64,000 nt of DNA from Microbacterium sp. (GTDB taxonomy: Bacteria > Actinomycetota > Actinomycetes > Actinomycetales > Microbacteriaceae): assembly GCA_017306415.1 (NCBI GenBank), contig JAFKIL010000003.1:186001-250000 (forward strand), read 5' to 3'. The notes beneath the pieces are model-generated. The model had not been told where the DNA came from. It ran no database searches and worked only from the letters and a program-made list of their open reading frames with translations. The position numbers were made by a program, and so were the translations under genes. This document shows, piece after piece, positions 1 through 64,000 of the stretch. The first letter of the stretch is position 1; every line of letters starts with the position of its first letter.

Positions 1-687
1 CGTGAAGCCCACCGCCTCTCGGACGTCGTGCAGCACGCCCGCCGGACGCGGCGGCGGCTCGTGCGCGGGCGCCACCGGCTCGGGACGGAGGAAGAGCAGC
101 AGCAGGAGTGCCGTGCCGTGGGCGATCGCGATCACTCCGGCCGCCTGCGACGGGATGAGTGCAGCGAGGAGGAGCCCGCCCACCGCGGGTCCGACCGCCT
201 GCTGCAGTGCGGGGCGGATGGCCCCCTCCAGACCGTTGGCCGCGAGCAGGTGGGCCTCCGGCAGGATGCGGGGCAGCATCGCGCTGTATGCCGGGAAGAA
301 GAATCCCGCGCCGGCACCCAGCACGAATCCGACGATCACCAGCTGCACGATGCCGACCGTGCCGAACCAGCCCACGACCACGACGGACGAGATGGCGAGG
401 AGGTTGACGAGCTCGGTGAACCGCACGATGAAGCGGCGGGACACGCGATCCGCAACGATCCCGCCGGGGATCGCGCACAGGAGAAGTCCCGCGGCGTTCG
501 CAGCCGCCACGATGGACAGCTGCACGGGTCCGCCGCCGGCGTGGATGACGGCGTACACCATCACGACGGCCCACATGCCGGCGGCCGCGATCGAGAGGGT
601 CAGCGCCCCGAACAGCACGCGGAAGTCGCGATGACCGAGTGGCCGCACCGCCCGCCAGCGATCGGCGCGGCCGCGCTCCTCGCTCAT
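1..687 (-). CDS. MFS transporter, C-terminus cut off by window edge
   Basis: About 229 N-terminal residues of a major facilitator superfamily exporter; the gene runs off the left edge. After a short cytoplasmic N-terminus come hydrophobic helices, then a loop typical of MFS motif A (GGIVADRVSRRF, about residues 57-68), and further helices up to the edge. The family (MFS_3/enterobactin-exporter-like) pumps drugs or siderophores by proton antiport in the inner membrane; the substrate cannot be told. The ATG start overlaps the trmB stop by 4 nt (ATGA), so the two genes are probably cotranscribed and translationally coupled. Confidence 0.85.
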   Translation of the reverse strand, partial: MSEERGRADRWRAVRPLGHRDFRVLFGALTLSIAAAGMWAVVMVYAVIHAGGGPVQLSIVAAANAAGLLLCAIPGGIVADRVSRRFIVRFTELVNLLAISSVVVVGWFGTVGIVQLVIVGFVLGAGAGFFFPAYSAMLPRILPEAHLLAANGLEGAIRPALQQAVGPAVGGLLLAALIPSQAAGVIAIAHGTALLLLLFLRPEPVAPAHEPPPRPAGVLHDVREAVGFT

Positions 688-1409
688 GGCGTCGCCGGAC
701 GATAGGCGAGGTCGCGGATCGCCCGCCCGGCGCGCTCGCCCTTGCGCTCGAACGCGGTGAGGACGCGCCCGTCGAAGCGCGGCGCCCACTCGCCGTCGAA
801 CGCCCGCTCGAACTCCGGTGCGGCATCCAGCACGGCGCGCATCTGCTGGGCGTAGTCCTCCCAGTCGGTCGCGAGCCGCAGCATCCCGTCGGGGCGGAGC
901 GCCCGGGCGGCCAGGCGGGCGAAGTCCGCGGTCACGAGGCGGCGCTTGGTGTGCTTCTTCTTGTGCCACGGATCGGGGAAGAAGACCCACAGCTCGGAGA
1001 CGGATGCCGAGGGCAGCATATGTTCGAGCACCTCCGGCGCGTTCGCCTCCACGAGCCGGAGATTGCGAGCGCCCGCGCGGTCGGCGTCCCGCATGGTGCG
1101 GGCGAGCCCCGCGCGGAACACCTCCACCGCGAGGAAGTCGTCGCCGGGGCGCCCGGAGGCCGCGTGCACGATGGCGTGACCCTGACCGGATCCGATCTCC
1201 ACGATGAGGGGTGCGACGCGGCCGTAGACGGCCGCCGGCTCGACCTGTGCGCCCTGCGCCACGCTCGTCGCCGCGACGCCCCGCGGCACCTCGATCAGGT
1301 AGGCCGGCGCGAGCTCGGTCCACGCGCGCTCCTGCGCCTCCGACATCCGTCCGCTGCGGCGTACGAAGGAGACGGGCCGGTCCCGGAACGTCCGGGGCTC
1401 GGAGGGCAT
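684..1409 (-). CDS. trmB: tRNA (guanine-N7-)-methyltransferase TrmB
   Basis: Makes m7G46 in the tRNA variable loop using S-adenosylmethionine, in the cytoplasm. Visible signatures are the SAM-binding motif VEIGSGQGHA in the first half and the strongly conserved FFPDPWHKKKHTKRR motif in the middle. Length of about 241 residues fits the family. Two in-frame ATGs are possible (1418 and 1409). The one at 1409 is preferred because GGAGGG lies 9 nt upstream, whereas the same sequence directly abuts the upstream ATG. Upstream of a cotranscribed MFS gene. Identification is secure. Confidence 0.93.
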   Translation of the reverse strand: MPSEPRTFRDRPVSFVRRSGRMSEAQERAWTELAPAYLIEVPRGVAATSVAQGAQVEPAAVYGRVAPLIVEIGSGQGHAIVHAASGRPGDDFLAVEVFRAGLARTMRDADRAGARNLRLVEANAPEVLEHMLPSASVSELWVFFPDPWHKKKHTKRRLVTADFARLAARALRPDGMLRLATDWEDYAQQMRAVLDAAPEFERAFDGEWAPRFDGRVLTAFERKGERAGRAIRDLAYRPATP

Positions 1410-1462
1410 GTCGGGCATCCCTCCAGGCTAGGGCCCTCCCCCGACGCCCTGCGACGAGCGGA

Positions 1463-2296
1463 TCAGGCCGTGACGAAGTCGATGAGCTCCTCGACCCGGC
1501 CGAGCAGTGCCGGCTCGAGGTCGCGGTACGTGTGCACCCGACCGAGGATCCTCCGCCACGCGTGCGCGATGTCGGCCTGGGTCGCGGACGGCCAGCCGAG
1601 CGCGCGGCAGACGCCGACCTTCCACTCGATGCCGCGCGGCACTTCTGGCCACGCGGCCATGCCGAGCGCCTGCGGTGTCACGCACTGCCACACGTCGACG
1701 TACGGGTGCCCCACGATCCGGACGAACCGGCCGTGCGGTCCGCGCTCGACGGCCTGGGCGATGCGCGCCTCCTTCGATCCCGGAACGAGGTGGTCCACCA
1801 GCACGCCGTAGCGGCGTTCGGCGTCCGGCGGATCGTCGCGCAGCGTCGCATCCAGCAGGTCGACGCCCTCGAGGTACTCGACGACGACGCCCTCGGCCCG
1901 CAGGTCGTCGCCCCACACCTTCTCCACCAGTTCGGCGTCGTGCCGCCCCTCGACCAGGATGCGGCTCGGCCGCGCGACGCGGGCCCGCGCATCATCGACG
2001 GCGAACGAGCCGGATGCCGTGCGCCGCGGCCCCGCTGCGGGCTTCGGCGCGGCGGCGACGAGCACGACCGGTCGGCCGTCCACCAGGAAGCCGGGGCCGA
2101 GCGGGAAGAGGCGCCGCCTGCCGTGGCGGTCCTCCAGTTCCACGAGGCCGGACTCCGTGCCGACGATCGCGCCGACGTAGCCGTCCTCGGCGACCTCGAC
2201 CACGACATCGCGCTCGGCGGGGACCTCGGCGACGGTCGGGCGGAACTGTCCACGCCACCCCGCCGCGAGCACGTCCGTGCCGTATCGATCGTCCAT
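1463..2296 (-). CDS. DUF3097 family protein
   Basis: 277-residue cytoplasmic protein recognised as the actinobacterial DUF3097 family; no biochemical role is established. The N-terminal third is beta-rich. The middle carries RILVEGRHDAELVEKVWGDD, which resembles a TOPRIM-like acidic start (VEGxxDxE). A second conserved block reads LVDHLVPGSKEARIA, followed by GHPYVDVWQCV near residue 200. The TOPRIM resemblance is my inference. Start ATG at 2296 gives MDDRYGTDVL, the usual family N-terminus. It stands alone on this strand, divergent from the TPM gene. Confidence 0.8.
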   Translation of the reverse strand: MDDRYGTDVLAAGWRGQFRPTVAEVPAERDVVVEVAEDGYVGAIVGTESGLVELEDRHGRRRLFPLGPGFLVDGRPVVLVAAAPKPAAGPRRTASGSFAVDDARARVARPSRILVEGRHDAELVEKVWGDDLRAEGVVVEYLEGVDLLDATLRDDPPDAERRYGVLVDHLVPGSKEARIAQAVERGPHGRFVRIVGHPYVDVWQCVTPQALGMAAWPEVPRGIEWKVGVCRALGWPSATQADIAHAWRRILGRVHTYRDLEPALLGRVEELIDFVTA

Positions 2297-2431
2297 GCCA
2301 TCCTCCCGGGTCCGCCATGCTAGCCCGAGTCTGTGCAGACGCCGGGGAGCGACCCACCAGCCTTCCGGGGCCGTGGCCGACCTGAATAGACTCGATGGAG
2401 CGGGCGCTGCGGTTCCGCGAAGGGGGATTCG

Positions 2432-4435
2432 ATGCGGGCTCTTCGAGCGCTGGGGCTCACGGCGGCGCTCGCCGCGGTGTTCTCCGGCGCGGCCATGGCG
2501 GCGTCCGCGACCGACCCGGTGACGCTCGGGTCCGCGCACGTCGTCGACGAGGCCGGAGTGCTCTCGAGCAGTCAGCTGGCCGCCGCCGAGCAGCGGACGC
2601 AGAAGCTCTCGGACGACACCGACGTCGACCTGTGGGTCGTCTACGTCCCCACGTTCACGAACCCCTCCAGCAGCGAGGACTGGGCCAACCAGACCGCCCG
2701 GGACAACGGCCTCGGGCCGAACCAGTACCTGCTGGCGATCGCGGTCGACTCGCGCCAGTTCTATCTGTCGGGCGACTCGTCGGGTCCGGTGTCGGGCGAC
2801 CAGCTCTCGACGATCGAACAGCAGCACATCCAGCCGCGCCTCGCCGCCGACGACTGGGCAGGGGCGACGACGGCCGCCGTGGACGGGCTGAACGCCGCCG
2901 TCGGCGGAGGGGCCGGAGGCGGCGGCGGGTTCGTGTGGGCGATCGTCGGAATCCTCGTCGTCATCGCGATCGTCGTCATCATCGTGGTCGTCGTGCGGTC
3001 GCGACGTCGCAACGGTGTGCCGGGGGGCGCGCAGACCGGCGGCCCGCCGCTCGAGCAGGTCGACACGGACGAGCTCGCCCGCCGCGCGAGCTCCGCACTC
3101 GTTCAGACGGATGACGCCGTCCGCACCAGCGACCAGGAACTGGAGTTCGCGCGCGCACAGTTCGGCGACGCCGCCACGACCGAGTTCGCCGCGGCGCTCG
3201 CGCAGGCGAAGGCGAACCTCGATCAGGCGTTCGCGCTGAAGCAGCAGCTGGACGACGCGGTCAAGGACAGCGAAGAGGAGACCCGCGCCTGGAACGCGCA
3301 GATCATCGATCTGTGTGAGCGGTCCAATCAGAGCCTCGACGAGAAGGCCGCCGCATTCGACGACCTCCGCAAGCTGGAGCAGAACGCTCCCGAGGCCTTC
3401 GCGCGGGCACAGCAGGAGCGTGCCGCTGCAGCCTCCGGAGTCGACACCGCCGCGCAGCGTCTCACGACCCTCTCGGCCTCGTACGCGCCGGAGGCGCTCG
3501 CCACCGTCGCCGACAACGTCGAGCAGGCGAAGCAGCGCATCGCCTTCGCCGATCAGCAGCTCGCCGCCGCCGAGGGCGCCATCGGCTCGGGAGACGGCGG
3601 GCAGGCGGCGGTCGGCATCCGCGCGGCGGAACAGGCGATCGCCCAGGCCAAGCTCCTCGAGGATGCGGTCGACAAGCTCGGCACCGATCTGGCGGAGGGC
3701 GAGAAGAGCGTCGCTGCGCTGATCCAGGAGCTCGAGGCGGATGTCGCGGCGGGATCCGCTCTTCCCGACCCGGACGGCCGCGTCGCCGCGGTGATCACGA
3801 CCGTGACGACGCAGCTGACCGCGGCGAAGGCCGACCTCGCAGGTCCCGCACGGCATCCCCTGGCGACCCTCAAGGGACTCGAGGCCGTGAACGCGCAGAT
3901 CGACGGCGTGGTCCAGGGCGCGCGGGACGCCGCGGCGCAGGAGCAGCGCAGCCGTCAGATGCTGGGTCAGGTGATCATGCAGGCCCAGGCACAGGTCTCC
4001 GCCGCGGAGGACTACATCAGCGCCCGCCGCGGGGCCATCGGTGCGGAGGCCCGCACGCGTCTCGCCCAGGCCGGCGCCGAACTCGTCCAGGCCCAGCAGC
4101 TGCAGGCCTCGGATGCCACCACGGCGATGCAGCACGCCCAGCGCGCGGACCAGCTCGCCGGGCAGGCTCTCCAGTCCGCCCAGGGCGACGTCGGGGAGTT
4201 CGAGGGCGGCGGCATCGGCGGCATGTTCGGCGGCGCCCCCGCGCGCGGCGGCTCCGGTGGCGGGATGCTGGGCGCCGTGCTGGGCGGCATCGTGATCAAC
4301 TCGCTCCTCTCCGGCGGGGGTGGCGGCGGCGGCATGTTCGGCGGCGGCTCCGGCGGCGGGGGCGGCGGCGGTTTCAGCCCCGGCAGTTTCGGCGGCGGCG
4401 GGACGCGCAGCCGCCGAGGGGGTGGTCGATTCTGA
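2432..4435 (+). CDS. TPM-domain membrane protein with long coiled-coil and Gly-rich tail
   Basis: 667 residues. Order seen: signal peptide (about 1-23, ending AMA), extracytoplasmic TPM domain (about 30-145, with VVDEAGVLSSSQ typical of TPM_phosphatase/YgcG domains), a Gly-rich linker, one membrane helix (about 167-189), a basic stop-transfer stretch (RSRRR), an Ala/Gln/Glu-rich helical region of about 370 residues likely to form coiled coils, and a Gly/Phe/Met-rich tail ending SRRGGGRF. TPM domains are linked to membrane-protein repair or phosphatase-like activity, but the role of this architecture is unknown. AAGGGGG precedes the ATG. The pspA gene follows after 74 nt, probably in one operon. 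Its cytoplasmic half is homologous to the protein at 58027-59382. Confidence 0.88.
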   Translation: MRALRALGLTAALAAVFSGAAMAASATDPVTLGSAHVVDEAGVLSSSQLAAAEQRTQKLSDDTDVDLWVVYVPTFTNPSSSEDWANQTARDNGLGPNQYLLAIAVDSRQFYLSGDSSGPVSGDQLSTIEQQHIQPRLAADDWAGATTAAVDGLNAAVGGGAGGGGGFVWAIVGILVVIAIVVIIVVVVRSRRRNGVPGGAQTGGPPLEQVDTDELARRASSALVQTDDAVRTSDQELEFARAQFGDAATTEFAAALAQAKANLDQAFALKQQLDDAVKDSEEETRAWNAQIIDLCERSNQSLDEKAAAFDDLRKLEQNAPEAFARAQQERAAAASGVDTAAQRLTTLSASYAPEALATVADNVEQAKQRIAFADQQLAAAEGAIGSGDGGQAAVGIRAAEQAIAQAKLLEDAVDKLGTDLAEGEKSVAALIQELEADVAAGSALPDPDGRVAAVITTVTTQLTAAKADLAGPARHPLATLKGLEAVNAQIDGVVQGARDAAAQEQRSRQMLGQVIMQAQAQVSAAEDYISARRGAIGAEARTRLAQAGAELVQAQQLQASDATTAMQHAQRADQLAGQALQSAQGDVGEFEGGGIGGMFGGAPARGGSGGGMLGAVLGGIVINSLLSGGGGGGGMFGGGSGGGGGGGFSPGSFGGGGTRSRRGGGRF

Positions 4436-4509
4436 CCTCGCCGGACCGACCACGCCGTTCCGCGGCATCCACCAGACCTCCCCTCACACATCGATAGGAA
4501 GGAAAGCAG

Positions 4510-5295
4510 ATGGCAAAGCAATCCATCTTCGGCCGCATCTCGACTCTCGTCCGAGCGAACATCAACGCGATGATCGACTCGGCGGAGGACCCGCAGAAGA
4601 TGCTCGACCAGCTCGTCCGCGACTACACCAACAACATCGCGGACGCCGAATCGGCGATCGCGGAGACGATCGGCAACCTCCGCCTGCTCGAGCGCGACCA
4701 CGCCGAGGACCTGCAGGCCGCGACGGAGTGGGGCAACAAGGCCCTCGCTGCCAGCAAGAAGGCCGATGAACTGCGGCGGGGCGGCAACACCGCCGACGCC
4801 GACAAGTTCGACAACCTCGCCAAGGTCGCGCTGCAGCGCCAGATCTCCGCGGAGAACGAGGCGCGCGCGGCGGAGCCGCAGCTCGCCGCCCAGAACGAGA
4901 GCGTCGAGAAGCTCAAGGCCGGCCTCAACGGCATGAAGGAGAAGCTCCAGCAGCTCAAGTCGAAGGCGGCCGAGCTCGTCGCCCGGCAGAAGACCGCGGA
5001 GGCGCAGAACAAGGTCGCCGACGCTGTGAAGTCGATCGACGTCATGGACCCGACGAGCGACCTCGGCCGCTTCGAGGAGAAGATCCGCCGCCAGGAGGCG
5101 CTCGCGCAGGGCAAGCAGGAGCTCGCCGCATCGAGCCTCGACGCCCAGTTCAACCAGCTCGACGACGTCGGCGAGCTGACCGAGGTGGAGGCCCGCCTCG
5201 CGGCGCTCAAGGCTGGCGGATCGCCGGCGGTCGCGGGTGCTCCGGCACAGGGCGCGATCGACGCTCCCTCGGCGCCGTACACGCCGGGCTCCTGA
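4510..5295 (+). CDS. pspA: PspA/IM30 family protein
   Basis: 261-residue, almost entirely alpha-helical phage-shock protein A / ESCRT-III-like protein that binds stressed inner membrane. The N-terminal amphipathic segment (FGRISTLVRANINAMIDSAE) is the membrane-binding helix of the family, followed by DPQKMLDQLVRDY and long charged helices. The C-terminal 25 residues are a Pro/Ala/Gly tail. A strong AGGAAGG ribosome site precedes ATG 4510. Placement directly after a TPM-domain membrane protein recurs in actinobacteria and suggests joint membrane maintenance. A hairpin follows the stop. Confidence 0.92.
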   Translation: MAKQSIFGRISTLVRANINAMIDSAEDPQKMLDQLVRDYTNNIADAESAIAETIGNLRLLERDHAEDLQAATEWGNKALAASKKADELRRGGNTADADKFDNLAKVALQRQISAENEARAAEPQLAAQNESVEKLKAGLNGMKEKLQQLKSKAAELVARQKTAEAQNKVADAVKSIDVMDPTSDLGRFEEKIRRQEALAQGKQELAASSLDAQFNQLDDVGELTEVEARLAALKAGGSPAVAGAPAQGAIDAPSAPYTPGS

Positions 5296-5304
5296 ACCCG
5301 ACGG

Positions 5305-5335
5305 CGAGGACCGGTCCTGCGGCGTCCGGTCCTCG
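5305..5335 (+). terminator. Putative rho-independent terminator after pspA
   Basis: Perfect 10-bp inverted repeat CGAGGACCGG / CCGGTCCTCG with an 11-nt loop, starting 10 nt after the pspA stop. No U-tract follows, which is common in high-GC actinobacteria. The next gene starts about 60 nt later, so read-through is possible. Confidence 0.5.
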
Positions 5336-5396
5336 TCGCCCGTACGACAGCCGCACACACCCGGACGGCGACGTCCTCATCCCCGGAGGTGCGCCC

Positions 5397-6224
5397 ATGG
5401 CTCGATTCCTCGTCGTCGCGCAGTGGCAGGGCTCCTCGTCCTCCCGCGCGATGCAGCTCATCGACGGCGCCACGGCGATCGCCGGCGACCTCCCCCGCGC
5501 GGCCTGCACGACCGTGGACGTGCCGATGGAGGCCGGTGAGTCGCTCGACACCGGCGTGCGGCGGATGAGCGCGCTGCAGCAGGTCGCGCGCGCCCAGCTG
5601 GAGGCGCTCGCCGGTCTCGACGAGACGGTGGTCACCGTCGGCGGCGACGCGGGGGTCGCGACGACCTCCGCCCTCGCCGCGGTCGGGGCGGCGCGCGGCG
5701 AGCCGGACGCCGGCAGCGTCGTGGTCTGGTTCAGCTCGCACGCGGCGATGCACGACGTCTCGTCCGCCCCCGACGGCGCTTACGCGGAGATGGCGGCCCG
5801 CGCCCTCGTCGACGACGCCGCGCCGCGTCCGTCCGACATCGGCATCGCGCCGGACCGCCTCATCCTGGCCGGTGTGCGCGTCATCGCCTCCGCGGAGGCC
5901 GAGGCGATCGAGCGCCTGGGCGTGGGGATCGTCACCGCCGACGAGCTCACCCCGGATGCGATCGCGGCGGCGATCGCCGAGCGCTCGGCGTCGGCCGTCT
6001 ACATCCACGTCGACCTCGACGTCCTCGACCCCGCCGCCATCTCGGGGGTGAGCGATCCGGAGCCCTTCGGCCCCGACGCCGCAACCGTGATCGCGTGCAT
6101 CGCGGCGGCACGCGGATCGGCACCCTACCTGGGCGGCGCGATCACGGAGTTCTCCCCCTCTTCGCCCGCGGCGGCCATCGACGACCTCGGCGTCATCCTC
6201 CGGCTCGTCGGAGCACTCGCGTGA
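5397..6224 (+). CDS. Arginase/ureohydrolase-fold protein with degenerate metal site
   Basis: 275 residues with the ureohydrolase fold. The third family motif is intact (HVDLDVLDP, residues 204-212, with D206 and D208 as metal ligands). The first motif reads VGGDAG (81-86) where arginases have GGDH, so the His ligand is Ala85. The second reads WFSSHAAMHD (111-120) where arginases have DAHxD, so both Asp ligands are replaced (S113, A117) and only H115 remains. A two-manganese site as in arginase or agmatinase therefore looks impossible. It may be a pseudoenzyme or use another chemistry. The stop overlaps the GTG start of the next gene by 3 nt. It lies after the TPM-pspA pair. Confidence 0.78.
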   Translation: MARFLVVAQWQGSSSSRAMQLIDGATAIAGDLPRAACTTVDVPMEAGESLDTGVRRMSALQQVARAQLEALAGLDETVVTVGGDAGVATTSALAAVGAARGEPDAGSVVVWFSSHAAMHDVSSAPDGAYAEMAARALVDDAAPRPSDIGIAPDRLILAGVRVIASAEAEAIERLGVGIVTADELTPDAIAAAIAERSASAVYIHVDLDVLDPAAISGVSDPEPFGPDAATVIACIAAARGSAPYLGGAITEFSPSSPAAAIDDLGVILRLVGALA

Positions 6225-6676
6225 GCCCGATCGCGACCCCGCCGTCGGATTGGCGGGAGGCCGCCGAGCGAGCCGTCGCGCGCGGTCGGCGGATCGACCG
6301 CTACCTCCCCCGCATCCTGCTCGACTCCCCCCTCAGCCGGGCCGGCTATTGGTACGGGACCGCCGTCGGCTGGGTGTGGGGCGGCCTGTGGAGCACCGGG
6401 CGCGTCGAGCGACGTGAGGGGATGTGGGTCTTCCGGGGCATGCCCGCGCGCACCTTCGCCCGCGGCGGCGTCTGCGTGGGCGGGTGCTACCTCACCGGCG
6501 ACGAGGTGGTGACGGCACGCGTCCTCGCCCACGAGGCCGTGCACGCGCGCCAGTGGCAGCGGTACGGCTTTCTCATGCCGGTGCTCTACGCCCTCGCCGG
6601 GCGCAACCCGCTGCGCAACCGCTTCGAGATCGAGGCGGGGCTGGAGGACGGCAACTACGTGCCGCGCGGAGCGTAG
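6221..6676 (+). CDS. Small HExxH-motif protein of unknown function
   Basis: 151 residues with no family name I can assign firmly; similar actinobacterial proteins are often labelled hypothetical. It contains LAHEAVHARQWQRYG, giving H104-E105-x-x-H108, the zinc-ligand pattern of gluzincin-type metallopeptidases and of DUF4157-like domains. A hydrophobic segment at about 43-58 may touch the membrane. GTG 6221 overlaps the stop of the arginase-fold gene by 4 nt, implying translational coupling. Whether it hydrolyses anything is unknown. Confidence 0.72.
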   Translation: MSPIATPPSDWREAAERAVARGRRIDRYLPRILLDSPLSRAGYWYGTAVGWVWGGLWSTGRVERREGMWVFRGMPARTFARGGVCVGGCYLTGDEVVTARVLAHEAVHARQWQRYGFLMPVLYALAGRNPLRNRFEIEAGLEDGNYVPRGA

Positions 6677-6677
6677 C

Positions 6678-7226
6678 TCACCCGCGCTGCACCCCGAGAC
6701 CCACGCGACGGATCTGCCGTCCGAGCGAGATCACCACCGCGAGCGGCACGACGATCCACACCAGGTTCGGAAGGATCGCGACCATCAGGAAGCCCACGAT
6801 GTCGCCGCGCTCGATCGACTGCCGTGTCATCTCCAGTCCGCTCGAGGCCTCGACGAGGAAGTAGATCACGGTCTTCCAGAGCGTGGCGACCGACACGATC
6901 AGGCCGACGACCACTCCCGACCACCGTCGCGCGTGGAAGAGCACCCACACGAGCACGACGACCTCGATGAGGTTCGCCCAGCTCTGCGCGCTGCCGAAGG
7001 CGTCGAACCCGGCGTAGCGGTGATCGAAGGACGAGTAGAACACGTGTCCCGGCCACAGCCACGCCATGGGTCCGCCCTTGTGCGAGATCGCACCGAGCAG
7101 TTCGTAGCAGGCGTCGTAGGTCTGGATGATGGCCGTGATCACGAACCACACCACGATCCAGCGGGGCAGGCGCAGGTCGCGGTCCGCGACGACCGGCGCG
7201 GCATCCCTGGTGAGAGCATCCGTCAT
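6678..7226 (-). CDS. Polytopic membrane protein, possibly EXPERA/emopamil-binding-like
   Basis: 182 residues with about four or five hydrophobic segments (about 22-40, 78-97, 102-122, 143-166) and a YDACYELLGAISHKG stretch between helices 1 and 2. The helix pattern and conserved acidic/aromatic residues recall the EXPERA domain of emopamil-binding proteins, but this is a weak resemblance. The gene ends 1 nt after the stop of the convergent HExxH gene, so the two share no intergenic space. Confidence 0.65.
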   Translation of the reverse strand: MTDALTRDAAPVVADRDLRLPRWIVVWFVITAIIQTYDACYELLGAISHKGGPMAWLWPGHVFYSSFDHRYAGFDAFGSAQSWANLIEVVVLVWVLFHARRWSGVVVGLIVSVATLWKTVIYFLVEASSGLEMTRQSIERGDIVGFLMVAILPNLVWIVVPLAVVISLGRQIRRVGLGVQRG

Positions 7227-7289
7227 GGTCGACAGGCTATCGACCGTTCGACGTGTCGCGGCCGCTCGCGCGGCGAGGTCGGGGCACCG

Positions 7290-7760
7290 CTAGTGCGCGG
7301 CGAGCCGGAATCGCTCGGGCGTGTGCAGCGAGTCCAGCCCACGACCGTGGCGCTCGGCCAGGTGGTCGACGATCTCCGCCGTGCCGAGGAATCCGCCCAG
7401 CAGGAAGATCCGGGTCTCGTCGTCGTCGGCGCACAGCATCTCGTCCGCCCACGCGGTGACGGCGCGCGCGAGCGCACGGCCCTGCACGCACCCGCGGCGG
7501 GAACCGGGGTCGCCATTGCGGGCAGACCTGTCGAGCCATGTGACCGTCATGCGACCGGGCGCCTCGATCGCGCCGATCCACGAGGCATCGGGGATCTCGA
7601 CGAAGACGCGGCCCGTCGAGCAGATGGGCAACGTCGCCAGCAGGCCCTCGAGCTCCGCGAGAGATGTCTCGTCCGCCGCGACGAGGTGCTGCACCAGGGG
7701 TCGGCGGGACGCCCGGCGGCTGCCCGTCGGGATCGCACGGGTCTGAGTGGGCGATGACAT
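7290..7760 (-). CDS. Stand-alone SIP (siderophore-interacting) domain protein
   Basis: 156-residue protein resembling the C-terminal NAD(P)H-binding half of siderophore-interacting ferric reductases (SIP, PF04954). It has HLVAADETSLAELEGLLATLP, the segment that begins that domain, and FLLGGFLGTAEIVDHL near the end. The N-terminal FAD-binding domain is absent, so it must act with a partner or be non-catalytic. ATG 7760 is preferred; an upstream in-frame ATG at 7784 lies inside the iron box. The iron box predicts repression by IdeR/DtxR when iron is sufficient. Confidence 0.75.
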   Translation of the reverse strand: MSSPTQTRAIPTGSRRASRRPLVQHLVAADETSLAELEGLLATLPICSTGRVFVEIPDASWIGAIEAPGRMTVTWLDRSARNGDPGSRRGCVQGRALARAVTAWADEMLCADDDETRIFLLGGFLGTAEIVDHLAERHGRGLDSLHTPERFRLAAH

Positions 7761-7782
7761 GACGACTTCGACTATACCCGCC

Positions 7783-7801
7783 ATAGGGTTGCCTAACCTT
7801 C
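7783..7801 (-). promoter_or_regulatory. Putative IdeR/DtxR iron box upstream of the SIP-domain gene
   Basis: On the minus strand the site reads GAAGGTTAGGCAACCCTAT, which matches the DtxR/IdeR consensus TTAGGTTAGGCTAACCTAA at 14 of 19 positions, including AGGTTAGGC in a row. It ends 23 nt before ATG 7760, where a repressor would block transcription or initiation. The iron-related product supports the call. Confidence 0.65.
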
Positions 7802-7816
7802 GTGTTGGCGGTGAGA

Positions 7817-8539
7817 TCAGTCCGCGGCGACGAGCACCCGTCGCAGCTCCACGATCTCGTCCTCCGCAAGACCGTGGGCGCGGAGATAGTCCGCGGGCGA
7901 GCCGAAGCGAGAGGTCAGGTCGTCGAGGAGGGCGCGCATGACGGACGCGGGCGACCGACTCGCGAGCTCCTCGAGGTGGACGGCCTCCGGATGCAGGAGG
8001 CGCAGCTGCCGCACGACCTCCCGGTTGCGCCATTCCGGCAGGAGCGCCTCGGTGCGCGCGTAGTCCGCGACGACGGCGTCCTGGTCCACCCCGGCCGCGG
8101 CGAGCGCGAGCGCGACCGTCACCCCTGTGCGGTCCTTGCCCACCGTGCAGTGGATGAGGACGGGCTGCTCGGCCAGAAGTCCGCGCACCGCCTCCACCAC
8201 CGATGCCGCGGAGTCGTCGACGAGCGCCCGGTACATCTCGGCCAGCGACATGTCGCGCTCGAAGAAGGATGCGACCGAGCCGAGGAAGAGCGGCACGTGC
8301 TGCGTCGTCAGGCCGAGCGCCTCCGTCCGGCTGGGAGCATGGGCGCGTTCGTCGTCTGCGCGCAGGTCGATCACGCGGCGGATGCCGAGGCGCTCGATCG
8401 CCGCCAGGCCGTGCGCGTCCAGCTGCGCCAGGTTGCCCGACCGGTACAGGACACCGTCGCGGGTCCGCCCGGATCCGGCGGGAAGTCCGCCGACATCGCG
8501 GAAGTTCACCGCGCCCGGGACGAGTGGTGCGTCGGTCAT
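7817..8539 (-). CDS. Tyrosine-protein phosphatase (PTP/LipA-like family)
   Basis: 240 residues. The P-loop HCTVGKDRTG (H130 to G139, nucleophile C131) is the CX5R(T/S) signature of the tyrosine phosphatase superfamily. The N-terminal NFRDVGG and YRSGNL motifs place it in the Y_phosphatase3 group found in actinobacteria (MptpB-like). Substrates could be phosphotyrosine, phosphoserine or phosphoinositides. It overlaps the upstream AhpD-like gene by 4 nt, so the two are cotranscribed. Confidence 0.9.
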   Translation of the reverse strand: MTDAPLVPGAVNFRDVGGLPAGSGRTRDGVLYRSGNLAQLDAHGLAAIERLGIRRVIDLRADDERAHAPSRTEALGLTTQHVPLFLGSVASFFERDMSLAEMYRALVDDSAASVVEAVRGLLAEQPVLIHCTVGKDRTGVTVALALAAAGVDQDAVVADYARTEALLPEWRNREVVRQLRLLHPEAVHLEELASRSPASVMRALLDDLTSRFGSPADYLRAHGLAEDEIVELRRVLVAAD

Positions 8540-9012
8540 GCCGGGGCCGCGACGCGCGGCGGCACCGGATAGCGCCCGGCGATGGCGACCCGGTTGAAGG
8601 CGTTGATCGACACGAGGATCCAGCTCAGCGCGACGTACTCCTGCTCCGAGAGGATGCCTCCGACATGGTCGTAGACGCGGTCCGGGATGCCGTCCTCGTG
8701 GATGAACGTGAACGCCTCCGTGAGCTCGAGGGCGGCGCGCTCGCGGTCGGTGAAGACGCCGGATTCCTGCCAGGTCGCCAATTGGGCGATCACGTCGACG
8801 TCGAGGCCCGCCGCGACCGCGCGATCGACGTGCACGCGGACGCAGTAGGCGCACCCGTTCAGCTGCGACGCGTGGATCTGCACGAGTTCCTTGAGCCGGT
8901 CGTCGATGCCGGCGTCGGCCGCGATCCCGCCCACGGTCTTCGCGAGCGCGTCGAGGGCCTTGAAGGCCGGAGGCGCGGACCGGGAGAGGTGGACACGTCG
9001 CTCGTCGCTCAT
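8536..9012 (-). CDS. Carboxymuconolactone decarboxylase (AhpD-like) family protein
   Basis: 158-residue all-helical protein of the CMD/AhpD superfamily. It has the redox signature C54-x-x-C57-x-x-x-H61 (GCAYCVRVH), which in AhpD supports peroxidase-coupled dithiol chemistry. The preceding helix LKELVQIHASQLNG is also typical. Probably a thiol-dependent peroxidase or reductase helper; substrate unknown. First gene of a two-gene operon with the tyrosine phosphatase. Confidence 0.88.
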   Translation of the reverse strand: MSDERRVHLSRSAPPAFKALDALAKTVGGIAADAGIDDRLKELVQIHASQLNGCAYCVRVHVDRAVAAGLDVDVIAQLATWQESGVFTDRERAALELTEAFTFIHEDGIPDRVYDHVGGILSEQEYVALSWILVSINAFNRVAIAGRYPVPPRVAAPA

Positions 9013-9078
9013 ATGTTCAGCCTATCGACGGCCCCCGACCGCGGCGCGGGTGGGGCGGGAGAGGGGAAGAATGGTCGC

Positions 9079-10020
9079 GTGAGCGATGACGCGTTCGACG
9101 AATTCTCCTTCCTCCCCCTCCAGTCCGCCGATCTCGGCCTCGGCGGTGCCGTGCCCCGCGCGGAGCGGCTGTCGCTCGGACTCCCCGACGGGCGGACGCT
9201 GTCCGCGCTCCGGTTCGGCGACGGGCCGCCGACCGTCACGTTCCTGCACGGCGCCGGCTTGAACGCGCACACGTGGGACACCACGATCCTCGCGCTCGGT
9301 CTCCCGGCCCTCGCGATCGACCTCCCAGGACACGGCGACTCGTCCTGGCGGGACGACGCCGCCTACGTGGGGCCGGTGCTCGCGCCCGACGTCGCCGCCG
9401 GCATGGACGCCTGGACCGACTCCCCGCAGCTGCTGGTCGGCCAGTCCCTGGGCGGGCTCACGGCGGCCGCGGTCGCCGCGCAGCGACCGGATCTCGTCCG
9501 CGAGCTCGTCGTTATCGACATCACCCCCGGCATCGATCCGAACGGCGGGGCGAGCCAGATCCGCGAGTTCTTCGCCGGACCCACGGACTGGGCGAGCCGC
9601 GACGAACTCGTCGACCGCGCGCTGAGCTTCGGCCTCGGCGGCACGCGCGCAGCCGCGGAGCGCGGGGTGTTCCTCAACTCGCGCGTGCGCCCGGACGGCC
9701 GCGTGGAGTGGAAACACCACTTCGCCCGCATCGCGAACGCCCTCGCCGCCGACCCCGCGGCCGCGGCCGCGGCATCCGCCCGGCAGGACGCGATCTCGTC
9801 GGTGCTCTCCGCCGGCGGCTGGAGCGACCTCGCCGCCGTGACGGCGCCGCTCACGCTGATCCGCGGCGACCACGGCTACATCACCGCGGACGAGGCGGAC
9901 GACTTCGGAAGGCGTCTGCCCGAGGCATCCATCGTCGTGGTCCCCACCGGTCACAACGTGCAGGAGGAGATCCCGGGAGAGCTCGGCCGCATGCTCCGGG
10001 AGCGCGCAAGGAAGGGTTAA
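9079..10020 (+). CDS. Alpha/beta hydrolase
   Basis: 313 residues, GTG start. Features of the alpha/beta-hydrolase fold: oxyanion region LHGAG (about 56-60), DLPGHGDS (81-88), nucleophile elbow GQSLGG (S123), acid region after the beta-strand TLIRGDHG, and the catalytic His in PTGHNVQEE near the C-terminus. Cytoplasmic, no signal peptide. Substrate cannot be read from the sequence. Divergent from the AhpD-like gene with a 66-nt gap. Confidence 0.88.
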   Translation: MSDDAFDEFSFLPLQSADLGLGGAVPRAERLSLGLPDGRTLSALRFGDGPPTVTFLHGAGLNAHTWDTTILALGLPALAIDLPGHGDSSWRDDAAYVGPVLAPDVAAGMDAWTDSPQLLVGQSLGGLTAAAVAAQRPDLVRELVVIDITPGIDPNGGASQIREFFAGPTDWASRDELVDRALSFGLGGTRAAAERGVFLNSRVRPDGRVEWKHHFARIANALAADPAAAAAASARQDAISSVLSAGGWSDLAAVTAPLTLIRGDHGYITADEADDFGRRLPEASIVVVPTGHNVQEEIPGELGRMLRERARKG

Positions 10021-10229
10021 CGCTTCTGTTTCGTTTCACGGTAACGCGGCACTGCCCCCTCCCCCGCGGACCCTAGGCTGTTGTTGCACCGAGTTCATCA
10101 CGCGAGTTCGCTGCGCGCACCGACGCGCCCGTGCCCGCCGTCAAGGACTCCCTCACACCGATAACACCCCGGCACGACTCTTCCGCTCCGGCCGCTCACG
10201 ATGCCGCCCGAGCCTGCGAAAGGATCCTC

Positions 10230-11738
10230 ATGCTCCGCCGCACCGCACTCGCCGCGACCGCGCTCGCGGCCGCCGCCGCTCTGGCCCTGACCGCGTGCAC
10301 CGGAGGCGGGGGCACCACGCCGACGAGCACCGGCAAGGCCGACCCGAATGGCTCCGTCGCCATCCGCCTGGTCGCCGAGCCCGGCAACCTCGACATCCGT
10401 CAGACGGCCGGGTCGGCCCTCGACCAGATCCTGATCGACAACGTGTACCAGGGGCTCGTGGCCCGCACCCCCGATCAGAAGATCGTGCCGTCGCTGGCGA
10501 GCGACTTCACCGTGTCGGACGACCGTCTCACCTACACGTTCACCCTCCGCGACGGCGTGACGTTCGATGACGGCCAGGCGCTCACCCCGCAGGACGTGGT
10601 GTGGTCGCTGCAGCAGCACAAGGCGAACGCCGCGTGGGCGGACGCCGCCACGCTGTCGCGGGTCGCGTCCGTCGCGGCCGACGGGCAGAAGATCACCGTC
10701 ACGCTCAGTGAGCCGGACTCCCAGCTGCTGTGGAACCTGACCGGCCGGGCGGGCACGATCCTCAAGAAGGGCGACACCGTCGACTACAAGACGGCGGCCA
10801 ACGGCACCGGGCCGTTCGTCCTCAAGAGCTGGAAGCAGGGCGACTCGATCACGTTCGAGCGGAACGACAAGTACTGGGGTGCCAAGGCCAAGGTCAAGGA
10901 GGTCGTCTTCGACTACATCCCGGACAACCAGGCGGCCCTGAACGCGGCGAAGGCGGGCGAGCTCGACGTCGTCACCGGCTTCGACGCCACCCTCAAGGAG
11001 CAGATCGAAGCAGGCGGCGACTACCGGCTGGTGCTCGGGAAGTCGACGGACAAGGGCACCCTGGCGATGAACAGCACCCACCAGTACCTCAGCGACAAGC
11101 GCGTCCGCCAGGCGATCCGCCAGGCGATCGACAACAAGGCCATCGTCAAGGCGATGGGCTCAGGAACGACGATGTACGGCCCGATCCCGGCCCTGGACCC
11201 GGGATACGAGAACCTCTCCAGCGTGGCGCCCTACGACCCCGAGGCGGCCAAGAAGCTGCTCGCGGCGGCCGGCGCGAAGGACATCACCCTCACGCTCACG
11301 ATCCCGTCCTTCTACGGCACGACGATCCCGCAGATCCTCGTCTCGGACCTGAACGCCGTCGGAATCACGCTGAAGGTGAACTCCGTGGAGTTCAGTGCGT
11401 GGCTGAACGACGTCTACATCAACAAGGACTACGACCTCAGCTTCGTCCTGCACACCGAGGCCCGCGACTTCGGGAACTGGGCGAATCCCGACTACTACTT
11501 CACGTACGACAATGCGAAGGTGCAGGACCTGTACCAGAAGTCGCTCTCGGCGACGAGCGACGGCGAAGCCGCCGACTACCTCAAGCAGGCGGCGAAGATC
11601 GTGTCGGAGGACATGGCCGCGGATTGGCTCTACAACGGCGCCTCGGTCGTCGCCGTCGGCACTAACATCACCGGTATGCCCTCGATCAACGTGAACGAGC
11701 GCCTCAACCTCGCCGAGCTCGCCAAGAGCAAGGGGTGA
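10230..11738 (+). CDS. ABC transporter substrate-binding lipoprotein (peptide/nickel family, SBP_bac_5)
   Basis: 502 residues. Type II signal peptide with lipobox LTAC (C23 lipidated), then an SBP_bac_5 fold: DNVYQGLVARTPDQKIVPSL near the N-terminus, YTFTLRDGVTFDDGQ, NGTGPFVLKSW, and VRQAIRQAIDNKAIV. It captures oligopeptides or related solutes outside the membrane. AGGA lies 6 nt before the ATG. The gene follows a 209-nt leader region and is first in a five-gene operon with two permeases and two ATPases joined by 4-nt overlaps. The exact ligand is unknown. Confidence 0.93.
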   Translation: MLRRTALAATALAAAAALALTACTGGGGTTPTSTGKADPNGSVAIRLVAEPGNLDIRQTAGSALDQILIDNVYQGLVARTPDQKIVPSLASDFTVSDDRLTYTFTLRDGVTFDDGQALTPQDVVWSLQQHKANAAWADAATLSRVASVAADGQKITVTLSEPDSQLLWNLTGRAGTILKKGDTVDYKTAANGTGPFVLKSWKQGDSITFERNDKYWGAKAKVKEVVFDYIPDNQAALNAAKAGELDVVTGFDATLKEQIEAGGDYRLVLGKSTDKGTLAMNSTHQYLSDKRVRQAIRQAIDNKAIVKAMGSGTTMYGPIPALDPGYENLSSVAPYDPEAAKKLLAAAGAKDITLTLTIPSFYGTTIPQILVSDLNAVGITLKVNSVEFSAWLNDVYINKDYDLSFVLHTEARDFGNWANPDYYFTYDNAKVQDLYQKSLSATSDGEAADYLKQAAKIVSEDMAADWLYNGASVVAVGTNITGMPSINVNERLNLAELAKSKG

Positions 11739-12685
11739 TCCGCTACGCGCTGACGCGACTGGCCCTCCTCCTGGTCGGGCTGCTCATCGCCAGCGTGCTG
11801 ATCTTCCTCGCGCTGCGGGTGCTCCCCGGCGACGTCGCGCAGCTGATCGCGGGGCCCCAGAGCACGCCGGCGCAGGTGGCGGCCATCCGGCACGATCTCG
11901 GTCTGGACGCGCCGCTCCCCGCCCAGTACGCAGCGTGGATCGGCGGCGTGCTGCACGGGGACTTCGGGACGTCCCTGCTGACGGGTGCGCCGGTGGCGTC
12001 CGAACTCGCCCAGAAGGCCGAGGTGACGGTGCCCCTCGGCATCATGTCGCTCACGGTCGCTCTCGTCGTGAGCGTCCCGCTCGGGGTGCTCTCGGCGATG
12101 CGGCGGGGCCGGGCGGTCGGGACCGCGATGAACGTGGGCGCGCAGACGCTGGCCGCGGTCCCGGTCGTGTGGGCGGGCATGATGCTCGTCGTCGTCTTCG
12201 CGGTGTGGCTGGGCTGGCTGCCCGCACAGGGCTTCCCCCGCGACGGATGGGACGCGCCCGGAGCGGCTTTCCAGTCGCTGATCCTCCCCGCCGTCACGAT
12301 CGGCGTGGTCGAGGGCGCGATGCTCCTCCGGTTCGTGCGCAGCGCGACGCTGCAGGCCGTCGGCCAGGATTACGTCCGCACCGCCGCGGCGAAAGGCCTC
12401 ACGCGCAACCAGGCGCTCATCCGACACGGCCTGCCGAACGTGGGACTGTCGGTGATCACGGTGCTCGGCCTGCAGGTGGCGGGGATCATCGTCGGCGCCG
12501 TCGTCATCGAGCAGCTGTTCTCTCTGCCGGGGATCGGTCGGATGCTGGTCACCGATGTCGGCAACCGCGATCTCCCCAAGGTGCAGGGGGAACTGCTCGT
12601 CCTGACGGGATTCGTCCTCGTCGTCGGCTTCCTCGTCGATCTCGCGCATCGCCTGATCGACCCCCGCCAGCGGGAGGCGTCATGA
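11735..12685 (+). CDS. ABC transporter permease, DppB/OppB type
   Basis: 316 residues, about six membrane helices. The N-terminus IRYALTRLALLLVGLLIASV is typical of DppB. It has the EAA-type cytoplasmic loop LQAVGQDYVRTAAAKGLTRN and the C-terminal motif LFSLPGIGRMLV. Forms the membrane channel together with the DppC-type subunit. GTG start overlaps the stop of the binding-protein gene by 4 nt. Confidence 0.93.
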   Translation: MIRYALTRLALLLVGLLIASVLIFLALRVLPGDVAQLIAGPQSTPAQVAAIRHDLGLDAPLPAQYAAWIGGVLHGDFGTSLLTGAPVASELAQKAEVTVPLGIMSLTVALVVSVPLGVLSAMRRGRAVGTAMNVGAQTLAAVPVVWAGMMLVVVFAVWLGWLPAQGFPRDGWDAPGAAFQSLILPAVTIGVVEGAMLLRFVRSATLQAVGQDYVRTAAAKGLTRNQALIRHGLPNVGLSVITVLGLQVAGIIVGAVVIEQLFSLPGIGRMLVTDVGNRDLPKVQGELLVLTGFVLVVGFLVDLAHRLIDPRQREAS

Positions 12686-13566
12686 GAGGCGCGTGGTTAG
12701 GCCGGCTGTGGCGTCAGTCCACGGGGCGCTTCGGGCTGATCGTCGTGGCCGTGATCCTGCTCACGGCGCTCGTCGCGCTCGTGTGGACGCCGTTCGACCC
12801 GGGTCATGTCGACATCGACGCGCGATGGCTGCCCCCCGGTTGGCCGCACGTGCTCGGCACGGACGGCACCGGCCGCGACATCCTCAGCCTGCTGATGGCG
12901 GGCGCGCGCACGACGGTCGTGGTCGCGGTCGGGGCCGCGGTCGTCGCGACCGTCATCGGGATCGTCCTGGCGGCACTCGGCGCCCTCACCACGCGATGGG
13001 TGCGGGAATCGGTGGCCGTGTTCGTCGACATCCTCGTCGCCTTCCCCGTGCTGCTCATCGCACTGATGATCGCCGCCGTGTGGGGCGGATCCCTGTGGGT
13101 CGTGATCTGGGCGGTCGGCATCGGCTTCGGCGTCAGCATCGCGCGCGTCACCCGCCCCGAGCTGCGGCGCGTGCTGCACAGCGACTTCGTGCTCGCGGGA
13201 CGGGCGTCGGGCCTGACCCCCACCCAGAACCTGTACCGGCACCTGCTGCCGAACGTGGCGTCGGTGTTCATCGTGCAGCTGTCATGGGGAATGGCGGTCG
13301 CCGTGCTGGCGGAGGCTGGACTGTCGTATCTCGGCGTCGGCGCGCCTCCCACCCAGCCGAGCTGGGGGCGGCTGCTGGCCGAGCTCCAGCAGTTCCTCAC
13401 CGTGCACCCGCTGTCGGTGCTGTGGCCGGGGCTCGCGATCACCCTGACCGTCCTGGGCCTCAATCTCCTCGGCGACGCCATCCGCGAGGCGACCGACCCG
13501 ACCCTCGCCCGCCGGGGCGGATCCGCGGGGCGCGCCAGGGCCCACCAGCCGGAGGTCGTCGCGTGA
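12682..13566 (+). CDS. ABC transporter permease, DppC/OppC type
   Basis: 294 residues. A short N-terminus is followed by a first helix at about 18-36, then HVLGTDGTGRDILSLLMAGAR, the classic DppC motif. The EAA loop is FVLAGRASGLTPTQNLYRHL, and SYLGVGAPPTQPSWGRLL near the C-terminus is also diagnostic. Overlaps its upstream partner permease by 4 nt (ATGA). Confidence 0.93.
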   Translation: MRGAWLGRLWRQSTGRFGLIVVAVILLTALVALVWTPFDPGHVDIDARWLPPGWPHVLGTDGTGRDILSLLMAGARTTVVVAVGAAVVATVIGIVLAALGALTTRWVRESVAVFVDILVAFPVLLIALMIAAVWGGSLWVVIWAVGIGFGVSIARVTRPELRRVLHSDFVLAGRASGLTPTQNLYRHLLPNVASVFIVQLSWGMAVAVLAEAGLSYLGVGAPPTQPSWGRLLAELQQFLTVHPLSVLWPGLAITLTVLGLNLLGDAIREATDPTLARRGGSAGRARAHQPEVVA

Positions 13567-14366
13567 GCCTCGAGGTTCGCGATCTCCGGATCGAGATCGA
13601 CGGCCGTCCCGTCGTGGACGGCGTGTCGTTCGACGTGGGCGACGGCGAGCGCTTCGGCCTGATCGGCGAGTCGGGGTCCGGCAAGTCCCTCACCGCGCTG
13701 GCCGTGCTCGGACTCCTCCCCGACCAGGTCACCGCGACCGGCAGCATCCGCTGGGACGGGCGCGAGCTCATCGGCCTCCCCGACCGCGAGCTCGCCCGGC
13801 TGCGCGGCGACGAGATCGGCATCGTGTTCCAGGAGCCCCGCACCGCGCTCAACCCGATCCGCACCGTGGGCCGCCAGATCGCGGAGGCGGTGCGCATCCA
13901 CGAACGGGTCTCGCGCGGCGAGGCCCGCGAGCGCGCCGTCGCCGAAGCCGCCCGCGTCCGGCTGCCCGATCCCGACCGCATCGTCGACCGTTACCCGCAC
14001 CAGCTGTCCGGCGGTCAGCGTCAGCGCGTCGCCCTCGCCATCGCGCTCGCGTGCCGCCCGCGCCTGCTGATCGCGGACGAGCCGACGACCGCGCTCGACG
14101 TCACGATCCAGGCCGAGATCCTCGACCTGCTGAACTCCCTCGTACAGGATGGCGGCATGGCGCTCGTGTTCATCACGCACGACCTCGCCGTCCTCTCCCA
14201 GATCGCCACGCGTGCCGTCGTGCTCGAGCATGGACGGGTGGCCGAGGCCGCGTCCGTCGCGACCCTCCTGAGGGCGCCCGAGTCCGCCGTCACACGCGAG
14301 CTCCTGCGAGACGCGACCGCGACGCTGTGGCATCCGGAGTCGCGGGACGCGGAGGGTCGGGCATGA
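13563..14366 (+). CDS. ABC transporter ATP-binding protein, DppD/OppD type
   Basis: 267 residues. Walker A GESGSGKS (about 34-41), signature LSGGQRQR, Walker B LLIADE, and H-loop ITHD. The D-loop reads TTALD. Powers the peptide-type importer as one half of an ATPase heterodimer with the next gene. At 267 residues it is shorter than the usual 320-residue DppD because the C-terminal oligopeptide (Cys-rich) extension is missing. GTG start overlaps the DppC stop. Confidence 0.93.
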
Positions 14367-15196
14367 GCGTGGACGCGCTGCTGCGGGGACGAGGGCTCAC
14401 CCGCCGCTACCGGGTGCCGAAGACCTCCCTGTTCGAACGGGCCACGACGTCGGTCGCGCTGGAGGACGCCGACATCGACGTGCGCGAAGGCTCCGCCGTC
14501 GGGATCATCGGCGAGTCCGGGTCGGGCAAGTCCACGCTCGTGCGGCTGCTGCTCGCGCTCGACGTCCCCACCCAGGGGACCGTCGAGTTCGACGGCCGCC
14601 CCGTGGATGCCACGGCCGGCGCGGGGGCGCTGCACTGGCTCCGCCGCGAGACCGGGATCGTCTTCCAGGATCCGTATGCGTCGCTCGACCCGCGGATGAG
14701 CGTCGGACGCATCGTCGGTGAGCCGCTGTGGGCGCTCGGCCTCGCCGGCGACGGCAGCCCGGGGGCGGCAGGGCGGCGGGACCGGGTGATCGAGGTGCTG
14801 GCCGACGTCGGGCTCGAGCCGGAGATGGCGAGCCGGTTCCCGCACGAGTTCTCGGGCGGGCAGCGCCAGCGGATCGCGCTGGCGCGCGCCCTCGTGCACC
14901 GGCCGCGACTCCTCGTCGGCGACGAGCCGCTGTCGGCCCTGGACGTCACCGTGCGCGCGCAGATCCTCGACGTGCTGTCCGGCCTCCGTCGCCGCGACCG
15001 TCTCACGATGATCCTCGTCTCCCACGACATCGGCGTCGTGCAGAACCTGTGCGACGAGGTCATCGTCATGAAGGGCGGGCGGATCGTGGAGGAGGGACCG
15101 ACCGAGAAGGTCCTCCTGCAGCCGCAGGCCGGCTACACGCGGCGGCTGCTCGCCTCGATCCCGGTCATCGACCCGGATGTCACCGGCCGGGGTTAG
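14363..15196 (+). CDS. ABC transporter ATP-binding protein, DppF/OppF type
   Basis: 277 residues. Walker [10 protein letters not shown]-loop [11 protein letters not shown] (typical of DppF), signature FSGGQRQR, Walker B LLVGDE and H-loop VSHD. In the Walker B region the usual Ala/Cys before Asp is Gly, which is tolerated. Last gene of the five-gene importer operon, overlapping its partner by 4 nt. The next gene begins 10 nt after its stop, so transcription may continue into the protease gene. Confidence 0.93.
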
Positions 15197-15205
15197 CCTC
15201 GCTGC

Positions 15206-16270
15206 ATGAGTTACGCGATCGTCCCGCCCTACCTGCTGGCACGGATCGCCGCGACGGACGCGCCCCACCTCGCGCGCGCCGCCGAGGCCGCGCGGCGCAC
15301 GCTCACGGTGCCGCGGCCGTACCGACCGCGACGGGCCACTCTGGAACTGTCCGTGGACGGTGGTCACACGCTCGTGGCCGAGACATCGCCGGCGCCGGAT
15401 CGGACCATCTCCGACGCGAAGACCACCGAGACCCTCCCCGGCACGAAGGTGCGCGGCGAAGACGACGCCGCGGTCGCGGACGGCGCGGTGAATCAGGCCT
15501 TCGACGGCCTCGGAACGACGTTCGCGTTCTACTGGGACGCGTATCGCCGCGATTCGATCGACGGCCGGGGCCTGCCGCTGGAGGCGACGGTCCACTACGG
15601 CCGGAAGTACGACAACGCGTTCTGGAACGGCGAGCGCATGGTCTTCGGCGACGGGGACGGCGATGTGTTCACCGGCTTCACCGGTTCGATCACGGTCATC
15701 GCGCACGAACTGACCCACGGTGTGACCGAGGACGCGGGGGGCCTCGACTACTCAGGTCAGTCCGGCGCGCTGAACGAGTCGATCTCCGACGTGTTCGGCG
15801 CCCTGACCGAGCAGTACCAGCTCGGCCAGTCCGCCGACGAGTCGTCCTGGCTCATCGGCGCGGGCATCTTCACGCCTCAGGTGCAGGGGGTGGCGCTCCG
15901 GTCGATGAAGGCGCCGGGCACCGCCTACGACGACGACGCGCTCGGCAAGGACCCGCAGCCGGCGACGATGGCCGGGTACGTCCAGACCGAGGACGACAAC
16001 GGCGGTGTCCACATCAACTCCGGCATCCCCAACCACGCCTTCTACCTCGTGGCGGTGGCGCTGGGCGGTCGCGCCTGGGAGCGGGCGGGGCTCGTCTGGT
16101 ACAAGACCGTGACCGGGGGATCGCTGCCGAAGAACGCGACGTTCGCCCAGTTCGCCACGGCCACGCTCGCGACCGCCGCGGCGGAGTACGGTGAGGACTC
16201 GAAGGAGGCCGGCGCGATCCGCAAGGCGTGGGTCGAGGTCGGCGTGCTCGCCGATGGATCAGGTTCCTGA
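15206..16270 (+). CDS. Protealysin-type M4 zinc metallopeptidase
   Basis: 354 residues of the thermolysin family. Zinc site H167-E168-L-T-H171, third ligand E191 in NESISD, catalytic His H269 in GGVHINSG. There is no signal peptide. Instead the short N-terminus carries VPPYLL (6-11), the conserved motif of the protealysin-type propeptide, which is removed by self-cleavage. Such enzymes (protealysin, grimelysin) stay partly inside cells. Catalytic residues are intact. The stop overlaps the next gene by 17 nt; that gene encodes an emfourin-like inhibitor, so activity is probably held in check by its own neighbour. Confidence 0.92.
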
Positions 16271-16616
16271 CGACGTCGATGTGACCGTGACGGTCGTCCG
16301 CTCGGGCGGCTTCGCGGGGCTGCGGCGGCAGTGGGTGGCCGCGCCGCCTCCGGCGGATCGCCCCCGGTGGGTCGCCCTCATCGACGACTGTCCGTGGGAT
16401 GAGGTCGCGTCAGGGGAGACCCTCCGGGCAGAAGCGGACGCAGACGACGCTCCGACTCCCCCGCCGGACGCCGATCGCTTCGTGTGGCGGATCGACGTGC
16501 GCCGCGGGGCGGAAGAGCGGGACGTGCGACTCCCCGAGACGCGTCTCCACGGACCGTGGCGTCAGCTCGTCGACGAGGTCCAGGCGTTCGAGGAGGAGCG
16601 CGAGGGGAGGGGCTGA
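16254..16616 (+). CDS. Emfourin-type protealysin inhibitor
   Basis: 120 residues, acidic, no Cys. The N-terminal VDVTVTVVRSGGFAGLRRQW matches the start of the emfourin family (M4in, proteinaceous inhibitors of protealysin-like M4 peptidases first described in Serratia), with RFVWRIDVRRG in the middle and a C-terminal helical segment WRQLVDEVQAFEEE. ATG 16254 lies inside the end of the M4 peptidase gene (17-nt overlap), the gene order known for protealysin operons. Family assignment rests on motif memory and context. Confidence 0.8.
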   Translation: MDQVPDDVDVTVTVVRSGGFAGLRRQWVAAPPPADRPRWVALIDDCPWDEVASGETLRAEADADDAPTPPPDADRFVWRIDVRRGAEERDVRLPETRLHGPWRQLVDEVQAFEEEREGRG

Positions 16617-16620
16617 AGCC

Positions 16621-17256
16621 TCACCGGGCGGTCGTGTCCGAGCGCGACCCGCGCCCGAGGCGCTTCTTCTTCACGGGCTTGAGACTGCGCTGCATGTTCA
16701 CCACGCCGAGCCAACGGCCGAACTTGAAGCCCACGCGGCCCATCCGCCCGGTGATGGTGAACCCGAGCTTCTCGTGGAGGGCGATCGAGCCCTCCGCTCC
16801 CTTGTCGCTGATGACGGCGATGATCTCGCGGATGCCGGCCGCCTCGCACGCGGCGATCAACGCGGTCAGCAGAGCACTGCCGAGGCCCTTCCCCGCCGCC
16901 GCATGCCCGAGATAGATCGAGTCCTCCACCGTGTAGCGGTACGCCGTCTTGCCCGACCACGGCTGGACGAGCGCGTATCCGAGCACCTGGCCGCTGGGCG
17001 ACTCGGCCACGAGGAACGGCATCCCGAGCTTGTGCAGGTAGGCGAACTTCTCCCGCCACTGCGCGAGCGTCCACTTCTTCTCGTCGAAGGTGACGACCGA
17101 GTTCGTCACGTAGTGGTTGTAGATCTCCCGGATGTCGGGGATGTCCCGGGGCTCGGCGGCGCGGATATCGAACGCGAAGGGCCGCTCCGGCTCCGGACGA
17201 CGCCGCAGGTGCGCGGGCGGCGTGCGGCGCTCCTTCTCGTACTCCTCCTCCAGCAT
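16621..17256 (-). CDS. GNAT N-acetyltransferase, phosphinothricin-acetyltransferase-like
   Basis: 211 residues. A basic N-terminal extension of about 30 residues precedes a GNAT domain that starts IRAAEPRDIPDIREIYNHYV and has AAGKGLGSALL as acetyl-CoA pyrophosphate loop (Q/RxxGxG-like). This is the Pat/Bar/YwnH type, known to acetylate phosphinothricin, methionine sulfoximine or other amino acids. The C-terminus adds a Lys/Arg-rich tail (VKKKRLGRGSR), unusual for Pat and possibly nucleic-acid or ribosome contacting. Ends 4 nt from the convergent emfourin gene. Confidence 0.85.
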   Translation of the reverse strand: MLEEEYEKERRTPPAHLRRRPEPERPFAFDIRAAEPRDIPDIREIYNHYVTNSVVTFDEKKWTLAQWREKFAYLHKLGMPFLVAESPSGQVLGYALVQPWSGKTAYRYTVEDSIYLGHAAAGKGLGSALLTALIAACEAAGIREIIAVISDKGAEGSIALHEKLGFTITGRMGRVGFKFGRWLGVVNMQRSLKPVKKKRLGRGSRSDTTAR

Positions 17257-17265
17257 GCGCTCAGC

Positions 17266-17958
17266 CTATGCGGGGACGCGCCAGTCCACGGGCTCCGCAC
17301 CCTGCTCGAGCAGCAGCGCGTTCGCACGGGAGAAGGGGCGGGATCCGAAGAAGCCACGGCTCGCCGACAGCGGTGACGGATGCGGCGACTCGATGATCGG
17401 CGTCTCGCCGAGCAGCGGCCGCAGGTTCGCGGCGTCCCGCCCCCACAGGATCGCCACCAGCGGCCCGCCTCGCGCGACCAGCGTGCGGATCGCATGCTCG
17501 GTCACCTTCTCCCACCCCCAGCCACGGTGCGACGCCGGCGCCCCGGGCCTCACCGTGAGCACGCGGTTGAGCAGCATGACGCCCTGGTCGCTCCAGGCGG
17601 AGAGGTCGCCGTGCGCGGCGGGCGGGAGGTCGAGATCGCTCTGCAGCTCCTGGTAGATGTTCGCGAGGCTCCGCGGGATCGGCCGCACGTGCCGCTCGAC
17701 GGCGAACGACAGCCCGATCGGGTGACCGGGCGTTGGGTAGGGGTCCTGTCCGACGATGAGCACCTTCACGCCGGACAGCGGCCGCTGGAAAGCCCGGAGG
17801 ACGCGGTCCCCCGCAGGGAGGTAGCCCCGGCCGGCCGCGACCTCGCCGCGCAGCCGCTCGCCCAGCGCGGCGATGTCGGGCGCGACCGGAGCGAGCTCGG
17901 CGGCCCATCCGCTGTCGATCAGGCCCGCCTCCGCGAGCTCGGGGAGCGTCATCGCCAT
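17266..17958 (-). CDS. ung: Uracil-DNA glycosylase (family 1)
   Basis: 230 residues from ATG 17958 (an upstream ATG at 17973 is possible but would overlap the previous gene and has no ribosome-site spacing). Removes uracil from DNA in base-excision repair. Motifs: active-site [16 protein letters not shown] with the water-activating Asp, [13 protein letters not shown], and [17 protein letters not shown] near the C-terminus. Complete and canonical. It follows the phosphoribosyltransferase gene on the same strand with a 4-nt gap. Confidence 0.95.
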
Positions 17959-17962
17959 CGGA

Positions 17963-18451
17963 TCACCGCGCATCCTCTTCGATCACCGAACCGGCCGCGG
18001 ACCAGGGGAAGTCGATCCACCGTGGCGTCTCCCGCCACCAATAGTCCGGGCGGACCGCCGATCCGGGCTTGGTGTAGACGGTCGCCGAGCGCACCTCCGC
18101 CCCGGCGGCGCGCAGGAGTGAGACGACGAGCGCGAGGGTCCGCCCGCTGTCGGCGACGTCGTCCACGAGGAGCACACGTCGGCCGGCGAGGTACCCGAGG
18201 TCCATGCGGGGCGGCAGCAGCTCGGGCGCGTCGAGCATCGTCCCCACGCCCGTGTAGAACTCGACGTTGATCGCGCCGCACTGCTTCACGCCCAGCGCGT
18301 ACGCGATCGCCCCGCCCGGCAGCAGCCCACCGCGAGCGACCGCGACCACGACCTCGGGCGCGAAGCCATCGGCGACGATCGCACGCGCCACCGCTCGCGT
18401 CGCCGCCCCGAATCGCTCCCACGTGAGGACCTCGTGCTCGGCGTCCGCCAC
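17963..18451 (-). CDS. Type I phosphoribosyltransferase (purine PRTase-like)
   Basis: 162 residues from GTG 18451. PRPP-binding loop [14 protein letters not shown] is clear, and [20 protein letters not shown] is the typical first loop of GPT/XPRT-like enzymes. Probably salvages xanthine, guanine or hypoxanthine; the specificity is not readable. It sits in a same-strand run SDR - PRTase - ung with 4-nt gaps, so an operon is likely. Confidence 0.87.
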
Positions 18452-18455
18452 CGGA

Positions 18456-19238
18456 TCAGGCCTCGGACCCGCGGACCCGGAGAGGTCCCCTGGCCAGCAG
18501 GTGCTGCGCCGACTGCGCGACGGGGCGCATCGTCACGAGATCCAGGTTGACGTGTGCGGGGGCATCGAGCGCGTAGGCGATGACGTCCGCGACGTCGTCG
18601 GCGGTGAGCGGCGCCTCCACGCCTTCGTACAGGCTCGCCGCCGCGGCGGCATCGCCGCGGAGCCGTTTGAGCGCGAACTCCTCGGTGCGCACCATCCCCG
18701 GTGCCACCTCGACGACCCGGATCGGCTCGCCGTTGAGCTCGAGACGCAGCGCGTGCGCCAGCATGGACTCCCCCGCCTTCGCGGCGTTGTACCCCGCGCC
18801 GCCGGGATAGGCGAGCTGCGCGGCCGTCGACGTGACGAACACCGCGTCGGCGTGGCCGGCGGATGCCGCGGTCTCACGCAGCTGCGGCAGGAGCGCGGCC
18901 ACGACCCGCTGCGCGGCGAGGACGTTGACCTCGAACATCCATTGCCAGTCCTCGGGAACACCGTCCTCGACGCGGTCGGAGCCACGTGCTCCGCCGGCGA
19001 CCTGGACGAGGGCGTTCACGGGGCCCGTGCGGGCCAGCCACTCGGCGAGCGCGTCGACGTCGGACTGCGTCGTGAGATCGGCGGCGAAGGCGACGGCACC
19101 GGTCTCGGCCTCGAGCTCCTCCAGCCGATCCGCCCGGCGCGCCACCGCCGCGACATCCCAGCCCCGCGCCCGCAGGATCCGTGCCGTTGCCGCTCCGATG
19201 CCGGAGCTCGCGCCCGTCACCACTGCTCGTCGTGTCAT
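18456..19238 (-). CDS. Short-chain dehydrogenase/reductase (SDR)
   Basis: 260 residues, classical SDR. Rossmann nucleotide-binding motif TGASSGIG (8-15), NVLA around 106, catalytic Y150-x-x-x-K154 (YNAAK) and a Ser in VTSTAAQ. R35-R36 in AVARRADR favours NADP(H). Substrate unknown. First gene of the SDR-PRTase-ung run and divergent from metY with a 143-nt gap. Confidence 0.9.
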   Translation of the reverse strand: MTRRAVVTGASSGIGAATARILRARGWDVAAVARRADRLEELEAETGAVAFAADLTTQSDVDALAEWLARTGPVNALVQVAGGARGSDRVEDGVPEDWQWMFEVNVLAAQRVVAALLPQLRETAASAGHADAVFVTSTAAQLAYPGGAGYNAAKAGESMLAHALRLELNGEPIRVVEVAPGMVRTEEFALKRLRGDAAAAASLYEGVEAPLTADDVADVIAYALDAPAHVNLDLVTMRPVAQSAQHLLARGPLRVRGSEA

Positions 19239-19381
19239 GGCTCCACCGTACCGACCGGTCGTCGCGCAGATTACGTAACATTTCCCGATCGTTGTTGACA
19301 GCGGATTCGCTCCCTACTCTCGACTCAGCCGCGACGCCCGTTGTGCGGCCCTTCGACCATCGGAAGACCCAGGAGCCACCC

Positions 19382-20698
19382 ATGTCCGAGAACTGGCGTT
19401 TCGAGACCACGCAGATCCACGCCGGTGCGCAGCCCGACCCGACCACGAAGGCGCGCGCCACCCCGATCTACCAGACCACGTCGTACGTGTTCGACAACTC
19501 CGACCACGCAGCGAACCTGTTCGCGCTGGCCGAGTTCGGCAATATCTACACGCGGATCCAGAACCCGACGCAGGATGTCGTCGAGCAGCGCATCGCGGCG
19601 CTCGAGGGCGGCACCGGCGCCCTCCTGGTGTCCAGCGGCCAGGCCGCCGAGACGTTCGCGGTCTTGAACATCGCCGAAGCCGGCGACCATATCGTGTCGT
19701 CGAGCTCCATCTACGGCGGCACGTACAACCTGTTCAAGTACACGCTGGCCAAGCTCGGCATCAGCGTCACCTTCGTGGAGAACCAGGACGACCCGGAGGA
19801 GTGGAAGCGGGCGGTCCAGCCGAACACCAAGCTCTTCTTCGCCGAGACCATCGGCAACCCGAAGATCAACGTCCTCGACATCGCGTCGGTCGCCGAGGTG
19901 GCGCACGCGAGCGGCGTCCCGCTCATCGTCGACAACACGATCGCCACGCCCTACCTCATCCGTCCGTTCGAGCACGGCGCCGACATCGTGATCCACTCGG
20001 CGACGAAGTTCCTCGGCGGCCACGGCACCACCATCGGCGGCGTGATCGTGGACGGCGGGAAGTTCGCCTGGTCGCAGAACGTCGAGAAGTTCCCCGGCCT
20101 CACCGAGCCCGACCCGTCGTACCACGGCGCAAGCTACACGACGGCGGTCGGAGACGGCCTGGCCTACATCATCAAGGCCCGCGTGCAGCTGCTGCGCGAC
20201 CTGGGCTCGGCGATCGCGCCGATCAGCGCATGGCTCCTCCTGCAGGGCATCGAGACCCTCTCGCTCCGCGTCGAGCGGCACGTGCAGAACGCGCAGGAGA
20301 TCGCGGAGTGGCTCGAAGACCACGAGGACGTCGCGTCGGTCAACTACTCCGGCCTGCCGAGCTCCCCGTGGTACGCGGCCGCCAACGAGTACGCGCCGAA
20401 GGGCGTCGGCGCGGTCCTGTCGTTCGAGCTGAAGGGCGGCGTCCAGGCCGGCCGTGAGTTCGTCGACAGCCTCGAGCTGTTCAGCCACCTGGCGAACATC
20501 GGCGACGTGCGCTCGCTCGTCATCCACCCCGCCTCGACGACCCACTCGCAGCTCACGCCGGAGCAGCAGCTCACCTCGGGGGTGACGCCGGGCCTCGTGC
20601 GGCTGTCGGTCGGCATCGAGAACGTCGATGACCTCAAGGCCGACCTCGCGCAGGCGCTGGCCGCGGCGCGCCGGGTCTCGGAGGCCGCCCGCGCCTGA
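19382..20698 (+). CDS. metY: O-acetylhomoserine sulfhydrylase / aminocarboxypropyltransferase
   Basis: 438 residues, PLP-dependent Cys/Met metabolism family. Makes homocysteine from O-acetylhomoserine and sulfide. The PLP lysine lies in VIHSATKFLGGHGT; YTRIQNPTQDVVEQRIAALEGG and SSGQAAET are N-terminal family motifs. Length and motifs fit MetY rather than MetB/MetC. AGGAG precedes ATG 19382. The substrate-producing enzyme MetX is encoded 1.1 kb downstream. A TTGACA hexamer at 19295 may be part of the promoter. Confidence 0.94.
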   Translation: MSENWRFETTQIHAGAQPDPTTKARATPIYQTTSYVFDNSDHAANLFALAEFGNIYTRIQNPTQDVVEQRIAALEGGTGALLVSSGQAAETFAVLNIAEAGDHIVSSSSIYGGTYNLFKYTLAKLGISVTFVENQDDPEEWKRAVQPNTKLFFAETIGNPKINVLDIASVAEVAHASGVPLIVDNTIATPYLIRPFEHGADIVIHSATKFLGGHGTTIGGVIVDGGKFAWSQNVEKFPGLTEPDPSYHGASYTTAVGDGLAYIIKARVQLLRDLGSAIAPISAWLLLQGIETLSLRVERHVQNAQEIAEWLEDHEDVASVNYSGLPSSPWYAAANEYAPKGVGAVLSFELKGGVQAGREFVDSLELFSHLANIGDVRSLVIHPASTTHSQLTPEQQLTSGVTPGLVRLSVGIENVDDLKADLAQALAAARRVSEAARA

Positions 20699-20719
20699 TC
20701 TGTCCGTGCAAGGGCACGT

Positions 20720-20763
20720 GGATGCCCCGGCCGCGCTCGCACAGAGCGCCGGCCGGGGCATCC
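20720..20763. terminator. Strong bidirectional terminator hairpin
   Basis: Perfect 14-bp inverted repeat GGATGCCCCGGCCG / CGGCCGGGGCATCC, with an additional inner CGCTC/GAGCG pairing. It lies between metY (+) and the convergent cyclase-like gene (-) and can serve both. No T-tract; GC-rich hairpin of actinobacterial type. Confidence 0.75.
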
Positions 20764-20793
20764 TTCGTCTGTGCGGGGACCGCTCCCGATCTC

Positions 20794-21756
20794 TCAGAAC
20801 GCGGTCTCGGAGGCGGGCTCTTCCGCATCCCACCAGCGCAGCACCCGCAGCGCTCGGAGCGTGACCCACCGACTGGGGAAGCCCTCGCCCTCCTGCTCGA
20901 ACTCGAACAGCTGCGGACCCTGGTGCGCGTTCTCGTAGGGGAACAGGCCGTTCTCGTCGGCCTTGGCGCGGAGGAGTCCGATCGCGTCCGCGAGTCGCGG
21001 ATCGCGCCGGTCGACGAGGCGGAAGTGCTCGAGCCCGCGCAGGATGTCGTGGTACCAGCGCGTCGGGAACGACAGCATCGTCATCCGCACGTCAGCCGGC
21101 GTGCCCGTCGACCGGCGCCGGTACAGGCCCCGCTCGAGCAGGTACTCCTCGCCCGCGAACCGGGCGTCACGCGAGGCATCCGTGCCACCGGTCGCCGCCT
21201 CCCACTCCCGCAGTCCGTCGAGCACGCACATCGTGGAGTGGAAGGAAGACACCGCCCCGCCGTCCTCCGCCCAGCAGTTCCACCCGCCGTCCCGCAGCCG
21301 CTGACCGAGGATCGTCGTGACGATCGGCTCGACCGGCTGCCCGAAGTAGCTGCCGACCGCGAGCGCGATGCCGTTGATGCAGGGCTCGACCTCGCCGTCG
21401 AAGTAGGCCTGGCCGTCGTTCTCCCACCGCACGTTCTCGCGCACGAGCCGGATCGCGTGCTGGGCCTCAGGGCTCGCCGGATCGAGGCCGAACTCCCACA
21501 GGGACTGCAAGGAGAAGTGCGTCGCCGTCCACGCGTCGAAGAACGGCCGGTCCTCGTCGGCCCACCCCGGCCGGTAGGTGCCGCCGTCCCACTGCCCGTC
21601 GCCGCCCTGCTCGGCGAGGAGGCGCGCGCCCCAGCCGTCGATCGCGACGCGGGCCCGCGCGGCAGCGACGTCCGCCGCGGGGGCGTCGGTCAGATCCCGC
21701 ATCGTCTGCCAGCGGATGGCAGGGTCACCCGACAGCAGATACTCGATCACGTCCAT
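20794..21756 (-). CDS. Squalene-cyclase/prenyltransferase-like alpha-toroid protein
   Basis: 320 residues from ATG 21756. Repeats rich in Gly-Trp turns (GDGQWDGGTYRPGW near 50-63, RDGGWNCWAEDGG near the middle, FPSRWVTLRALRVLRWW at the end) indicate the alpha/alpha-toroid fold of squalene cyclases and prenyltransferase beta-subunits. The QW-like repeats are irregular and there is no DxDD motif, so it is not a triterpene cyclase by sequence. Some relatives are annotated only as cyclase-like hypothetical proteins. It stands between metY and metX on the opposite strand. Function unknown. Confidence 0.75.
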   Translation of the reverse strand: MDVIEYLLSGDPAIRWQTMRDLTDAPAADVAAARARVAIDGWGARLLAEQGGDGQWDGGTYRPGWADEDRPFFDAWTATHFSLQSLWEFGLDPASPEAQHAIRLVRENVRWENDGQAYFDGEVEPCINGIALAVGSYFGQPVEPIVTTILGQRLRDGGWNCWAEDGGAVSSFHSTMCVLDGLREWEAATGGTDASRDARFAGEEYLLERGLYRRRSTGTPADVRMTMLSFPTRWYHDILRGLEHFRLVDRRDPRLADAIGLLRAKADENGLFPYENAHQGPQLFEFEQEGEGFPSRWVTLRALRVLRWWDAEEPASETAF

Positions 21757-21842
21757 GCCGCGAGTGTACGGGCGGCCTCCGACCTTCGGCCGGGGGCGTA
21801 ACACGTGCCGATCGCGGAACGCGGCACGGGAGAATGGACCTC

Positions 21843-23048
21843 ATGGACTGGCAGACCTCCGAGGACACCGTGCCGTCGGCACCGGTGACGGAGGCCGACG
21901 CGCGTCTGCTCGGCGGCCGCCCGCCCGCCACCGGCGCGTGGCGCGACGGCGACCCCGTGGGCGACCGCCACTTCGCCGCGTTCGGATCGTTCATCACCGA
22001 GGGCGGGAACGAGCTCCCCGGCTACCGCCTCGCGTACGAGACGTGGGGCGAGCTGAACGCCGCGCGCGACAACGCCGTCCTCGTGCTGCACGCGCTCACC
22101 GGCGACAGCCACGTCCGCGGCCCGGCCGGCCCCGGACACCCGACCGCCGGCTGGTGGGACGATCTCGTCGGCCCCGGAGCCGCGATCGACACCGACCGCT
22201 GGTTCGTGGTCGCCCCGAACATGCTCGGCGGCTGCCAGGGATCGACCGGTCCCGCCAGCATCGCGCCGGACGGCTACGAGTGGGCGTCGCGGTTCCCCTA
22301 TCTCACGATCCGCGACCAGGTCTCCGCGCAGGTCCGGCTCGCGGACGCGCTCGGCGTCGACACGTGGGCGGCGGTGATCGGCGGCTCGATGGGGGGCATG
22401 CACGCGCTCGAGTGGGCGGCCGGATCCCCCGAGCGGGTCGCGCGCGTCGGCATCCTGTCCGCTCCCCCGGCGAACACCGCCGACCAGATCGCCCTGAATT
22501 CGGTGCAGCTGCAGGCGATCGAGATCGATCCGCGGTTCCAGGGCGGCGAGTACTACGACTCGGCCGCCGGGGACGGTCCGCACCGGGGGCTCGCCCTCGC
22601 CCGCCGGATGGCCCTGCTGAACTACCGCAGTCCGACCGAGCTCAACCAGCGCTTCCAGCGCTCCTGGCAGTCCGGGGTGAGCCCGCTCGGACACGGCGGC
22701 CGCTTCGCGGTCGAGTCGTACCTCGACTTCCACGGCAACCGGTTCACGCGGCGCTTCGACGCCAACAGTTACATCCGGCTCGTCGAGGCGATGGACTCGC
22801 ACGACGTCGGGCGCGACCGCGGCGGCATCGAGGAGGCGCTCGGGCGGGTGACCGCCACGGCCCTCGTCCTCGGCATCGACAGCGACCGCCTCTTCCCCAT
22901 CGACGGCCAGCATCGCATCGCGCGCGGCATCCCGAACACGCTCGACGGAGATCGCGCGGTGGTGATCGCGAGCGACTTCGGCCACGACGGCTTCCTCATC
23001 GAGACGCAGCTCGTCGCCGTGCACCTCCGGAGGCTGCTGGACGCCTAG
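21843..23048 (+). CDS. metX: Homoserine O-acetyltransferase
   Basis: 401 residues, alpha/beta-hydrolase fold. Acetylates homoserine with acetyl-CoA for methionine synthesis. Motifs: NAVLVLHALTGDSH, FVVAPNMLGGCQGSTGPAS (the substrate-site signature), nucleophile elbow IGGSMGGMHALEW, and C-terminal DSDRLFPIDGQ with FGHDGFLIE holding the catalytic His. ATG 21843 is chosen because GGGAG lies about 10 nt upstream; an ATG at 21834 is also in frame. Its stop codon shares the CTAG tetranucleotide with the convergent NUDIX gene. Confidence 0.94.
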   Translation: MDWQTSEDTVPSAPVTEADARLLGGRPPATGAWRDGDPVGDRHFAAFGSFITEGGNELPGYRLAYETWGELNAARDNAVLVLHALTGDSHVRGPAGPGHPTAGWWDDLVGPGAAIDTDRWFVVAPNMLGGCQGSTGPASIAPDGYEWASRFPYLTIRDQVSAQVRLADALGVDTWAAVIGGSMGGMHALEWAAGSPERVARVGILSAPPANTADQIALNSVQLQAIEIDPRFQGGEYYDSAAGDGPHRGLALARRMALLNYRSPTELNQRFQRSWQSGVSPLGHGGRFAVESYLDFHGNRFTRRFDANSYIRLVEAMDSHDVGRDRGGIEEALGRVTATALVLGIDSDRLFPIDGQHRIARGIPNTLDGDRAVVIASDFGHDGFLIETQLVAVHLRRLLDA

Positions 23049-23797
23049 GCGGAGCGCACGTAGCTCCACGGCAGGCGACCGGTCTCGAGCCGGTGGCGGG
23101 GACCGGATGCCTCGTCCTCCGCGGCGTCGTCGTAGGCGGCGTCGTCCTGCCAGAGGAACAGCGGCCCGGCCGGGGTGCGGCGCACGACCGTCTCGAAGCG
23201 CGCCGCCCCCCGCAGCCGCACGCCGTCGAGGAAGGCCCCCACATCCTCGGAGCCGATCAGGCCGTGGAGCGTCACCCACGTCGGCGGATACAGCGTGACC
23301 TCGCCCCGGCCGTGGCGGGCGAGCATCTCGTCGGGTCGCGCCCATTCGGCCGCGACCGCCTCGCCCGGCGAGAGCGATATCTCCCCGGCCGGGGCCGCGC
23401 ACGCGAAGAACCACGTACGGATGCGCAGCGGCACCCCCGGCGGCGGATCCCAGCAGCTCACCGTCTGCAGCGCGGGCGCGGCGATGACGAGGCCCGTCTC
23501 CTCCCACGTCTCGCGCACACCGGCTCGGCGGGCGTCGTCCTCCTCGGAGGCGTCCTCGTCGGCGTCCGATTCCTCGAGCCTCCCGCCGGGGAACACCCAC
23601 GCTCCCGCGAACGACCCGCGGTCGGGTCGTTCGATCATGAGCACTTCGGGTCCTGTCGCGCCGTCACGCAGGAGCAGCACCGTGCCCGCGACGGGGACCG
23701 ACGGATCGGCGGCGTCCGCTGCCGTGCGCGGCCTCGTCTGATCGAGCGCGGCCATCAGGTCGCGGGATGCGCGGTCGGACGGCGCGGTGTCGCTCAC
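23045..23797 (-). CDS. NUDIX hydrolase (NUDT19-like)
   Basis: 250 residues, GTG start. The NUDIX box is split in the NUDT7/NUDT19 manner: GGRLEESDADEDASEEDDA, an insertion, then RETWEETGL supplies the catalytic REUxEExGU half. The family cleaves nucleoside diphosphates linked to another moiety, often CoA derivatives. Its start overlaps the stop of the upstream MFS gene by 4 nt; its stop overlaps the metX stop. Confidence 0.87.
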   Translation of the reverse strand: MSDTAPSDRASRDLMAALDQTRPRTAADAADPSVPVAGTVLLLRDGATGPEVLMIERPDRGSFAGAWVFPGGRLEESDADEDASEEDDARRAGVRETWEETGLVIAAPALQTVSCWDPPPGVPLRIRTWFFACAAPAGEISLSPGEAVAAEWARPDEMLARHGRGEVTLYPPTWVTLHGLIGSEDVGAFLDGVRLRGAARFETVVRRTPAGPLFLWQDDAAYDDAAEDEASGPRHRLETGRLPWSYVRSA

Positions 23798-25050
23798 CGA
23801 TTCAGACTACGACGCCACCCCTCGGCCGGGTCCGCCCGCCGCGTGCGCTCGGACCGCCGTTCGACCGCGAGGCCCGTCGCGCAGATCGCGAATCCCGCGA
23901 GCGCCAGCACGACCCCCACCCACGCGGGCGAGACGAAGCCCCATCCTGCCGCGATGACGAGCCCGCCGAGGAAGGCGCCGAGGCTGTTGCCGATGTTGAG
24001 GGCGGAGTGGTTGAGGGCGGCCGCGATCGACTGGTTGTCGCCCGCCACGTCCATCAGGCGCGTCTGGATCGTGGGACTGAGCACCGACGATACGAGGCCG
24101 ACCGCGAACACGGCGATCGCCAGCGCCACGATCCACTGCGCGCTCCAGCCGACGACGGCCAGCGTCACCGCGAGCGCGGCGAGCCCGCCGAGGAGCGTGC
24201 GCTTCACGTCGACGTCCGCCAGGTGCCCGCCGATCAGGTTGCCCACGGTCATGCCGACGCCCATGAGCACCAGCACGATCGGGACCGCCCAGGCGGGGGC
24301 GCCGGACACCTCGGTCACCATGGGAGCCACGTAGCTGTAGACGGCGAAGAAGCCGCCGAAGCCGATGGCGCCGATCCCGAGCGCCACCCAGACCTGCCCG
24401 ATCCGGAACACGCCCAGCTCGGCGCGCAGGGTGCGCCCCGGCTGACCGGGGTGCGCGGGGACGAAGAAGCCGATGCAGATCGTCGCGACGGCGAAGATGC
24501 CGGCGACCACCATGAACGCGGCCCGCCACCCGGCCTGCTGTCCGAGGAAGGTCCCCAGCGGCACGCCGACCACGTTCGCCACCGTCAGTCCGGTGAGCAC
24601 GAACGCCACGCCCTTCGCGCGCTTACCCGGCCCGAGCGCGTCGGCGGCGACGAGCGCGCCGATGCCGAAGTACGCGCCGTGCGGCAGACCCGCGAGGAAG
24701 CGGGATGCGGCGACGAGCTCGAAGTTCGGTGCGATGAAGGTCAGCGCGTTGAACACCGTCAGCGCGAGGGCGAGGCCCAGCATGACGCGATGCCGCGGAT
24801 ACTTCGCCACGGAACCCGCGATCGTCGGCGCGCCGACGACGACCCCGAGCGCGTACAGCGAGATGAGCCATCCGGCCTGGGCGATGGCGTCCTCCTGGCC
24901 GGATGCCCACTGTCCGGGCAGCAGGTCGCTCGCGATGTTCGGGAGCAGGCCCATCACGACGAACTCCGTCATGCCGATGCCGAAGCTGCCGATCGCGAGG
25001 GACAGGAGCGCTCGATTCGCCGCACCCCTGGTCGGCGTCGAGGAGGTCAC
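23794..25050 (-). CDS. MFS transporter (DHA1 / AraJ-like exporter)
   Basis: 418 residues, 12 predicted helices. N-terminus LLSLAIGSFGIGMTEFVVMGLLPNI is typical of the DHA1 12-spanner group including AraJ and YdhP-like sugar or purine efflux proteins; ASRFLAGLPHGAYFGIGAL is the conserved helix-4 signature. Probably exports small molecules by proton antiport. GTG start. Cotranscribed with the NUDIX gene. Confidence 0.9.
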   Translation of the reverse strand: MTSSTPTRGAANRALLSLAIGSFGIGMTEFVVMGLLPNIASDLLPGQWASGQEDAIAQAGWLISLYALGVVVGAPTIAGSVAKYPRHRVMLGLALALTVFNALTFIAPNFELVAASRFLAGLPHGAYFGIGALVAADALGPGKRAKGVAFVLTGLTVANVVGVPLGTFLGQQAGWRAAFMVVAGIFAVATICIGFFVPAHPGQPGRTLRAELGVFRIGQVWVALGIGAIGFGGFFAVYSYVAPMVTEVSGAPAWAVPIVLVLMGVGMTVGNLIGGHLADVDVKRTLLGGLAALAVTLAVVGWSAQWIVALAIAVFAVGLVSSVLSPTIQTRLMDVAGDNQSIAAALNHSALNIGNSLGAFLGGLVIAAGWGFVSPAWVGVVLALAGFAICATGLAVERRSERTRRADPAEGWRRSLNR

Positions 25051-25113
25051 CCGGTCATGCTAGCGCCGGGATCGACCGCCTGTCGAATCGATTCGACGCG
25101 GGCGACCCGCGGT

Positions 25114-25434
25114 TCACCGCGCGGCGTCGTCCTCGTCGGCGAGGGCCGCCCCGAGTCGGTCGATCTTGGCGTCCAGCTCTCCGGTGAATCCGGGCCGGAT
25201 GTCTGCCTTCAGCACGAGCGATGCGCGCGAGCCGTAGGCGAGGACAGCATCCGTCGCCCGCTTGACGACATCCATCACCTCGTCCCACTCGCCCTCGATC
25301 TCGGTGAACATCGACGTCGTGCGATGGGGTAGACCGGATGCGCGGACGATGCGGACGGCGGCGGCGACCGCGTCGTGGACGGAGCCGTCCGCGCGGCCGG
25401 TGCCGCTGGGAGCGACGGAGAAGGCGACGAGCAT
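25114..25434 (-). CDS. MTH1187/YqgV-family thiamine-binding protein
   Basis: 106 residues. Small ferredoxin-fold protein: MLVAFSVAPSGTGRADGSVHDAVAAAV and HRTTSMFTEIEGEWDEV are family hallmarks. Members bind thiamine or its precursors and are thought to buffer or sense the vitamin; they form tetramers. Lies 9 nt after the stop of the mannosyltransferase gene on the same strand, but a functional link is not apparent. Confidence 0.85.
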   Translation of the reverse strand: MLVAFSVAPSGTGRADGSVHDAVAAAVRIVRASGLPHRTTSMFTEIEGEWDEVMDVVKRATDAVLAYGSRASLVLKADIRPGFTGELDAKIDRLGAALADEDDAAR

Positions 25435-25443
25435 GCCTCGACG

Positions 25444-26706
25444 CTACCGCGCGCCGAGACCGTCCACGACGCCGTCGGCACGGGATGCCGCGCTGCGCCG
25501 CGCGTGCAGGTGCGGGCGGGCGCGGACCTGCACCAGCCGGACCACCGACCACGCGAACAGGGCGAGGACGAGGATGTTGCGCGCCGTGAGCAGCGCGGCG
25601 GGTCCCGCCTCCGCGCGCAGAAGCCCGTCGTAGGAGACCGGGTACACCAACTGCGTCAGCAGGGCGATCCCGAGGCCGAGCGACGCCGGCCCCCACCAGC
25701 GGTGGCGGTCGAGAACCAGACCCATGACCAGGGGCACGATGATCCACGTGTAGTACTGCGGGGAACCGACCTTGTTGAAGAGGATGAAGGCGCTGACGAG
25801 ACCGAGCGACAGCGCGGGGAACAGCGCGGCGAAGGACGCGCCCCGCCACGCCTTCACGCCGCCGAGCACAGCGACGGCGGCGACGGCCAGCACGAGGACC
25901 GGAGTCATCACCGCGATGACGAGGTCGACGTTCGGGCCGGTGACCTCGAAGGTCAGGATGTCCCGGGAGTAGTAGATGTACGACCCGGCGACCCGGGCGA
26001 CCGCCTGCCACAGGTACAGGGTGCTCACCGGTGCCTCCAGCTGCAGTCCGCGCCCGGCCTGATCGCCGATGAAGCCGAGTGCGTACGCGGCTCCGCCTGC
26101 CGCCACGACCACGCCCAGGACGAGTGCCGAGACCACCGCCGCTCCGCCGATCACCGCGAGGCGACGGCGCACCGCGATCACGGCTGCGGCGAGGAGCGCA
26201 GCGGGCCAGACCTTGATCCACACCCCGGCGGCGAGGAGCATCGACGCGAGCCACGGCCGTCCGACCAGCCACAGGCAGGCCGCGAGGGTGAGGGGCACGG
26301 TGATGCCGTCCAGGCGGTACATCCCGACCGGTCCCAGCAGCGCGACGAAGGCGAGCCAGAACCAGGCCCCCACGGTACGGCCCACCGACCGGCCGCGCCC
26401 CACGAGCATCGCGAACGCGAGCGCGTCGCACACGGTCACGAGGATCGCCCAGCCCCCGGTGTAGCCCGCATAGATCCAGGCGAATCCGTGCGCGAGCACC
26501 ATCGGGACGAGCGCGAGCTGCGGGTAGACCCAAGGTGCGGTGATCCCGACGATGCCGTGACCGCTGAGCGCCTGATCCGACCACGGCTCGTACACGCGGT
26601 AGACGTCGCCCATCGGCTCGTTGGGGAGGAGGAAGCCGAGCACCGCGACGCCGAGGTGCACGAAGACGAAGGCGATCCACAGCACCCCGCGTCTCGACAT
26701 CCTCAC
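25444..26706 (-). CDS. GT87-family (DUF2029) polyprenol-phosphomannose-dependent mannosyltransferase
   Basis: 420 residues, about ten membrane helices. Members transfer mannose from polyprenyl-phosphate mannose to lipoglycans on the outer face of the membrane. Visible: an early extracytoplasmic loop with acidic residues (MGDVYRVYEPWSDQ, about 32-45), LTLAACLWLVGRPWLASMLLAAG, and FILFNKVGSPQYYTWI. GTG 26706 or ATG 26700 could be the start. The C-terminus is a basic cytoplasmic tail. Acceptor unknown. Confidence 0.8.
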   Translation of the reverse strand: MRMSRRGVLWIAFVFVHLGVAVLGFLLPNEPMGDVYRVYEPWSDQALSGHGIVGITAPWVYPQLALVPMVLAHGFAWIYAGYTGGWAILVTVCDALAFAMLVGRGRSVGRTVGAWFWLAFVALLGPVGMYRLDGITVPLTLAACLWLVGRPWLASMLLAAGVWIKVWPAALLAAAVIAVRRRLAVIGGAAVVSALVLGVVVAAGGAAYALGFIGDQAGRGLQLEAPVSTLYLWQAVARVAGSYIYYSRDILTFEVTGPNVDLVIAVMTPVLVLAVAAVAVLGGVKAWRGASFAALFPALSLGLVSAFILFNKVGSPQYYTWIIVPLVMGLVLDRHRWWGPASLGLGIALLTQLVYPVSYDGLLRAEAGPAALLTARNILVLALFAWSVVRLVQVRARPHLHARRSAASRADGVVDGLGAR

Positions 26707-26749
26707 ATCCTAAGGTCGCCGCTTCGGTCGATCCGGATGCTCCGCCGGG

Positions 26750-27622
26750 TCAGCCGACCGCCGCGAGCGCCTCCGCGATGGCCCGGGGCAGCGCGTCGGC
26801 GACGTCCAGCGCCACGATGGGCCCGCCGCGTCCCGGGCACCGCCCGGCGGCGAGGGAACCGGCCCGTCCGTGCAGCCACGCGCCGGTGGCCGCGAGCGCT
26901 CCCAGCGCCTCGGCGTCGGCGGCGTGCGCGGTGGCGACGAGGGCCCCGAGCACGCCGCCCAGCACATCGCCGGTCCCGGCCGTGGCCAGCCAGGGGGTGC
27001 TGGACGACACGCGTGCCGTCCAGCCCGACGAGGTCGCCACGATCGTGGTCGCGCCCTTGAGGAGCACGGTCCCGCCGAGCATCGCGGCCGTCTCGCGCAC
27101 GGATTCCTCCCGCGCATCCAGGTCAGCCGGCGGCTCCGGTGCGTCGAGACCGAGCATCCCGCGCAGACGCGCGTACTCGCTCGCATGGGGCGTGACGAGT
27201 AACGGGGCCGACGCGCCGACCGCGAGATCGAGCGCGCCCGCATCCACGACGACAGGGACGGGACCGGCGAGGATGCCGCGCAGCGCGGCAGTCTCGTCAG
27301 AGGAGCGGGCCCGCGCATCCGTCCCCGATCCGATCACCCACGCCTGCACCCGCCCGTCCGCGGTCACCGTCTCGGGACGCCGCGCGAGCACGAGATCGGC
27401 GGCCCGGCGCGGCCCGAGATAGCGCACCATGCCCACACCCGTCCGCCACGCGGCCTCCACACCGAGCACCGCGGCACCGGGGAAGGCGTCCGAACCCGTG
27501 CGCAATCCGACGACACCGCGGGAATACTTGTCGTCGGATCCGGTTGGGACCCTCAGGACGCGTCCCGCGGATCCCGCCGTCCAGGTGCGGATCCCCGTCG
27601 CGTCCGTGCCGCCGTCGACCAT
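26750..27622 (-). CDS. nnrD: ADP-dependent NAD(P)H-hydrate dehydratase
   Basis: 290 residues, YjeF C-terminal/ribokinase-like fold. Repairs the hydrated, damaged NAD(P)HX using ADP. Motifs: KYSRGVVGLRTGSDAFPGAA near the start, LVTPHASEYARL, and the ATP-site signature LATAGTGDVLGGVLGAL. The epimerase domain (YjeF_N) found fused in many bacteria is missing. Complete in length for the stand-alone form. Confidence 0.9.
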   Translation of the reverse strand: MVDGGTDATGIRTWTAGSAGRVLRVPTGSDDKYSRGVVGLRTGSDAFPGAAVLGVEAAWRTGVGMVRYLGPRRAADLVLARRPETVTADGRVQAWVIGSGTDARARSSDETAALRGILAGPVPVVVDAGALDLAVGASAPLLVTPHASEYARLRGMLGLDAPEPPADLDAREESVRETAAMLGGTVLLKGATTIVATSSGWTARVSSSTPWLATAGTGDVLGGVLGALVATAHAADAEALGALAATGAWLHGRAGSLAAGRCPGRGGPIVALDVADALPRAIAEALAAVG

Positions 27623-27654
27623 GGCGCCACGATACCCCGCAGGGAGAAGGTCTC

Positions 27655-28740
27655 ATGAGTCTGCTGTTCTCGCCGCTCACCGTCCGCGGCGTCACCGTCC
27701 GCAATCGCCTGTGGGTCGCACCGATGTGCCAGTACAGCGCGGTCGACGGCGTGCCGCAGGAGTGGCATCACACGCATCTCGCGCAGTTCGCCTCCGGCGG
27801 CGCGGGCCTCGTCGTCGCCGAAGCGACCGCCGTGTCTCCCGAGGGGCGCATCTCGCTGGAGGACACCGGCCTGTGGACGGACGAGCAGCGCGACGCGTGG
27901 GGGCCGATCGTCGCCGCGATCCGCGACCGCGGGGCGCGGGCCGGCGTGCAGCTGGCCCACGCGGGTCGGAAGGCGTCGACGTGGTCGCCGTTCTCCGGCG
28001 AGCACGGATCGGTCCCGGCCGCCGCAGGTGGATGGACGACCGTGGCCCCGTCGGCGATCGCCTTCGAGGGCTATGACGTCCCGCAGGAGCTGGATGCCGC
28101 GGGCATCGACGAGGTGGTCGCGGACTTCGCGGCGGCCGCGCGTCGTGCGGTCGACGCGGGGTTCGAGGTCCTCGAGATCCACGCCGCGCACGGATACCTC
28201 GTGCACCAGTTCCTGTCCCCGCTCGCGAACCGGCGCACCGACGAATACGGCGGTTCCCTGGAGAACCGCGCGCGGCTGCTCCTGCGCATCGTCGATGCGG
28301 TGCGCGCGGCCGCGCCCGACGTCCCGGTGTTCGTCCGTCTGTCGGCCACCGACTGGGCGGACGACGGGTGGGACGTCGCGCAGACCGTGCAGGTGGCCCG
28401 GTGGGCAGCCGACCACGGCGCCGATCTGTTCGACGTCTCCAGCGGCGGTCTCGTCGCGCACCAGCGGATCGAGACCGGCCCCGGCTATCAGGTCGAGTTC
28501 GCCGCGCGCGTCCGTAACGAGGCCGGCGTCGCCGTCAGCGCCGTCGGGATGATCGACGACGCCGTCCAGGCGGAAGCGATCCTCGCCGCGGGCGAGGCGG
28601 ATGCCGTCTCCTCGGCCCGCGAATGGCTGCGCGACCCGCACTTCGCGCTGCGCGCATCGGTCGAACTCGGCGACGAGATCGCCTACTGGCCCGCACAGTA
28701 CCTGCGCGCGCGACGCCGCACGCCCGCCCGCGCCGCGTAG
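27655..28740 (+). CDS. NADH:flavin oxidoreductase, old yellow enzyme (YqjM type)
   Basis: 361 residues, FMN-binding TIM barrel. Reduces activated C=C bonds with NAD(P)H. YqjM-type signatures: RNRLWVAPMCQYSA (Cys26-like flavin modulator), QLAHAGRKA, substrate-binding HAAHGYLVHQFLSP with the His pair, and SSGGLV. Strong ribosome site AGGGAGAAGG before ATG 27655. A GGGAAT-N17-GTT element resembling a SigR promoter lies about 110 nt upstream within nnrD. Confidence 0.93.
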   Translation: MSLLFSPLTVRGVTVRNRLWVAPMCQYSAVDGVPQEWHHTHLAQFASGGAGLVVAEATAVSPEGRISLEDTGLWTDEQRDAWGPIVAAIRDRGARAGVQLAHAGRKASTWSPFSGEHGSVPAAAGGWTTVAPSAIAFEGYDVPQELDAAGIDEVVADFAAAARRAVDAGFEVLEIHAAHGYLVHQFLSPLANRRTDEYGGSLENRARLLLRIVDAVRAAAPDVPVFVRLSATDWADDGWDVAQTVQVARWAADHGADLFDVSSGGLVAHQRIETGPGYQVEFAARVRNEAGVAVSAVGMIDDAVQAEAILAAGEADAVSSAREWLRDPHFALRASVELGDEIAYWPAQYLRARRRTPARAA

Positions 28741-28750
28741 GGACGACGGG

Positions 28751-29812
28751 TCAGCGCGCGAAATAGCCGCGACGCGTGGCGTCCTGCACTTCGCCGATGA
28801 GCTCCTCGATGATGTCCTCGAGGAACAGCACGGCCGTCGTGCGGCCCTCGGCGTCGCGCACCTGGGCGAGATGCCGTCCAGCCCGCCGCATCAGCGCCAG
28901 CGCATCCTCGAGATCGGTCGTCTCCAGGACCGGCACCATGTGGTGGATCCGCTTGGCGGGGATCGACCGCGCCACGTCGGCCGCGTCAGGCGCCTCCGCC
29001 GCACGCAGGACGTCCTTGAGGTGCACGTAGCCGATCGGTGCATCCGCCTCGTCGACGATCACGTAGCGCGAGAACCCGTGTTTCGCCACCGCCCGCTCGA
29101 TCTCGTCGGGCGTGGTGGTGCGGGGCAGCGTCACGAGATCGGCGAGCGGGACCGCGATGTCGGCGGCCTTCTTGTCGGTGAACTCCACCGCCGCCGCGAC
29201 CGTCCCCGCCGCGTCGTCGAGGACGCCCTCGATGCGCGACTGGTTCACGATCGTGGCGACCTCCTCGAGCGTGAAGGTCGAGGAGGCCTCGTTCTTCGGT
29301 TCGACGCGGAAGAGCCGCACGACGCCGTTGGCGAGCCAGTTCAGTGCGACGATCACGGGGTGGAACACCTTCGACACCCACACCAGCGGCGTCGCGAGCA
29401 GCAGCACCGCGCGGTCGGGGACCGAGAAGGCCAGGTTCTTCGGCACCATCTCGCCGAACACGACGTGCAGGTAGGACACGAGCAGCAGCGTGATCACGAA
29501 GCCGATCACGTCGACCGCCGTCTCGCTGATGCCGGTGAGGCCCAGCGGACCCGCGAGGAGGTGGTGGATCGCCGGCTCCGACACGTTGAGGATGAGCAGC
29601 GAGCAGATCGTGATCCCCAGCTGGCTGGTCGCCAGCATGAGCGTCGCGTGCTCCATCGCGAACAGGGCCGTCTTGGCGGCGCGGGAGCCGCGCTCGGCCA
29701 ACGGCTCGACCTGCGAGCGGCGCGCGGACACGACGGCGAACTCCGCACCGACGAAGAACGCGTTGAACACGAGCAGCACCACGAGCCACAGGATTCCCGC
29801 CCAGTCGCTCAT
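28751..29812 (-). CDS. CNNM/DUF21-CBS membrane protein, short form
   Basis: 353 residues. DUF21 transmembrane domain at about 1-190 (FNAFFVGAEFAVVSARRSQ, SQLGITICSLLILNVSEPAI, VFGEMVPKNLAFS) followed by a CBS-domain pair (about 205-340). The C-terminal CorC_HlyC domain is missing: the protein stops just after LEDIIEELIGEVQDA. Family members move Mg2+ or Na+ or act in ion homeostasis; the haemolysin label is historical. The start overlaps the upstream long-form paralogue by 4 nt. Confidence 0.9.
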   Translation of the reverse strand: MSDWAGILWLVVLLVFNAFFVGAEFAVVSARRSQVEPLAERGSRAAKTALFAMEHATLMLATSQLGITICSLLILNVSEPAIHHLLAGPLGLTGISETAVDVIGFVITLLLVSYLHVVFGEMVPKNLAFSVPDRAVLLLATPLVWVSKVFHPVIVALNWLANGVVRLFRVEPKNEASSTFTLEEVATIVNQSRIEGVLDDAAGTVAAAVEFTDKKAADIAVPLADLVTLPRTTTPDEIERAVAKHGFSRYVIVDEADAPIGYVHLKDVLRAAEAPDAADVARSIPAKRIHHMVPVLETTDLEDALALMRRAGRHLAQVRDAEGRTTAVLFLEDIIEELIGEVQDATRRGYFAR

Positions 29813-31137
29813 CGGCGCTCACCCCCCTGATCGTCCACGTCGGGCACCGCCGCGGGCGTGAACCGGACACGGTCGATGCGGCGGCCGTCCATCCGCGCCA
29901 CGGAGAGCGCGCCGTCCTCGACCTCGACCTCGTCGCCGACGGCCGGGATCCGCTCGAGGACGCTCATGATGTACCCGCCGACCGTGTCGTAGACGTCGCC
30001 CTCCGGCACGCGGACGCCGGTGCGGTCGCGCAGCTCGTCGGGGCGCAGATCACCGGGGAAGGTCAGCGAGTGCGCCTCCCGCACGACACCGGCGCGGCGA
30101 CGGTCGTGCTCGTCGAGCACCTCTCCCACGATCTCCTCGACGAGGTCCTCCAGGGTCACCACGCCCGCCGTGCCGCCGTATTCGTCCACGACCACCGCCA
30201 TCTGGTAGCCGCGGGCGCGCAGCTCGGACACCAGCGTGTCCAGGTGCACTGCCTCGGGCACGCGGAGGGGCTCTGTCGCCAGAGCGGCCGCCGGCACGTC
30301 CCCCCGCCGCTCGCGAGGCACGCCGATCGCGGCCTTCAGGTGCACGATCCCCACGATGTCGTCCATCGAGTCGTCGTACACCGGGAAGCGGCTGTGGCCC
30401 GTGCGTCGCGCGAGCTGGATGACGTCGTCGGCGGAATCGCCTGCCGCGACGGCGTGCACGCTCGGTCGCGGGGTCATGACATCCGCCGCCGTCAGGCGCG
30501 AGAAGGTGAGGCTGCGGTCCAGGAGCGATGCCGTGTCCTCCTCGAGGACGCCGGCACTGGCGGAACGGCGCACGAGACTGGACAGCTCCTCAGCCGTCCG
30601 TGCACCCGAGAGCTCCTCCTTCGGCTCGATGCCGACCGCGCGCAGCACGCCGTTGGCCGACCCGTTCAGCACGGCGACCGCGGGCCGGAACACGGCGGTG
30701 AAGGCGACTTGGAACGGCAGCACCATCTTGGCCGTCTGGCGAGGGAGGGCGAGGGCGAAGTTCTTCGGAACGAGCTCGCCGAGGATCATCGACAGGACCG
30801 TCGCGATGGCGACCCCGATGATCGCCGCGATCGGACCGACGGCACCCTGCGGCATCCCCCAGGCGACGAAGACGGGGCGCAGGAGGTTCGAGATCGCCGG
30901 CTCCATCGTGTATCCGGTGAGCAGCGTCGTCAGCGTGATCCCGAGCTGCGCGCTGGACAGATGCGTGGACGTCCTCCGCAGCGCCGCGATGGTGATGCCC
31001 AGGCGGGTCTCGCCCCTCGCCTGGCGCGCTTCGAGGTCGGCGCGGTCGAGGTTGACCAGTGCGAACTCGCTCGCGACGAACAGACCGGTCCCGATGGTGA
31101 GCAGGAGCCCCACGCCCAGCATGACGTAATCCATCAC
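29809..31137 (-). CDS. CNNM/DUF21-CBS-CorC membrane protein, full-length
   Basis: 442 residues. DUF21 membrane domain (about 1-190, with [21 protein letters not shown] and [11 protein letters not shown]), two CBS domains (about 205-335, [10 protein letters not shown] and [24 protein letters not shown]), then a CorC_HlyC domain (about 350-430). GTG 31137 or ATG 31134 can start. A GC-rich hairpin overlaps its ribosome site. Forms an operon with the shorter paralogue, and the pair may assemble as a heterodimer (inference). Confidence 0.9.
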
Positions 31138-31143
31138 GCGTCA

Positions 31144-31158
31144 CCCCCTGCCAGGGGG
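31144..31158 (-). promoter_or_regulatory. Hairpin at the ribosome site of the CNNM operon
   Basis: Inverted repeat CCCCCT / AGGGGG with a 3-nt loop immediately upstream of GTG 31137. The AGGGGG arm is itself the best ribosome-binding sequence (about 6 nt spacing), so folding would hide it. Could control translation; no direct evidence. Confidence 0.4.
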
Positions 31159-31256
31159 GCGGGTCCGTGGGGCGATCGTCTGCAACTGGGCGGGTCGTCC
31201 ATTGTGCGCTTCATTCTACGGCAGAGCGCCCGCTCCGGTCCCGGGGATGCGTCGAC

Positions 31257-32717
31257 CTACCAGCTGACGGGCAGCGCCTTGCCCTCTTCGTATCCAGCCG
31301 CGGACTGCAGCCCCACGCGAGCGCGGTCGTGGAACTCCGCCACGGTCGTCGCGCCCGCGTACGTGAAGGACGAGCGCACGCCCGAGGTGATCATGTCGAG
31401 GAGGTCCTCCAGGCCCGGCCGCAGTGGATCGAGGTAGATCCTCGACGACGAGATCCCCTCGGCGAAGAGCTCCTTGCGCGCCAGCTCGTAGGGATCGAGC
31501 CGTCCGAAGCGCTCGTGCACCGCCTTCGTCGAAGCCATCCCCCACGACTCCTTGTAGACGCGTCCCGAGGAGTCGGCGAGCAGCTCACCCGGCGCCTCTA
31601 TCGTGCCGGCGAACCACGACCCGATCATGACGGATGCCGCTCCCGCCGCCAGCGCGAGAGCGACGTCGCGGGGGTAGCGCACACCGCCGTCCGCCCATAC
31701 GTGCGCGCCCATGATGCGCGCCGCGTCCGCGGTCTCCAGCACGGCGGAGAACTGCGGGCGCCCGACGGCCGTCATCATCCGCGTCGTGCACATCGCCCCG
31801 GGCCCCACGCCGACCTTGAGGATCGAGGCCCCCGCAGTGACCAGGTCGTGGACCCCCTCCGCGGTGACCACGTTGCCGGCGGCGATCGGGATGTCGAGGC
31901 CGAGGTCGGCCACCGCCCGCAGGGCGCGCAGCATGCCCTCCTGGTGGCCGTGGGCGGTGTCGACGACCAGCACGTCCACACCGGCGGCGGCGAGCGCCCT
32001 GGCCTTGGCCTGCACGTCGCCGTTGATGCCGACGGCGGCGGCGACGATCAACCGCCCCGCGGCGTCCACGGCCGGGCGGTAGAGCGTCGAGCGCAGCGCG
32101 CTGCGTCGCGACAGCGTGCCGACGACCGCGCCGTGGTGCAGCACGCACACGGTCTCGGCTCCGCTCGCCACGATGACGTCGAAGGCGTGGCGTGCGCTCT
32201 CGATGTCGTCGGCGTCGATCGACGTGGGCGTGGAGTGGATGAGGTCGCCGAGTCGTGCGTCCGACAGCGCCGTGCCGAGGCGCGTGGCCGGCACGACCCC
32301 GCGCACCTCCTCGATCCGCAGTCCGTCGGCGACATCCCCGTCGGCGACGACGATCCCGTGCCCGTCGATCGCGGGCAGGAGCCGCGCGGCGTCGGCCACG
32401 GTCGCGTGCGACGGGAGCACGAGGGGCGTGTCCCACGGCACCGGCTGCGACTTCACCCAGCGGATCGCGGCGTCCAGCTCCTGCAGCGGCATGTCCTGCG
32501 GGAGCACGCCGAGGCCGCCCCGTCGGGCGAGCGTGGCCGCGAGCCGCGCACCGGTGACCGAGTTCATGTTCGCGGAGACCAGCGGGATCGTCGCCGTGGT
32601 CCCGTCGCGCGGCGACAGGTCGACGTCCAGCCTGCTGGCGACACCGGACCGACGGGGGACGAGGAAGACGTCCGAATACGTCAGATCGACCTCGGGCTGT
32701 GCGCCGTAGAACTCCAT
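31257..32717 (-). CDS. guaB1: GuaB1 family IMP dehydrogenase-related protein (probable GMP reductase)
   Basis: 486 residues. TIM barrel of the IMPDH/GMPR family with a CBS pair inserted at about 95-215. Catalytic Cys310 sits in VGPGAMCTTR, and VVDTAHGH plus AAGNVVT are substrate/cofactor motifs. This is the actinobacterial GuaB1 class, which in mycobacteria has been shown to act as GMP reductase rather than IMPDH, returning GMP to IMP; the CBS pair would sense purine nucleotides. A TAACCT -10-like hexamer lies 7 nt before the ATG with no ribosome site, suggesting a leaderless mRNA. Confidence 0.9.
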   Translation of the reverse strand: MEFYGAQPEVDLTYSDVFLVPRRSGVASRLDVDLSPRDGTTATIPLVSANMNSVTGARLAATLARRGGLGVLPQDMPLQELDAAIRWVKSQPVPWDTPLVLPSHATVADAARLLPAIDGHGIVVADGDVADGLRIEEVRGVVPATRLGTALSDARLGDLIHSTPTSIDADDIESARHAFDVIVASGAETVCVLHHGAVVGTLSRRSALRSTLYRPAVDAAGRLIVAAAVGINGDVQAKARALAAAGVDVLVVDTAHGHQEGMLRALRAVADLGLDIPIAAGNVVTAEGVHDLVTAGASILKVGVGPGAMCTTRMMTAVGRPQFSAVLETADAARIMGAHVWADGGVRYPRDVALALAAGAASVMIGSWFAGTIEAPGELLADSSGRVYKESWGMASTKAVHERFGRLDPYELARKELFAEGISSSRIYLDPLRPGLEDLLDMITSGVRSSFTYAGATTVAEFHDRARVGLQSAAGYEEGKALPVSW

Positions 32718-32892
32718 ACCGTCAAGGTTAGTGATTCCTTCCTGGGCGGAAGGTTGCGCCTGAAAGCCGCCGGAGAGCTCCCCGGAGCCTGGGCACGGCC
32801 CCGGGAGACTGGGCTACGCTTGAGAGTCGTGTGCGAGGCAAGTGACAGCGCGCATTCCACAACATCTCACCGATGAAAGCAGGCGATCGAGC

Positions 32893-35800
32893 GTGTCGAG
32901 CCAGGTGACCGGCGTCGGGGCTTCGAGCGACGGAGAGTTCGGGGCCAACGAATGGCTCGTCGACGAGCTCTACGAGCAGTTCACGAAGGACAGGAACTCG
33001 GTCGACAAGGCCTGGTGGCCGATCCTCGAGTCCTATCATCCGGTGGAGACGGGCGACGCCGCCGGCGCGCCCGCTGCGGCTCCCGCCGCGCCATCCGCTC
33101 CGGCTCCCGCGCCCGCTGACGCCGCGGCGCACCCCGTGACGGCGCCCGTGCCCGTGATCGGCGCACAGCCGGTGGCCCGCACGACGGCCAAGCCCGCGAA
33201 GGCGCAGCCCATCCCCGCGCAGGCGCCGAAGGTCCAGCCCTCCGTGGGCGAGGCGTCCACCGAGGCGGATGTCGTCACGCCGCTGCGCGGCCTCCCGAAG
33301 ACCCTCGCCGCGAACATGGACGAGTCGCTCACGGTGCCCACCGCGACGAGCGTTCGCACCGTTCCCGCCAAACTCATGATCGACAACCGGATCGTGATCA
33401 ACAACTACATGTCGCGCACGCGCGGCGGCAAGGTGAGCTTCACCCACCTCATCGGATGGGCGCTGATCAAGGCCCTCCAGGAGTTCCCGAGTCAGAACGT
33501 GTTCTACGCCGAGGTCGACGGAAAGCCGTCCGTGGTGGCACCGGCTCACGTGAACCTCGGCATCGCGATCGACATCCCCAAGCCGGACGGCACGCGAGCC
33601 CTCCTGGTCCCCAGCATCAAGCAGGCCGACACACTCAGCTTCGGCGAGTACCTCGCGTCCTACGAGGATCTCGTCAAGCGCGCGCGGGCGAACAAGCTCA
33701 CACCCGGCGACTTCCAGGGGACGACGCTCTCGCTCACCAACCCGGGCGGGATCGGCACCGTGCACTCCGTGCCCCGGCTCATGAAGGGACAGGGCTGCAT
33801 CGTCGGCGCGGGCGCGCTCGAGTACCCGGCCGAGTTCCAGGGATCGAGCGAGAAGGTGCTCGCCGAGCTCGGCATCGGCAAGACGATCACGCTCACGAGC
33901 ACGTACGACCACCGCGTGATCCAGGGTGCGGGATCCGGCGAGTTCCTCAAGATCGTGCACGAGCTGCTGATCGGCGAGCGCGGCTTCTACGACGACATCT
34001 TCGCGGCGCTGCGCATCCCCACCGCCCCGATCCGCTGGGCGAAGGACATCAGCGTCGACATCGCCGAGCGGGTCGACAAGACCGCACGCGTGCAGGAGCT
34101 CATCAACGCCTACCGCGTCCGCGGGCACCTCATGGCCGACATCGATCCACTCGAGTACGTCCAGCGCACCCACCCCGACCTCGAGATCGAGACGCACGGG
34201 CTGACCTTCTGGGACCTCGACCGCGAGTTCGTGACGGGCGGGTTCGGCGGCAAGCGCATCATGAAGCTCCGCGACGTGCTCGGCGTCCTGCGCGACTCGT
34301 ACTGCCGCACGATCGGCATCGAGTACATGCACATCCAGGACCCCGTGCAGCGCAAGTGGTTCCAGGACAAGCTCGAGGTGAAGTACCAGAAGCCCGGGCA
34401 CGACGAGCAGCTGCGCATCCTCGACAAGCTGAACCAGGCCGAGGCGTTCGAGACGTTCCTCCAGACGAAGTACGTCGGCCAGAAGCGGTTCAGCCTCGAA
34501 GGCGGCGAGTCGCTCATCCCCCTCCTCGACCAGATCCTGCAGGGGGCGGCGACGGAGGGCCTCGACGGGGCGGCCATCGGCATGGCGCACCGCGGCCGCC
34601 TCAACGTGCTGACCAACATCGGCGGCAAGACATACAGCCAGATCTTCCGCGAGTTCGAGGGGTCGGTCGCCGTCGGCAACAAGAGCGGCTCGGGCGACGT
34701 CAAGTACCACCTCGGCACCGATGGGACGTTCGTCGCCGACGGCGGCGAGGAGCTGCCCGTCCACCTCGCCGCCAACCCCTCGCACCTCGAGACGGTCGAC
34801 GGCGTGCTGGAGGGCATCGTGCGGGCCAAGCAGGACCGCAAGCCCATCGGCTCCTACTCGTATCTGCCCGTCCTCGTCCACGGGGACGCCGCGTTCGCCG
34901 GTCAGGGCGTCGTGTTCGAGACGCTGCAGATGTCGCAGCTGCGGGGGTACCGCGTCGGCGGCACCATCCACGTGGTGGTGAACAACCAGGTCGGCTTCAC
35001 GACCACTCCGAACGACGGCCACACCTCCGTCTACGCGACCGACGTCGCCAAGACGATCCAGGCGCCGATCCTGCACGTGAACGGCGACGACCCCGAGGCC
35101 GTCGTCCACGTCGCGGAGGTGGCCTTCCGCTACCGCGAGGAGTTCCACCGCGACATCGTCATCGATCTCGTCTGCTACCGCCGCCGCGGGCACAACGAGG
35201 GCGACGACCCGTCGATGACCCAGCCGCTGATGACGAACCTCATCGAGGCGAAGCGCTCCGTGCGCCGCCTCTACACCGAGTCGCTGGTCGGACGCGGCGA
35301 CATCACCGAGGACGAGTACGAGAAGGCGAAGCAGGACTTCCAGAACCGCCTCGAGATCGCGTTCGCCGAGACACATGCCGCCGAGACCGGAACCTCGCCC
35401 GTCGTGACGACGGACTCCGGCGCGGTCGAGGCCTTCGTCGGAGAGCCAGAGACCACCGGCGTTCCGCGCGAGGTCATCCAGCTCATCGGCGACACCTTCG
35501 TCAACAACCCCGAGGGCTTCACCGTCCACCCCAAGCTCCAGCAGCTGCTCCAGAAGCGACTCGACATGAGCCGCAACGGGTCGATCGACTGGGGCTTCGG
35601 CGAACTGCTGGCCTTCGGCTCGCTTCTGCTGGAGGGGACTCCGGTCCGGCTCGCGGGACAGGACTCCCAGCGCGGGACGTTCGTCCAGCGCCATTCCGTC
35701 CTGCACGACCGCAAGAACGGCCAGGAGTGGATCCCGCTCGGGAACCTCTCCGCGAACCAGGGCCGGTTCTGGGTGTACAACTCCCTGCTCAGCGAGTACG

Positions 35801-36609
35801 CCGCGATGGCGTTCGAGTACGGCTACTCGGTGGAGCGGCCCGACGCTCTCGTCCTGTGGGAGGCGCAGTTCGGCGACTTCGCGAACGGCGCCCAGTCCGT
35901 CATCGACGAGTACATCTCCGCGGCCGATCAGAAGTGGGGCCAGCAGTCGAGCGTCGTGCTGCTGCTGCCGCACGGATTCGAAGGACAGGGGCCCGATCAC
36001 TCGTCGGCCCGCATCGAGCGCTATCTCCAGCTGTGCGCGCAGGACAACATGACCGTCGCGCGGCCGTCCACGCCCGCCTCCTACTTCCACCTGCTGCGCC
36101 GGCAGGCGTACGCCCGCCCGCGGCGTCCGCTCATCGTGTTCAGCCCGAAGGCGATGCTCCGCCTGCGCGGCGCGACCAGCCCCGTCGAGGACTTCATCGC
36201 CGGCAAGTTCGAGCCCGTGCTCGATGACGACCGCGGCGGCGTCGACAAGGGCGCGGTGAAGCGCGTGCTGCTCCACGCCGGGAAGATCCACTGGGATCTG
36301 CGGGCCGAGCTCGAGAAGAATCCGCACCCGGAGATCGCGCTCGTGCGGCTGGAGCAGTACTACCCGGCTCCGATCGACGAGCTCAATGCGGTCATCGACA
36401 GCTACCCGGGCGCCGAGCTGGTCTGGGTGCAGGACGAGCCCGAGAACCAGGGGGCGTGGCCCTTCATCGCGCTCGAGGTCGTCAAGCACCTGCACGGCCG
36501 CACCATCCGATGCGTGTCCCGGACGGCGTCCGCGTCGCCCGCGACCGGATCGCCGAAGGTCCACGCGGCGGAGAGCGCGGCGATCCTTGAGGCCGCTCTG
36601 TCGCTCTGA
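32893..36609 (+). CDS. kgd: Multifunctional 2-oxoglutarate decarboxylase / dehydrogenase E1-E2 (Kgd)
   Basis: 1238 residues from GTG 32893 (an upstream GTG at 32842 is in frame but less like the family). Order: N-terminal segment GANEWLVDELYEQF, Ala/Pro-rich linker (about 50-115), E2-type succinyltransferase domain (about 118-360) with YDHRVIQGAGSGEF near 337-350, then the thiamine-diphosphate E1 domain with MAHRGRLNVL (about 563) and HNEGDDPSMTQP (about 767). No lipoyl domain, as in other actinobacterial Kgd/OdhA, so it needs lipoylated E2 encoded elsewhere. Runs the oxoglutarate step of the TCA cycle; the family is controlled by FHA protein GarA/OdhI and acetyl-CoA. Confidence 0.95.
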   Translation: MSSQVTGVGASSDGEFGANEWLVDELYEQFTKDRNSVDKAWWPILESYHPVETGDAAGAPAAAPAAPSAPAPAPADAAAHPVTAPVPVIGAQPVARTTAKPAKAQPIPAQAPKVQPSVGEASTEADVVTPLRGLPKTLAANMDESLTVPTATSVRTVPAKLMIDNRIVINNYMSRTRGGKVSFTHLIGWALIKALQEFPSQNVFYAEVDGKPSVVAPAHVNLGIAIDIPKPDGTRALLVPSIKQADTLSFGEYLASYEDLVKRARANKLTPGDFQGTTLSLTNPGGIGTVHSVPRLMKGQGCIVGAGALEYPAEFQGSSEKVLAELGIGKTITLTSTYDHRVIQGAGSGEFLKIVHELLIGERGFYDDIFAALRIPTAPIRWAKDISVDIAERVDKTARVQELINAYRVRGHLMADIDPLEYVQRTHPDLEIETHGLTFWDLDREFVTGGFGGKRIMKLRDVLGVLRDSYCRTIGIEYMHIQDPVQRKWFQDKLEVKYQKPGHDEQLRILDKLNQAEAFETFLQTKYVGQKRFSLEGGESLIPLLDQILQGAATEGLDGAAIGMAHRGRLNVLTNIGGKTYSQIFREFEGSVAVGNKSGSGDVKYHLGTDGTFVADGGEELPVHLAANPSHLETVDGVLEGIVRAKQDRKPIGSYSYLPVLVHGDAAFAGQGVVFETLQMSQLRGYRVGGTIHVVVNNQVGFTTTPNDGHTSVYATDVAKTIQAPILHVNGDDPEAVVHVAEVAFRYREEFHRDIVIDLVCYRRRGHNEGDDPSMTQPLMTNLIEAKRSVRRLYTESLVGRGDITEDEYEKAKQDFQNRLEIAFAETHAAETGTSPVVTTDSGAVEAFVGEPETTGVPREVIQLIGDTFVNNPEGFTVHPKLQQLLQKRLDMSRNGSIDWGFGELLAFGSLLLEGTPVRLAGQDSQRGTFVQRHSVLHDRKNGQEWIPLGNLSANQGRFWVYNSLLSEYAAMAFEYGYSVERPDALVLWEAQFGDFANGAQSVIDEYISAADQKWGQQSSVVLLLPHGFEGQGPDHSSARIERYLQLCAQDNMTVARPSTPASYFHLLRRQAYARPRRPLIVFSPKAMLRLRGATSPVEDFIAGKFEPVLDDDRGGVDKGAVKRVLLHAGKIHWDLRAELEKNPHPEIALVRLEQYYPAPIDELNAVIDSYPGAELVWVQDEPENQGAWPFIALEVVKHLHGRTIRCVSRTASASPATGSPKVHAAESAAILEAALSL

Positions 36610-36612
36610 GCG

Positions 36613-37923
36613 CTAGACCCGCCTCGCCGACGGCCGGATCCGTCGCCACACCGTGACTCCGATCGCGGCCGCGGCGAGAAGCGCGGCCGGGATCAGATTC
36701 GCTCCGGCCAGCACGAGCAGCCCGAGTGAGAGGACGGCCGCGACGACGGCCATCGCCCGCCCGACGGTGCGTCGCGGGAGGATGAGCACGGCGGCGACCA
36801 TGCCGGCGGCGTAGATCGACACCATGTTGCTGGTGTGGATGAGGATGAACGTCTCGAGGTGGCCACCCGTGATCAGCGCGACACCGAGGTAGGCGACGGC
36901 GACGACGAAGGTGAGCAGGAGTGCGCGCCGCGGGATCCCTCCGGCCTCGACACCGCGTCGGAAGAAGCGCGGCAGGTCCCCGGTCGACGCCAGCGAGGCA
37001 CCCAGCTTGCCGAACGCGGCCAGGTACGCGTTCATCACTCCCAGCGCCACGATGCCTGCCACGACTCCGACCGCGATCGGACCGATGCCGGGTGAGGTGC
37101 GGGCCGCCAGAGTGAGCAGCGGCACGGGTCCCTCGCCCGCGCGTGCGCCGAGCACACCCACCGTGACGACCTGGAGCAGGAGGTAGGCCGCTCCGGTCAC
37201 GATCAGCGCGATCGTCGTGGCGATCGGGATGATGCGCCGCGGATCGCGGAACTCCCCGGAGATGTGGGTGCCCACCTCCCATCCCGCGAATGCCCAGACG
37301 AAGAGGCTGACAGCGGTGCCCACGCCCGCCCACCCGTGCGGCAGGAACGGCTCGAAGCGTGCGGGACTCGTCGCGGGCAGCGCCGTCGCCACCACGAGCA
37401 CGACGATCGCGATCAGCAGACCCGTCAGGACGAACTGCACCCACCCCGCCACCCGAACGCCGAGCATGTTCACGGCGAAGGGCGGGATGAGGATGCCGAA
37501 GGCCAGCCAGGGGACGGCGGCGCGATCCACGCCGAAGATCGCGCAGATGTACTCCGCCCCGAGGATCGCGAGCACCGGAAAGCCGGCCGAGACGCCGAAG
37601 GAGAACCAGTAGCCGGTCGCGCGGGCGGCGGTCGGACCGAGCGCACGGCGGACGTAGCTCGCCACTCCCCCGGGATCGGGGAATCGCGCGGCGAGCGCCG
37701 CGAACGTCCCGGCGAGCGGCACGGCCAGGACGATCACGACGACGACGGCGACGATCGACGCGGGTCCCGCGACGTCGGCGGCGAGACCCGGGAGGACGAG
37801 GAGACCCGAACCGAGGACGGCCGCGACGTAGAGCGCGACGCCCTGAACGAGCCCGATGCCGCGCCCACGGCCCGCAACCGAGGTCGGCGGCTCGGCGCCG
37901 TGCGAGGTGTGCATACGGGTCAC
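36613..37923 (-). CDS. APC-family amino acid permease
   Basis: 436 residues, about 12 membrane helices. N-terminal GLVQGVALYVAAVLGSGLLVLPG is the APC substrate-site helix (GSGLLVLP), and FPDPGGVASYVRRALG is a family motif. YjeH-like members export or import neutral amino acids. GTG 37923 is preferred because GGAAG lies 9 nt upstream; ATG 37914 is downstream. Ends 3 nt from the convergent kgd stop. Confidence 0.87.
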   Translation of the reverse strand: MTRMHTSHGAEPPTSVAGRGRGIGLVQGVALYVAAVLGSGLLVLPGLAADVAGPASIVAVVVVIVLAVPLAGTFAALAARFPDPGGVASYVRRALGPTAARATGYWFSFGVSAGFPVLAILGAEYICAIFGVDRAAVPWLAFGILIPPFAVNMLGVRVAGWVQFVLTGLLIAIVVLVVATALPATSPARFEPFLPHGWAGVGTAVSLFVWAFAGWEVGTHISGEFRDPRRIIPIATTIALIVTGAAYLLLQVVTVGVLGARAGEGPVPLLTLAARTSPGIGPIAVGVVAGIVALGVMNAYLAAFGKLGASLASTGDLPRFFRRGVEAGGIPRRALLLTFVVAVAYLGVALITGGHLETFILIHTSNMVSIYAAGMVAAVLILPRRTVGRAMAVVAAVLSLGLLVLAGANLIPAALLAAAAIGVTVWRRIRPSARRV

Positions 37924-38006
37924 GCGAGTAGTCTTCCGGCACCCGCGGACATCCCCCATCGCGTGCACTGCCCGATCGAGTCGGGATCCTGCCATCGTGG
38001 CGGGCG

Positions 38007-39569
38007 CTAGCTGACCGGAACCGTCCCCGCGCGCTCGAACGCGGATGCCACGGCCGCTGCGGAGGCGTCGCGATCGGCCGGCACGAGCCCCAGGCGGGTG
38101 CGGCGGTCGAGCACGTCCGCGATGTCGAGCGCGCCCTCCACCTCGACCGCCCACTGGAGTTCCTGCGCGCTCACCCCGCGCGCCGCGCCCGGCCCCCCGG
38201 GCAGTCGCGCCGCGAACGCGGCCTCCGCCCCGTACCGCCGGACGAGCCGCGCCGGTGCCTGGATCTCGCCGCTGCGCTCGCGGGGCCACGCCCCCACGAG
38301 CGGCAGCGTACGCGTCACGCAGGGACGCTCAGCCAGGTCGCCGAATCGACGTTCCACCGCCGCGTCCACCGCGTCCTGAGCCATCCGCCGGTAGGTCGTG
38401 AGCTTGCCGCCGACGACCGACAGCACGCCTGTGGCGGACTCGATGATCGCGTGCCGGCGGGAGAGGTCGCTGGTCTCCTCCCCGCTCCGCGGGTCGGTCA
38501 GGAGCGGGCGCAGTCCCGCGAAGGTCGCGAGCACGTCGGCCCGGGTGAGCGGCACGGCGAGCACGTCGCCGATGACGGCGAGGAGCATGTCGATCTCCGC
38601 CTCGGTCGCGTGGGGCACGTCGGGCACCGCGCCCTCCGCGGGTACGTCCGTGAGGCCGATGTAGGCGCGGCCGTGCGGGGCGGGCACGGTGAAGACGAAT
38701 CGACTCGACGACCCGGGTACCGGCGCGGTGAGGGACACGTCGGAACGGCCCAGGCGGGCGGCGTCCACCACCAGGTGCGTTCCGCGGCTCGGTCGCAGGT
38801 GCACGTCCGCGTCGAGTGCGCCGGCCCAGACGCCGGTCGCGTTGACGACCGCACGCGCACCGATGCGGAGCTCGTCCCCCGTGATCGTGTCCCGCAGGAG
38901 GGCACCGTCACCCGTCGCCTCGGCGACCTCGACGCGCGTCAGCACCGAGGCGCCGTGGCCCGCGGCCGTGCGCGCCACCGCGACGACGAGGCGCGCATCG
39001 TCGAAGAGCTGCCCGTCCCACCCGCGCATCCCGCCGCGCAGCGCGTCCGTGCGCACCGCGGGAGCGAGCCGCACGACCTCGTCCCGTCCGATCGGGCCGG
39101 GAGCGTGCAGCACCGCGTCGGGGGTGCCGACGAGGCGCCGGAGCCCGTCGCCCAGCCCGTATCCGAGGCCGATGTAGGCACCGCGGGCGACGTGGCCCGG
39201 CGCGTAGAGCGGCATCACCTGCGCGAGCGGCCTCGTCAGGTGCGGCGCGATCCGCGTCATCAGCAGGTGCCGTTCGACCGCGCTCTCGTGCGCGATGCCG
39301 AACTGACCGGTGGCCAGGTAGCGCAGGCCGCCGTGGACGAGCTTGGAGCTCCACCGGCTCGTGCCGAAGGCCAGGTCGTGCTTCTCGACCAGGACCGTCC
39401 GAAGTCCGCGGCTGGCGGCGTCGAGGGCGATCCCCGCGCCGGTGATCCCCCCGCCGATGACGAGCACGTCGACGTTCGGGGCATCGCCGAGCGCGGCGAG
39501 CTCACGTGAGCGTCGGGCGGCGCTGAGCGCGGTCGGCCGCGGCGTCCGCCCGAGGACGCGCCCGCTCAT
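38007..39569 (-). CDS. glpD: Glycerol-3-phosphate dehydrogenase (FAD)
   Basis: 520 residues. Oxidises sn-glycerol-3-phosphate to dihydroxyacetone phosphate at the membrane, feeding electrons to quinone. FAD-binding VLVIGGGITGAGIALDAASRGL at about 35-56, RWSSKLVHGGLRYL, and VVGGKLTTYRRMAQDAVD are signatures; a C-terminal DAO_C domain follows. It overlaps the upstream tetR gene by 4 nt, forming a two-gene unit. Gene order glpD-tetR/agpS-like-dgk matches M. tuberculosis Rv2249c-Rv2252. Confidence 0.94.
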   Translation of the reverse strand: MSGRVLGRTPRPTALSAARRSRELAALGDAPNVDVLVIGGGITGAGIALDAASRGLRTVLVEKHDLAFGTSRWSSKLVHGGLRYLATGQFGIAHESAVERHLLMTRIAPHLTRPLAQVMPLYAPGHVARGAYIGLGYGLGDGLRRLVGTPDAVLHAPGPIGRDEVVRLAPAVRTDALRGGMRGWDGQLFDDARLVVAVARTAAGHGASVLTRVEVAEATGDGALLRDTITGDELRIGARAVVNATGVWAGALDADVHLRPSRGTHLVVDAARLGRSDVSLTAPVPGSSSRFVFTVPAPHGRAYIGLTDVPAEGAVPDVPHATEAEIDMLLAVIGDVLAVPLTRADVLATFAGLRPLLTDPRSGEETSDLSRRHAIIESATGVLSVVGGKLTTYRRMAQDAVDAAVERRFGDLAERPCVTRTLPLVGAWPRERSGEIQAPARLVRRYGAEAAFAARLPGGPGAARGVSAQELQWAVEVEGALDIADVLDRRTRLGLVPADRDASAAAVASAFERAGTVPVS

Positions 39570-40156
39570 CCCCTCCTCCCGGAGGTCGGCCGCAGGTAGC
39601 CGCCCACGGCCAGGGCGAGCTCCGTGCGCCAGGATGCCGCGTCGAGCCACTCGTCCATGAGGGGTGCGGACTGGATCGCCGACTGGATGAGGAGCAGCAC
39701 CATCGCCGCCATCGCCGCCGCGTCCCCCGCGCGCACGATCCCGCGGGCCTGGCCGCCCGCGATCCGGACCACGAGGTCCGCGTGGATCGCCCGCTGGCTG
39801 GTGCCGAGGCGCTCCAGGATGTAGCGCGCGAACAGCTCGGGGTCGGTGTCTCGCAGCCGGTCGACCAGCGGCATGCGCCGCACCGCCTCCGCGGTGTCCG
39901 CGAGAAGGGACACGAGGTCGTCGAGCGTCGCCGGCCCCTCGCCGCCGTCCGGCGGCAGGGCGGCGAGCAGCTCCCGTGTCACCAGCGCCGCGAACAGCGC
40001 CTGCGCGTCGGGCCAGTAGCGGTAGAGGGTCTGCCGCGAGACACCCGCACGGCGCGCGATGTCGGACGCGGTCGTTCGCCGGATGCCGTGCGCGAGCACC
40101 TCGGCGAGCGCGGCGTCCAGGATCGCCGTGTGGGTGTCGAGCACTGCATCCGCCAT
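39566..40156 (-). CDS. TetR-family transcriptional regulator
   Basis: 196 residues. N-terminal TetR DNA-binding domain: ILDAALAEVLAHGIRRTTASDIARRAGVSRQTLYRYWPD (helix-turn-helix about 27-50), followed by a variable ligand domain. Its start lies 34 nt from the divergent agpS-like gene. The inverted repeat between them is the likely operator, so it should repress both itself/glpD and the agpS-dgk pair, releasing on an unknown (probably lipid or acyl) ligand. Confidence 0.92.
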   Translation of the reverse strand: MADAVLDTHTAILDAALAEVLAHGIRRTTASDIARRAGVSRQTLYRYWPDAQALFAALVTRELLAALPPDGGEGPATLDDLVSLLADTAEAVRRMPLVDRLRDTDPELFARYILERLGTSQRAIHADLVVRIAGGQARGIVRAGDAAAMAAMVLLLIQSAIQSAPLMDEWLDAASWRTELALAVGGYLRPTSGRRG

Positions 40157-40186
40157 GTGACAAACATACATACTGTGTCATACTGT
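40157..40186 (+). promoter_or_regulatory. Promoter of the agpS-like gene with TetR operator in its spacer
   Basis: -35 GTGACA (40157-40162) and -10 TACTGT (40181-40186) are separated by 18 nt. The spacer is bounded by TGACA (40158-40162) and TGTCA (40176-40180), an inverted repeat that would hold a TetR dimer directly on the promoter. The ATG follows the -10 by 4 nt and there is no ribosome site, so the transcript is probably leaderless. Confidence 0.55.
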
Positions 40187-40190
40187 CGCC

Positions 40191-41855
40191 ATGCTCCCGG
40201 AGACGGCGACGACGCCCCCGCCCGACGAGGATCCGCCGATCGTCCGGCCGTCCGCGCGTCCCCTCATGGACTGGGACGCGTGGGGCGACGGGTCGCACCC
40301 GGCGTCGCTGCCGCCGGGCGCGAAGACGATCCTCGGCGCCCTCCTGCGTGGAACGCGTCATCCCGTCCCGCGGATCCCACGGGAGGCGCTGACCCTCACT
40401 CCGTCCCGACTGACGGACGATGATCTGGATGCGCTCCGCGTCGCTGCCGATTGCACGCGGGACGACGACGTCCGCGCACGGCACCTCGGCGGCAAGAGCA
40501 CGCCCGACCTCCTGAACCGCCGCTCCGCGGGGGCGCAGGCCGCACCGGACGCCGTGGGCTTCCCCGCTTCCCACGCGCAGGTCGCCGGGTTCCTCCGTGT
40601 CTGCGACGAGCGCGGGATCGCCGTGGTCCCGTTCGGCGGCGGGACGAGTGTCGTGGGCGGCGTCGACCCTGAGAGCGGCCGGCAGCGCGCCGTGGTCGCC
40701 CTCGATCTGACGCGCACGGCCGGACTGCGGTGCGTCGACGAGACGTCGCTGCTCGCCACATTCGGCGCGGGGACGACCGGACCGCAGGCGGAGGAGCTCC
40801 TCGGCGCACGCGGATACACGCTGGGCCACTTCCCGCAGAGCTTCGAGTTCGCCTCGATCGGAGGGTTCGCCGCGACCCGGTCGAGCGGTCAGGCGTCCCG
40901 GGGCTATGGACGGTTCGACGAGCTGGTGCACCGGCTGCGAATCGCCACCCCCGCGGGCGAGCTCGACACCGGCCGTGCGCCGTCGAGCGCAGCCGGACCC
41001 GATCTCCGGGAGCTGTTCCTCGGGTCGGAGGGGGCGTTCGGGGTCATCACGGAGGTGACCGTGCGCATCCGCCCCACGCCGGCCGCGACCGCGTACGGCG
41101 CGTGGACGCTGCCGGATTTCGACGCCGGCGCCGCCGCCCTGCGCGAACTCACGCAACGTGGCTCACCCGCCACGGTCATCCGCTTGAGCGATGCCACCGA
41201 GACCAAGGTGAACGCGGCCGTGGGCGGCCACCTCGGACGCCTGCGCGGCTGCCTCGCCGTCGCCACGTTCGAAGGCGCGAGTGCGTCCCAGGCCACCGCC
41301 GCACGAGCCTCCACGGCTGCGGTCTTCGCCGCACACGGGGGGAAGGACCGTGGCGAGGAGCCCGCACGGTCGTGGGAACGCAGCCGCTTCGCCGCACCCG
41401 GCCTGCGCGACGCCCTCCTCGACATCGGCGTCCTGGCCGAGACGCTCGAGACGGCGACCACGTGGGCGCGACTCGGCGCCCTCAAGGCGGCGGTGACCTC
41501 CGCCCTGACGACGACGCTCGGCGCCGAGGGGACGGCCCCGGTCGTGATGTGCCACATCTCGCACGTGTACCCGGCCGGCGCGTCGCTCTACTTCACCGTC
41601 GTCGCGGCCCTCACCGAGGATCCGGTCGCCCAGTGGAGGAGGGCGAAGGATGCCGCGACGCGCGCCATCCTCGAAGCCGGCGGGACGATCACCCACCACC
41701 ATGCCGTCGGCAGGGATCACCGCCCTTATCTCGCCGCCGAGATCGGAGACCTCGGGGTGGAGATCCTGCGGGCGGTCAAGCGCACGGTCGATCCACACGG
41801 GATCATGAACCCGGGTGCGCTCGTACCACCTGTCGACGTTCCCACGGCACCGTGA
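40191..41855 (+). CDS. FAD-binding oxidase, alkyldihydroxyacetonephosphate synthase-like
   Basis: 554 residues, VAO/PCMH-type flavoprotein. FAD-binding VVPFGGGTSVVGGV (about 144-157), RSSGQASRGYGRFDELV, and the C-terminal THHHAVGRDHRPYL, which matches the His triad of alkyl-DHAP synthases, then VDPHGIMNPG. In eukaryotes AgpS swaps the acyl chain of acyl-DHAP for an alkyl chain to form ether lipids; the bacterial activity is unproven. Corresponds in position and type to M. tuberculosis Rv2251. Overlaps the diacylglycerol kinase gene by 4 nt. Confidence 0.88.
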   Translation: MLPETATTPPPDEDPPIVRPSARPLMDWDAWGDGSHPASLPPGAKTILGALLRGTRHPVPRIPREALTLTPSRLTDDDLDALRVAADCTRDDDVRARHLGGKSTPDLLNRRSAGAQAAPDAVGFPASHAQVAGFLRVCDERGIAVVPFGGGTSVVGGVDPESGRQRAVVALDLTRTAGLRCVDETSLLATFGAGTTGPQAEELLGARGYTLGHFPQSFEFASIGGFAATRSSGQASRGYGRFDELVHRLRIATPAGELDTGRAPSSAAGPDLRELFLGSEGAFGVITEVTVRIRPTPAATAYGAWTLPDFDAGAAALRELTQRGSPATVIRLSDATETKVNAAVGGHLGRLRGCLAVATFEGASASQATAARASTAAVFAAHGGKDRGEEPARSWERSRFAAPGLRDALLDIGVLAETLETATTWARLGALKAAVTSALTTTLGAEGTAPVVMCHISHVYPAGASLYFTVVAALTEDPVAQWRRAKDAATRAILEAGGTITHHHAVGRDHRPYLAAEIGDLGVEILRAVKRTVDPHGIMNPGALVPPVDVPTAP

Positions 41856-42757
41856 ACGTCGCCCTGCTCGTGAACCCCGCCGCCCGCTCGGGCGCGCACA
41901 CGCACGCGGCGTCCCGCGCGGCCGAGCGCCTGCGGTCGCGCGGCGTCTCCACCTCGGTGGTCAGCGGCGGCAGCGCGGCGGAGTCGACGCGGCTGCTCCG
42001 TGCCGCGCTCGAGCTCGGGGCGGACGCCGTGCTGGTGGCCGGCGGCGACGGCACCGTCCACCTCGCGCTGCAGGAGCTCGCCGGCACCGGTATCCCGCTC
42101 GGCATCATCCCCGCGGGGACCGGCAACGACATGGCGACCGTGGCCGGACTCCAGGAGCTCGACGTCGAGGCGGCGGCCGATGCGGTCGCCGCCGGCGTGA
42201 CGCGCTCGCTCGATCTCGCTCGAGTGACCAGGGGCGACGGCACGTCCGAGTACTTCGGCACCGTGCTCGCGAGCGGGTTCGACTCCCGTGTCAACGACCG
42301 CGCCAACGCGATGCGCTGGCCCCGTGGGGGGTCGAGGTACAACATCGCCATCCTGATCGAGTTCGTCCGTCTGCGGGGAATCCCGTTCACGCTCGACCTG
42401 GAACTCGCGGACGGCACGCGCGAAGCCCTCGAGAGCGACCTGGTGATGGCGACCGTCGGCAACGGACGGACGTACGGTGGCGGCATCCCCATCTGCCCGG
42501 ACGCGGACGCGGCCGACGGCCTCCTCGACGTCACCCTCGTGCGTCCCGCAGGCCGACTGCACCTGCTGCGGCTCCTGCCCCGCGTCTACCGGGGCACGCA
42601 CGTCAACCTCCCCGAGGTCGCCACGTACCGGGTGCGGTCCGTGCGACTCGACGCTCCCGATGTCACCGCCTACGCCGACGGCGACCCCATCGGATCGCTG
42701 CCGCTCACCGTCGACGTGGCACCCGGCGCGCTCACGCTGTTCATGTCGCCGTCCTGA
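41852..42757 (+). CDS. Diacylglycerol kinase (DagK/YegS family)
   Basis: 301 residues. DAGK catalytic domain: VALLVNPAARSG at the start, the nucleotide-binding VAGGDGTVHLAL and GIIPAGTGNDMA, then a C-terminal beta-sandwich with NGRTYGGGIPICPDADAADG. Phosphorylates diacylglycerol to phosphatidate at the membrane. Orthologous position to Rv2252, studied in mycobacteria as a diacylglycerol kinase affecting PIM lipids. GTG start overlaps the agpS-like stop by 4 nt. Confidence 0.92.
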   Translation: MNVALLVNPAARSGAHTHAASRAAERLRSRGVSTSVVSGGSAAESTRLLRAALELGADAVLVAGGDGTVHLALQELAGTGIPLGIIPAGTGNDMATVAGLQELDVEAAADAVAAGVTRSLDLARVTRGDGTSEYFGTVLASGFDSRVNDRANAMRWPRGGSRYNIAILIEFVRLRGIPFTLDLELADGTREALESDLVMATVGNGRTYGGGIPICPDADAADGLLDVTLVRPAGRLHLLRLLPRVYRGTHVNLPEVATYRVRSVRLDAPDVTAYADGDPIGSLPLTVDVAPGALTLFMSPS

Positions 42758-42784
42758 GTCCGGCTCCGCGTCGGCGGGCAGGGG

Positions 42785-43027
42785 TCAATGGGCGGACTGC
42801 GCCTCGCGCAGGCGGGCCAGCACCAGGTCTCGCAGCTCCTCGGGCGCCGCCTCCTTGCACGAGCGGGCGAGAACGTCCGTCAGGGTGCGGGACACGAGTG
42901 CCTCGTCCTGGCAGCCGGGGCAGTTGTCGAGGTGCTCCTTGATGTCGGACTCCGCCGTCTTGCAGACCTCGTTGCGGAGGTACTCCTCGAGGTCCCGCTT
43001 CGCCTTCTCACATCCGCAGTCGGTCAT
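42785..43027 (-). CDS. rsrA: RsrA-type zinc-binding anti-sigma factor
   Basis: 80 residues. ZAS motif H32-x3-C36-x2-C39 (HLDNCPGC) plus N-terminal Cys4, Cys6 and Cys22. Such factors hold SigR in reduced cells and release it when disulfides form (zinc lost). Start overlaps the sigR stop by 4 nt (ATGA), the order sigR-rsrA seen in Streptomyces and sigH-rshA in mycobacteria. Cys22 with Cys36/39 would provide the redox switch. Confidence 0.92.
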
Positions 43028-43692
43028 CTCGTGCTCCCTGTCGCGGCGATGCCGCGCTCCTGTGCGTACTCGGCCAGCAGCTCACGAAGCATGCGCCTGC
43101 CACGGTGCAGACGGCTCATGACCGTGCCGATGGGTGTCTTCATGATGTCGGCGATCTCCTGGTAGGCGAAGCCCTCGACATCCGCGAGGTACACCGCCAG
43201 CCGGAAATCCTCCGGGATCGACTGCAGGGCGTCCTTCACGACGGATGCGGGCATCCGGTCGATCGCCTCCGCCTCGGCCGAGCGCGTGCTCGTCGCCGTC
43301 GTCGACTCCGCTCCCCCGAGCTGCCAATCCTCGAGGTCGTCGATGGTGCCCTGATAGGGCTCTCGCTGCTTCTTGCGATACGTGTTGATGTAGGTGTTGG
43401 TGAGGATGCGGTAGAGCCACGCCTTGAGGTTGGTCCCCTGCGTGAAGGTCTTCCACGAGGCGAACGCCTTTACGAACGTCTCCTGCACCAGATCGGCGGC
43501 GTCGGCGGGATTGCGCGTCATCCGCATGGCAGCCGCGTAGAGCTGGTCCATGAAGGGAAGGGCCTGCTCTTCGAACTGGGTCCGCGGGTCGCTGGCGGCC
43601 GGTGCCTCGTCGTTCATCAGCAGCCAGTCTACGTGCGGCCCCTCGGAGCTCGCCGGGGGCCCCGCTGCGGGGCGTTCCAGGGTGGCGATCAT
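43024..43692 (-). CDS. sigR: RNA polymerase sigma factor SigR/SigH (ECF, thiol-oxidative stress)
   Basis: 222 residues. Sigma-70 region 2 ([20 protein letters not shown], then [21 protein letters not shown]) and region 4 ([28 protein letters not shown]). Directs transcription of thioredoxin/mycothiol-type genes during disulfide stress in known relatives. ATG 43692 has AAAGGA 5 nt upstream. A second in-frame start at Met26 ([10 protein letters not shown]) would give a shorter form, as in the two SigR isoforms of Streptomyces. A SigR consensus promoter lies upstream. Confidence 0.93.
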
Positions 43693-43714
43693 TCAGGTCC
43701 TTTCGGCGGTTCAG

Positions 43715-43720
43715 TAGGGT
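43715..43720 (+). promoter_or_regulatory. Putative -10 of a leaderless aroA transcript
   Basis: TAGGGT fits TANNNT and ends 8 nt before the aroA ATG (43729). There is no ribosome-binding sequence in that space, so a leaderless mRNA is likely. No clear -35. The element overlaps the divergent sigR promoter. Confidence 0.4.
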
Positions 43721-43722
43721 AG

Positions 43723-43750
43723 AACCCGATGACGGACCGCCGGTATTCCC
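43723..43750 (-). promoter_or_regulatory. SigR-type promoter upstream of sigR
   Basis: On the minus strand GGGAAT (43750-43745) and GTT (43725-43723) are separated by 19 nt, fitting the SigR/SigH consensus GGAAT-N18-19-GTT. The start codon is at 43692, so the leader would be about 20-25 nt. The -35 lies in the first codons of aroA. Predicts autoregulation of sigR-rsrA. Confidence 0.7.
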
Positions 43751-45087
43751 CCGAGACCCGTCCCGGCCCGAAGACGGCCGGGAAGGCGCCGTGGGCCGCG
43801 CCCACGCCGTCAGGACCACTCGACGCCCGGGTCACCGTCCCGGGGTCGAAATCACTGACCAATCGCGAGCTCGTGCTGGCCGCGCTGGCCGACGGGCCGA
43901 GCCGCCTGCGCGCCCCGCTTCACTCCGACGACTCGGCACGCATGATCGATGCGCTGCGGCTGCTCGGCGTCGGGGTCGAGATCGAGCACGGCGAGAGCGA
44001 TGTCGACGACCTCCTCGTGACTCCGATCGCGCCTTTCGCGGGCGGCAGTGTGATCGACTGCGGTCAGGCGGGCACGGTCATGCGCTTCGTGGCGCCGCTG
44101 GCGGGGTTCGCGGAGGGCGAGGTCACGATGACCGCGCATGAAACGGCCCTGCATCGCCCGATGGGCGAGATGATCAAGGCGCTCCGCGACGTCGGCGTCG
44201 ACATCGACGACGGTGGCCACTGGGCGCTCCCCTTCGCGGTCCGCGGCCACGGGCATGTCCGCGGCGGCGAGGTCACCATCGATGCGAGCGCCTCGAGCCA
44301 GTTCGTCTCCGGCCTCCTCCTGGCCGCGCCGCGCTTCGACGTGGGCCTGCATCTCATCCACTCCGGCGAGCGGCTGCCGAGCCTTCCGCACATCGACATG
44401 ACCATCGAGACGCTCGCCCACCGCGGCGTGCACGTCGAGCGCCCCGGCGTCGGCGAGTGGGTGGTCCCCGCCGGACCGATCCGCGGCAAGGAGGTCACGA
44501 TCGAACCGGACCTCTCGAACGCGGCGCCGTTCCTGGCCGCGGCGATGATCGCCGGTGGCGCGGTCTCGATCGCGGGGTGGCCCGCGCACTCGACGCAGCC
44601 CGGTGCGCTGCTCACGGAGATCCTCCCGCTCATGGGTGCCCGGGCGACGCGGCGCGGCGGCGTGCTCACGGTGACGGGGGGCGACGGCATCGCCGGTGTG
44701 GACCTCGATCTGTCGGCCGTCGGCGAGCTCACGCCCACGCTCGTCGCCCTCGCGGCCTTCGCGGACGCGCCCAGCACCCTCTACGGGATCGGCCACATCC
44801 GCGGGCACGAGACCGATCGCATCGCCGCGCTGGTCCAGAACCTGCGCGCCGTCGGCGGAGAGGCCCACGAGCTCGAGGACGGCATCCGCATCGTCCCGCG
44901 TCCGCTCCACGCCGGACTGTGGAAGGCGCATCACGATCATCGACTCGCCACGACCGGGGCGCTGATCGGCCTCGGGGTGAACGGCATCGAGGTGGACGAC
45001 ATCGGCACGACGGCGAAGACGATGCCCGAGTTCCCGGCGCTCTGGCGCCGGCTCCTCGGCGACGCCTCGGGGGATGCCGCGGCCTGA
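43729..45087 (+). CDS. aroA: 3-phosphoshikimate 1-carboxyvinyltransferase (EPSP synthase)
   Basis: 452 residues. Joins shikimate-3-phosphate and PEP in the shikimate pathway. Substrate-binding PGSKSLTNR (about 38-46) and DCGQAGTVMRF (about 106-116); the latter replaces the usual NAGT glyphosate-region motif by CGQAGT. GHIRGHETDRIAALVQNLR, HHDHRLATTGALIGL and DIGTTAKTMPEFP complete the site. The N-terminus has a Pro-rich extension of about 30 residues. Divergent from sigR with only 36 nt between them. Confidence 0.94.
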   Translation: MTDRRYSPETRPGPKTAGKAPWAAPTPSGPLDARVTVPGSKSLTNRELVLAALADGPSRLRAPLHSDDSARMIDALRLLGVGVEIEHGESDVDDLLVTPIAPFAGGSVIDCGQAGTVMRFVAPLAGFAEGEVTMTAHETALHRPMGEMIKALRDVGVDIDDGGHWALPFAVRGHGHVRGGEVTIDASASSQFVSGLLLAAPRFDVGLHLIHSGERLPSLPHIDMTIETLAHRGVHVERPGVGEWVVPAGPIRGKEVTIEPDLSNAAPFLAAAMIAGGAVSIAGWPAHSTQPGALLTEILPLMGARATRRGGVLTVTGGDGIAGVDLDLSAVGELTPTLVALAAFADAPSTLYGIGHIRGHETDRIAALVQNLRAVGGEAHELEDGIRIVPRPLHAGLWKAHHDHRLATTGALIGLGVNGIEVDDIGTTAKTMPEFPALWRRLLGDASGDAAA

Positions 45088-45101
45088 GCCGCGCAGCACG
45101 C

Positions 45102-46142
45102 ATGAGCTGGCTCGACGACACCGACGACGACGGACCCGAGTTCGACGAAGCGGACATCCGCTTCCGCCCGAATCCCAAGGCGAATCGGCCGCGCACCAAG
45201 CGACGACCCGCCCACGCGGACGCCCGCATCGCGCGCGTGCTCGGCGTCGACCGCGGCAGGTACACGGTGCTCCTCGACGAGGACGCGCCCACGGAGCACG
45301 AGGTGACCGCGGTGCGCGCGCGCGAGCTGCGCAAGCAGCCCATCGTGACGGGGGATTTCGCGCGCGTCGTGGGTGACACGAGCGGCGGCGACGGCACGCT
45401 CGCCCGCATCGTCGGCATCGAGGAGCGGACGACGCTCCTGCGCCGGAGCGCCGACGACACCGACCAGGTCGAGCGGGTGATCGTCGCGAACGCCGATCAG
45501 ATGCTGATCGTCGTGGCGGCCGCCGACCCCGAGCCGCGCGAGCGTCTCGTGGATCGCTACCTCGTCGCCGCACTCGACGCGCGGATCCGGGCCCTGCTCG
45601 TGGTCACGAAGACCGATCTCGCCGATCCCACCGCGTTCCTGCGCCACTTCGAGGGACTCGACCTCGAAGTGTTCACGAGTGCGCGCGGCGAGATGCCGGT
45701 CGAGCGGATCGGCGCCGAGCTCGTCGGCCACGCGACCGTGTTCGTCGGCCACTCCGGTGTGGGGAAGTCGACTCTCGTCAACGCGCTCGTGCCCGGCGCG
45801 CTGCGCGCGACCGGTCACGTCAACACGGTCACCGGTCGCGGGCGCCACACGTCGTCCTCGACGGTCTCGCTGCGCTATCGCGGGGCAGGCGGGAGCGGCT
45901 GGGTCATCGACACCCCGGGCGTCCGCTCCTTCGGTCTCGGACACGTCGACCCGGCGCACATCCTCGACGCGTTCACCGATCTGGCGACGATCGCCGAGGA
46001 GTGTCCCCGCGGATGCACGCACCTCCCCGACGCGCCGGACTGCGCCATCGTGGAGGCCGTCGCCGAGGGCCGGCTCGGGCCGACCGGGGCGGCGCGGCTC
46101 GATTCGCTGCAGCGTCTGCTCCTGACGTTCCGCGAGCACTGA
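45102..46142 (+). CDS. rsgA: Ribosome small subunit-dependent GTPase A
   Basis: 346 residues. Circularly permuted GTPase that assists 30S maturation: G4 TKTD precedes G1 GHSGVGKST, and G3 is DTPG. An OB-fold precedes the GTPase. The C-terminal zinc knuckle reads CPRGCTHLPDAPDC. Follows aroA with 14 nt between, probably one transcript. The same aroA-rsgA pair exists in M. tuberculosis (Rv3227-Rv3228). Confidence 0.94.
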   Translation: MSWLDDTDDDGPEFDEADIRFRPNPKANRPRTKRRPAHADARIARVLGVDRGRYTVLLDEDAPTEHEVTAVRARELRKQPIVTGDFARVVGDTSGGDGTLARIVGIEERTTLLRRSADDTDQVERVIVANADQMLIVVAAADPEPRERLVDRYLVAALDARIRALLVVTKTDLADPTAFLRHFEGLDLEVFTSARGEMPVERIGAELVGHATVFVGHSGVGKSTLVNALVPGALRATGHVNTVTGRGRHTSSSTVSLRYRGAGGSGWVIDTPGVRSFGLGHVDPAHILDAFTDLATIAEECPRGCTHLPDAPDCAIVEAVAEGRLGPTGAARLDSLQRLLLTFREH

Positions 46143-46174
46143 ACACGCCCCGCGAAGGGTCGTAGGCTGGAGGC

Positions 46175-46642
46175 GTGACTCGCCCCGCTCCCGGAGATCC
46201 CGCCCCCGACTTCACCCTCCTCGACCAGGACGGGACGGAGGTCTCGCTGCACGACCTCCGCGGCGAGCGGGTCATCCTCTACTTCTATCCGGCCGCGATG
46301 ACCCCCGGGTGCACGACCGAGGCGTGCGACTTCCGCGACAGCCTCGGATCACTGCGCGGAGCCGGGTACACGGTGCTGGGCGTCTCCCGGGACCTCCCGG
46401 CCACGCTGCGCGAGTTCCGCGACCGCGACGGACTCTCCTTCCCCCTGCTCAGCGACCCGGATCACGCGGTCCACGATGCGTACGGGGCGTGGGGCGAGAA
46501 GCTCAACTACGGAAAGACGGTCGAGGGCGTGATCCGCTCCACATTCGTGATCGACGCGGACGGGGCCATCGAGCACGCCCAGTACGCCGTGAAGGCCACC
46601 GGCCACGTGGCGCGGCTCCGGAAGACCCTCGGAATCGACTGA
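46175..46642 (+). CDS. bcp: Peroxiredoxin, Bcp/PrxQ type
   Basis: 155 residues. Thiol peroxidase with peroxidatic C46 and resolving C51 in the same helix (TPGCTTEAC), the atypical 2-Cys BCP arrangement. GVSRDLPATLREF and FPLLSDPDH are conserved. GTG start at 46175. It lies 32 nt after rsgA and close to sigR, fitting thiol-stress defence. Electron donor is probably thioredoxin. Confidence 0.93.
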   Translation: MTRPAPGDPAPDFTLLDQDGTEVSLHDLRGERVILYFYPAAMTPGCTTEACDFRDSLGSLRGAGYTVLGVSRDLPATLREFRDRDGLSFPLLSDPDHAVHDAYGAWGEKLNYGKTVEGVIRSTFVIDADGAIEHAQYAVKATGHVARLRKTLGID

Positions 46643-46671
46643 GCCCCTCGGCGAGCGGTTCGGGCTGCGGG

Positions 46672-47085
46672 TCATCGCCGATCGGCATCGCGCGCGTCCT
46701 CCTCGTCCGCGCGCGTCCTCGCGGCCCGCCGGACCGCGAGGATGAGCGCAGCGAGTCCGACGACGCCGGGCACCGCGAGCGCCGCGCCGATGAGCGGGTG
46801 AGCATAGGCGCCGGTGGTTGCGCCCAGGGCGATCGCGAGGATGAGCAGCTGGGCGACGATGCCGCCCGAGCGGCCCCACGACAGCTCGCGCCACGTCGCC
46901 GCGGCGAATGCCGCCAGCGCGGCGGCTCCCACGATCGTGAGCACGATGAGGGCGACGGCGCTCACGACGGATTCGGTGTCCCCGCTCGTCAGCGCGACCA
47001 CCTGCCAGGCCGCCAGGGCGACGGTGCCGATCGCCTCGAGCACCAGCACGACCGTCGCCGTGCGCGTCGCTCCGCGTGTCCGCAT
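46672..47085 (-). CDS. Small four-helix membrane protein
   Basis: 137 residues, four hydrophobic segments (about 10-32, 40-64, 75-95, 100-120), short basic ends. No family recognised. Start ATG 47085 has GGAGAG 8 nt upstream. Nothing in sequence suggests a function beyond being an integral membrane protein. The space from here to whiB1 (47086-47344) holds no gene, only regulatory-looking repeats. Confidence 0.75.
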   Translation of the reverse strand: MRTRGATRTATVVLVLEAIGTVALAAWQVVALTSGDTESVVSAVALIVLTIVGAAALAAFAAATWRELSWGRSGGIVAQLLILAIALGATTGAYAHPLIGAALAVPGVVGLAALILAVRRAARTRADEEDARDADRR

Positions 47086-47194
47086 CCGCTCACTCTCCGT
47101 CCGACGGCATGGTCCCGATTGTGAGAACCCTCCAGCGCGTGGGGCGAACACTCAGCAAACTGCACAGATGAGGCTCGATCAGCCCTTGATTAGG

Positions 47195-47221
47195 TTCACC
47201 CGCTGTGAAACGATTGTTCAC
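47195..47221 (+). promoter_or_regulatory. Three alternating TTCAC/GTGAA half-sites upstream of whiB1
   Basis: TTCAC (47195-47199), GTGAA (47205-47209) and TTCAC (47217-47221) alternate with 5- and 7-nt spacers, giving two nested inverted repeats. The spacing does not fit the CRP consensus TGTGA-N6-TCACA. A TTGATT hexamer at 47186 could be a -35. Likely operator region for whiB1, binder unknown. Confidence 0.4.
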
Positions 47222-47344
47222 GTTGTGTGCTCCCACAGCGGCGTGGGGCGAGCCTTCGCTCACGCACCACCAGGCTAGCGGACGTCGCTCCGACACCTGG
47301 GACCCACCCGACAAGACTTCACGTCGAAATCAAGGAGCACCACC

Positions 47345-47593
47345 ATGGATTGGCGCGACAAAGCCGCCTGCCTGACCGTCGACCCAGAGCTCTTCTTCCC
47401 CGTGGGGAACACGGGGCCTGCGGTCGATCAGATCGAGAAGGCCAAGGCCGTCTGCGCCCGGTGCACCGTCACCGAGGTCTGCCTGCAGTACGCCCTCGAG
47501 ACCGGCCAGGACTCGGGTGTCTGGGGTGGTCTGTCCGAGGACGAGCGCCGCGCACTCAAGCGCCGCGCCGCCCGCGCGCGCCGCGCGTCCTGA
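47345..47593 (+). CDS. whiB1: WhiB1-type iron-sulfur transcriptional regulator
   Basis: 82 residues. Four 4Fe-4S cluster cysteines C9, C37, C40 and C46, then the G(V/I)WGG turn (58-62) and a basic C-terminal AT-hook-like tail (RRAALKRRAARAR-type). The sequence MDWRDKAACLTVDPELFFPVGNTG is very close to WhiB1/WblE, which binds sigma region 4 and responds to nitric oxide. Ribosome site AAGGAG. Convergent with pdtaS, exactly as whiB1-pdtaS in M. tuberculosis. Confidence 0.95.
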   Translation: MDWRDKAACLTVDPELFFPVGNTGPAVDQIEKAKAVCARCTVTEVCLQYALETGQDSGVWGGLSEDERRALKRRAARARRAS

Positions 47594-47603
47594 CTCGCGC
47601 CGG

Positions 47604-49097
47604 TCACCCGGCGTCGCGATCGATGTAGCGCAGCGGGATCTCGATCGTCACCTCGGTACCGCTGCCCACGAGGGTGTGCCAGTCGATGGTCCCCCCGAGT
47701 TCGCCCTGGATGAGGGTGCGCACGATCTGCGTACCCAGTCCCCGCCCGACCTGACCCTCCGGCAGTCCCGAGCCGGTGTCGCGGACGCTGACGGCGAGGT
47801 GATCGTCGTCGCGCTCGGCCGCGATCTCGACCTCGCCCTCCTTTCCGGCCAGGCCGTGCTCGACGGCATTGGTGACCAGCTCGGTCAGCGCGAGTGCGAG
47901 GGGGGTGGCGTACTCGCTGGGCAGCGTGCCGAACCGGCCGGTGGTGTGGGTGTGCGCCCGGGTGTTCGCCCCGGCCGCCACCTCCACCACGAGCCGCAGC
48001 ACACGGTCGAAGACATCGTCGAAGTCGACGTTCTGGGCGAGGCCCTCAGACAGGGTGTCGTGCACGACGGCGATCGCCGACACGCGGCGCATGGCCTGGG
48101 TCAGCGCGTCCCGCGCCTCCTCCGAGTGCGTGCGCCGCGCCTGGATCCGCAGGAGGGACGCCACCGTCTGCAGATTGTTCTTGACGCGGTGGTGGATCTC
48201 GCGGATCGTCGCGTCCTTCGTGATCAGCTCCTGCTCCTGGTGACGCATCTCCGTCACGTCGCGGCACAGCACGATCGCGCCGATCCGCGTGCCGTTGTCG
48301 CGGAGGGGGATCGTTCGCAGCGACACCGTGACTCCGCGCGCATCGAGATCGGTCCGCCACGGCGCGCGGCCGGTCACCACCACCGGCAGCGACTCGTCGA
48401 ACTGGCGCTTGCCCGGCAGGATCCGGGTGACGACCTCGACGAGCGACTCGCCCTCGAGCTCGTCGTCGAAACCGAGGCGGTTGAACGCCGACAGCGCATT
48501 GGGGCTGGCGAACGTCGTGACGCCCTCGACGTCGAGGCGGATGAGTCCATCCGAGGCGCGCGGCGCTCCGCGGCGGGGACCCGTGGGGGCCGAGAGATCC
48601 GGGAAGTCGCCGAACGCGATCATGCCGAACAGATCGTCGGCGCAGTCGTTGAACGTGATCTGCTGACGGGACGGCGTGCGCGTCTCCCCCAGATTCGTGT
48701 GCCGCGTCAGGACCCCGATCACCGCGGGCTGTTCGCCGCCGTGCGTGCGCTCCCGCACGATCGGCACCGCACGCACCCGCGTCGGCGTCTCCTCGAACCA
48801 GTCGGGCGATGCCGAGTCGACGATCCGCACCGACTGGAAAGCCTCGCGGACCTGCGTCCGCCATTGCGGCCGGACGCGGTCACCGACGATGTCACGGTAG
48901 AACAGGGTCGCCGCGCCCCCCGGCCGCGTGTGCGCGACAGCGACGAAGGAGTCGTCGTCGGTGGGCACCCAGATGACGATGTCCGCGAACGCCAGATCGG
49001 CGAGGAGCTGGCCGTCCCCGGCAAGACGGTGGAGCCACTCGACATCCGCCTCGCTGGAGCGCCCCTGGGCATACACGAGATCGCTGAGCGTCGACAC
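47604..49097 (-). CDS. pdtaS: Two-component sensor histidine kinase PdtaS
   Basis: 497 residues, soluble. N-terminal GAF domain (about 20-150), PAS domain (about 180-285), HisKA_2 domain with EIHHRVKNNLQTVASLLRIQ (His302-His303), and HATPase (ELVTNAVEHG, DTGSGLP, GLGTQIV). Phosphorylates the ANTAR antiterminator PdtaR in relatives; pdtaR is not in this window. GTG start. It is the last gene of a minus-strand run CpaB-like - CpaE-like - pdtaS with 9 nt before it. Confidence 0.92.
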   Translation of the reverse strand: MSTLSDLVYAQGRSSEADVEWLHRLAGDGQLLADLAFADIVIWVPTDDDSFVAVAHTRPGGAATLFYRDIVGDRVRPQWRTQVREAFQSVRIVDSASPDWFEETPTRVRAVPIVRERTHGGEQPAVIGVLTRHTNLGETRTPSRQQITFNDCADDLFGMIAFGDFPDLSAPTGPRRGAPRASDGLIRLDVEGVTTFASPNALSAFNRLGFDDELEGESLVEVVTRILPGKRQFDESLPVVVTGRAPWRTDLDARGVTVSLRTIPLRDNGTRIGAIVLCRDVTEMRHQEQELITKDATIREIHHRVKNNLQTVASLLRIQARRTHSEEARDALTQAMRRVSAIAVVHDTLSEGLAQNVDFDDVFDRVLRLVVEVAAGANTRAHTHTTGRFGTLPSEYATPLALALTELVTNAVEHGLAGKEGEVEIAAERDDDHLAVSVRDTGSGLPEGQVGRGLGTQIVRTLIQGELGGTIDWHTLVGSGTEVTIEIPLRYIDRDAG

Positions 49098-49106
49098 CAG
49101 ACCAGC

Positions 49107-50402
49107 CTACGGGGCCGCTCGAGGGCGCGTTGGCCGTGCGCGCGCCGCCCCGCGCGGACGCCGCGCCCGGCGGGTGTCGTCCCGCGGGACCGGCTCCGCC
49201 TGGATCGCCTCCGCGGCGAACCGCCGAACCGCGAGCGTGAGCGGAGATCGCGGCGACGCCGCCGCGATCGGCTGGGCGGCGAGCAGCGCGGCGTCCGCCG
49301 ATCGCGGGTCCTGCGGGACGAACCAGACATCCTGCACGCCCGCGAACCGCTCAAGAGTCCGGCGGATCTGGCCCCGCGCATCGAGCCCGAGGGCGCCCGC
49401 CCGAAGCCTGTTCGCCACGACGACGACCGGGGTCGTCCCGATCGCAGCGCGGAGTTCGGCATGCGCGCGCAGGAACCTTGCCACGCCGAGCGGGTCGGCG
49501 GCCACGACGGCGACGATCTGATCGGCGGCCTGAACGGCCGCCAGGGTGGCGGCGTTGCGGCGGGGACCGTCGATGAGGTCGCTGACGATCTCCTCATCGC
49601 GCTCGAGCGACGAGGAGACGTCGACCACGACGTGGTCGGCCCACCGCCGGCAGACCGCCAAGGCATCCTCGACCCGCCGCGCACCGAGTTCGGGCCAGCG
49701 CGACGGACGGTTGATGCCGGGGAGGACGTCGATCCTGTCGCCGCCGACCCGGACGGGCACGCAGATACGCGCGAGCTCACCCTCATCGAGCTGACCACGC
49801 TCCGCCTGCCGACAGGCGGCCGCGAATCCGGGTCCCTCTTCGGCGATGCCCAGCGCCATGGCGATCGACGGGGCGTGGGTGTCCGCATCGACGAGTCCGA
49901 CCCGCGCTTCCTCGCCCGCGAGTGCGGCGGACAGCTCGATGGCGATCGTCGTCCGTCCGGGGGCCCCGGCGGCGCCCCACACGGTCACGACCCGGTGACG
50001 CCGCTGCTCGTGCCGACCTCGTCCGCTGACCGCTGCGGGGAGGGCGCCCGTCGCGGCATCGACGATCGTCCACGCGTCGGCATCGACCGGCACAGACACG
50101 ACGCCGAACGCGGCCGCGCGACGTTCGTCGTCCTTCGTACGGTGCAGCGCGACGATGCGCACGGCGCTCCGGTCGCACGCCGCCACGAGGGCAGGGGTGA
50201 GGATGTCCGCACCGGATTCCAGCACGACCGCGTCGGCTGCGGACAGCGAGCCACCCTCGTCGGACCGCGGCATCGGTCGCAGCGCGCCCTCCACGAAGGC
50301 CGCCGCATCCGTGACGGCGACGACCTCGGCATCCGCGCGCGCGAGCTCGCCGGCCAGTCGGGACCCCCGCACCGGATCGACGGCGAGGATCAGCTTCGTC
50401 AC
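49107..50402 (-). CDS. CpaE-like MinD/ParA-type P-loop ATPase
   Basis: 431 residues. N-terminal receiver-like segment (about 1-120, LILAVDPVRGSRLAGELARA) as in CpaE/TadZ, then a deviant Walker A VWGAAGAPGRTT (about 141-152). The canonical MinD/ParA lysines of KGGxGKT are Ala/Gly-Pro-Gly-Arg here, as in TadZ proteins with weakened hydrolysis. Walker-like VGLVDADTHAPS and DHVVVDVSSS follow. Basic C-terminal tail. GTG start overlaps the CpaB-like gene stop by 4 nt. No pilin, CpaF or TadB/C genes are nearby. Confidence 0.82.
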   Translation of the reverse strand: MTKLILAVDPVRGSRLAGELARADAEVVAVTDAAAFVEGALRPMPRSDEGGSLSAADAVVLESGADILTPALVAACDRSAVRIVALHRTKDDERRAAAFGVVSVPVDADAWTIVDAATGALPAAVSGRGRHEQRRHRVVTVWGAAGAPGRTTIAIELSAALAGEEARVGLVDADTHAPSIAMALGIAEEGPGFAAACRQAERGQLDEGELARICVPVRVGGDRIDVLPGINRPSRWPELGARRVEDALAVCRRWADHVVVDVSSSLERDEEIVSDLIDGPRRNAATLAAVQAADQIVAVVAADPLGVARFLRAHAELRAAIGTTPVVVVANRLRAGALGLDARGQIRRTLERFAGVQDVWFVPQDPRSADAALLAAQPIAAASPRSPLTLAVRRFAAEAIQAEPVPRDDTRRARRPRGAARARPTRPRAAP

Positions 50403-51037
50403 TCGGCACCGCCCGTCGGCACCACCGACACGGCCCAGTCCGCGGCGATCGCCGCGAGCGTATCGGCCACGTCGGCCCGTGGGATCACGAGCTCCAACGA
50501 GGCGGATCCACCGCCGAGCATCGAGTCGTCCTTGGCGACCTTCGCCACGACGGCATCGGAGACCAGGATCTTCGGGGTGCCGTAGGAATGCTGCTCCTCC
50601 GGCTCAGCCGCCCAGACATCGACCGTCGAACCGGGTCGGATCGTGGTCGGCACGTCGGCCGTACTCTCGACCACGACGGTCGTGGTGGCACGTGAGCGCG
50701 CCGTGACCAAGGCGTCGTGCGGAACGAGCTCGCCCGCGGGGATCGTGCGGTCGGCGACACGGCCGGAGAGATCGGCACCCGAGCGCACGTAGGTCTCCGC
50801 GGTCCGGCCGAGCGCGACATCGACCACGGCGAAGTCGTCGGCCGTCACCCTGTCGCCGGGAACGATCGTGTGCGCGGCCGCCAAGACGGGCGTGGTCTGC
50901 CGCGCGACCGCGACGACGGCCCACACCCCCACGACGGACGCCACGATGAGCACGATGCCGAGCACGAAGCGCAGGTCGGCCCACCGAGCGGGACGACGTC
51001 GCTTCGGCTCGGACTGCGGGCTGTCGAAGACGCTCAT
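50399..51037 (-). CDS. SAF-domain membrane-anchored protein (CpaB-like)
   Basis: 212 residues. Cytoplasmic basic N-terminus, one membrane helix (about 25-45), then an extracytoplasmic SAF domain (AAAHTIVPGDRVTADDFAVVDV, SGRVADRTIPAGELVPHDAL) as in CpaB/RcpC pilus proteins and flagellar FlgA. Shorter than CpaB. ATG 51037 has no competitor of similar quality. First gene of the run that ends in pdtaS. Confidence 0.85.
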   Translation of the reverse strand: MSVFDSPQSEPKRRRPARWADLRFVLGIVLIVASVVGVWAVVAVARQTTPVLAAAHTIVPGDRVTADDFAVVDVALGRTAETYVRSGADLSGRVADRTIPAGELVPHDALVTARSRATTTVVVESTADVPTTIRPGSTVDVWAAEPEEQHSYGTPKILVSDAVVAKVAKDDSMLGGGSASLELVIPRADVADTLAAIAADWAVSVVPTGGAE

Positions 51038-51123
51038 GCAGACCATCGTGCCGGAGGCCGATGACGGGCTCCGGGCGTTATCCACAGGGCCCTCTCGCGG
51101 ACCACCCGTCCTGTGGCCGGGGC

Positions 51124-51129
51124 GATAAT
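51124..51129 (+). promoter_or_regulatory. Putative -10 for a leaderless HTH gene transcript
   Basis: GATAAT ends 6 nt before ATG 51136 and no ribosome site is present. Upstream, CCACAGG (51082-51088) and CCTGTGG (51110-51116) form a 7-bp inverted repeat that could be an operator; its left arm is part of a perfect DnaA-box-like TTATCCACA (51078-51086). Confidence 0.45.
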
Positions 51130-51135
51130 GATCAC

Positions 51136-51417
51136 ATGCCCGAATCTTCCGTGCCCGCGGTGCGCCTGGTCGCCCCCGCCTCGGTGGCGGAGGCACTCGG
51201 CGTGGAGGTCGATGAGGTGATCGCCCTCGTCCTGGAGGGCCGGCTCCGCGGGCGTCGCGTCGGGTCTCCGGCGCAGTGGCGCGTCGAGGAGTCGAGCGTC
51301 GCGGACTACCTCGACGACGCGGCCGAAGAGGCCCGGCGCATGGCGCTGTGGCGCCAGTCGAACGCCGCCAGCTTCCCCGAGCTGTGGGGCACGGGCGCGG
51401 TCCGCAATCCCGACTGA
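51136..51417 (+). CDS. Small excisionase-like helix-turn-helix DNA-binding protein
   Basis: 93 residues. Helix-turn-helix/winged region LVAPASVAEALGVEVDEVIALVLEGRLRGRRVG with PAQWRVEESSVADYLDD, the pattern of MerR-like excisionase (HTH_17) domains that recognise DNA as dimers or oligomers. The C-terminus is a short acidic-aromatic tail. Divergent from the CpaB-like gene (98 nt apart), so it may regulate that operon. Exact family (BldC, Xis) not resolved. Confidence 0.8.
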   Translation: MPESSVPAVRLVAPASVAEALGVEVDEVIALVLEGRLRGRRVGSPAQWRVEESSVADYLDDAAEEARRMALWRQSNAASFPELWGTGAVRNPD

Positions 51418-51423
51418 AGGCGC

Positions 51424-52032
51424 TCAGGCGAGGACGGCGGCCGCGTCGAGGCGCACCCACGCGACGGCGCCGAACGGGACGACCCGGACCCCGGTGACAT
51501 CGGCGGAACGCCGCGGCGCCCCCGGGTCGTGGAGAGCGATGTCGAGATGATCGTGGAGAGCCCGGTCGATCGTCCCCGACAGTGCGCGCCCCCCGACGAC
51601 GTGAATCGTCACCGGCACCCGTCGCCGCGCGAGGTCACGGAGCACGAACCCGAGCGACATGCGCTCGGCGAGGCGCGGCCGCGGCGAGGATCCGTCGGGC
51701 CGGGCGCTGGCCAGCGCGTCCGTGAGGGGGAGCCCGATCGTCGTGACCGCCACGAGCGGCAGCAGCGCGGCTCCCCCGCCTCCCCCGACGGCGTCGAGAC
51801 CCGCCCAGTCCGCGCCGACGGCGGTCACCTGCGCCACGAGGACGGTCCCGTCCGTCAGCTCGAACGCGGACGGCACCGCTGCCGGACGCTGCGCCAACAT
51901 GCGCAGCCGTTCCTGGAGCGGCAGCCGAGACAGCCGGAGCCGCTCCGACTCGGAATCGAGTGCGGCCCGCTCCGCCTCCCACTCGGAGGCGAGCTGACCC
52001 TCGAGGTCTTCGAACAGGCGATCCCAGCGCAC
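51424..52032 (-). CDS. Conserved hypothetical protein, beta-rich with N-terminal coiled segment
   Basis: 202 residues from GTG 52032. A Glu/Arg-rich N-terminal helix (LEGQLASEWEAERAALDSES, about 9-28) precedes a beta-rich body with repeating small-residue strands (VAQVTAVGADWAGLDAVGG, RVPVTIHVVGGRALSGTIDRA), reminiscent of an Sm/SH3-type barrel pair. No family recognised. Probably a cytosolic accessory protein; the gene is convergent with the HTH gene and divergent from the Rv3235-family gene. Confidence 0.7.
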   Translation of the reverse strand: MRWDRLFEDLEGQLASEWEAERAALDSESERLRLSRLPLQERLRMLAQRPAAVPSAFELTDGTVLVAQVTAVGADWAGLDAVGGGGGAALLPLVAVTTIGLPLTDALASARPDGSSPRPRLAERMSLGFVLRDLARRRVPVTIHVVGGRALSGTIDRALHDHLDIALHDPGAPRRSADVTGVRVVPFGAVAWVRLDAAAVLA

Positions 52033-52182
52033 TCCGCGACAGTACGCGATTGAACACGCGTGTCGCGCGCTATCCACAAGAACGAGTGGTTTTCCGTTTC
52101 GCGGCCTCCCACCGTGCTCTACTGGTGCCCGGCTGGGGAGCACACACGCCCATCAGGGGCGTCCTTTCCGGAGAGGGGCGAA

Positions 52183-52614
52183 GTGGCGATGACATCATCG
52201 GGTCGATGGCGCGCGATATGGGACCGGGACGAGGAGCTCGCGCAGTTCGCGCCGCAGCGCACGCCTGCCGCGGCGCTACCGGATCCCGAGCCGCTCCTGC
52301 GGAACCTGACGCAGGGCGTCCTCGAGGCGCTCGCTGGCGTCCGCGACGTCGGCCAGCTCGCGCGCTGGATGAGCGCCGAGGCCTTCCGCGCACTGGTGAC
52401 GCGGGCGAACCTGGCCACGAGGGCGCGCAGTGCCCGCGGCACTCCCGCGACGCGACCCGTGCACGCGATCCTGTCTGTGCACCGCATGTCGCCGACTGAC
52501 GACGTCGTCGAGGCCGTCGTGATCGTCGAGGGTCCCGCTCGCACACGCGCGCTCGCGATCCGACTCGAAGGGATGGATCGGCGCTGGCGCGCGACATCGC
52601 TCGCGCTGCTCTGA
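52183..52614 (+). CDS. Rv3235 family protein
   Basis: 143 residues from GTG 52183, which has GGAGAGGGG 5 nt upstream. The family (Rv3235-like) is found in most actinobacteria beside secA and has no known role. Seen: an N-terminal low-complexity segment, LLRNLTQGVLEALAGVRDVGQLARWMS (about 40-66) likely helical, then a beta-hairpin-rich C-terminus VVEAVVIVEGPARTRALAIRLEG resembling an NTF2/wHTH-like fold end. Confidence 0.8.
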   Translation: MAMTSSGRWRAIWDRDEELAQFAPQRTPAAALPDPEPLLRNLTQGVLEALAGVRDVGQLARWMSAEAFRALVTRANLATRARSARGTPATRPVHAILSVHRMSPTDDVVEAVVIVEGPARTRALAIRLEGMDRRWRATSLALL

Positions 52615-52684
52615 CCGCACCATCCGACGCGGAGATCTCCCTCCGAGCTCTGTCAGGCTCATCCACCATTTCTGGTGGTTGACG

Positions 52685-53032
52685 TCAGGCGTCGTCTATG
52701 AGCGCGAGGAGCTTCTTCAGCGCGTCCTCCACCTCGGCGTGATCGTATTGGCCGGCCCGGCTCTCCGCGGCGATGACCCCAGAGCGGTGCACGCGGCGAA
52801 AATCGCCGTAGGGGAACGAGTACGCCTGCTTCGTCTCGGGATTCTCGTCGCGGTCGACGCCCAGGTGCCAGTGCGAATAGGCGGTCCATCCGTCGCTCTC
52901 GATGAAGCCGTTCTCCTCGTCGGCCGTCGGCGCGGCCTCCGACCAGTCGTCCCTCTCGTCGCGGACGACCTTGCCCTCGCGGATCAGCGCCCGAGCCTGT
53001 TCGTATGCGGGTCGATTCAATTCGATAGCCAT
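52685..53032 (-). CDS. Conserved hypothetical protein
   Basis: 115 residues. Cytosolic, acidic, no Cys. Features: N-terminal helix YEQARALIREGKVV, a middle with many aromatics (GWTAYSHWHLGVD) and a C-terminal helix HAEVEDALKKLLALIDDA. Homologues occur widely in actinobacteria without a function. ATG 53032 is used; an upstream ATG at 53056 lacks support. It stands alone. Confidence 0.7.
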   Translation of the reverse strand: MAIELNRPAYEQARALIREGKVVRDERDDWSEAAPTADEENGFIESDGWTAYSHWHLGVDRDENPETKQAYSFPYGDFRRVHRSGVIAAESRAGQYDHAEVEDALKKLLALIDDA

Positions 53033-53091
53033 GGCGTCGACCGTAGTCGGCACCATGTCGCGCGGGAGGGGGTTGACGTGACGGCCTGAGC

Positions 53092-54318
53092 CTATTGACG
53101 GTAGGACGACAGGAAGTTGCCTATGCGCTCCACCGCGTCGGCGAGCACGCGGGGTTCGGGCAGCGTCACGATGCGGAAGTGGTCGGGCGTGGGCCAGTTG
53201 AACCCGGTGCCCTGCACCACCAGCACGTGCTCGGCGACGAGCAGGTCGTAGACGAAGCGGGCGTCGTCGTGGATCTCGTGCACGTTCGGATCGAGACGGG
53301 GGAAGGCGTACAGCGCCCCCTGCGCCTTGTAGCAGGACACTCCGGGGATCGCCTCGAGCCCCGCCCAGGCGATGTCCCGCTGCTCGTGCAGACGGCCGCT
53401 CGGGGCGATGAGCGCATCGATGGACTGGACGCCCGAGAGCGCCGCCTGGACGGCGTGCTGGGCCGGCACGTTGGGGCAGAGGCGGGTCGACGCGAGGAGG
53501 TTGATGCCTTCCAGGAAGCCCTTCGCGTGCTCCTTCGGGCCGGTGATGACGAGCCATCCGCTGCGATAACCGGCGACGCGATAGGTCTTCGACAGCCCGT
53601 TGAAGGTGAGGCACAGCAGGTCGGGCGCCAGTGTCGCGAGATTGATGTGCTCGGCCTCATCGAAGAGGATCCGGTCGTAGATCTCGTCGGCGAGGAGCAG
53701 GAGCGAGTGCTCCCGGGCGATGTCGACGATCCCCTGCAGGGTCTCGCGCGTGTAGACCGCACCGGTGGGGTTGTTCGGGTTGATCACGACGATCGCCTTC
53801 GTGCGCGGACCGACCTTCGCGCGGATGTCCTCGAGGTCGGGCTGCCAGTCGCCGTCGGGATCGCATCGGTAATGGACCGGCGTGCCTCCGCCGAGGCTCG
53901 TCATCGCGGTCCACAGGGGATAGTCCGGCGACGGGATCAGCACCTCGTCGCCCTCGTCGAGCAGCGACTGCATCACCATGGTGATCAGCTCCGACACCCC
54001 GTTGCCGAGGAACACGTCATCGGGGTCGAAGGGCGGGAATCCGGCGATCTCCTCGTAGCGGGACACGACCGCTCGACGGGCGGACATGATCCCGCGGCTG
54101 TCGCTGTAGCCGTGGGCGTAGGGGACGGCTTCGATCATGTCCCGCACGATCTGGTAGGGCGCCTCGAATCCGAAGATCGCCGGGTTCCCGGTGTTGAGCT
54201 TCAGGATCGTGTGTCCGTCAGCCTCCAGCTGGCCTGCCTCCGCCAGTGCCGCACCACGGATCTCGTAGAGGACGTCGCGGAGTTTGCTCGACTGATCGAG
54301 AGGACGAAGGGGGCTCAT
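53092..54318 (-). CDS. PLP-dependent aminotransferase, AlaA/AspC-like
   Basis: 408 residues, fold type I aminotransferase class I/II. LNTGNPAIFGFEAP, INPNNPTGAVYT, ADEIYDRILFD and the PLP lysine in FNGLSKTYRVAGYRSGW are the key motifs. Sequence resembles YfbQ/AlaA, which make alanine from pyruvate and glutamate. Start ATG 54318. Located just downstream of secA on the same strand with 51 nt between, probably its own gene. Confidence 0.92.
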   Translation of the reverse strand: MSPLRPLDQSSKLRDVLYEIRGAALAEAGQLEADGHTILKLNTGNPAIFGFEAPYQIVRDMIEAVPYAHGYSDSRGIMSARRAVVSRYEEIAGFPPFDPDDVFLGNGVSELITMVMQSLLDEGDEVLIPSPDYPLWTAMTSLGGGTPVHYRCDPDGDWQPDLEDIRAKVGPRTKAIVVINPNNPTGAVYTRETLQGIVDIAREHSLLLLADEIYDRILFDEAEHINLATLAPDLLCLTFNGLSKTYRVAGYRSGWLVITGPKEHAKGFLEGINLLASTRLCPNVPAQHAVQAALSGVQSIDALIAPSGRLHEQRDIAWAGLEAIPGVSCYKAQGALYAFPRLDPNVHEIHDDARFVYDLLVAEHVLVVQGTGFNWPTPDHFRIVTLPEPRVLADAVERIGNFLSSYRQ

Positions 54319-54369
54319 CGGTTCAGGATATCTCCGGCCTCGTCAGGCCAATGGCCCGCCCCTGGACCG

Positions 54370-57177
<2,808 letters not shown>

Positions 57178-57319
57178 GGAGCATCTCCATCTGTCGGTGT
57201 GCGCGCCTTCTGACGCGCTGCGCGGGCACGGGTCAGGCACCTGCGCCCAGGCATACGCCTCCATGTTATCCGTCCGTGACCTTGGAGTGGCCTGGGGAAC
57301 CCGCTCCTGAACGTTTCCC

Positions 57320-57348
57320 GGTATGTATATATTCGGAATGCACATACC
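57320..57348 (+). promoter_or_regulatory. Putative PadR operator overlapping the padR promoter
   Basis: Inverted repeat GGTATGT (57320-57326) and ACATACC (57342-57348), 7-bp arms with a 15-nt centre that contains TATATT (57328-57333), a good -10. PadR-type sites commonly contain ATGT/ACAT half-sites. Binding here would silence padR and the downstream gene. Confidence 0.5.
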
Positions 57349-57371
57349 CCGCATGCACCCGAGGAGACCGC

Positions 57372-57980
57372 ATGTCCGTCAAGCAGAGCCTGCTGGCCAT
57401 CCTGGACCAGGGCCCGTGCTACGGATACCAATTGCGCACCGAGTTCGACCGCCGCACCGGTTCGACGTGGCCGCTGAACGTCGGCCAGATCTACAACACG
57501 CTCGACCGCCTGGAACGCGATGGGCTCGTCACCAAGGGCGACGCGGACGCGCAGGGACACATCTACTTCGAGATCACCGATGCCGGACGCGCGGCCGTCC
57601 GGACGTGGCTGGCCTCCCCCGTGCAGCGCGCAGCGGGCACCCGCGACGAGCTGACCATCAAGCTCACCGTCGCGATGACGCTTCCGGGCGTGGATGCCGC
57701 GGAGGTCATCGAGGACCAGCGCTCCGCGTCGGCCGCCCGCCTGCGGGCCCTGCGAGAGCAGAGTGCCGATGCTGCGCAGGACCCCGAGGATCTCGCGCGC
57801 TCCCTCGTCGATGACGCCCTCCGCTTCGCCGCCGAAGCGGAGGTGCGCTGGCTCGACCACGTCCGCGCGGTGCTGGCCTCGCGTACGCGGGACAGCGTTG
57901 CTCTGGAGCTCGCCACCGACAGTCCCCGGCGCGGCCGGCCGGCATCCGCGACCGCGCCCGCCGGCGGGCGCATCGCCTGA
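57372..57980 (+). CDS. PadR-family transcriptional regulator (with Vir C-terminal domain)
   Basis: 202 residues. N-terminal winged-helix PadR domain: [23 protein letters not shown], then [17 protein letters not shown] (recognition helix and wing, about 37-53). The C-terminal half is helical and rich in Ala/Glu (PadR_C/Vir-like dimerisation). GAGGAG precedes the ATG. Followed after 46 nt by the coiled-coil protein, which is its likely target; divergent from secA. Confidence 0.93.
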
Positions 57981-58026
57981 GGCGAACCCGGGGCGGCCGC
58001 TCAGCCAGCGATCGTAGGATCGGGAC

Positions 58027-59382
58027 ATGGCGGGATTCTGGGGCAGGCGGGCACGCGAGCACGAGGCGGCGACGGCGCAGGACACGGAGCTCGCGCGACG
58101 CGCGGACCGCGCCCTCGTCGCCGCAGACGAGCGCATCCGGCTGACCACGGACGAACTCGCGTTCGCCGAAGCGGAGCTCGGCAACGGGCCGACGTCGGAT
58201 CTGCGCGCTGCGGTGGCCGCGGTGCGCCACCACCTCGCCGAGGCCTTCCAGCTCAACCAGCTCAACCACGACGAGATCCCCGACACGGCGGAGGAGCTCC
58301 GCACCCGCAACGCCCGGATCGTGCAGCTGTGCGAGTGGGCGGAGGAGTTGCTGGACGATCGGACCGCGGCGCTCGCCGGGCCGATCGAGCGGGCACGCCG
58401 GGCGCCGGAGATCCTCGCGGGCGTCGGCGCGGATGCCGCGCGCCTGCGCGGCCGCATCCCCGAGGCCCGCGCCACCGTCGAGCGGCTCCACGCACGCTAC
58501 TCCGCCGAGGCGCTGCGACAGATCGCCACCAACCCGGCGGAGGCCGATCAGCTGCTCGGCTTCGCGGAGCACAGCGCGGGCGTCGCCGCCCGCCGACGCG
58601 AGTCCGGCCAGCGCGAGCAGGCGAACGTCGCGCTCGAGGCGGCGACGGAGTCGGTTCGACGTGCCGGCGCTCTGCTCGATGCGGTCGAGAACTTCGAGAT
58701 CGAAGCCCTGCGCGCGGAATCGACGCTGACCGCCATCATCGAGGACTCCCGCGGCGATCTCCTGGCCGTGCGCCGCGAGCCGGCGTCACCGGCGGTCGCC
58801 GCCGCGTCCGCGGATCTCGAGGCCGCACTCGCCTCCCTGCCGGCCGCGGGGGTCAACACCGACCCGTTCACCCACCTCACCCGCCTTCGTGAGGCCAACA
58901 CGGCGCTGGACGACGCGATCGCCGCGGCTCGCGAACGAGCCGCCCGGCCGCTGCCCACGGCGGAGCAGGTGCGCCACGCGATCGACGACGCCGACCGTCA
59001 GCTCGCGGTGCTCCGCGACGTCATCGGCGGTCACCGCGGATGGATCGGCGCGGACGCCCGTACCCGGCAGGCCGAGGCGGAGCGCATCCGTGCCGACCTG
59101 GACGGCCTGATCGGCCACGACGCCGCCGTGGGCGCCCGTGACGTCGCCGAGGATCAGCGCGAGGGGGCGATGGCCCTGGCCCGACGCGTCGGGTTCCTGG
59201 CGAGCGAGGCGCTGCAACTCGCGCAGCGCGACATCGACTCCTCGCGACCGCAGGGCCCGCCCGACCAGGGCTGGGGCGGCTCGGGCTGGGGAGGCGGCGG
59301 GCGTCGCGGGGGCGGCGACGTCGCCACCGGCATCCTCGGCGGCCTCGTGATCGGCAGCATCCTCGACGGCATCTTCGACTGA
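58027..59382 (+). CDS. Cytosolic coiled-coil/Gly-rich paralogue of the TPM protein's C-terminal half
   Basis: 451 residues with no signal peptide or TPM domain. Aligns over its whole length with residues about 210-640 of the TPM protein at 2432: ELARRADRALVAADERIRLT versus ELARRASSALVQTDDAVRTS; YSAEALRQIATN versus YAPEALATVADN; HRGWIGADARTRQAEA versus RRGAIGAEARTRLAQA; both end with Gly-rich repeats and GILGGLVIGSILDG versus AVLGGIVINSLLSG. Highly helical, long heptad-like Ala/Arg/Glu repeats. Placed behind padR. The cytosolic form may work with PspA-type membrane proteins; function unknown. A terminator follows. Confidence 0.85.
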   Translation: MAGFWGRRAREHEAATAQDTELARRADRALVAADERIRLTTDELAFAEAELGNGPTSDLRAAVAAVRHHLAEAFQLNQLNHDEIPDTAEELRTRNARIVQLCEWAEELLDDRTAALAGPIERARRAPEILAGVGADAARLRGRIPEARATVERLHARYSAEALRQIATNPAEADQLLGFAEHSAGVAARRRESGQREQANVALEAATESVRRAGALLDAVENFEIEALRAESTLTAIIEDSRGDLLAVRREPASPAVAAASADLEAALASLPAAGVNTDPFTHLTRLREANTALDDAIAAARERAARPLPTAEQVRHAIDDADRQLAVLRDVIGGHRGWIGADARTRQAEAERIRADLDGLIGHDAAVGARDVAEDQREGAMALARRVGFLASEALQLAQRDIDSSRPQGPPDQGWGGSGWGGGGRRGGGDVATGILGGLVIGSILDGIFD

Positions 59383-59416
59383 GACTCGCGGGGCTGTGGT
59401 CGGGGGCGCGCGGAGT

Positions 59417-59452
59417 CGACGTCCGCCGGACTCCCCCGCCCGGCGGACGTCG
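59417..59452. terminator. Bidirectional terminator hairpin between coiled-coil gene and hpf
   Basis: Perfect 13-bp inverted repeat CGACGTCCGCCGG / CCGGCGGACGTCG with a 10-nt loop, between the convergent genes at 58027-59382 (+) and 59465-60127 (-). Suits both directions. Confidence 0.7.
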
Positions 59453-59464
59453 CAGTTCAGCGCG

Positions 59465-60127
59465 TCATGACGCGAGCTCGGTCGCCGGCGGAGTGGCCGC
59501 CGTCAGCGAGATGACCCCGTAGTCCCAGCCCTTGCGCCGGTACACCACGCTGGGATGATCGGTGCGCGCATCGATGAAGAGGAAGAAGTCGTGACCGACG
59601 AGCTCCATGCGGTCCACGGCGTCCTCGACGGTCATCCACTCCGCGCCGAAGCGCTTCGTGCGGATGACGACCGGCGTGTAGTCCTCCTCGTCCTCGGCAC
59701 CGGTGATGATCGGGATCTCCCCCGTCGCGACGGCACGCAGCACGTCGACGGACGCGGGCTGCACGTCGACGCCCTCGAGCGCCCCCGTGCCCTTGTCGAG
59801 CTTCGCACCCCGCGGATGCTTGCGCGCATCGATGCGCTTGTCCTTCGCGCGCCGCACCTGCTCGGCGAGCTTGTCGACGGCGATGTCCAGCGCGGTGAAC
59901 TTGTCGCCGTCCACGGCCTCGGCCCGCACGAGGGGGCCCTTGCCGGTCAGGGTGAGCTCGACGGTGGAGTCCTCCATCCGGCCGTTGTGGTAGGCGCGGT
60001 GGGTGACCTTGACATCCAGGCGCTGCGCTCTCGGAGCGAGGGTCTCGATGCGGACGGCCTTCTCATCGACCACCGTGCGGAATCGATCCGAAACGCTCAC
60101 TCCGACACCGACGATGCTGGTTTCCAT
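59465..60127 (-). CDS. hpf: Long-form ribosome hibernation promoting factor
   Basis: 220 residues. N-terminal ribosome-binding HPF domain (about 1-105, METSIVGVGVSVSDRFRTVV, DKLAEQVRRAKDKRIDAR) and C-terminal dimerisation domain (about 160-215, EDAVDRMELVGHDFFLFID, VVYRRKGWDYGVISL). Makes 100S ribosome dimers in dormancy. The ribosome site AAGGAGG is near perfect at ATG 60127. Position between secA and comF matches Rv3241c. Confidence 0.94.
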   Translation of the reverse strand: METSIVGVGVSVSDRFRTVVDEKAVRIETLAPRAQRLDVKVTHRAYHNGRMEDSTVELTLTGKGPLVRAEAVDGDKFTALDIAVDKLAEQVRRAKDKRIDARKHPRGAKLDKGTGALEGVDVQPASVDVLRAVATGEIPIITGAEDEEDYTPVVIRTKRFGAEWMTVEDAVDRMELVGHDFFLFIDARTDHPSVVYRRKGWDYGVISLTAATPPATELAS

Positions 60128-60214
60128 CCCTGCCTCCTTGTTCCGGTCCACCCGGTCAAGGGCGGACTTTCGGTCGCCTTGTCTCCCCCACCGTAGTAGG
60201 GCGTCATCGGCCTG

Positions 60215-60910
60215 TCACGTGTGAGTTTGGCCTGCGTCCGCCCCGACATGCCGCCGAGGGGTGGCGGCGACCGTCGCCGCACCGATCACCTCCGCGCCCG
60301 CGGCGCGGAGCGCCCGCGCCGCCTCGGTCAGCGTCGCGCCCGTCGTGACGACGTCGTCCACGATGAGCACGCGCAGCCCGGCGGCGGACGGAGCAGCCAT
60401 GCTCCCCTCGACGTTGCGCGCGCGATCCGCGCGTCCGAGGGAGCGCTGATCGGCGGCCGCCCGTATCGGGCGCAGGAGGCGGACCGGCCGCATGCCGGCG
60501 CGCCGGGCCAGGAGCTCGGCGACGCGATAGCCACGACGGCGCATCGCCGCGTGGGAGGTGGGCACGGGCACCACGATGATCTCGGCGGGTGCGCCTCGCC
60601 GTGCCTCTGCGGTGGCGAGCGCCGCGTCGAGGGCGGCGCGAAGCGCGGGCGCGAGCGGGCGCGCGAGGGCCGTGCGCCCCTGCTCCTTGAGCGCGCGCAG
60701 CACGCGGGCCGGAACCCCCTCGAAGGCGAGCGCGCTCCACACATCGACACCGTGCACGAGGGGACGTCCCACCGTCACCGCGCGCAGCTCGGCCCGGCAC
60801 TCGGGGCACAGCGGCACATCGAGCGCGCCGCAACCCGCGCACTCGACCGGGAAGACGAGCGAGAGCGCCTCGCCCAGGGCCGATCGCGCCACGCGACGGA
60901 TGTCGGTCAT
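60215..60910 (-). CDS. comF: ComF family phosphoribosyltransferase-like protein
   Basis: 231 residues. N-terminal zinc ribbon C24-x2-C27...C35-x2-C38 and a type I PRTase domain with PVPTSHAAMRRRGYRVAELLA and PRPP loop VLIVDDVVTTGATL. ComF homologues help DNA uptake in competent species; in actinobacteria the role is open. Corresponds to Rv3242c between lpqB and hpf. Confidence 0.9.
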   Translation of the reverse strand: MTDIRRVARSALGEALSLVFPVECAGCGALDVPLCPECRAELRAVTVGRPLVHGVDVWSALAFEGVPARVLRALKEQGRTALARPLAPALRAALDAALATAEARRGAPAEIIVVPVPTSHAAMRRRGYRVAELLARRAGMRPVRLLRPIRAAADQRSLGRADRARNVEGSMAAPSAAGLRVLIVDDVVTTGATLTEAARALRAAGAEVIGAATVAATPRRHVGADAGQTHT

Positions 60911-61002
60911 GCCCCCATCGTCGCGGGACGGCTCGACAGCCGACGTCGCCGGGCGGCTCCGATAGGGATGCGCGATGCGCCGAGGGCACTGTGCAGGAGT
61001 GC

Positions 61003-62679
61003 CTACTGCGGCATGCCCTGCTGCGTCGCGAGAACCCGGACACCCGTCCCCGCCTGCTCCCAGTTGGAGCCGCGCTGCGCGTAGAGCTCGCTCCCGACCC
61101 GCAACCGGACGATCGCGCCGCCCGCGATGGTCGTGGCGCCATCCGGTGCCGTGGTCGTCGTCCCCGGGCCGCCCACGGGCTGCTCCATCGCGCTCACCTC
61201 GTCACCCGCATCGCTGACGACCCCGAGGGTCGCGTCGTCGAGCCACGTGAGGTCGATGCCGGCGCCGGGCAGCATGGCCAGCTCCAGGGCGGTCCCGATA
61301 CTCTGAGGGACACCGGCGGCGTTGCGGACCACGCCCGCGACGATCACACGCGGTCGCCCGCTCAGCGTCACCAAGGCCGCGAGCCGCGTGCCGTCGCGGG
61401 AGATCGCCATGGAGGAGACGCTGCTCACGCCGGCCCACCCGCCACCGGTCTCGGTGTATCCGCCCTGCGGTCCGTAGGCCCTGAGCGCCTTCGGGGCGGA
61501 CCCCGGCACGCTCCAGATGTATCCGTACGGGTCGATGGTCGGCGCGATGAGACCCGGTCGGACATCGACGAGCTTGGAATCTCCCCGTGCGGGGACCCGG
61601 ACGACCGCGCCGTCCGTCGTGCGCACCGCGGCGGCGGAGTAGTCCGCCGACAGCTCGACGGAGTCCGGGCTCAGCTTCGTCATCCCGGCGGAGATACCCG
61701 GCACCGGCTCGATCGCTCCCGTCGACGAGAGGAAGCCGAATCCCTTCTCGGTGTCCACGAGTGCCCGCGCATCCGTGCGCGTGGAAGCCGTCGACACGGG
61801 TTGGGCGGACAGCGGCGTGCCGGAGCTCGACATCGACACGTCGGTGATCCCCGGGATCTGGAGGCTGCGGACCAGCTGCGTCTGCATCCGGTCGAGCGTC
61901 GTCGTCTCGAGCGCCAGCACGGGCCCCCGCAGCTCCACCTGGGCAACGCCGCTGGAGATCGGAACGGAAGGCAGGTCGAGGGAGATGTTCTCGGGGAACG
62001 CCGAGACGACGCTGTCGCCCAGCCATGAGCTCTGCTTGCCGTCGATCAACTCCTGCGCGATGCGCGTCGCGGCATTGGCGGTCGCGAACCAGCGGACATC
62101 CGGGACGAGGTAGCGCCACGACGGGTCGAAGTACATGAGCGAGTACGGACGGAAGACGCTCGCGAACTGGTCCGCGCCGAGGACGACCCCGTTCGGGGCA
62201 TCCGTGATCCGCCATTGGCCGCCGACTTTCGCGAGCGAGAACGACAGCGGCGTCGAACCGCCCTCCGACGGGGTGTAGCCACCGTGCTGGTCCACGGTGG
62301 CCGTCGACGACACGGTGACCGTCATCCGGCCGTCGACGACCTTGCCGTATTGACGGTTGGATCGATCGTCGACGGTCACACCCGCGCCCGGCTTCCATTT
62401 GTCGCGGAAGGAGGGGGCGAGGAAGAGCTGGGCGATGGCCCAGTTGTTCTCCGGCCCGTTGCCCGCATCCAGGAATCCCCGCACGATGTCCTCCGGTGAG
62501 GCACCGTCCTGCGGCTTGAGCGGCACGAAAGAGAAGTCCGGCGGGGCCGCGTCCCCCGCGGCGAGACCGGCGTTGACCGGGCCGCTCGTCGCGAATCCGG
62601 TGCAGCCGGTCAGCGTCAGCGCCACCACGGCGATCAGCGCGATCAGGCTGCCTCGCAGACGTCGGGGACGACGGATCAT
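61003..62679 (-). CDS. lpqB: Lipoprotein LpqB, MtrAB regulator
   Basis: 558 residues. Type II signal peptide with lipobox LTGC (C26), then GerMN-like (Lipoprotein_N) region around 200-330 and a beta-propeller-like C-terminal half. In mycobacteria LpqB binds the MtrB sensor and alters MtrA phosphorylation. ATG 62679 overlaps the mtrB stop by 4 nt. The last residues are GMPQ. Confidence 0.93.
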   Translation of the reverse strand: MIRRPRRLRGSLIALIAVVALTLTGCTGFATSGPVNAGLAAGDAAPPDFSFVPLKPQDGASPEDIVRGFLDAGNGPENNWAIAQLFLAPSFRDKWKPGAGVTVDDRSNRQYGKVVDGRMTVTVSSTATVDQHGGYTPSEGGSTPLSFSLAKVGGQWRITDAPNGVVLGADQFASVFRPYSLMYFDPSWRYLVPDVRWFATANAATRIAQELIDGKQSSWLGDSVVSAFPENISLDLPSVPISSGVAQVELRGPVLALETTTLDRMQTQLVRSLQIPGITDVSMSSSGTPLSAQPVSTASTRTDARALVDTEKGFGFLSSTGAIEPVPGISAGMTKLSPDSVELSADYSAAAVRTTDGAVVRVPARGDSKLVDVRPGLIAPTIDPYGYIWSVPGSAPKALRAYGPQGGYTETGGGWAGVSSVSSMAISRDGTRLAALVTLSGRPRVIVAGVVRNAAGVPQSIGTALELAMLPGAGIDLTWLDDATLGVVSDAGDEVSAMEQPVGGPGTTTTAPDGATTIAGGAIVRLRVGSELYAQRGSNWEQAGTGVRVLATQQGMPQ

Positions 62680-64000
62680 GAGAAGCCCTTCGTCGTCGCG
62701 GTGGCGCGAGGCAGCTCGATGGGCTGGGTCAGGCCCAGGTCGTCCAGGGGGCTCTCGTCGGCCGGATCCGTGGGGATCGGCGAGGGTCCCTCCAGTCGCT
62801 GGGAACCGCGGGGAAGCGTCAGCACGAAGTTGGTCCCCCGACCGAGCTCCGACCACACGACCAGCGATCCGCCGTGCAGGCGAGCATCCCCGAGGGCGAT
62901 CGACAGGCCGAGGCCCGTCCCGCCGATGGTGCGCTTGCGCGAGGGGTCCGCACGCCAGAAGCGGTCGAAGACCCGCTCAGCGTCGGACGCGCTCATCCCG
63001 AGGCCGTAGTCGCGCACGCCGATCGCGACCGCCTGCTGGTTGCTGTCGACGGTGACGACGATCGGCCGTCCCTCCCCGTGCTCGATCGCGTTGCCGAGCA
63101 GATTGCGCACGACGCGGCGCACGCGACGCGGGTCCATGTCCACGGGGGAATATCCTCCGGGTGCGACCAGGCGGACATCGGTCCCGTGCTGCTCGGCGAG
63201 CTGGTGCATCGACGCGATCACGTCCTCGGCGAGGTGGGCGAGGCTCGTCGGCTCGAGCTCGAGCTGCACCGAGCCGGCGTCGTAGCGGCTGATCTCCAGG
63301 AGATCGCCGAGCAGCACCTCGAAACGCTGCACCTGGGCGTGCAGGAGCTCGGCGGCGCGCGCCGTGGCGGGGTCGAAGTCGTCACGTCGATCGTTGATCA
63401 TGTCCGCTGCCAGCCGGATCGTGGTCAGCGGCGTCCGCAGCTCGTGGGAGACGTCGGACACGAACCGCTGCTGCACGAGCGACAGGGCGGCGAGCTCCTT
63501 GATCTGCGATTCGATGCTGTCGGCCATGGCGTTGAACGATCGCCCGAGGGTGGCGAGCTCGTCCTCGCCGTGCACGTCGAGCCGCACGGCGAGATCGCCG
63601 GCGGCCAGCTTCGCGCTGGTCTCCGCCGCCTGTCCGATGGGGGTCGTGACCGAGCGGAGTGTGAACCACGCGATTCCGCCGATGAGCACGACCAGCGCGA
63701 AGCCCACGGTCCACAGCGTCGTCTGCACGAAGCCCAGGATCTGGGAGGCATCGTCGAGGTCGTAGGCGAGGTAGAGCTCGTACGGTCCCACGTCGGGGAC
63801 GAAGATCTGCTGCCCGACCACGATCCCCGGCGCCTCGCCGCCGTCGGCCGTGGGCAGCGAGATCGACTGCCACCACTGGGTCTGGTTCTGGCCGGACGAC
63901 TGGACGCGCTTGCGCAGCTCGGGCGAGATCATGTCCACCTCGAGGCCCCCGGACTTGAAACCGGAGGGTGCGTTGAGCGACGGTGAGCGGTCGATGCGGA
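62676..64000 (-). CDS. mtrB: Sensor histidine kinase MtrB, N-terminus cut off by window edge
   Basis: At least 441 residues; the open frame continues beyond 64000. Visible: end of an extracytoplasmic sensing region, a membrane helix (TTLWTVGFALVVLIGGIAWF), HAMP domain (RSVTTPIGQAAETS to SFNAMADSIESQ), HisKA with phospho-acceptor DVSHELRTPLTTIR, and HATPase with NLLGNAIEHG, GLGMS and GGTGLGLSIAL. MtrAB controls cell wall, division and osmotic response. The last gene of the mtrA-mtrB-lpqB unit; mtrA lies outside. Confidence 0.94.
   Translation of the reverse strand, partial: RIDRSPSLNAPSGFKSGGLEVDMISPELRKRVQSSGQNQTQWWQSISLPTADGGEAPGIVVGQQIFVPDVGPYELYLAYDLDDASQILGFVQTTLWTVGFALVVLIGGIAWFTLRSVTTPIGQAAETSAKLAAGDLAVRLDVHGEDELATLGRSFNAMADSIESQIKELAALSLVQQRFVSDVSHELRTPLTTIRLAADMINDRRDDFDPATARAAELLHAQVQRFEVLLGDLLEISRYDAGSVQLELEPTSLAHLAEDVIASMHQLAEQHGTDVRLVAPGGYSPVDMDPRRVRRVVRNLLGNAIEHGEGRPIVVTVDSNQQAVAIGVRDYGLGMSASDAERVFDRFWRADPSRKRTIGGTGLGLSIALGDARLHGGSLVVWSELGRGTNFVLTLPRGSQRLEGPSPIPTDPADESPLDDLGLTQPIELPRATATTKGFS

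Follow-up and report, generated by a model that had tools for sequence, protein, structure and literature searches.

The closest described counterpart of the locus analysed here is the pspA-ydjGHI operon of Bacillus subtilis. YdjH, the product of one of its genes, is described as a TPM protein in a survey of PSP systems (PMC11237479), and was reported to interact with PspA and with itself and to be likely to anchor the PspA-YdjI complex; the PspA foci of B. subtilis need both YdjG and YdjH (PMC8581546). In the list of candidates of another report, cg2496 of C. glutamicum was paired with rv2345 as a possible, unvalidated counterpart of ZipA (PMC3989709), and Rv2345 was listed elsewhere as a UPF0603 protein and probable phosphatase (PMC8562490). 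Both are UPF0603/TPM proteins; the solved entry 2kpt covers the N-terminal domain only of cg2496, and matched the family profile obtained in this work with an E-value of 3.3e-18. To our knowledge, little is known about how Actinobacteria hold PspA at the membrane outside the ClgR-PspA-PspM type.

The window analysed was a stretch of 64,000 nucleotides from a Microbacterium sp. genome (GenBank assembly GCA_017306415.1, contig JAFKIL010000003.1, positions 186,001 to 250,000); all features are given in window coordinates and lie on the forward strand. As in the case of YdjH, a TPM membrane protein was encoded next to pspA. This protein (667 amino acids, 2432..4435; supported by its open reading frame, BLASTP, Pfam, profile searches and a structure model) comprised a TPM domain (residues 37-155, 2540..2896; PF04536, 78.6 bits against a gathering score of 22.1, E 5.3e-22), a transmembrane segment (residues 159-194, 2906..3013; Kyte-Doolittle values up to 3.78), a helical rod (residues 206-592, 3047..4207) and a Gly-rich tail with a hydrophobic motif (4211..4432; low confidence in the model). 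Solved TPM domains were retrieved by Foldseek as fold matches of the model (E 7.4e-6 to 1.9e-4). The pspA gene (4510..5295; PF04012, 146.6 bits against a gathering score of 33.9, E 1e-42) followed after a gap of 74 nt, and was the sole PspA/IM30 gene found in the genome. The likeness to YdjH lay in the TPM domain, the transmembrane helix and the position beside pspA; unlike YdjH as described, the Microbacterium protein had a rod of about 390 residues and a free-standing rod paralogue, and the genes identified beside it encoded a DUF3097 protein and an arginase-family protein, not an SPFH protein (YdjI) or YdjG.

The paralogue (451 amino acids, 58027..59382; supported by its open reading frame, BLASTP, a tree, profile searches and AlphaFold2) was encoded 53.6 kb from the TPM-pspA locus and adjoined secA and hpf, as it did in other Microbacterium loci (here and below, secA, hpf, comF, lpqB, the mtrB-like kinase, the DEAD-box helicase and the MacB-like ABC genes were named by eye from their translations). 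An earlier note on this DNA, made from the letters alone, had claimed that the cytoplasmic half of the TPM protein aligns with the whole of the free-standing protein, including the tail and the closing motif, and had proposed an HMM-HMM comparison. BLASTP, hhalign and the order of the helices all agreed with this claim. BLASTP aligned residues 214-628 of the TPM protein with residues 21-448 of the free-standing protein (137 of 433 positions identical, 32%, E 6e-35), with the Gly-rich tails and closing hydrophobic motifs of both proteins inside the aligned region, and hhalign of the two family alignments (30 and 24 rows) gave a probability of 100 and an E-value of 1.2e-81 over 421 columns. AlphaFold2 models (mean pLDDT 88.9 with 30 rows and 83.0 with 24 rows) had the same order of long helices in both proteins, with the tail at low confidence. 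The rod of the TPM protein scored 122 bits against the tail-less free-standing protein, but 200 shuffles of that sequence gave no more than 24.3 bits, and PspA gave 16.2 bits; because these controls scored far lower, the similarity reflects homology, and not helix content or Ala bias. The paralogy of the TPM-rod and free-standing proteins is real, and their common part is the rod plus the Gly-rich tail. No Pfam or NCBIfam model matched the rod, and PDB searches by sequence profile and by fold retrieved no clear solved relative of it. No Pfam family and no TPM domain were detected in the free-standing protein, the one TPM match of the genome being the other gene; at an E-value of 0.001, the free-standing protein matched itself and the TPM protein only in the whole genome, with no third member.

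Three groups were separated, each with an SH-aLRT value of 99, in a tree of 96 of the 132 sequences collected (quick method, unrooted, Microbacterium-type rows of branch A thinned to every fourth): the TPM-rod proteins (33), branch A (43, including the free-standing protein of the window) and branch B (20); A and B jointly also formed one side of a branch. Fifty-five columns were conserved at 70% or more across the three, some of them within residues 30-52, 73-85 and 341-351 of the free-standing protein. By alignment, branches A and B were without the TPM domain, and B was also without the tail. A strong N-terminal transmembrane helix was predicted in all 20 branch B proteins and in 11 branch A proteins of other genera (L064-L074); it was absent from the order-level A member L104 and from the Microbacterium-type A clade, which began with a short MAGFWG-like segment instead. 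Nearly all TPM-rod, branch B and other A proteins have such a helix, so that a loss is the simplest explanation of its absence, and the anchorless form of A probably arose in this way. The contrast drawn in the earlier note between a membrane-bound and a soluble protein was thus too simple, since membrane anchoring was predicted for B and for A in several other genera. Its statement that the window's free-standing protein has no membrane part held for the N-terminus, but residues 432-450, the closing hydrophobic Gly-rich motif (59320..59376), were of borderline hydrophobicity (Kyte-Doolittle mean 1.86). This motif was kept in most A proteins, and was absent from the second tandem copies found in Agromyces and in genome G198.

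Of the 33 family and order loci fetched, a non-random set chosen from search matches and neighbouring fetches, 30 had pspA directly behind the TPM-rod gene in the same orientation, at a distance of 16-130 nt. The exceptions were L139, with pspA 2.7 kb off, and L143 and L144, without pspA in the fetched stretch. In a phylum-wide draw, 53 of 296 genomes matched, many to the TPM domain only, and 13 of the 25 fetched rod loci adjoined pspA (three of these 13, in G000, G035 and G039, also belong to the 33 TPM loci). In the other 12 (seven from family f22, four of the five from family f21, and G337) pspA was not in the fetched flank, nor did it appear in several kb of sequence on either side of four of the f22 loci and of G337.

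For branch A, the link to PspA proposed earlier was supported by gene order in Leucobacter (genus g36, so named as the A gene of L184 was identical to that of Leucobacter weissii L056). Sixteen of 54 Leucobacter genomes carried A, and 23 had no rod match at all. The A gene adjoined pspA in 15 of the 16 carriers, 12 times behind it on the same strand and three times divergently, and the order TPM-pspA-A was present in at least ten genomes (nine read directly and G594 by coordinates). This adjacency may reflect few ancestral insertions. As A mostly adjoins pspA in Leucobacter, branch A is a likely candidate for a new part of the PspA membrane-stress system.

The earlier note had reasoned that genomes carrying one locus and never the other would speak against a pair; both genes were found in 34 of 36 Microbacterium genomes, the two exceptions being 86% and 77% complete, and in 33 of the 33 that were at least 90% complete. 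A TPM-rod match was also present in 48 of 52 A-carrying genomes (all except G030, 77% complete, G071, G142 and G204). Of the 199 genomes in the family draw, 119 matched the free-standing protein, many by a TPM-rod protein only; many Microbacteriaceae genomes thus show a TPM-rod match while lacking A, which is therefore not a required part. The A carriers G071, G142, G204, G575 and G589 had no TPM-rod match and still had PspA: A adjoined pspA in G071, G575 and G589, while G142 and G204 had the DUF3097 gene, pspA and the arginase gene in order without a TPM gene, and encoded a transmembrane-anchored A together with B elsewhere.

These proteins constitute one unnamed family of elongated helical rods, which may serve the PspA membrane-stress machinery. 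By analogy, we would give an even chance to the reading that the TPM-rod protein is an actinobacterial counterpart of YdjH, with A providing that PspA machinery with a further rod. The TPM-rod protein would probably be a membrane-integral receptor and anchor of PspA, with an extracytoplasmic TPM domain, one transmembrane helix and a cytoplasmic rod holding PspA, as thought for YdjH. Branch A would be an old paralogue made of rod and tail, lacking the TPM domain, and lacking the N-terminal transmembrane helix as well in the Microbacterium-type clade, and expressed from its own leaderless-type promoter; we infer the order of these domain losses, as well as contact with PspA and the nature of the inducing stress. 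Rather than competing, branch A would probably give the same PspA a further scaffold or adaptor, and perhaps touches the membrane through its hydrophobic tail. More doubtful is that PspA is handled by the rod and not by the TPM domain, in which case a TPM-less rod could act as PspA's partner and even take over from the TPM protein. Actinobacteria would then dock an ESCRT-III-like protein on interchangeable rods, some anchored and some free; if true, this would be a level of PspA control not described so far. The genomes with a free rod but no TPM-rod protein are natural experiments on which of the two modules counts. The TPM-rod neighbour of pspA, conserved in this order of bacteria, and the rod paralogue in the Leucobacter pspA operon are named candidates for PspA anchoring.

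The observation of the earlier note was confirmed, but its interpretation was supported only in part, for the link to PspA and not for control by PadR. It had regarded the free-standing protein as a PadR-controlled cytosolic copy that may co-assemble or compete with the membrane-bound one around PspA, perhaps in envelope stress; the version weighed here was a soluble competitor of the membrane-bound copy whose PadR-dependent induction would answer to a ligand or to stress. Pfam did confirm both neighbours as named, PspA beside the TPM gene and a PadR-family regulator (57372..57980; PF03551, E 6.5e-17) ending 46 nt before the free-standing gene. In 66 distinct Microbacterium-type A loci, however, padR was the nearest recognised upstream gene in 15, and the others had secA (14), a DEAD-box helicase (12), an ABC permease (six), another A (five), pspA (two) or some other gene (12) in this place. 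Besides Microbacterium, this set spans Agromyces, Leucobacter and other genera; each group of identical copies entered it a single time, and the transmembrane-type loci L064-L074 and L093-L103 as well as L104 were excluded. Five of the rows were second copies in a tandem, and the upstream DNA of L044 was too short. In several A loci padR was more distant, with helicase or MacB-like ABC genes between, and ABC genes are often found alongside PadR regulators. A motif at the padR promoter (57320..57336), which overlaps one arm of an inverted repeat, occurred once in the genome at up to two mismatches, at padR itself. The free-standing gene had its own conserved -10-type element, TAGGAT (58015..58020), ending 6 nt before the start codon, as in a leaderless-type promoter. 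Regardless of the upstream gene, TANNNT was present 5-7 nt before the start in 76 of 78 A genes (67 at exactly 6 nt, mostly as TAGGATC), against a mean of 2.2 and a maximum of 7 in shuffled controls, which ignore relatedness; the flanking bases varied and TANNNT itself was constant. All 15 padR-adjacent A genes carried it (14 in the 78-gene set plus L106, counted there as a miss, with TAGGATC 7 nt before its likely ATG). In M. tuberculosis, TANNNT is reported as centred 7-12 bp before the start site, and for about one gene in four that site coincides with the initiation codon (PMC3898074). On account of gene order, the gene's own promoter element and the uniqueness of the padR motif, we do not call the free-standing gene PadR-controlled, and the competing-partner reading appears very improbable; padR is a neighbour and probably not part of the system. 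A neighbouring regulator can mislead, and here gene order in relatives and the promoter element at the start codon argue otherwise.

Two further readings concern the rods themselves. They might be scaffolds for division or envelope growth in the style of EzrA and ZipA, with PspA as one client or neighbour. EzrA has a transmembrane segment followed by a helical-bundle rod, and a like layout was found in branch B and in most non-Microbacterium A proteins; the listing of cg2496 with rv2345 as a ZipA candidate and the several lineages without pspA nearby point the same way, as does a weak resemblance of the TPM model to the EzrA cytoplasmic domain 4uy3 (Foldseek probability 0.72, target TM 0.61, E 3.2). 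This match was not significant, however; no significant sequence or fold match to the rods was obtained for EzrA, which was also absent among the 50 fold matches listed for the free-standing model. The regular position of pspA beside the TPM-rod gene, and of A beside pspA in Leucobacter, also stands against this reading, which we consider unlikely. Still less probable is that the TPM protein is an assembly chaperone for membrane complexes, with PspA and A as auxiliaries. Among the solved TPM relatives is Psb32 (8c7i), an assembly factor of photosystem II; a chain of the mycobacterial respiratory supercomplex also matched, above an E-value of 0.04, and a chaperone-like role is among the proposals of the PSP survey (PMC11237479). 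In branches A and B, however, the TPM domain is missing by alignment, and five genomes retain A without having a TPM-rod match.

Returning to A as a second rod for the PspA machinery, promoter elements in Leucobacter were analysed separately from the 78-gene set, which holds three Leucobacter loci only. The start was settled in 14 of the 16 A genes (all except L189 and L196). Eight of these had no TANNNT, and all eight follow pspA on its strand; the six that had it were the three divergent genes, the single gene not beside pspA, and two genes behind pspA, L061 and L194 (L194 with a different hexamer). Loss of TANNNT behind pspA is the trace expected if A had joined the pspA operon. In the window, the sequence TAGACT (2387..2392) upstream of the TPM gene was read as a possible -10 element of the TPM-pspA transcript; TAGACTC was also seen, by eye and without a control, before several other TPM genes.

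The free-standing rod gene of branch A (58027-59382) and the padR gene before it (57372-57980) were flanked by secA on one side and by hpf, comF, lpqB and a gene for an mtrB-like kinase on the other (54370-63938; neighbours named by eye), and the secA and hpf flanks, likewise named by eye, were again present at many Microbacterium loci. Second copies of branch A in tandem were seen in Agromyces (loci L046, L047, L048 and L050) and in genome G198 (L058/L087). These copies were on longer branches in the tree of the rod family, and their sequences lacked the hydrophobic tail that closes most A proteins; the one from G198 was short, and its match in the search with the free-standing protein was split into two pieces.

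Two Microbacterium genomes, G033 (L143) and G004 (L144), each carried a divergent second paralogue of the TPM-rod protein, with an additional hydrophobic stretch close to the C-terminus; pspA was not found near either one in the fetched stretch of its locus.

Outside Microbacteriaceae, the rod proteins of L168-L170 (family f21, genomes of 8-10 Mb) apparently represent TM-rod forms without TPM, because their match to the TPM-rod profile started only at about its TM segment.

The branch B genes of L108-L112, L116, L122 and L124-L126, encoding rods with a predicted N-terminal TM helix, were adjoined by another conserved gene, mostly in divergent orientation, whose product of about 1250-1330 residues looks, by eye, like a possible ATPase or helicase.
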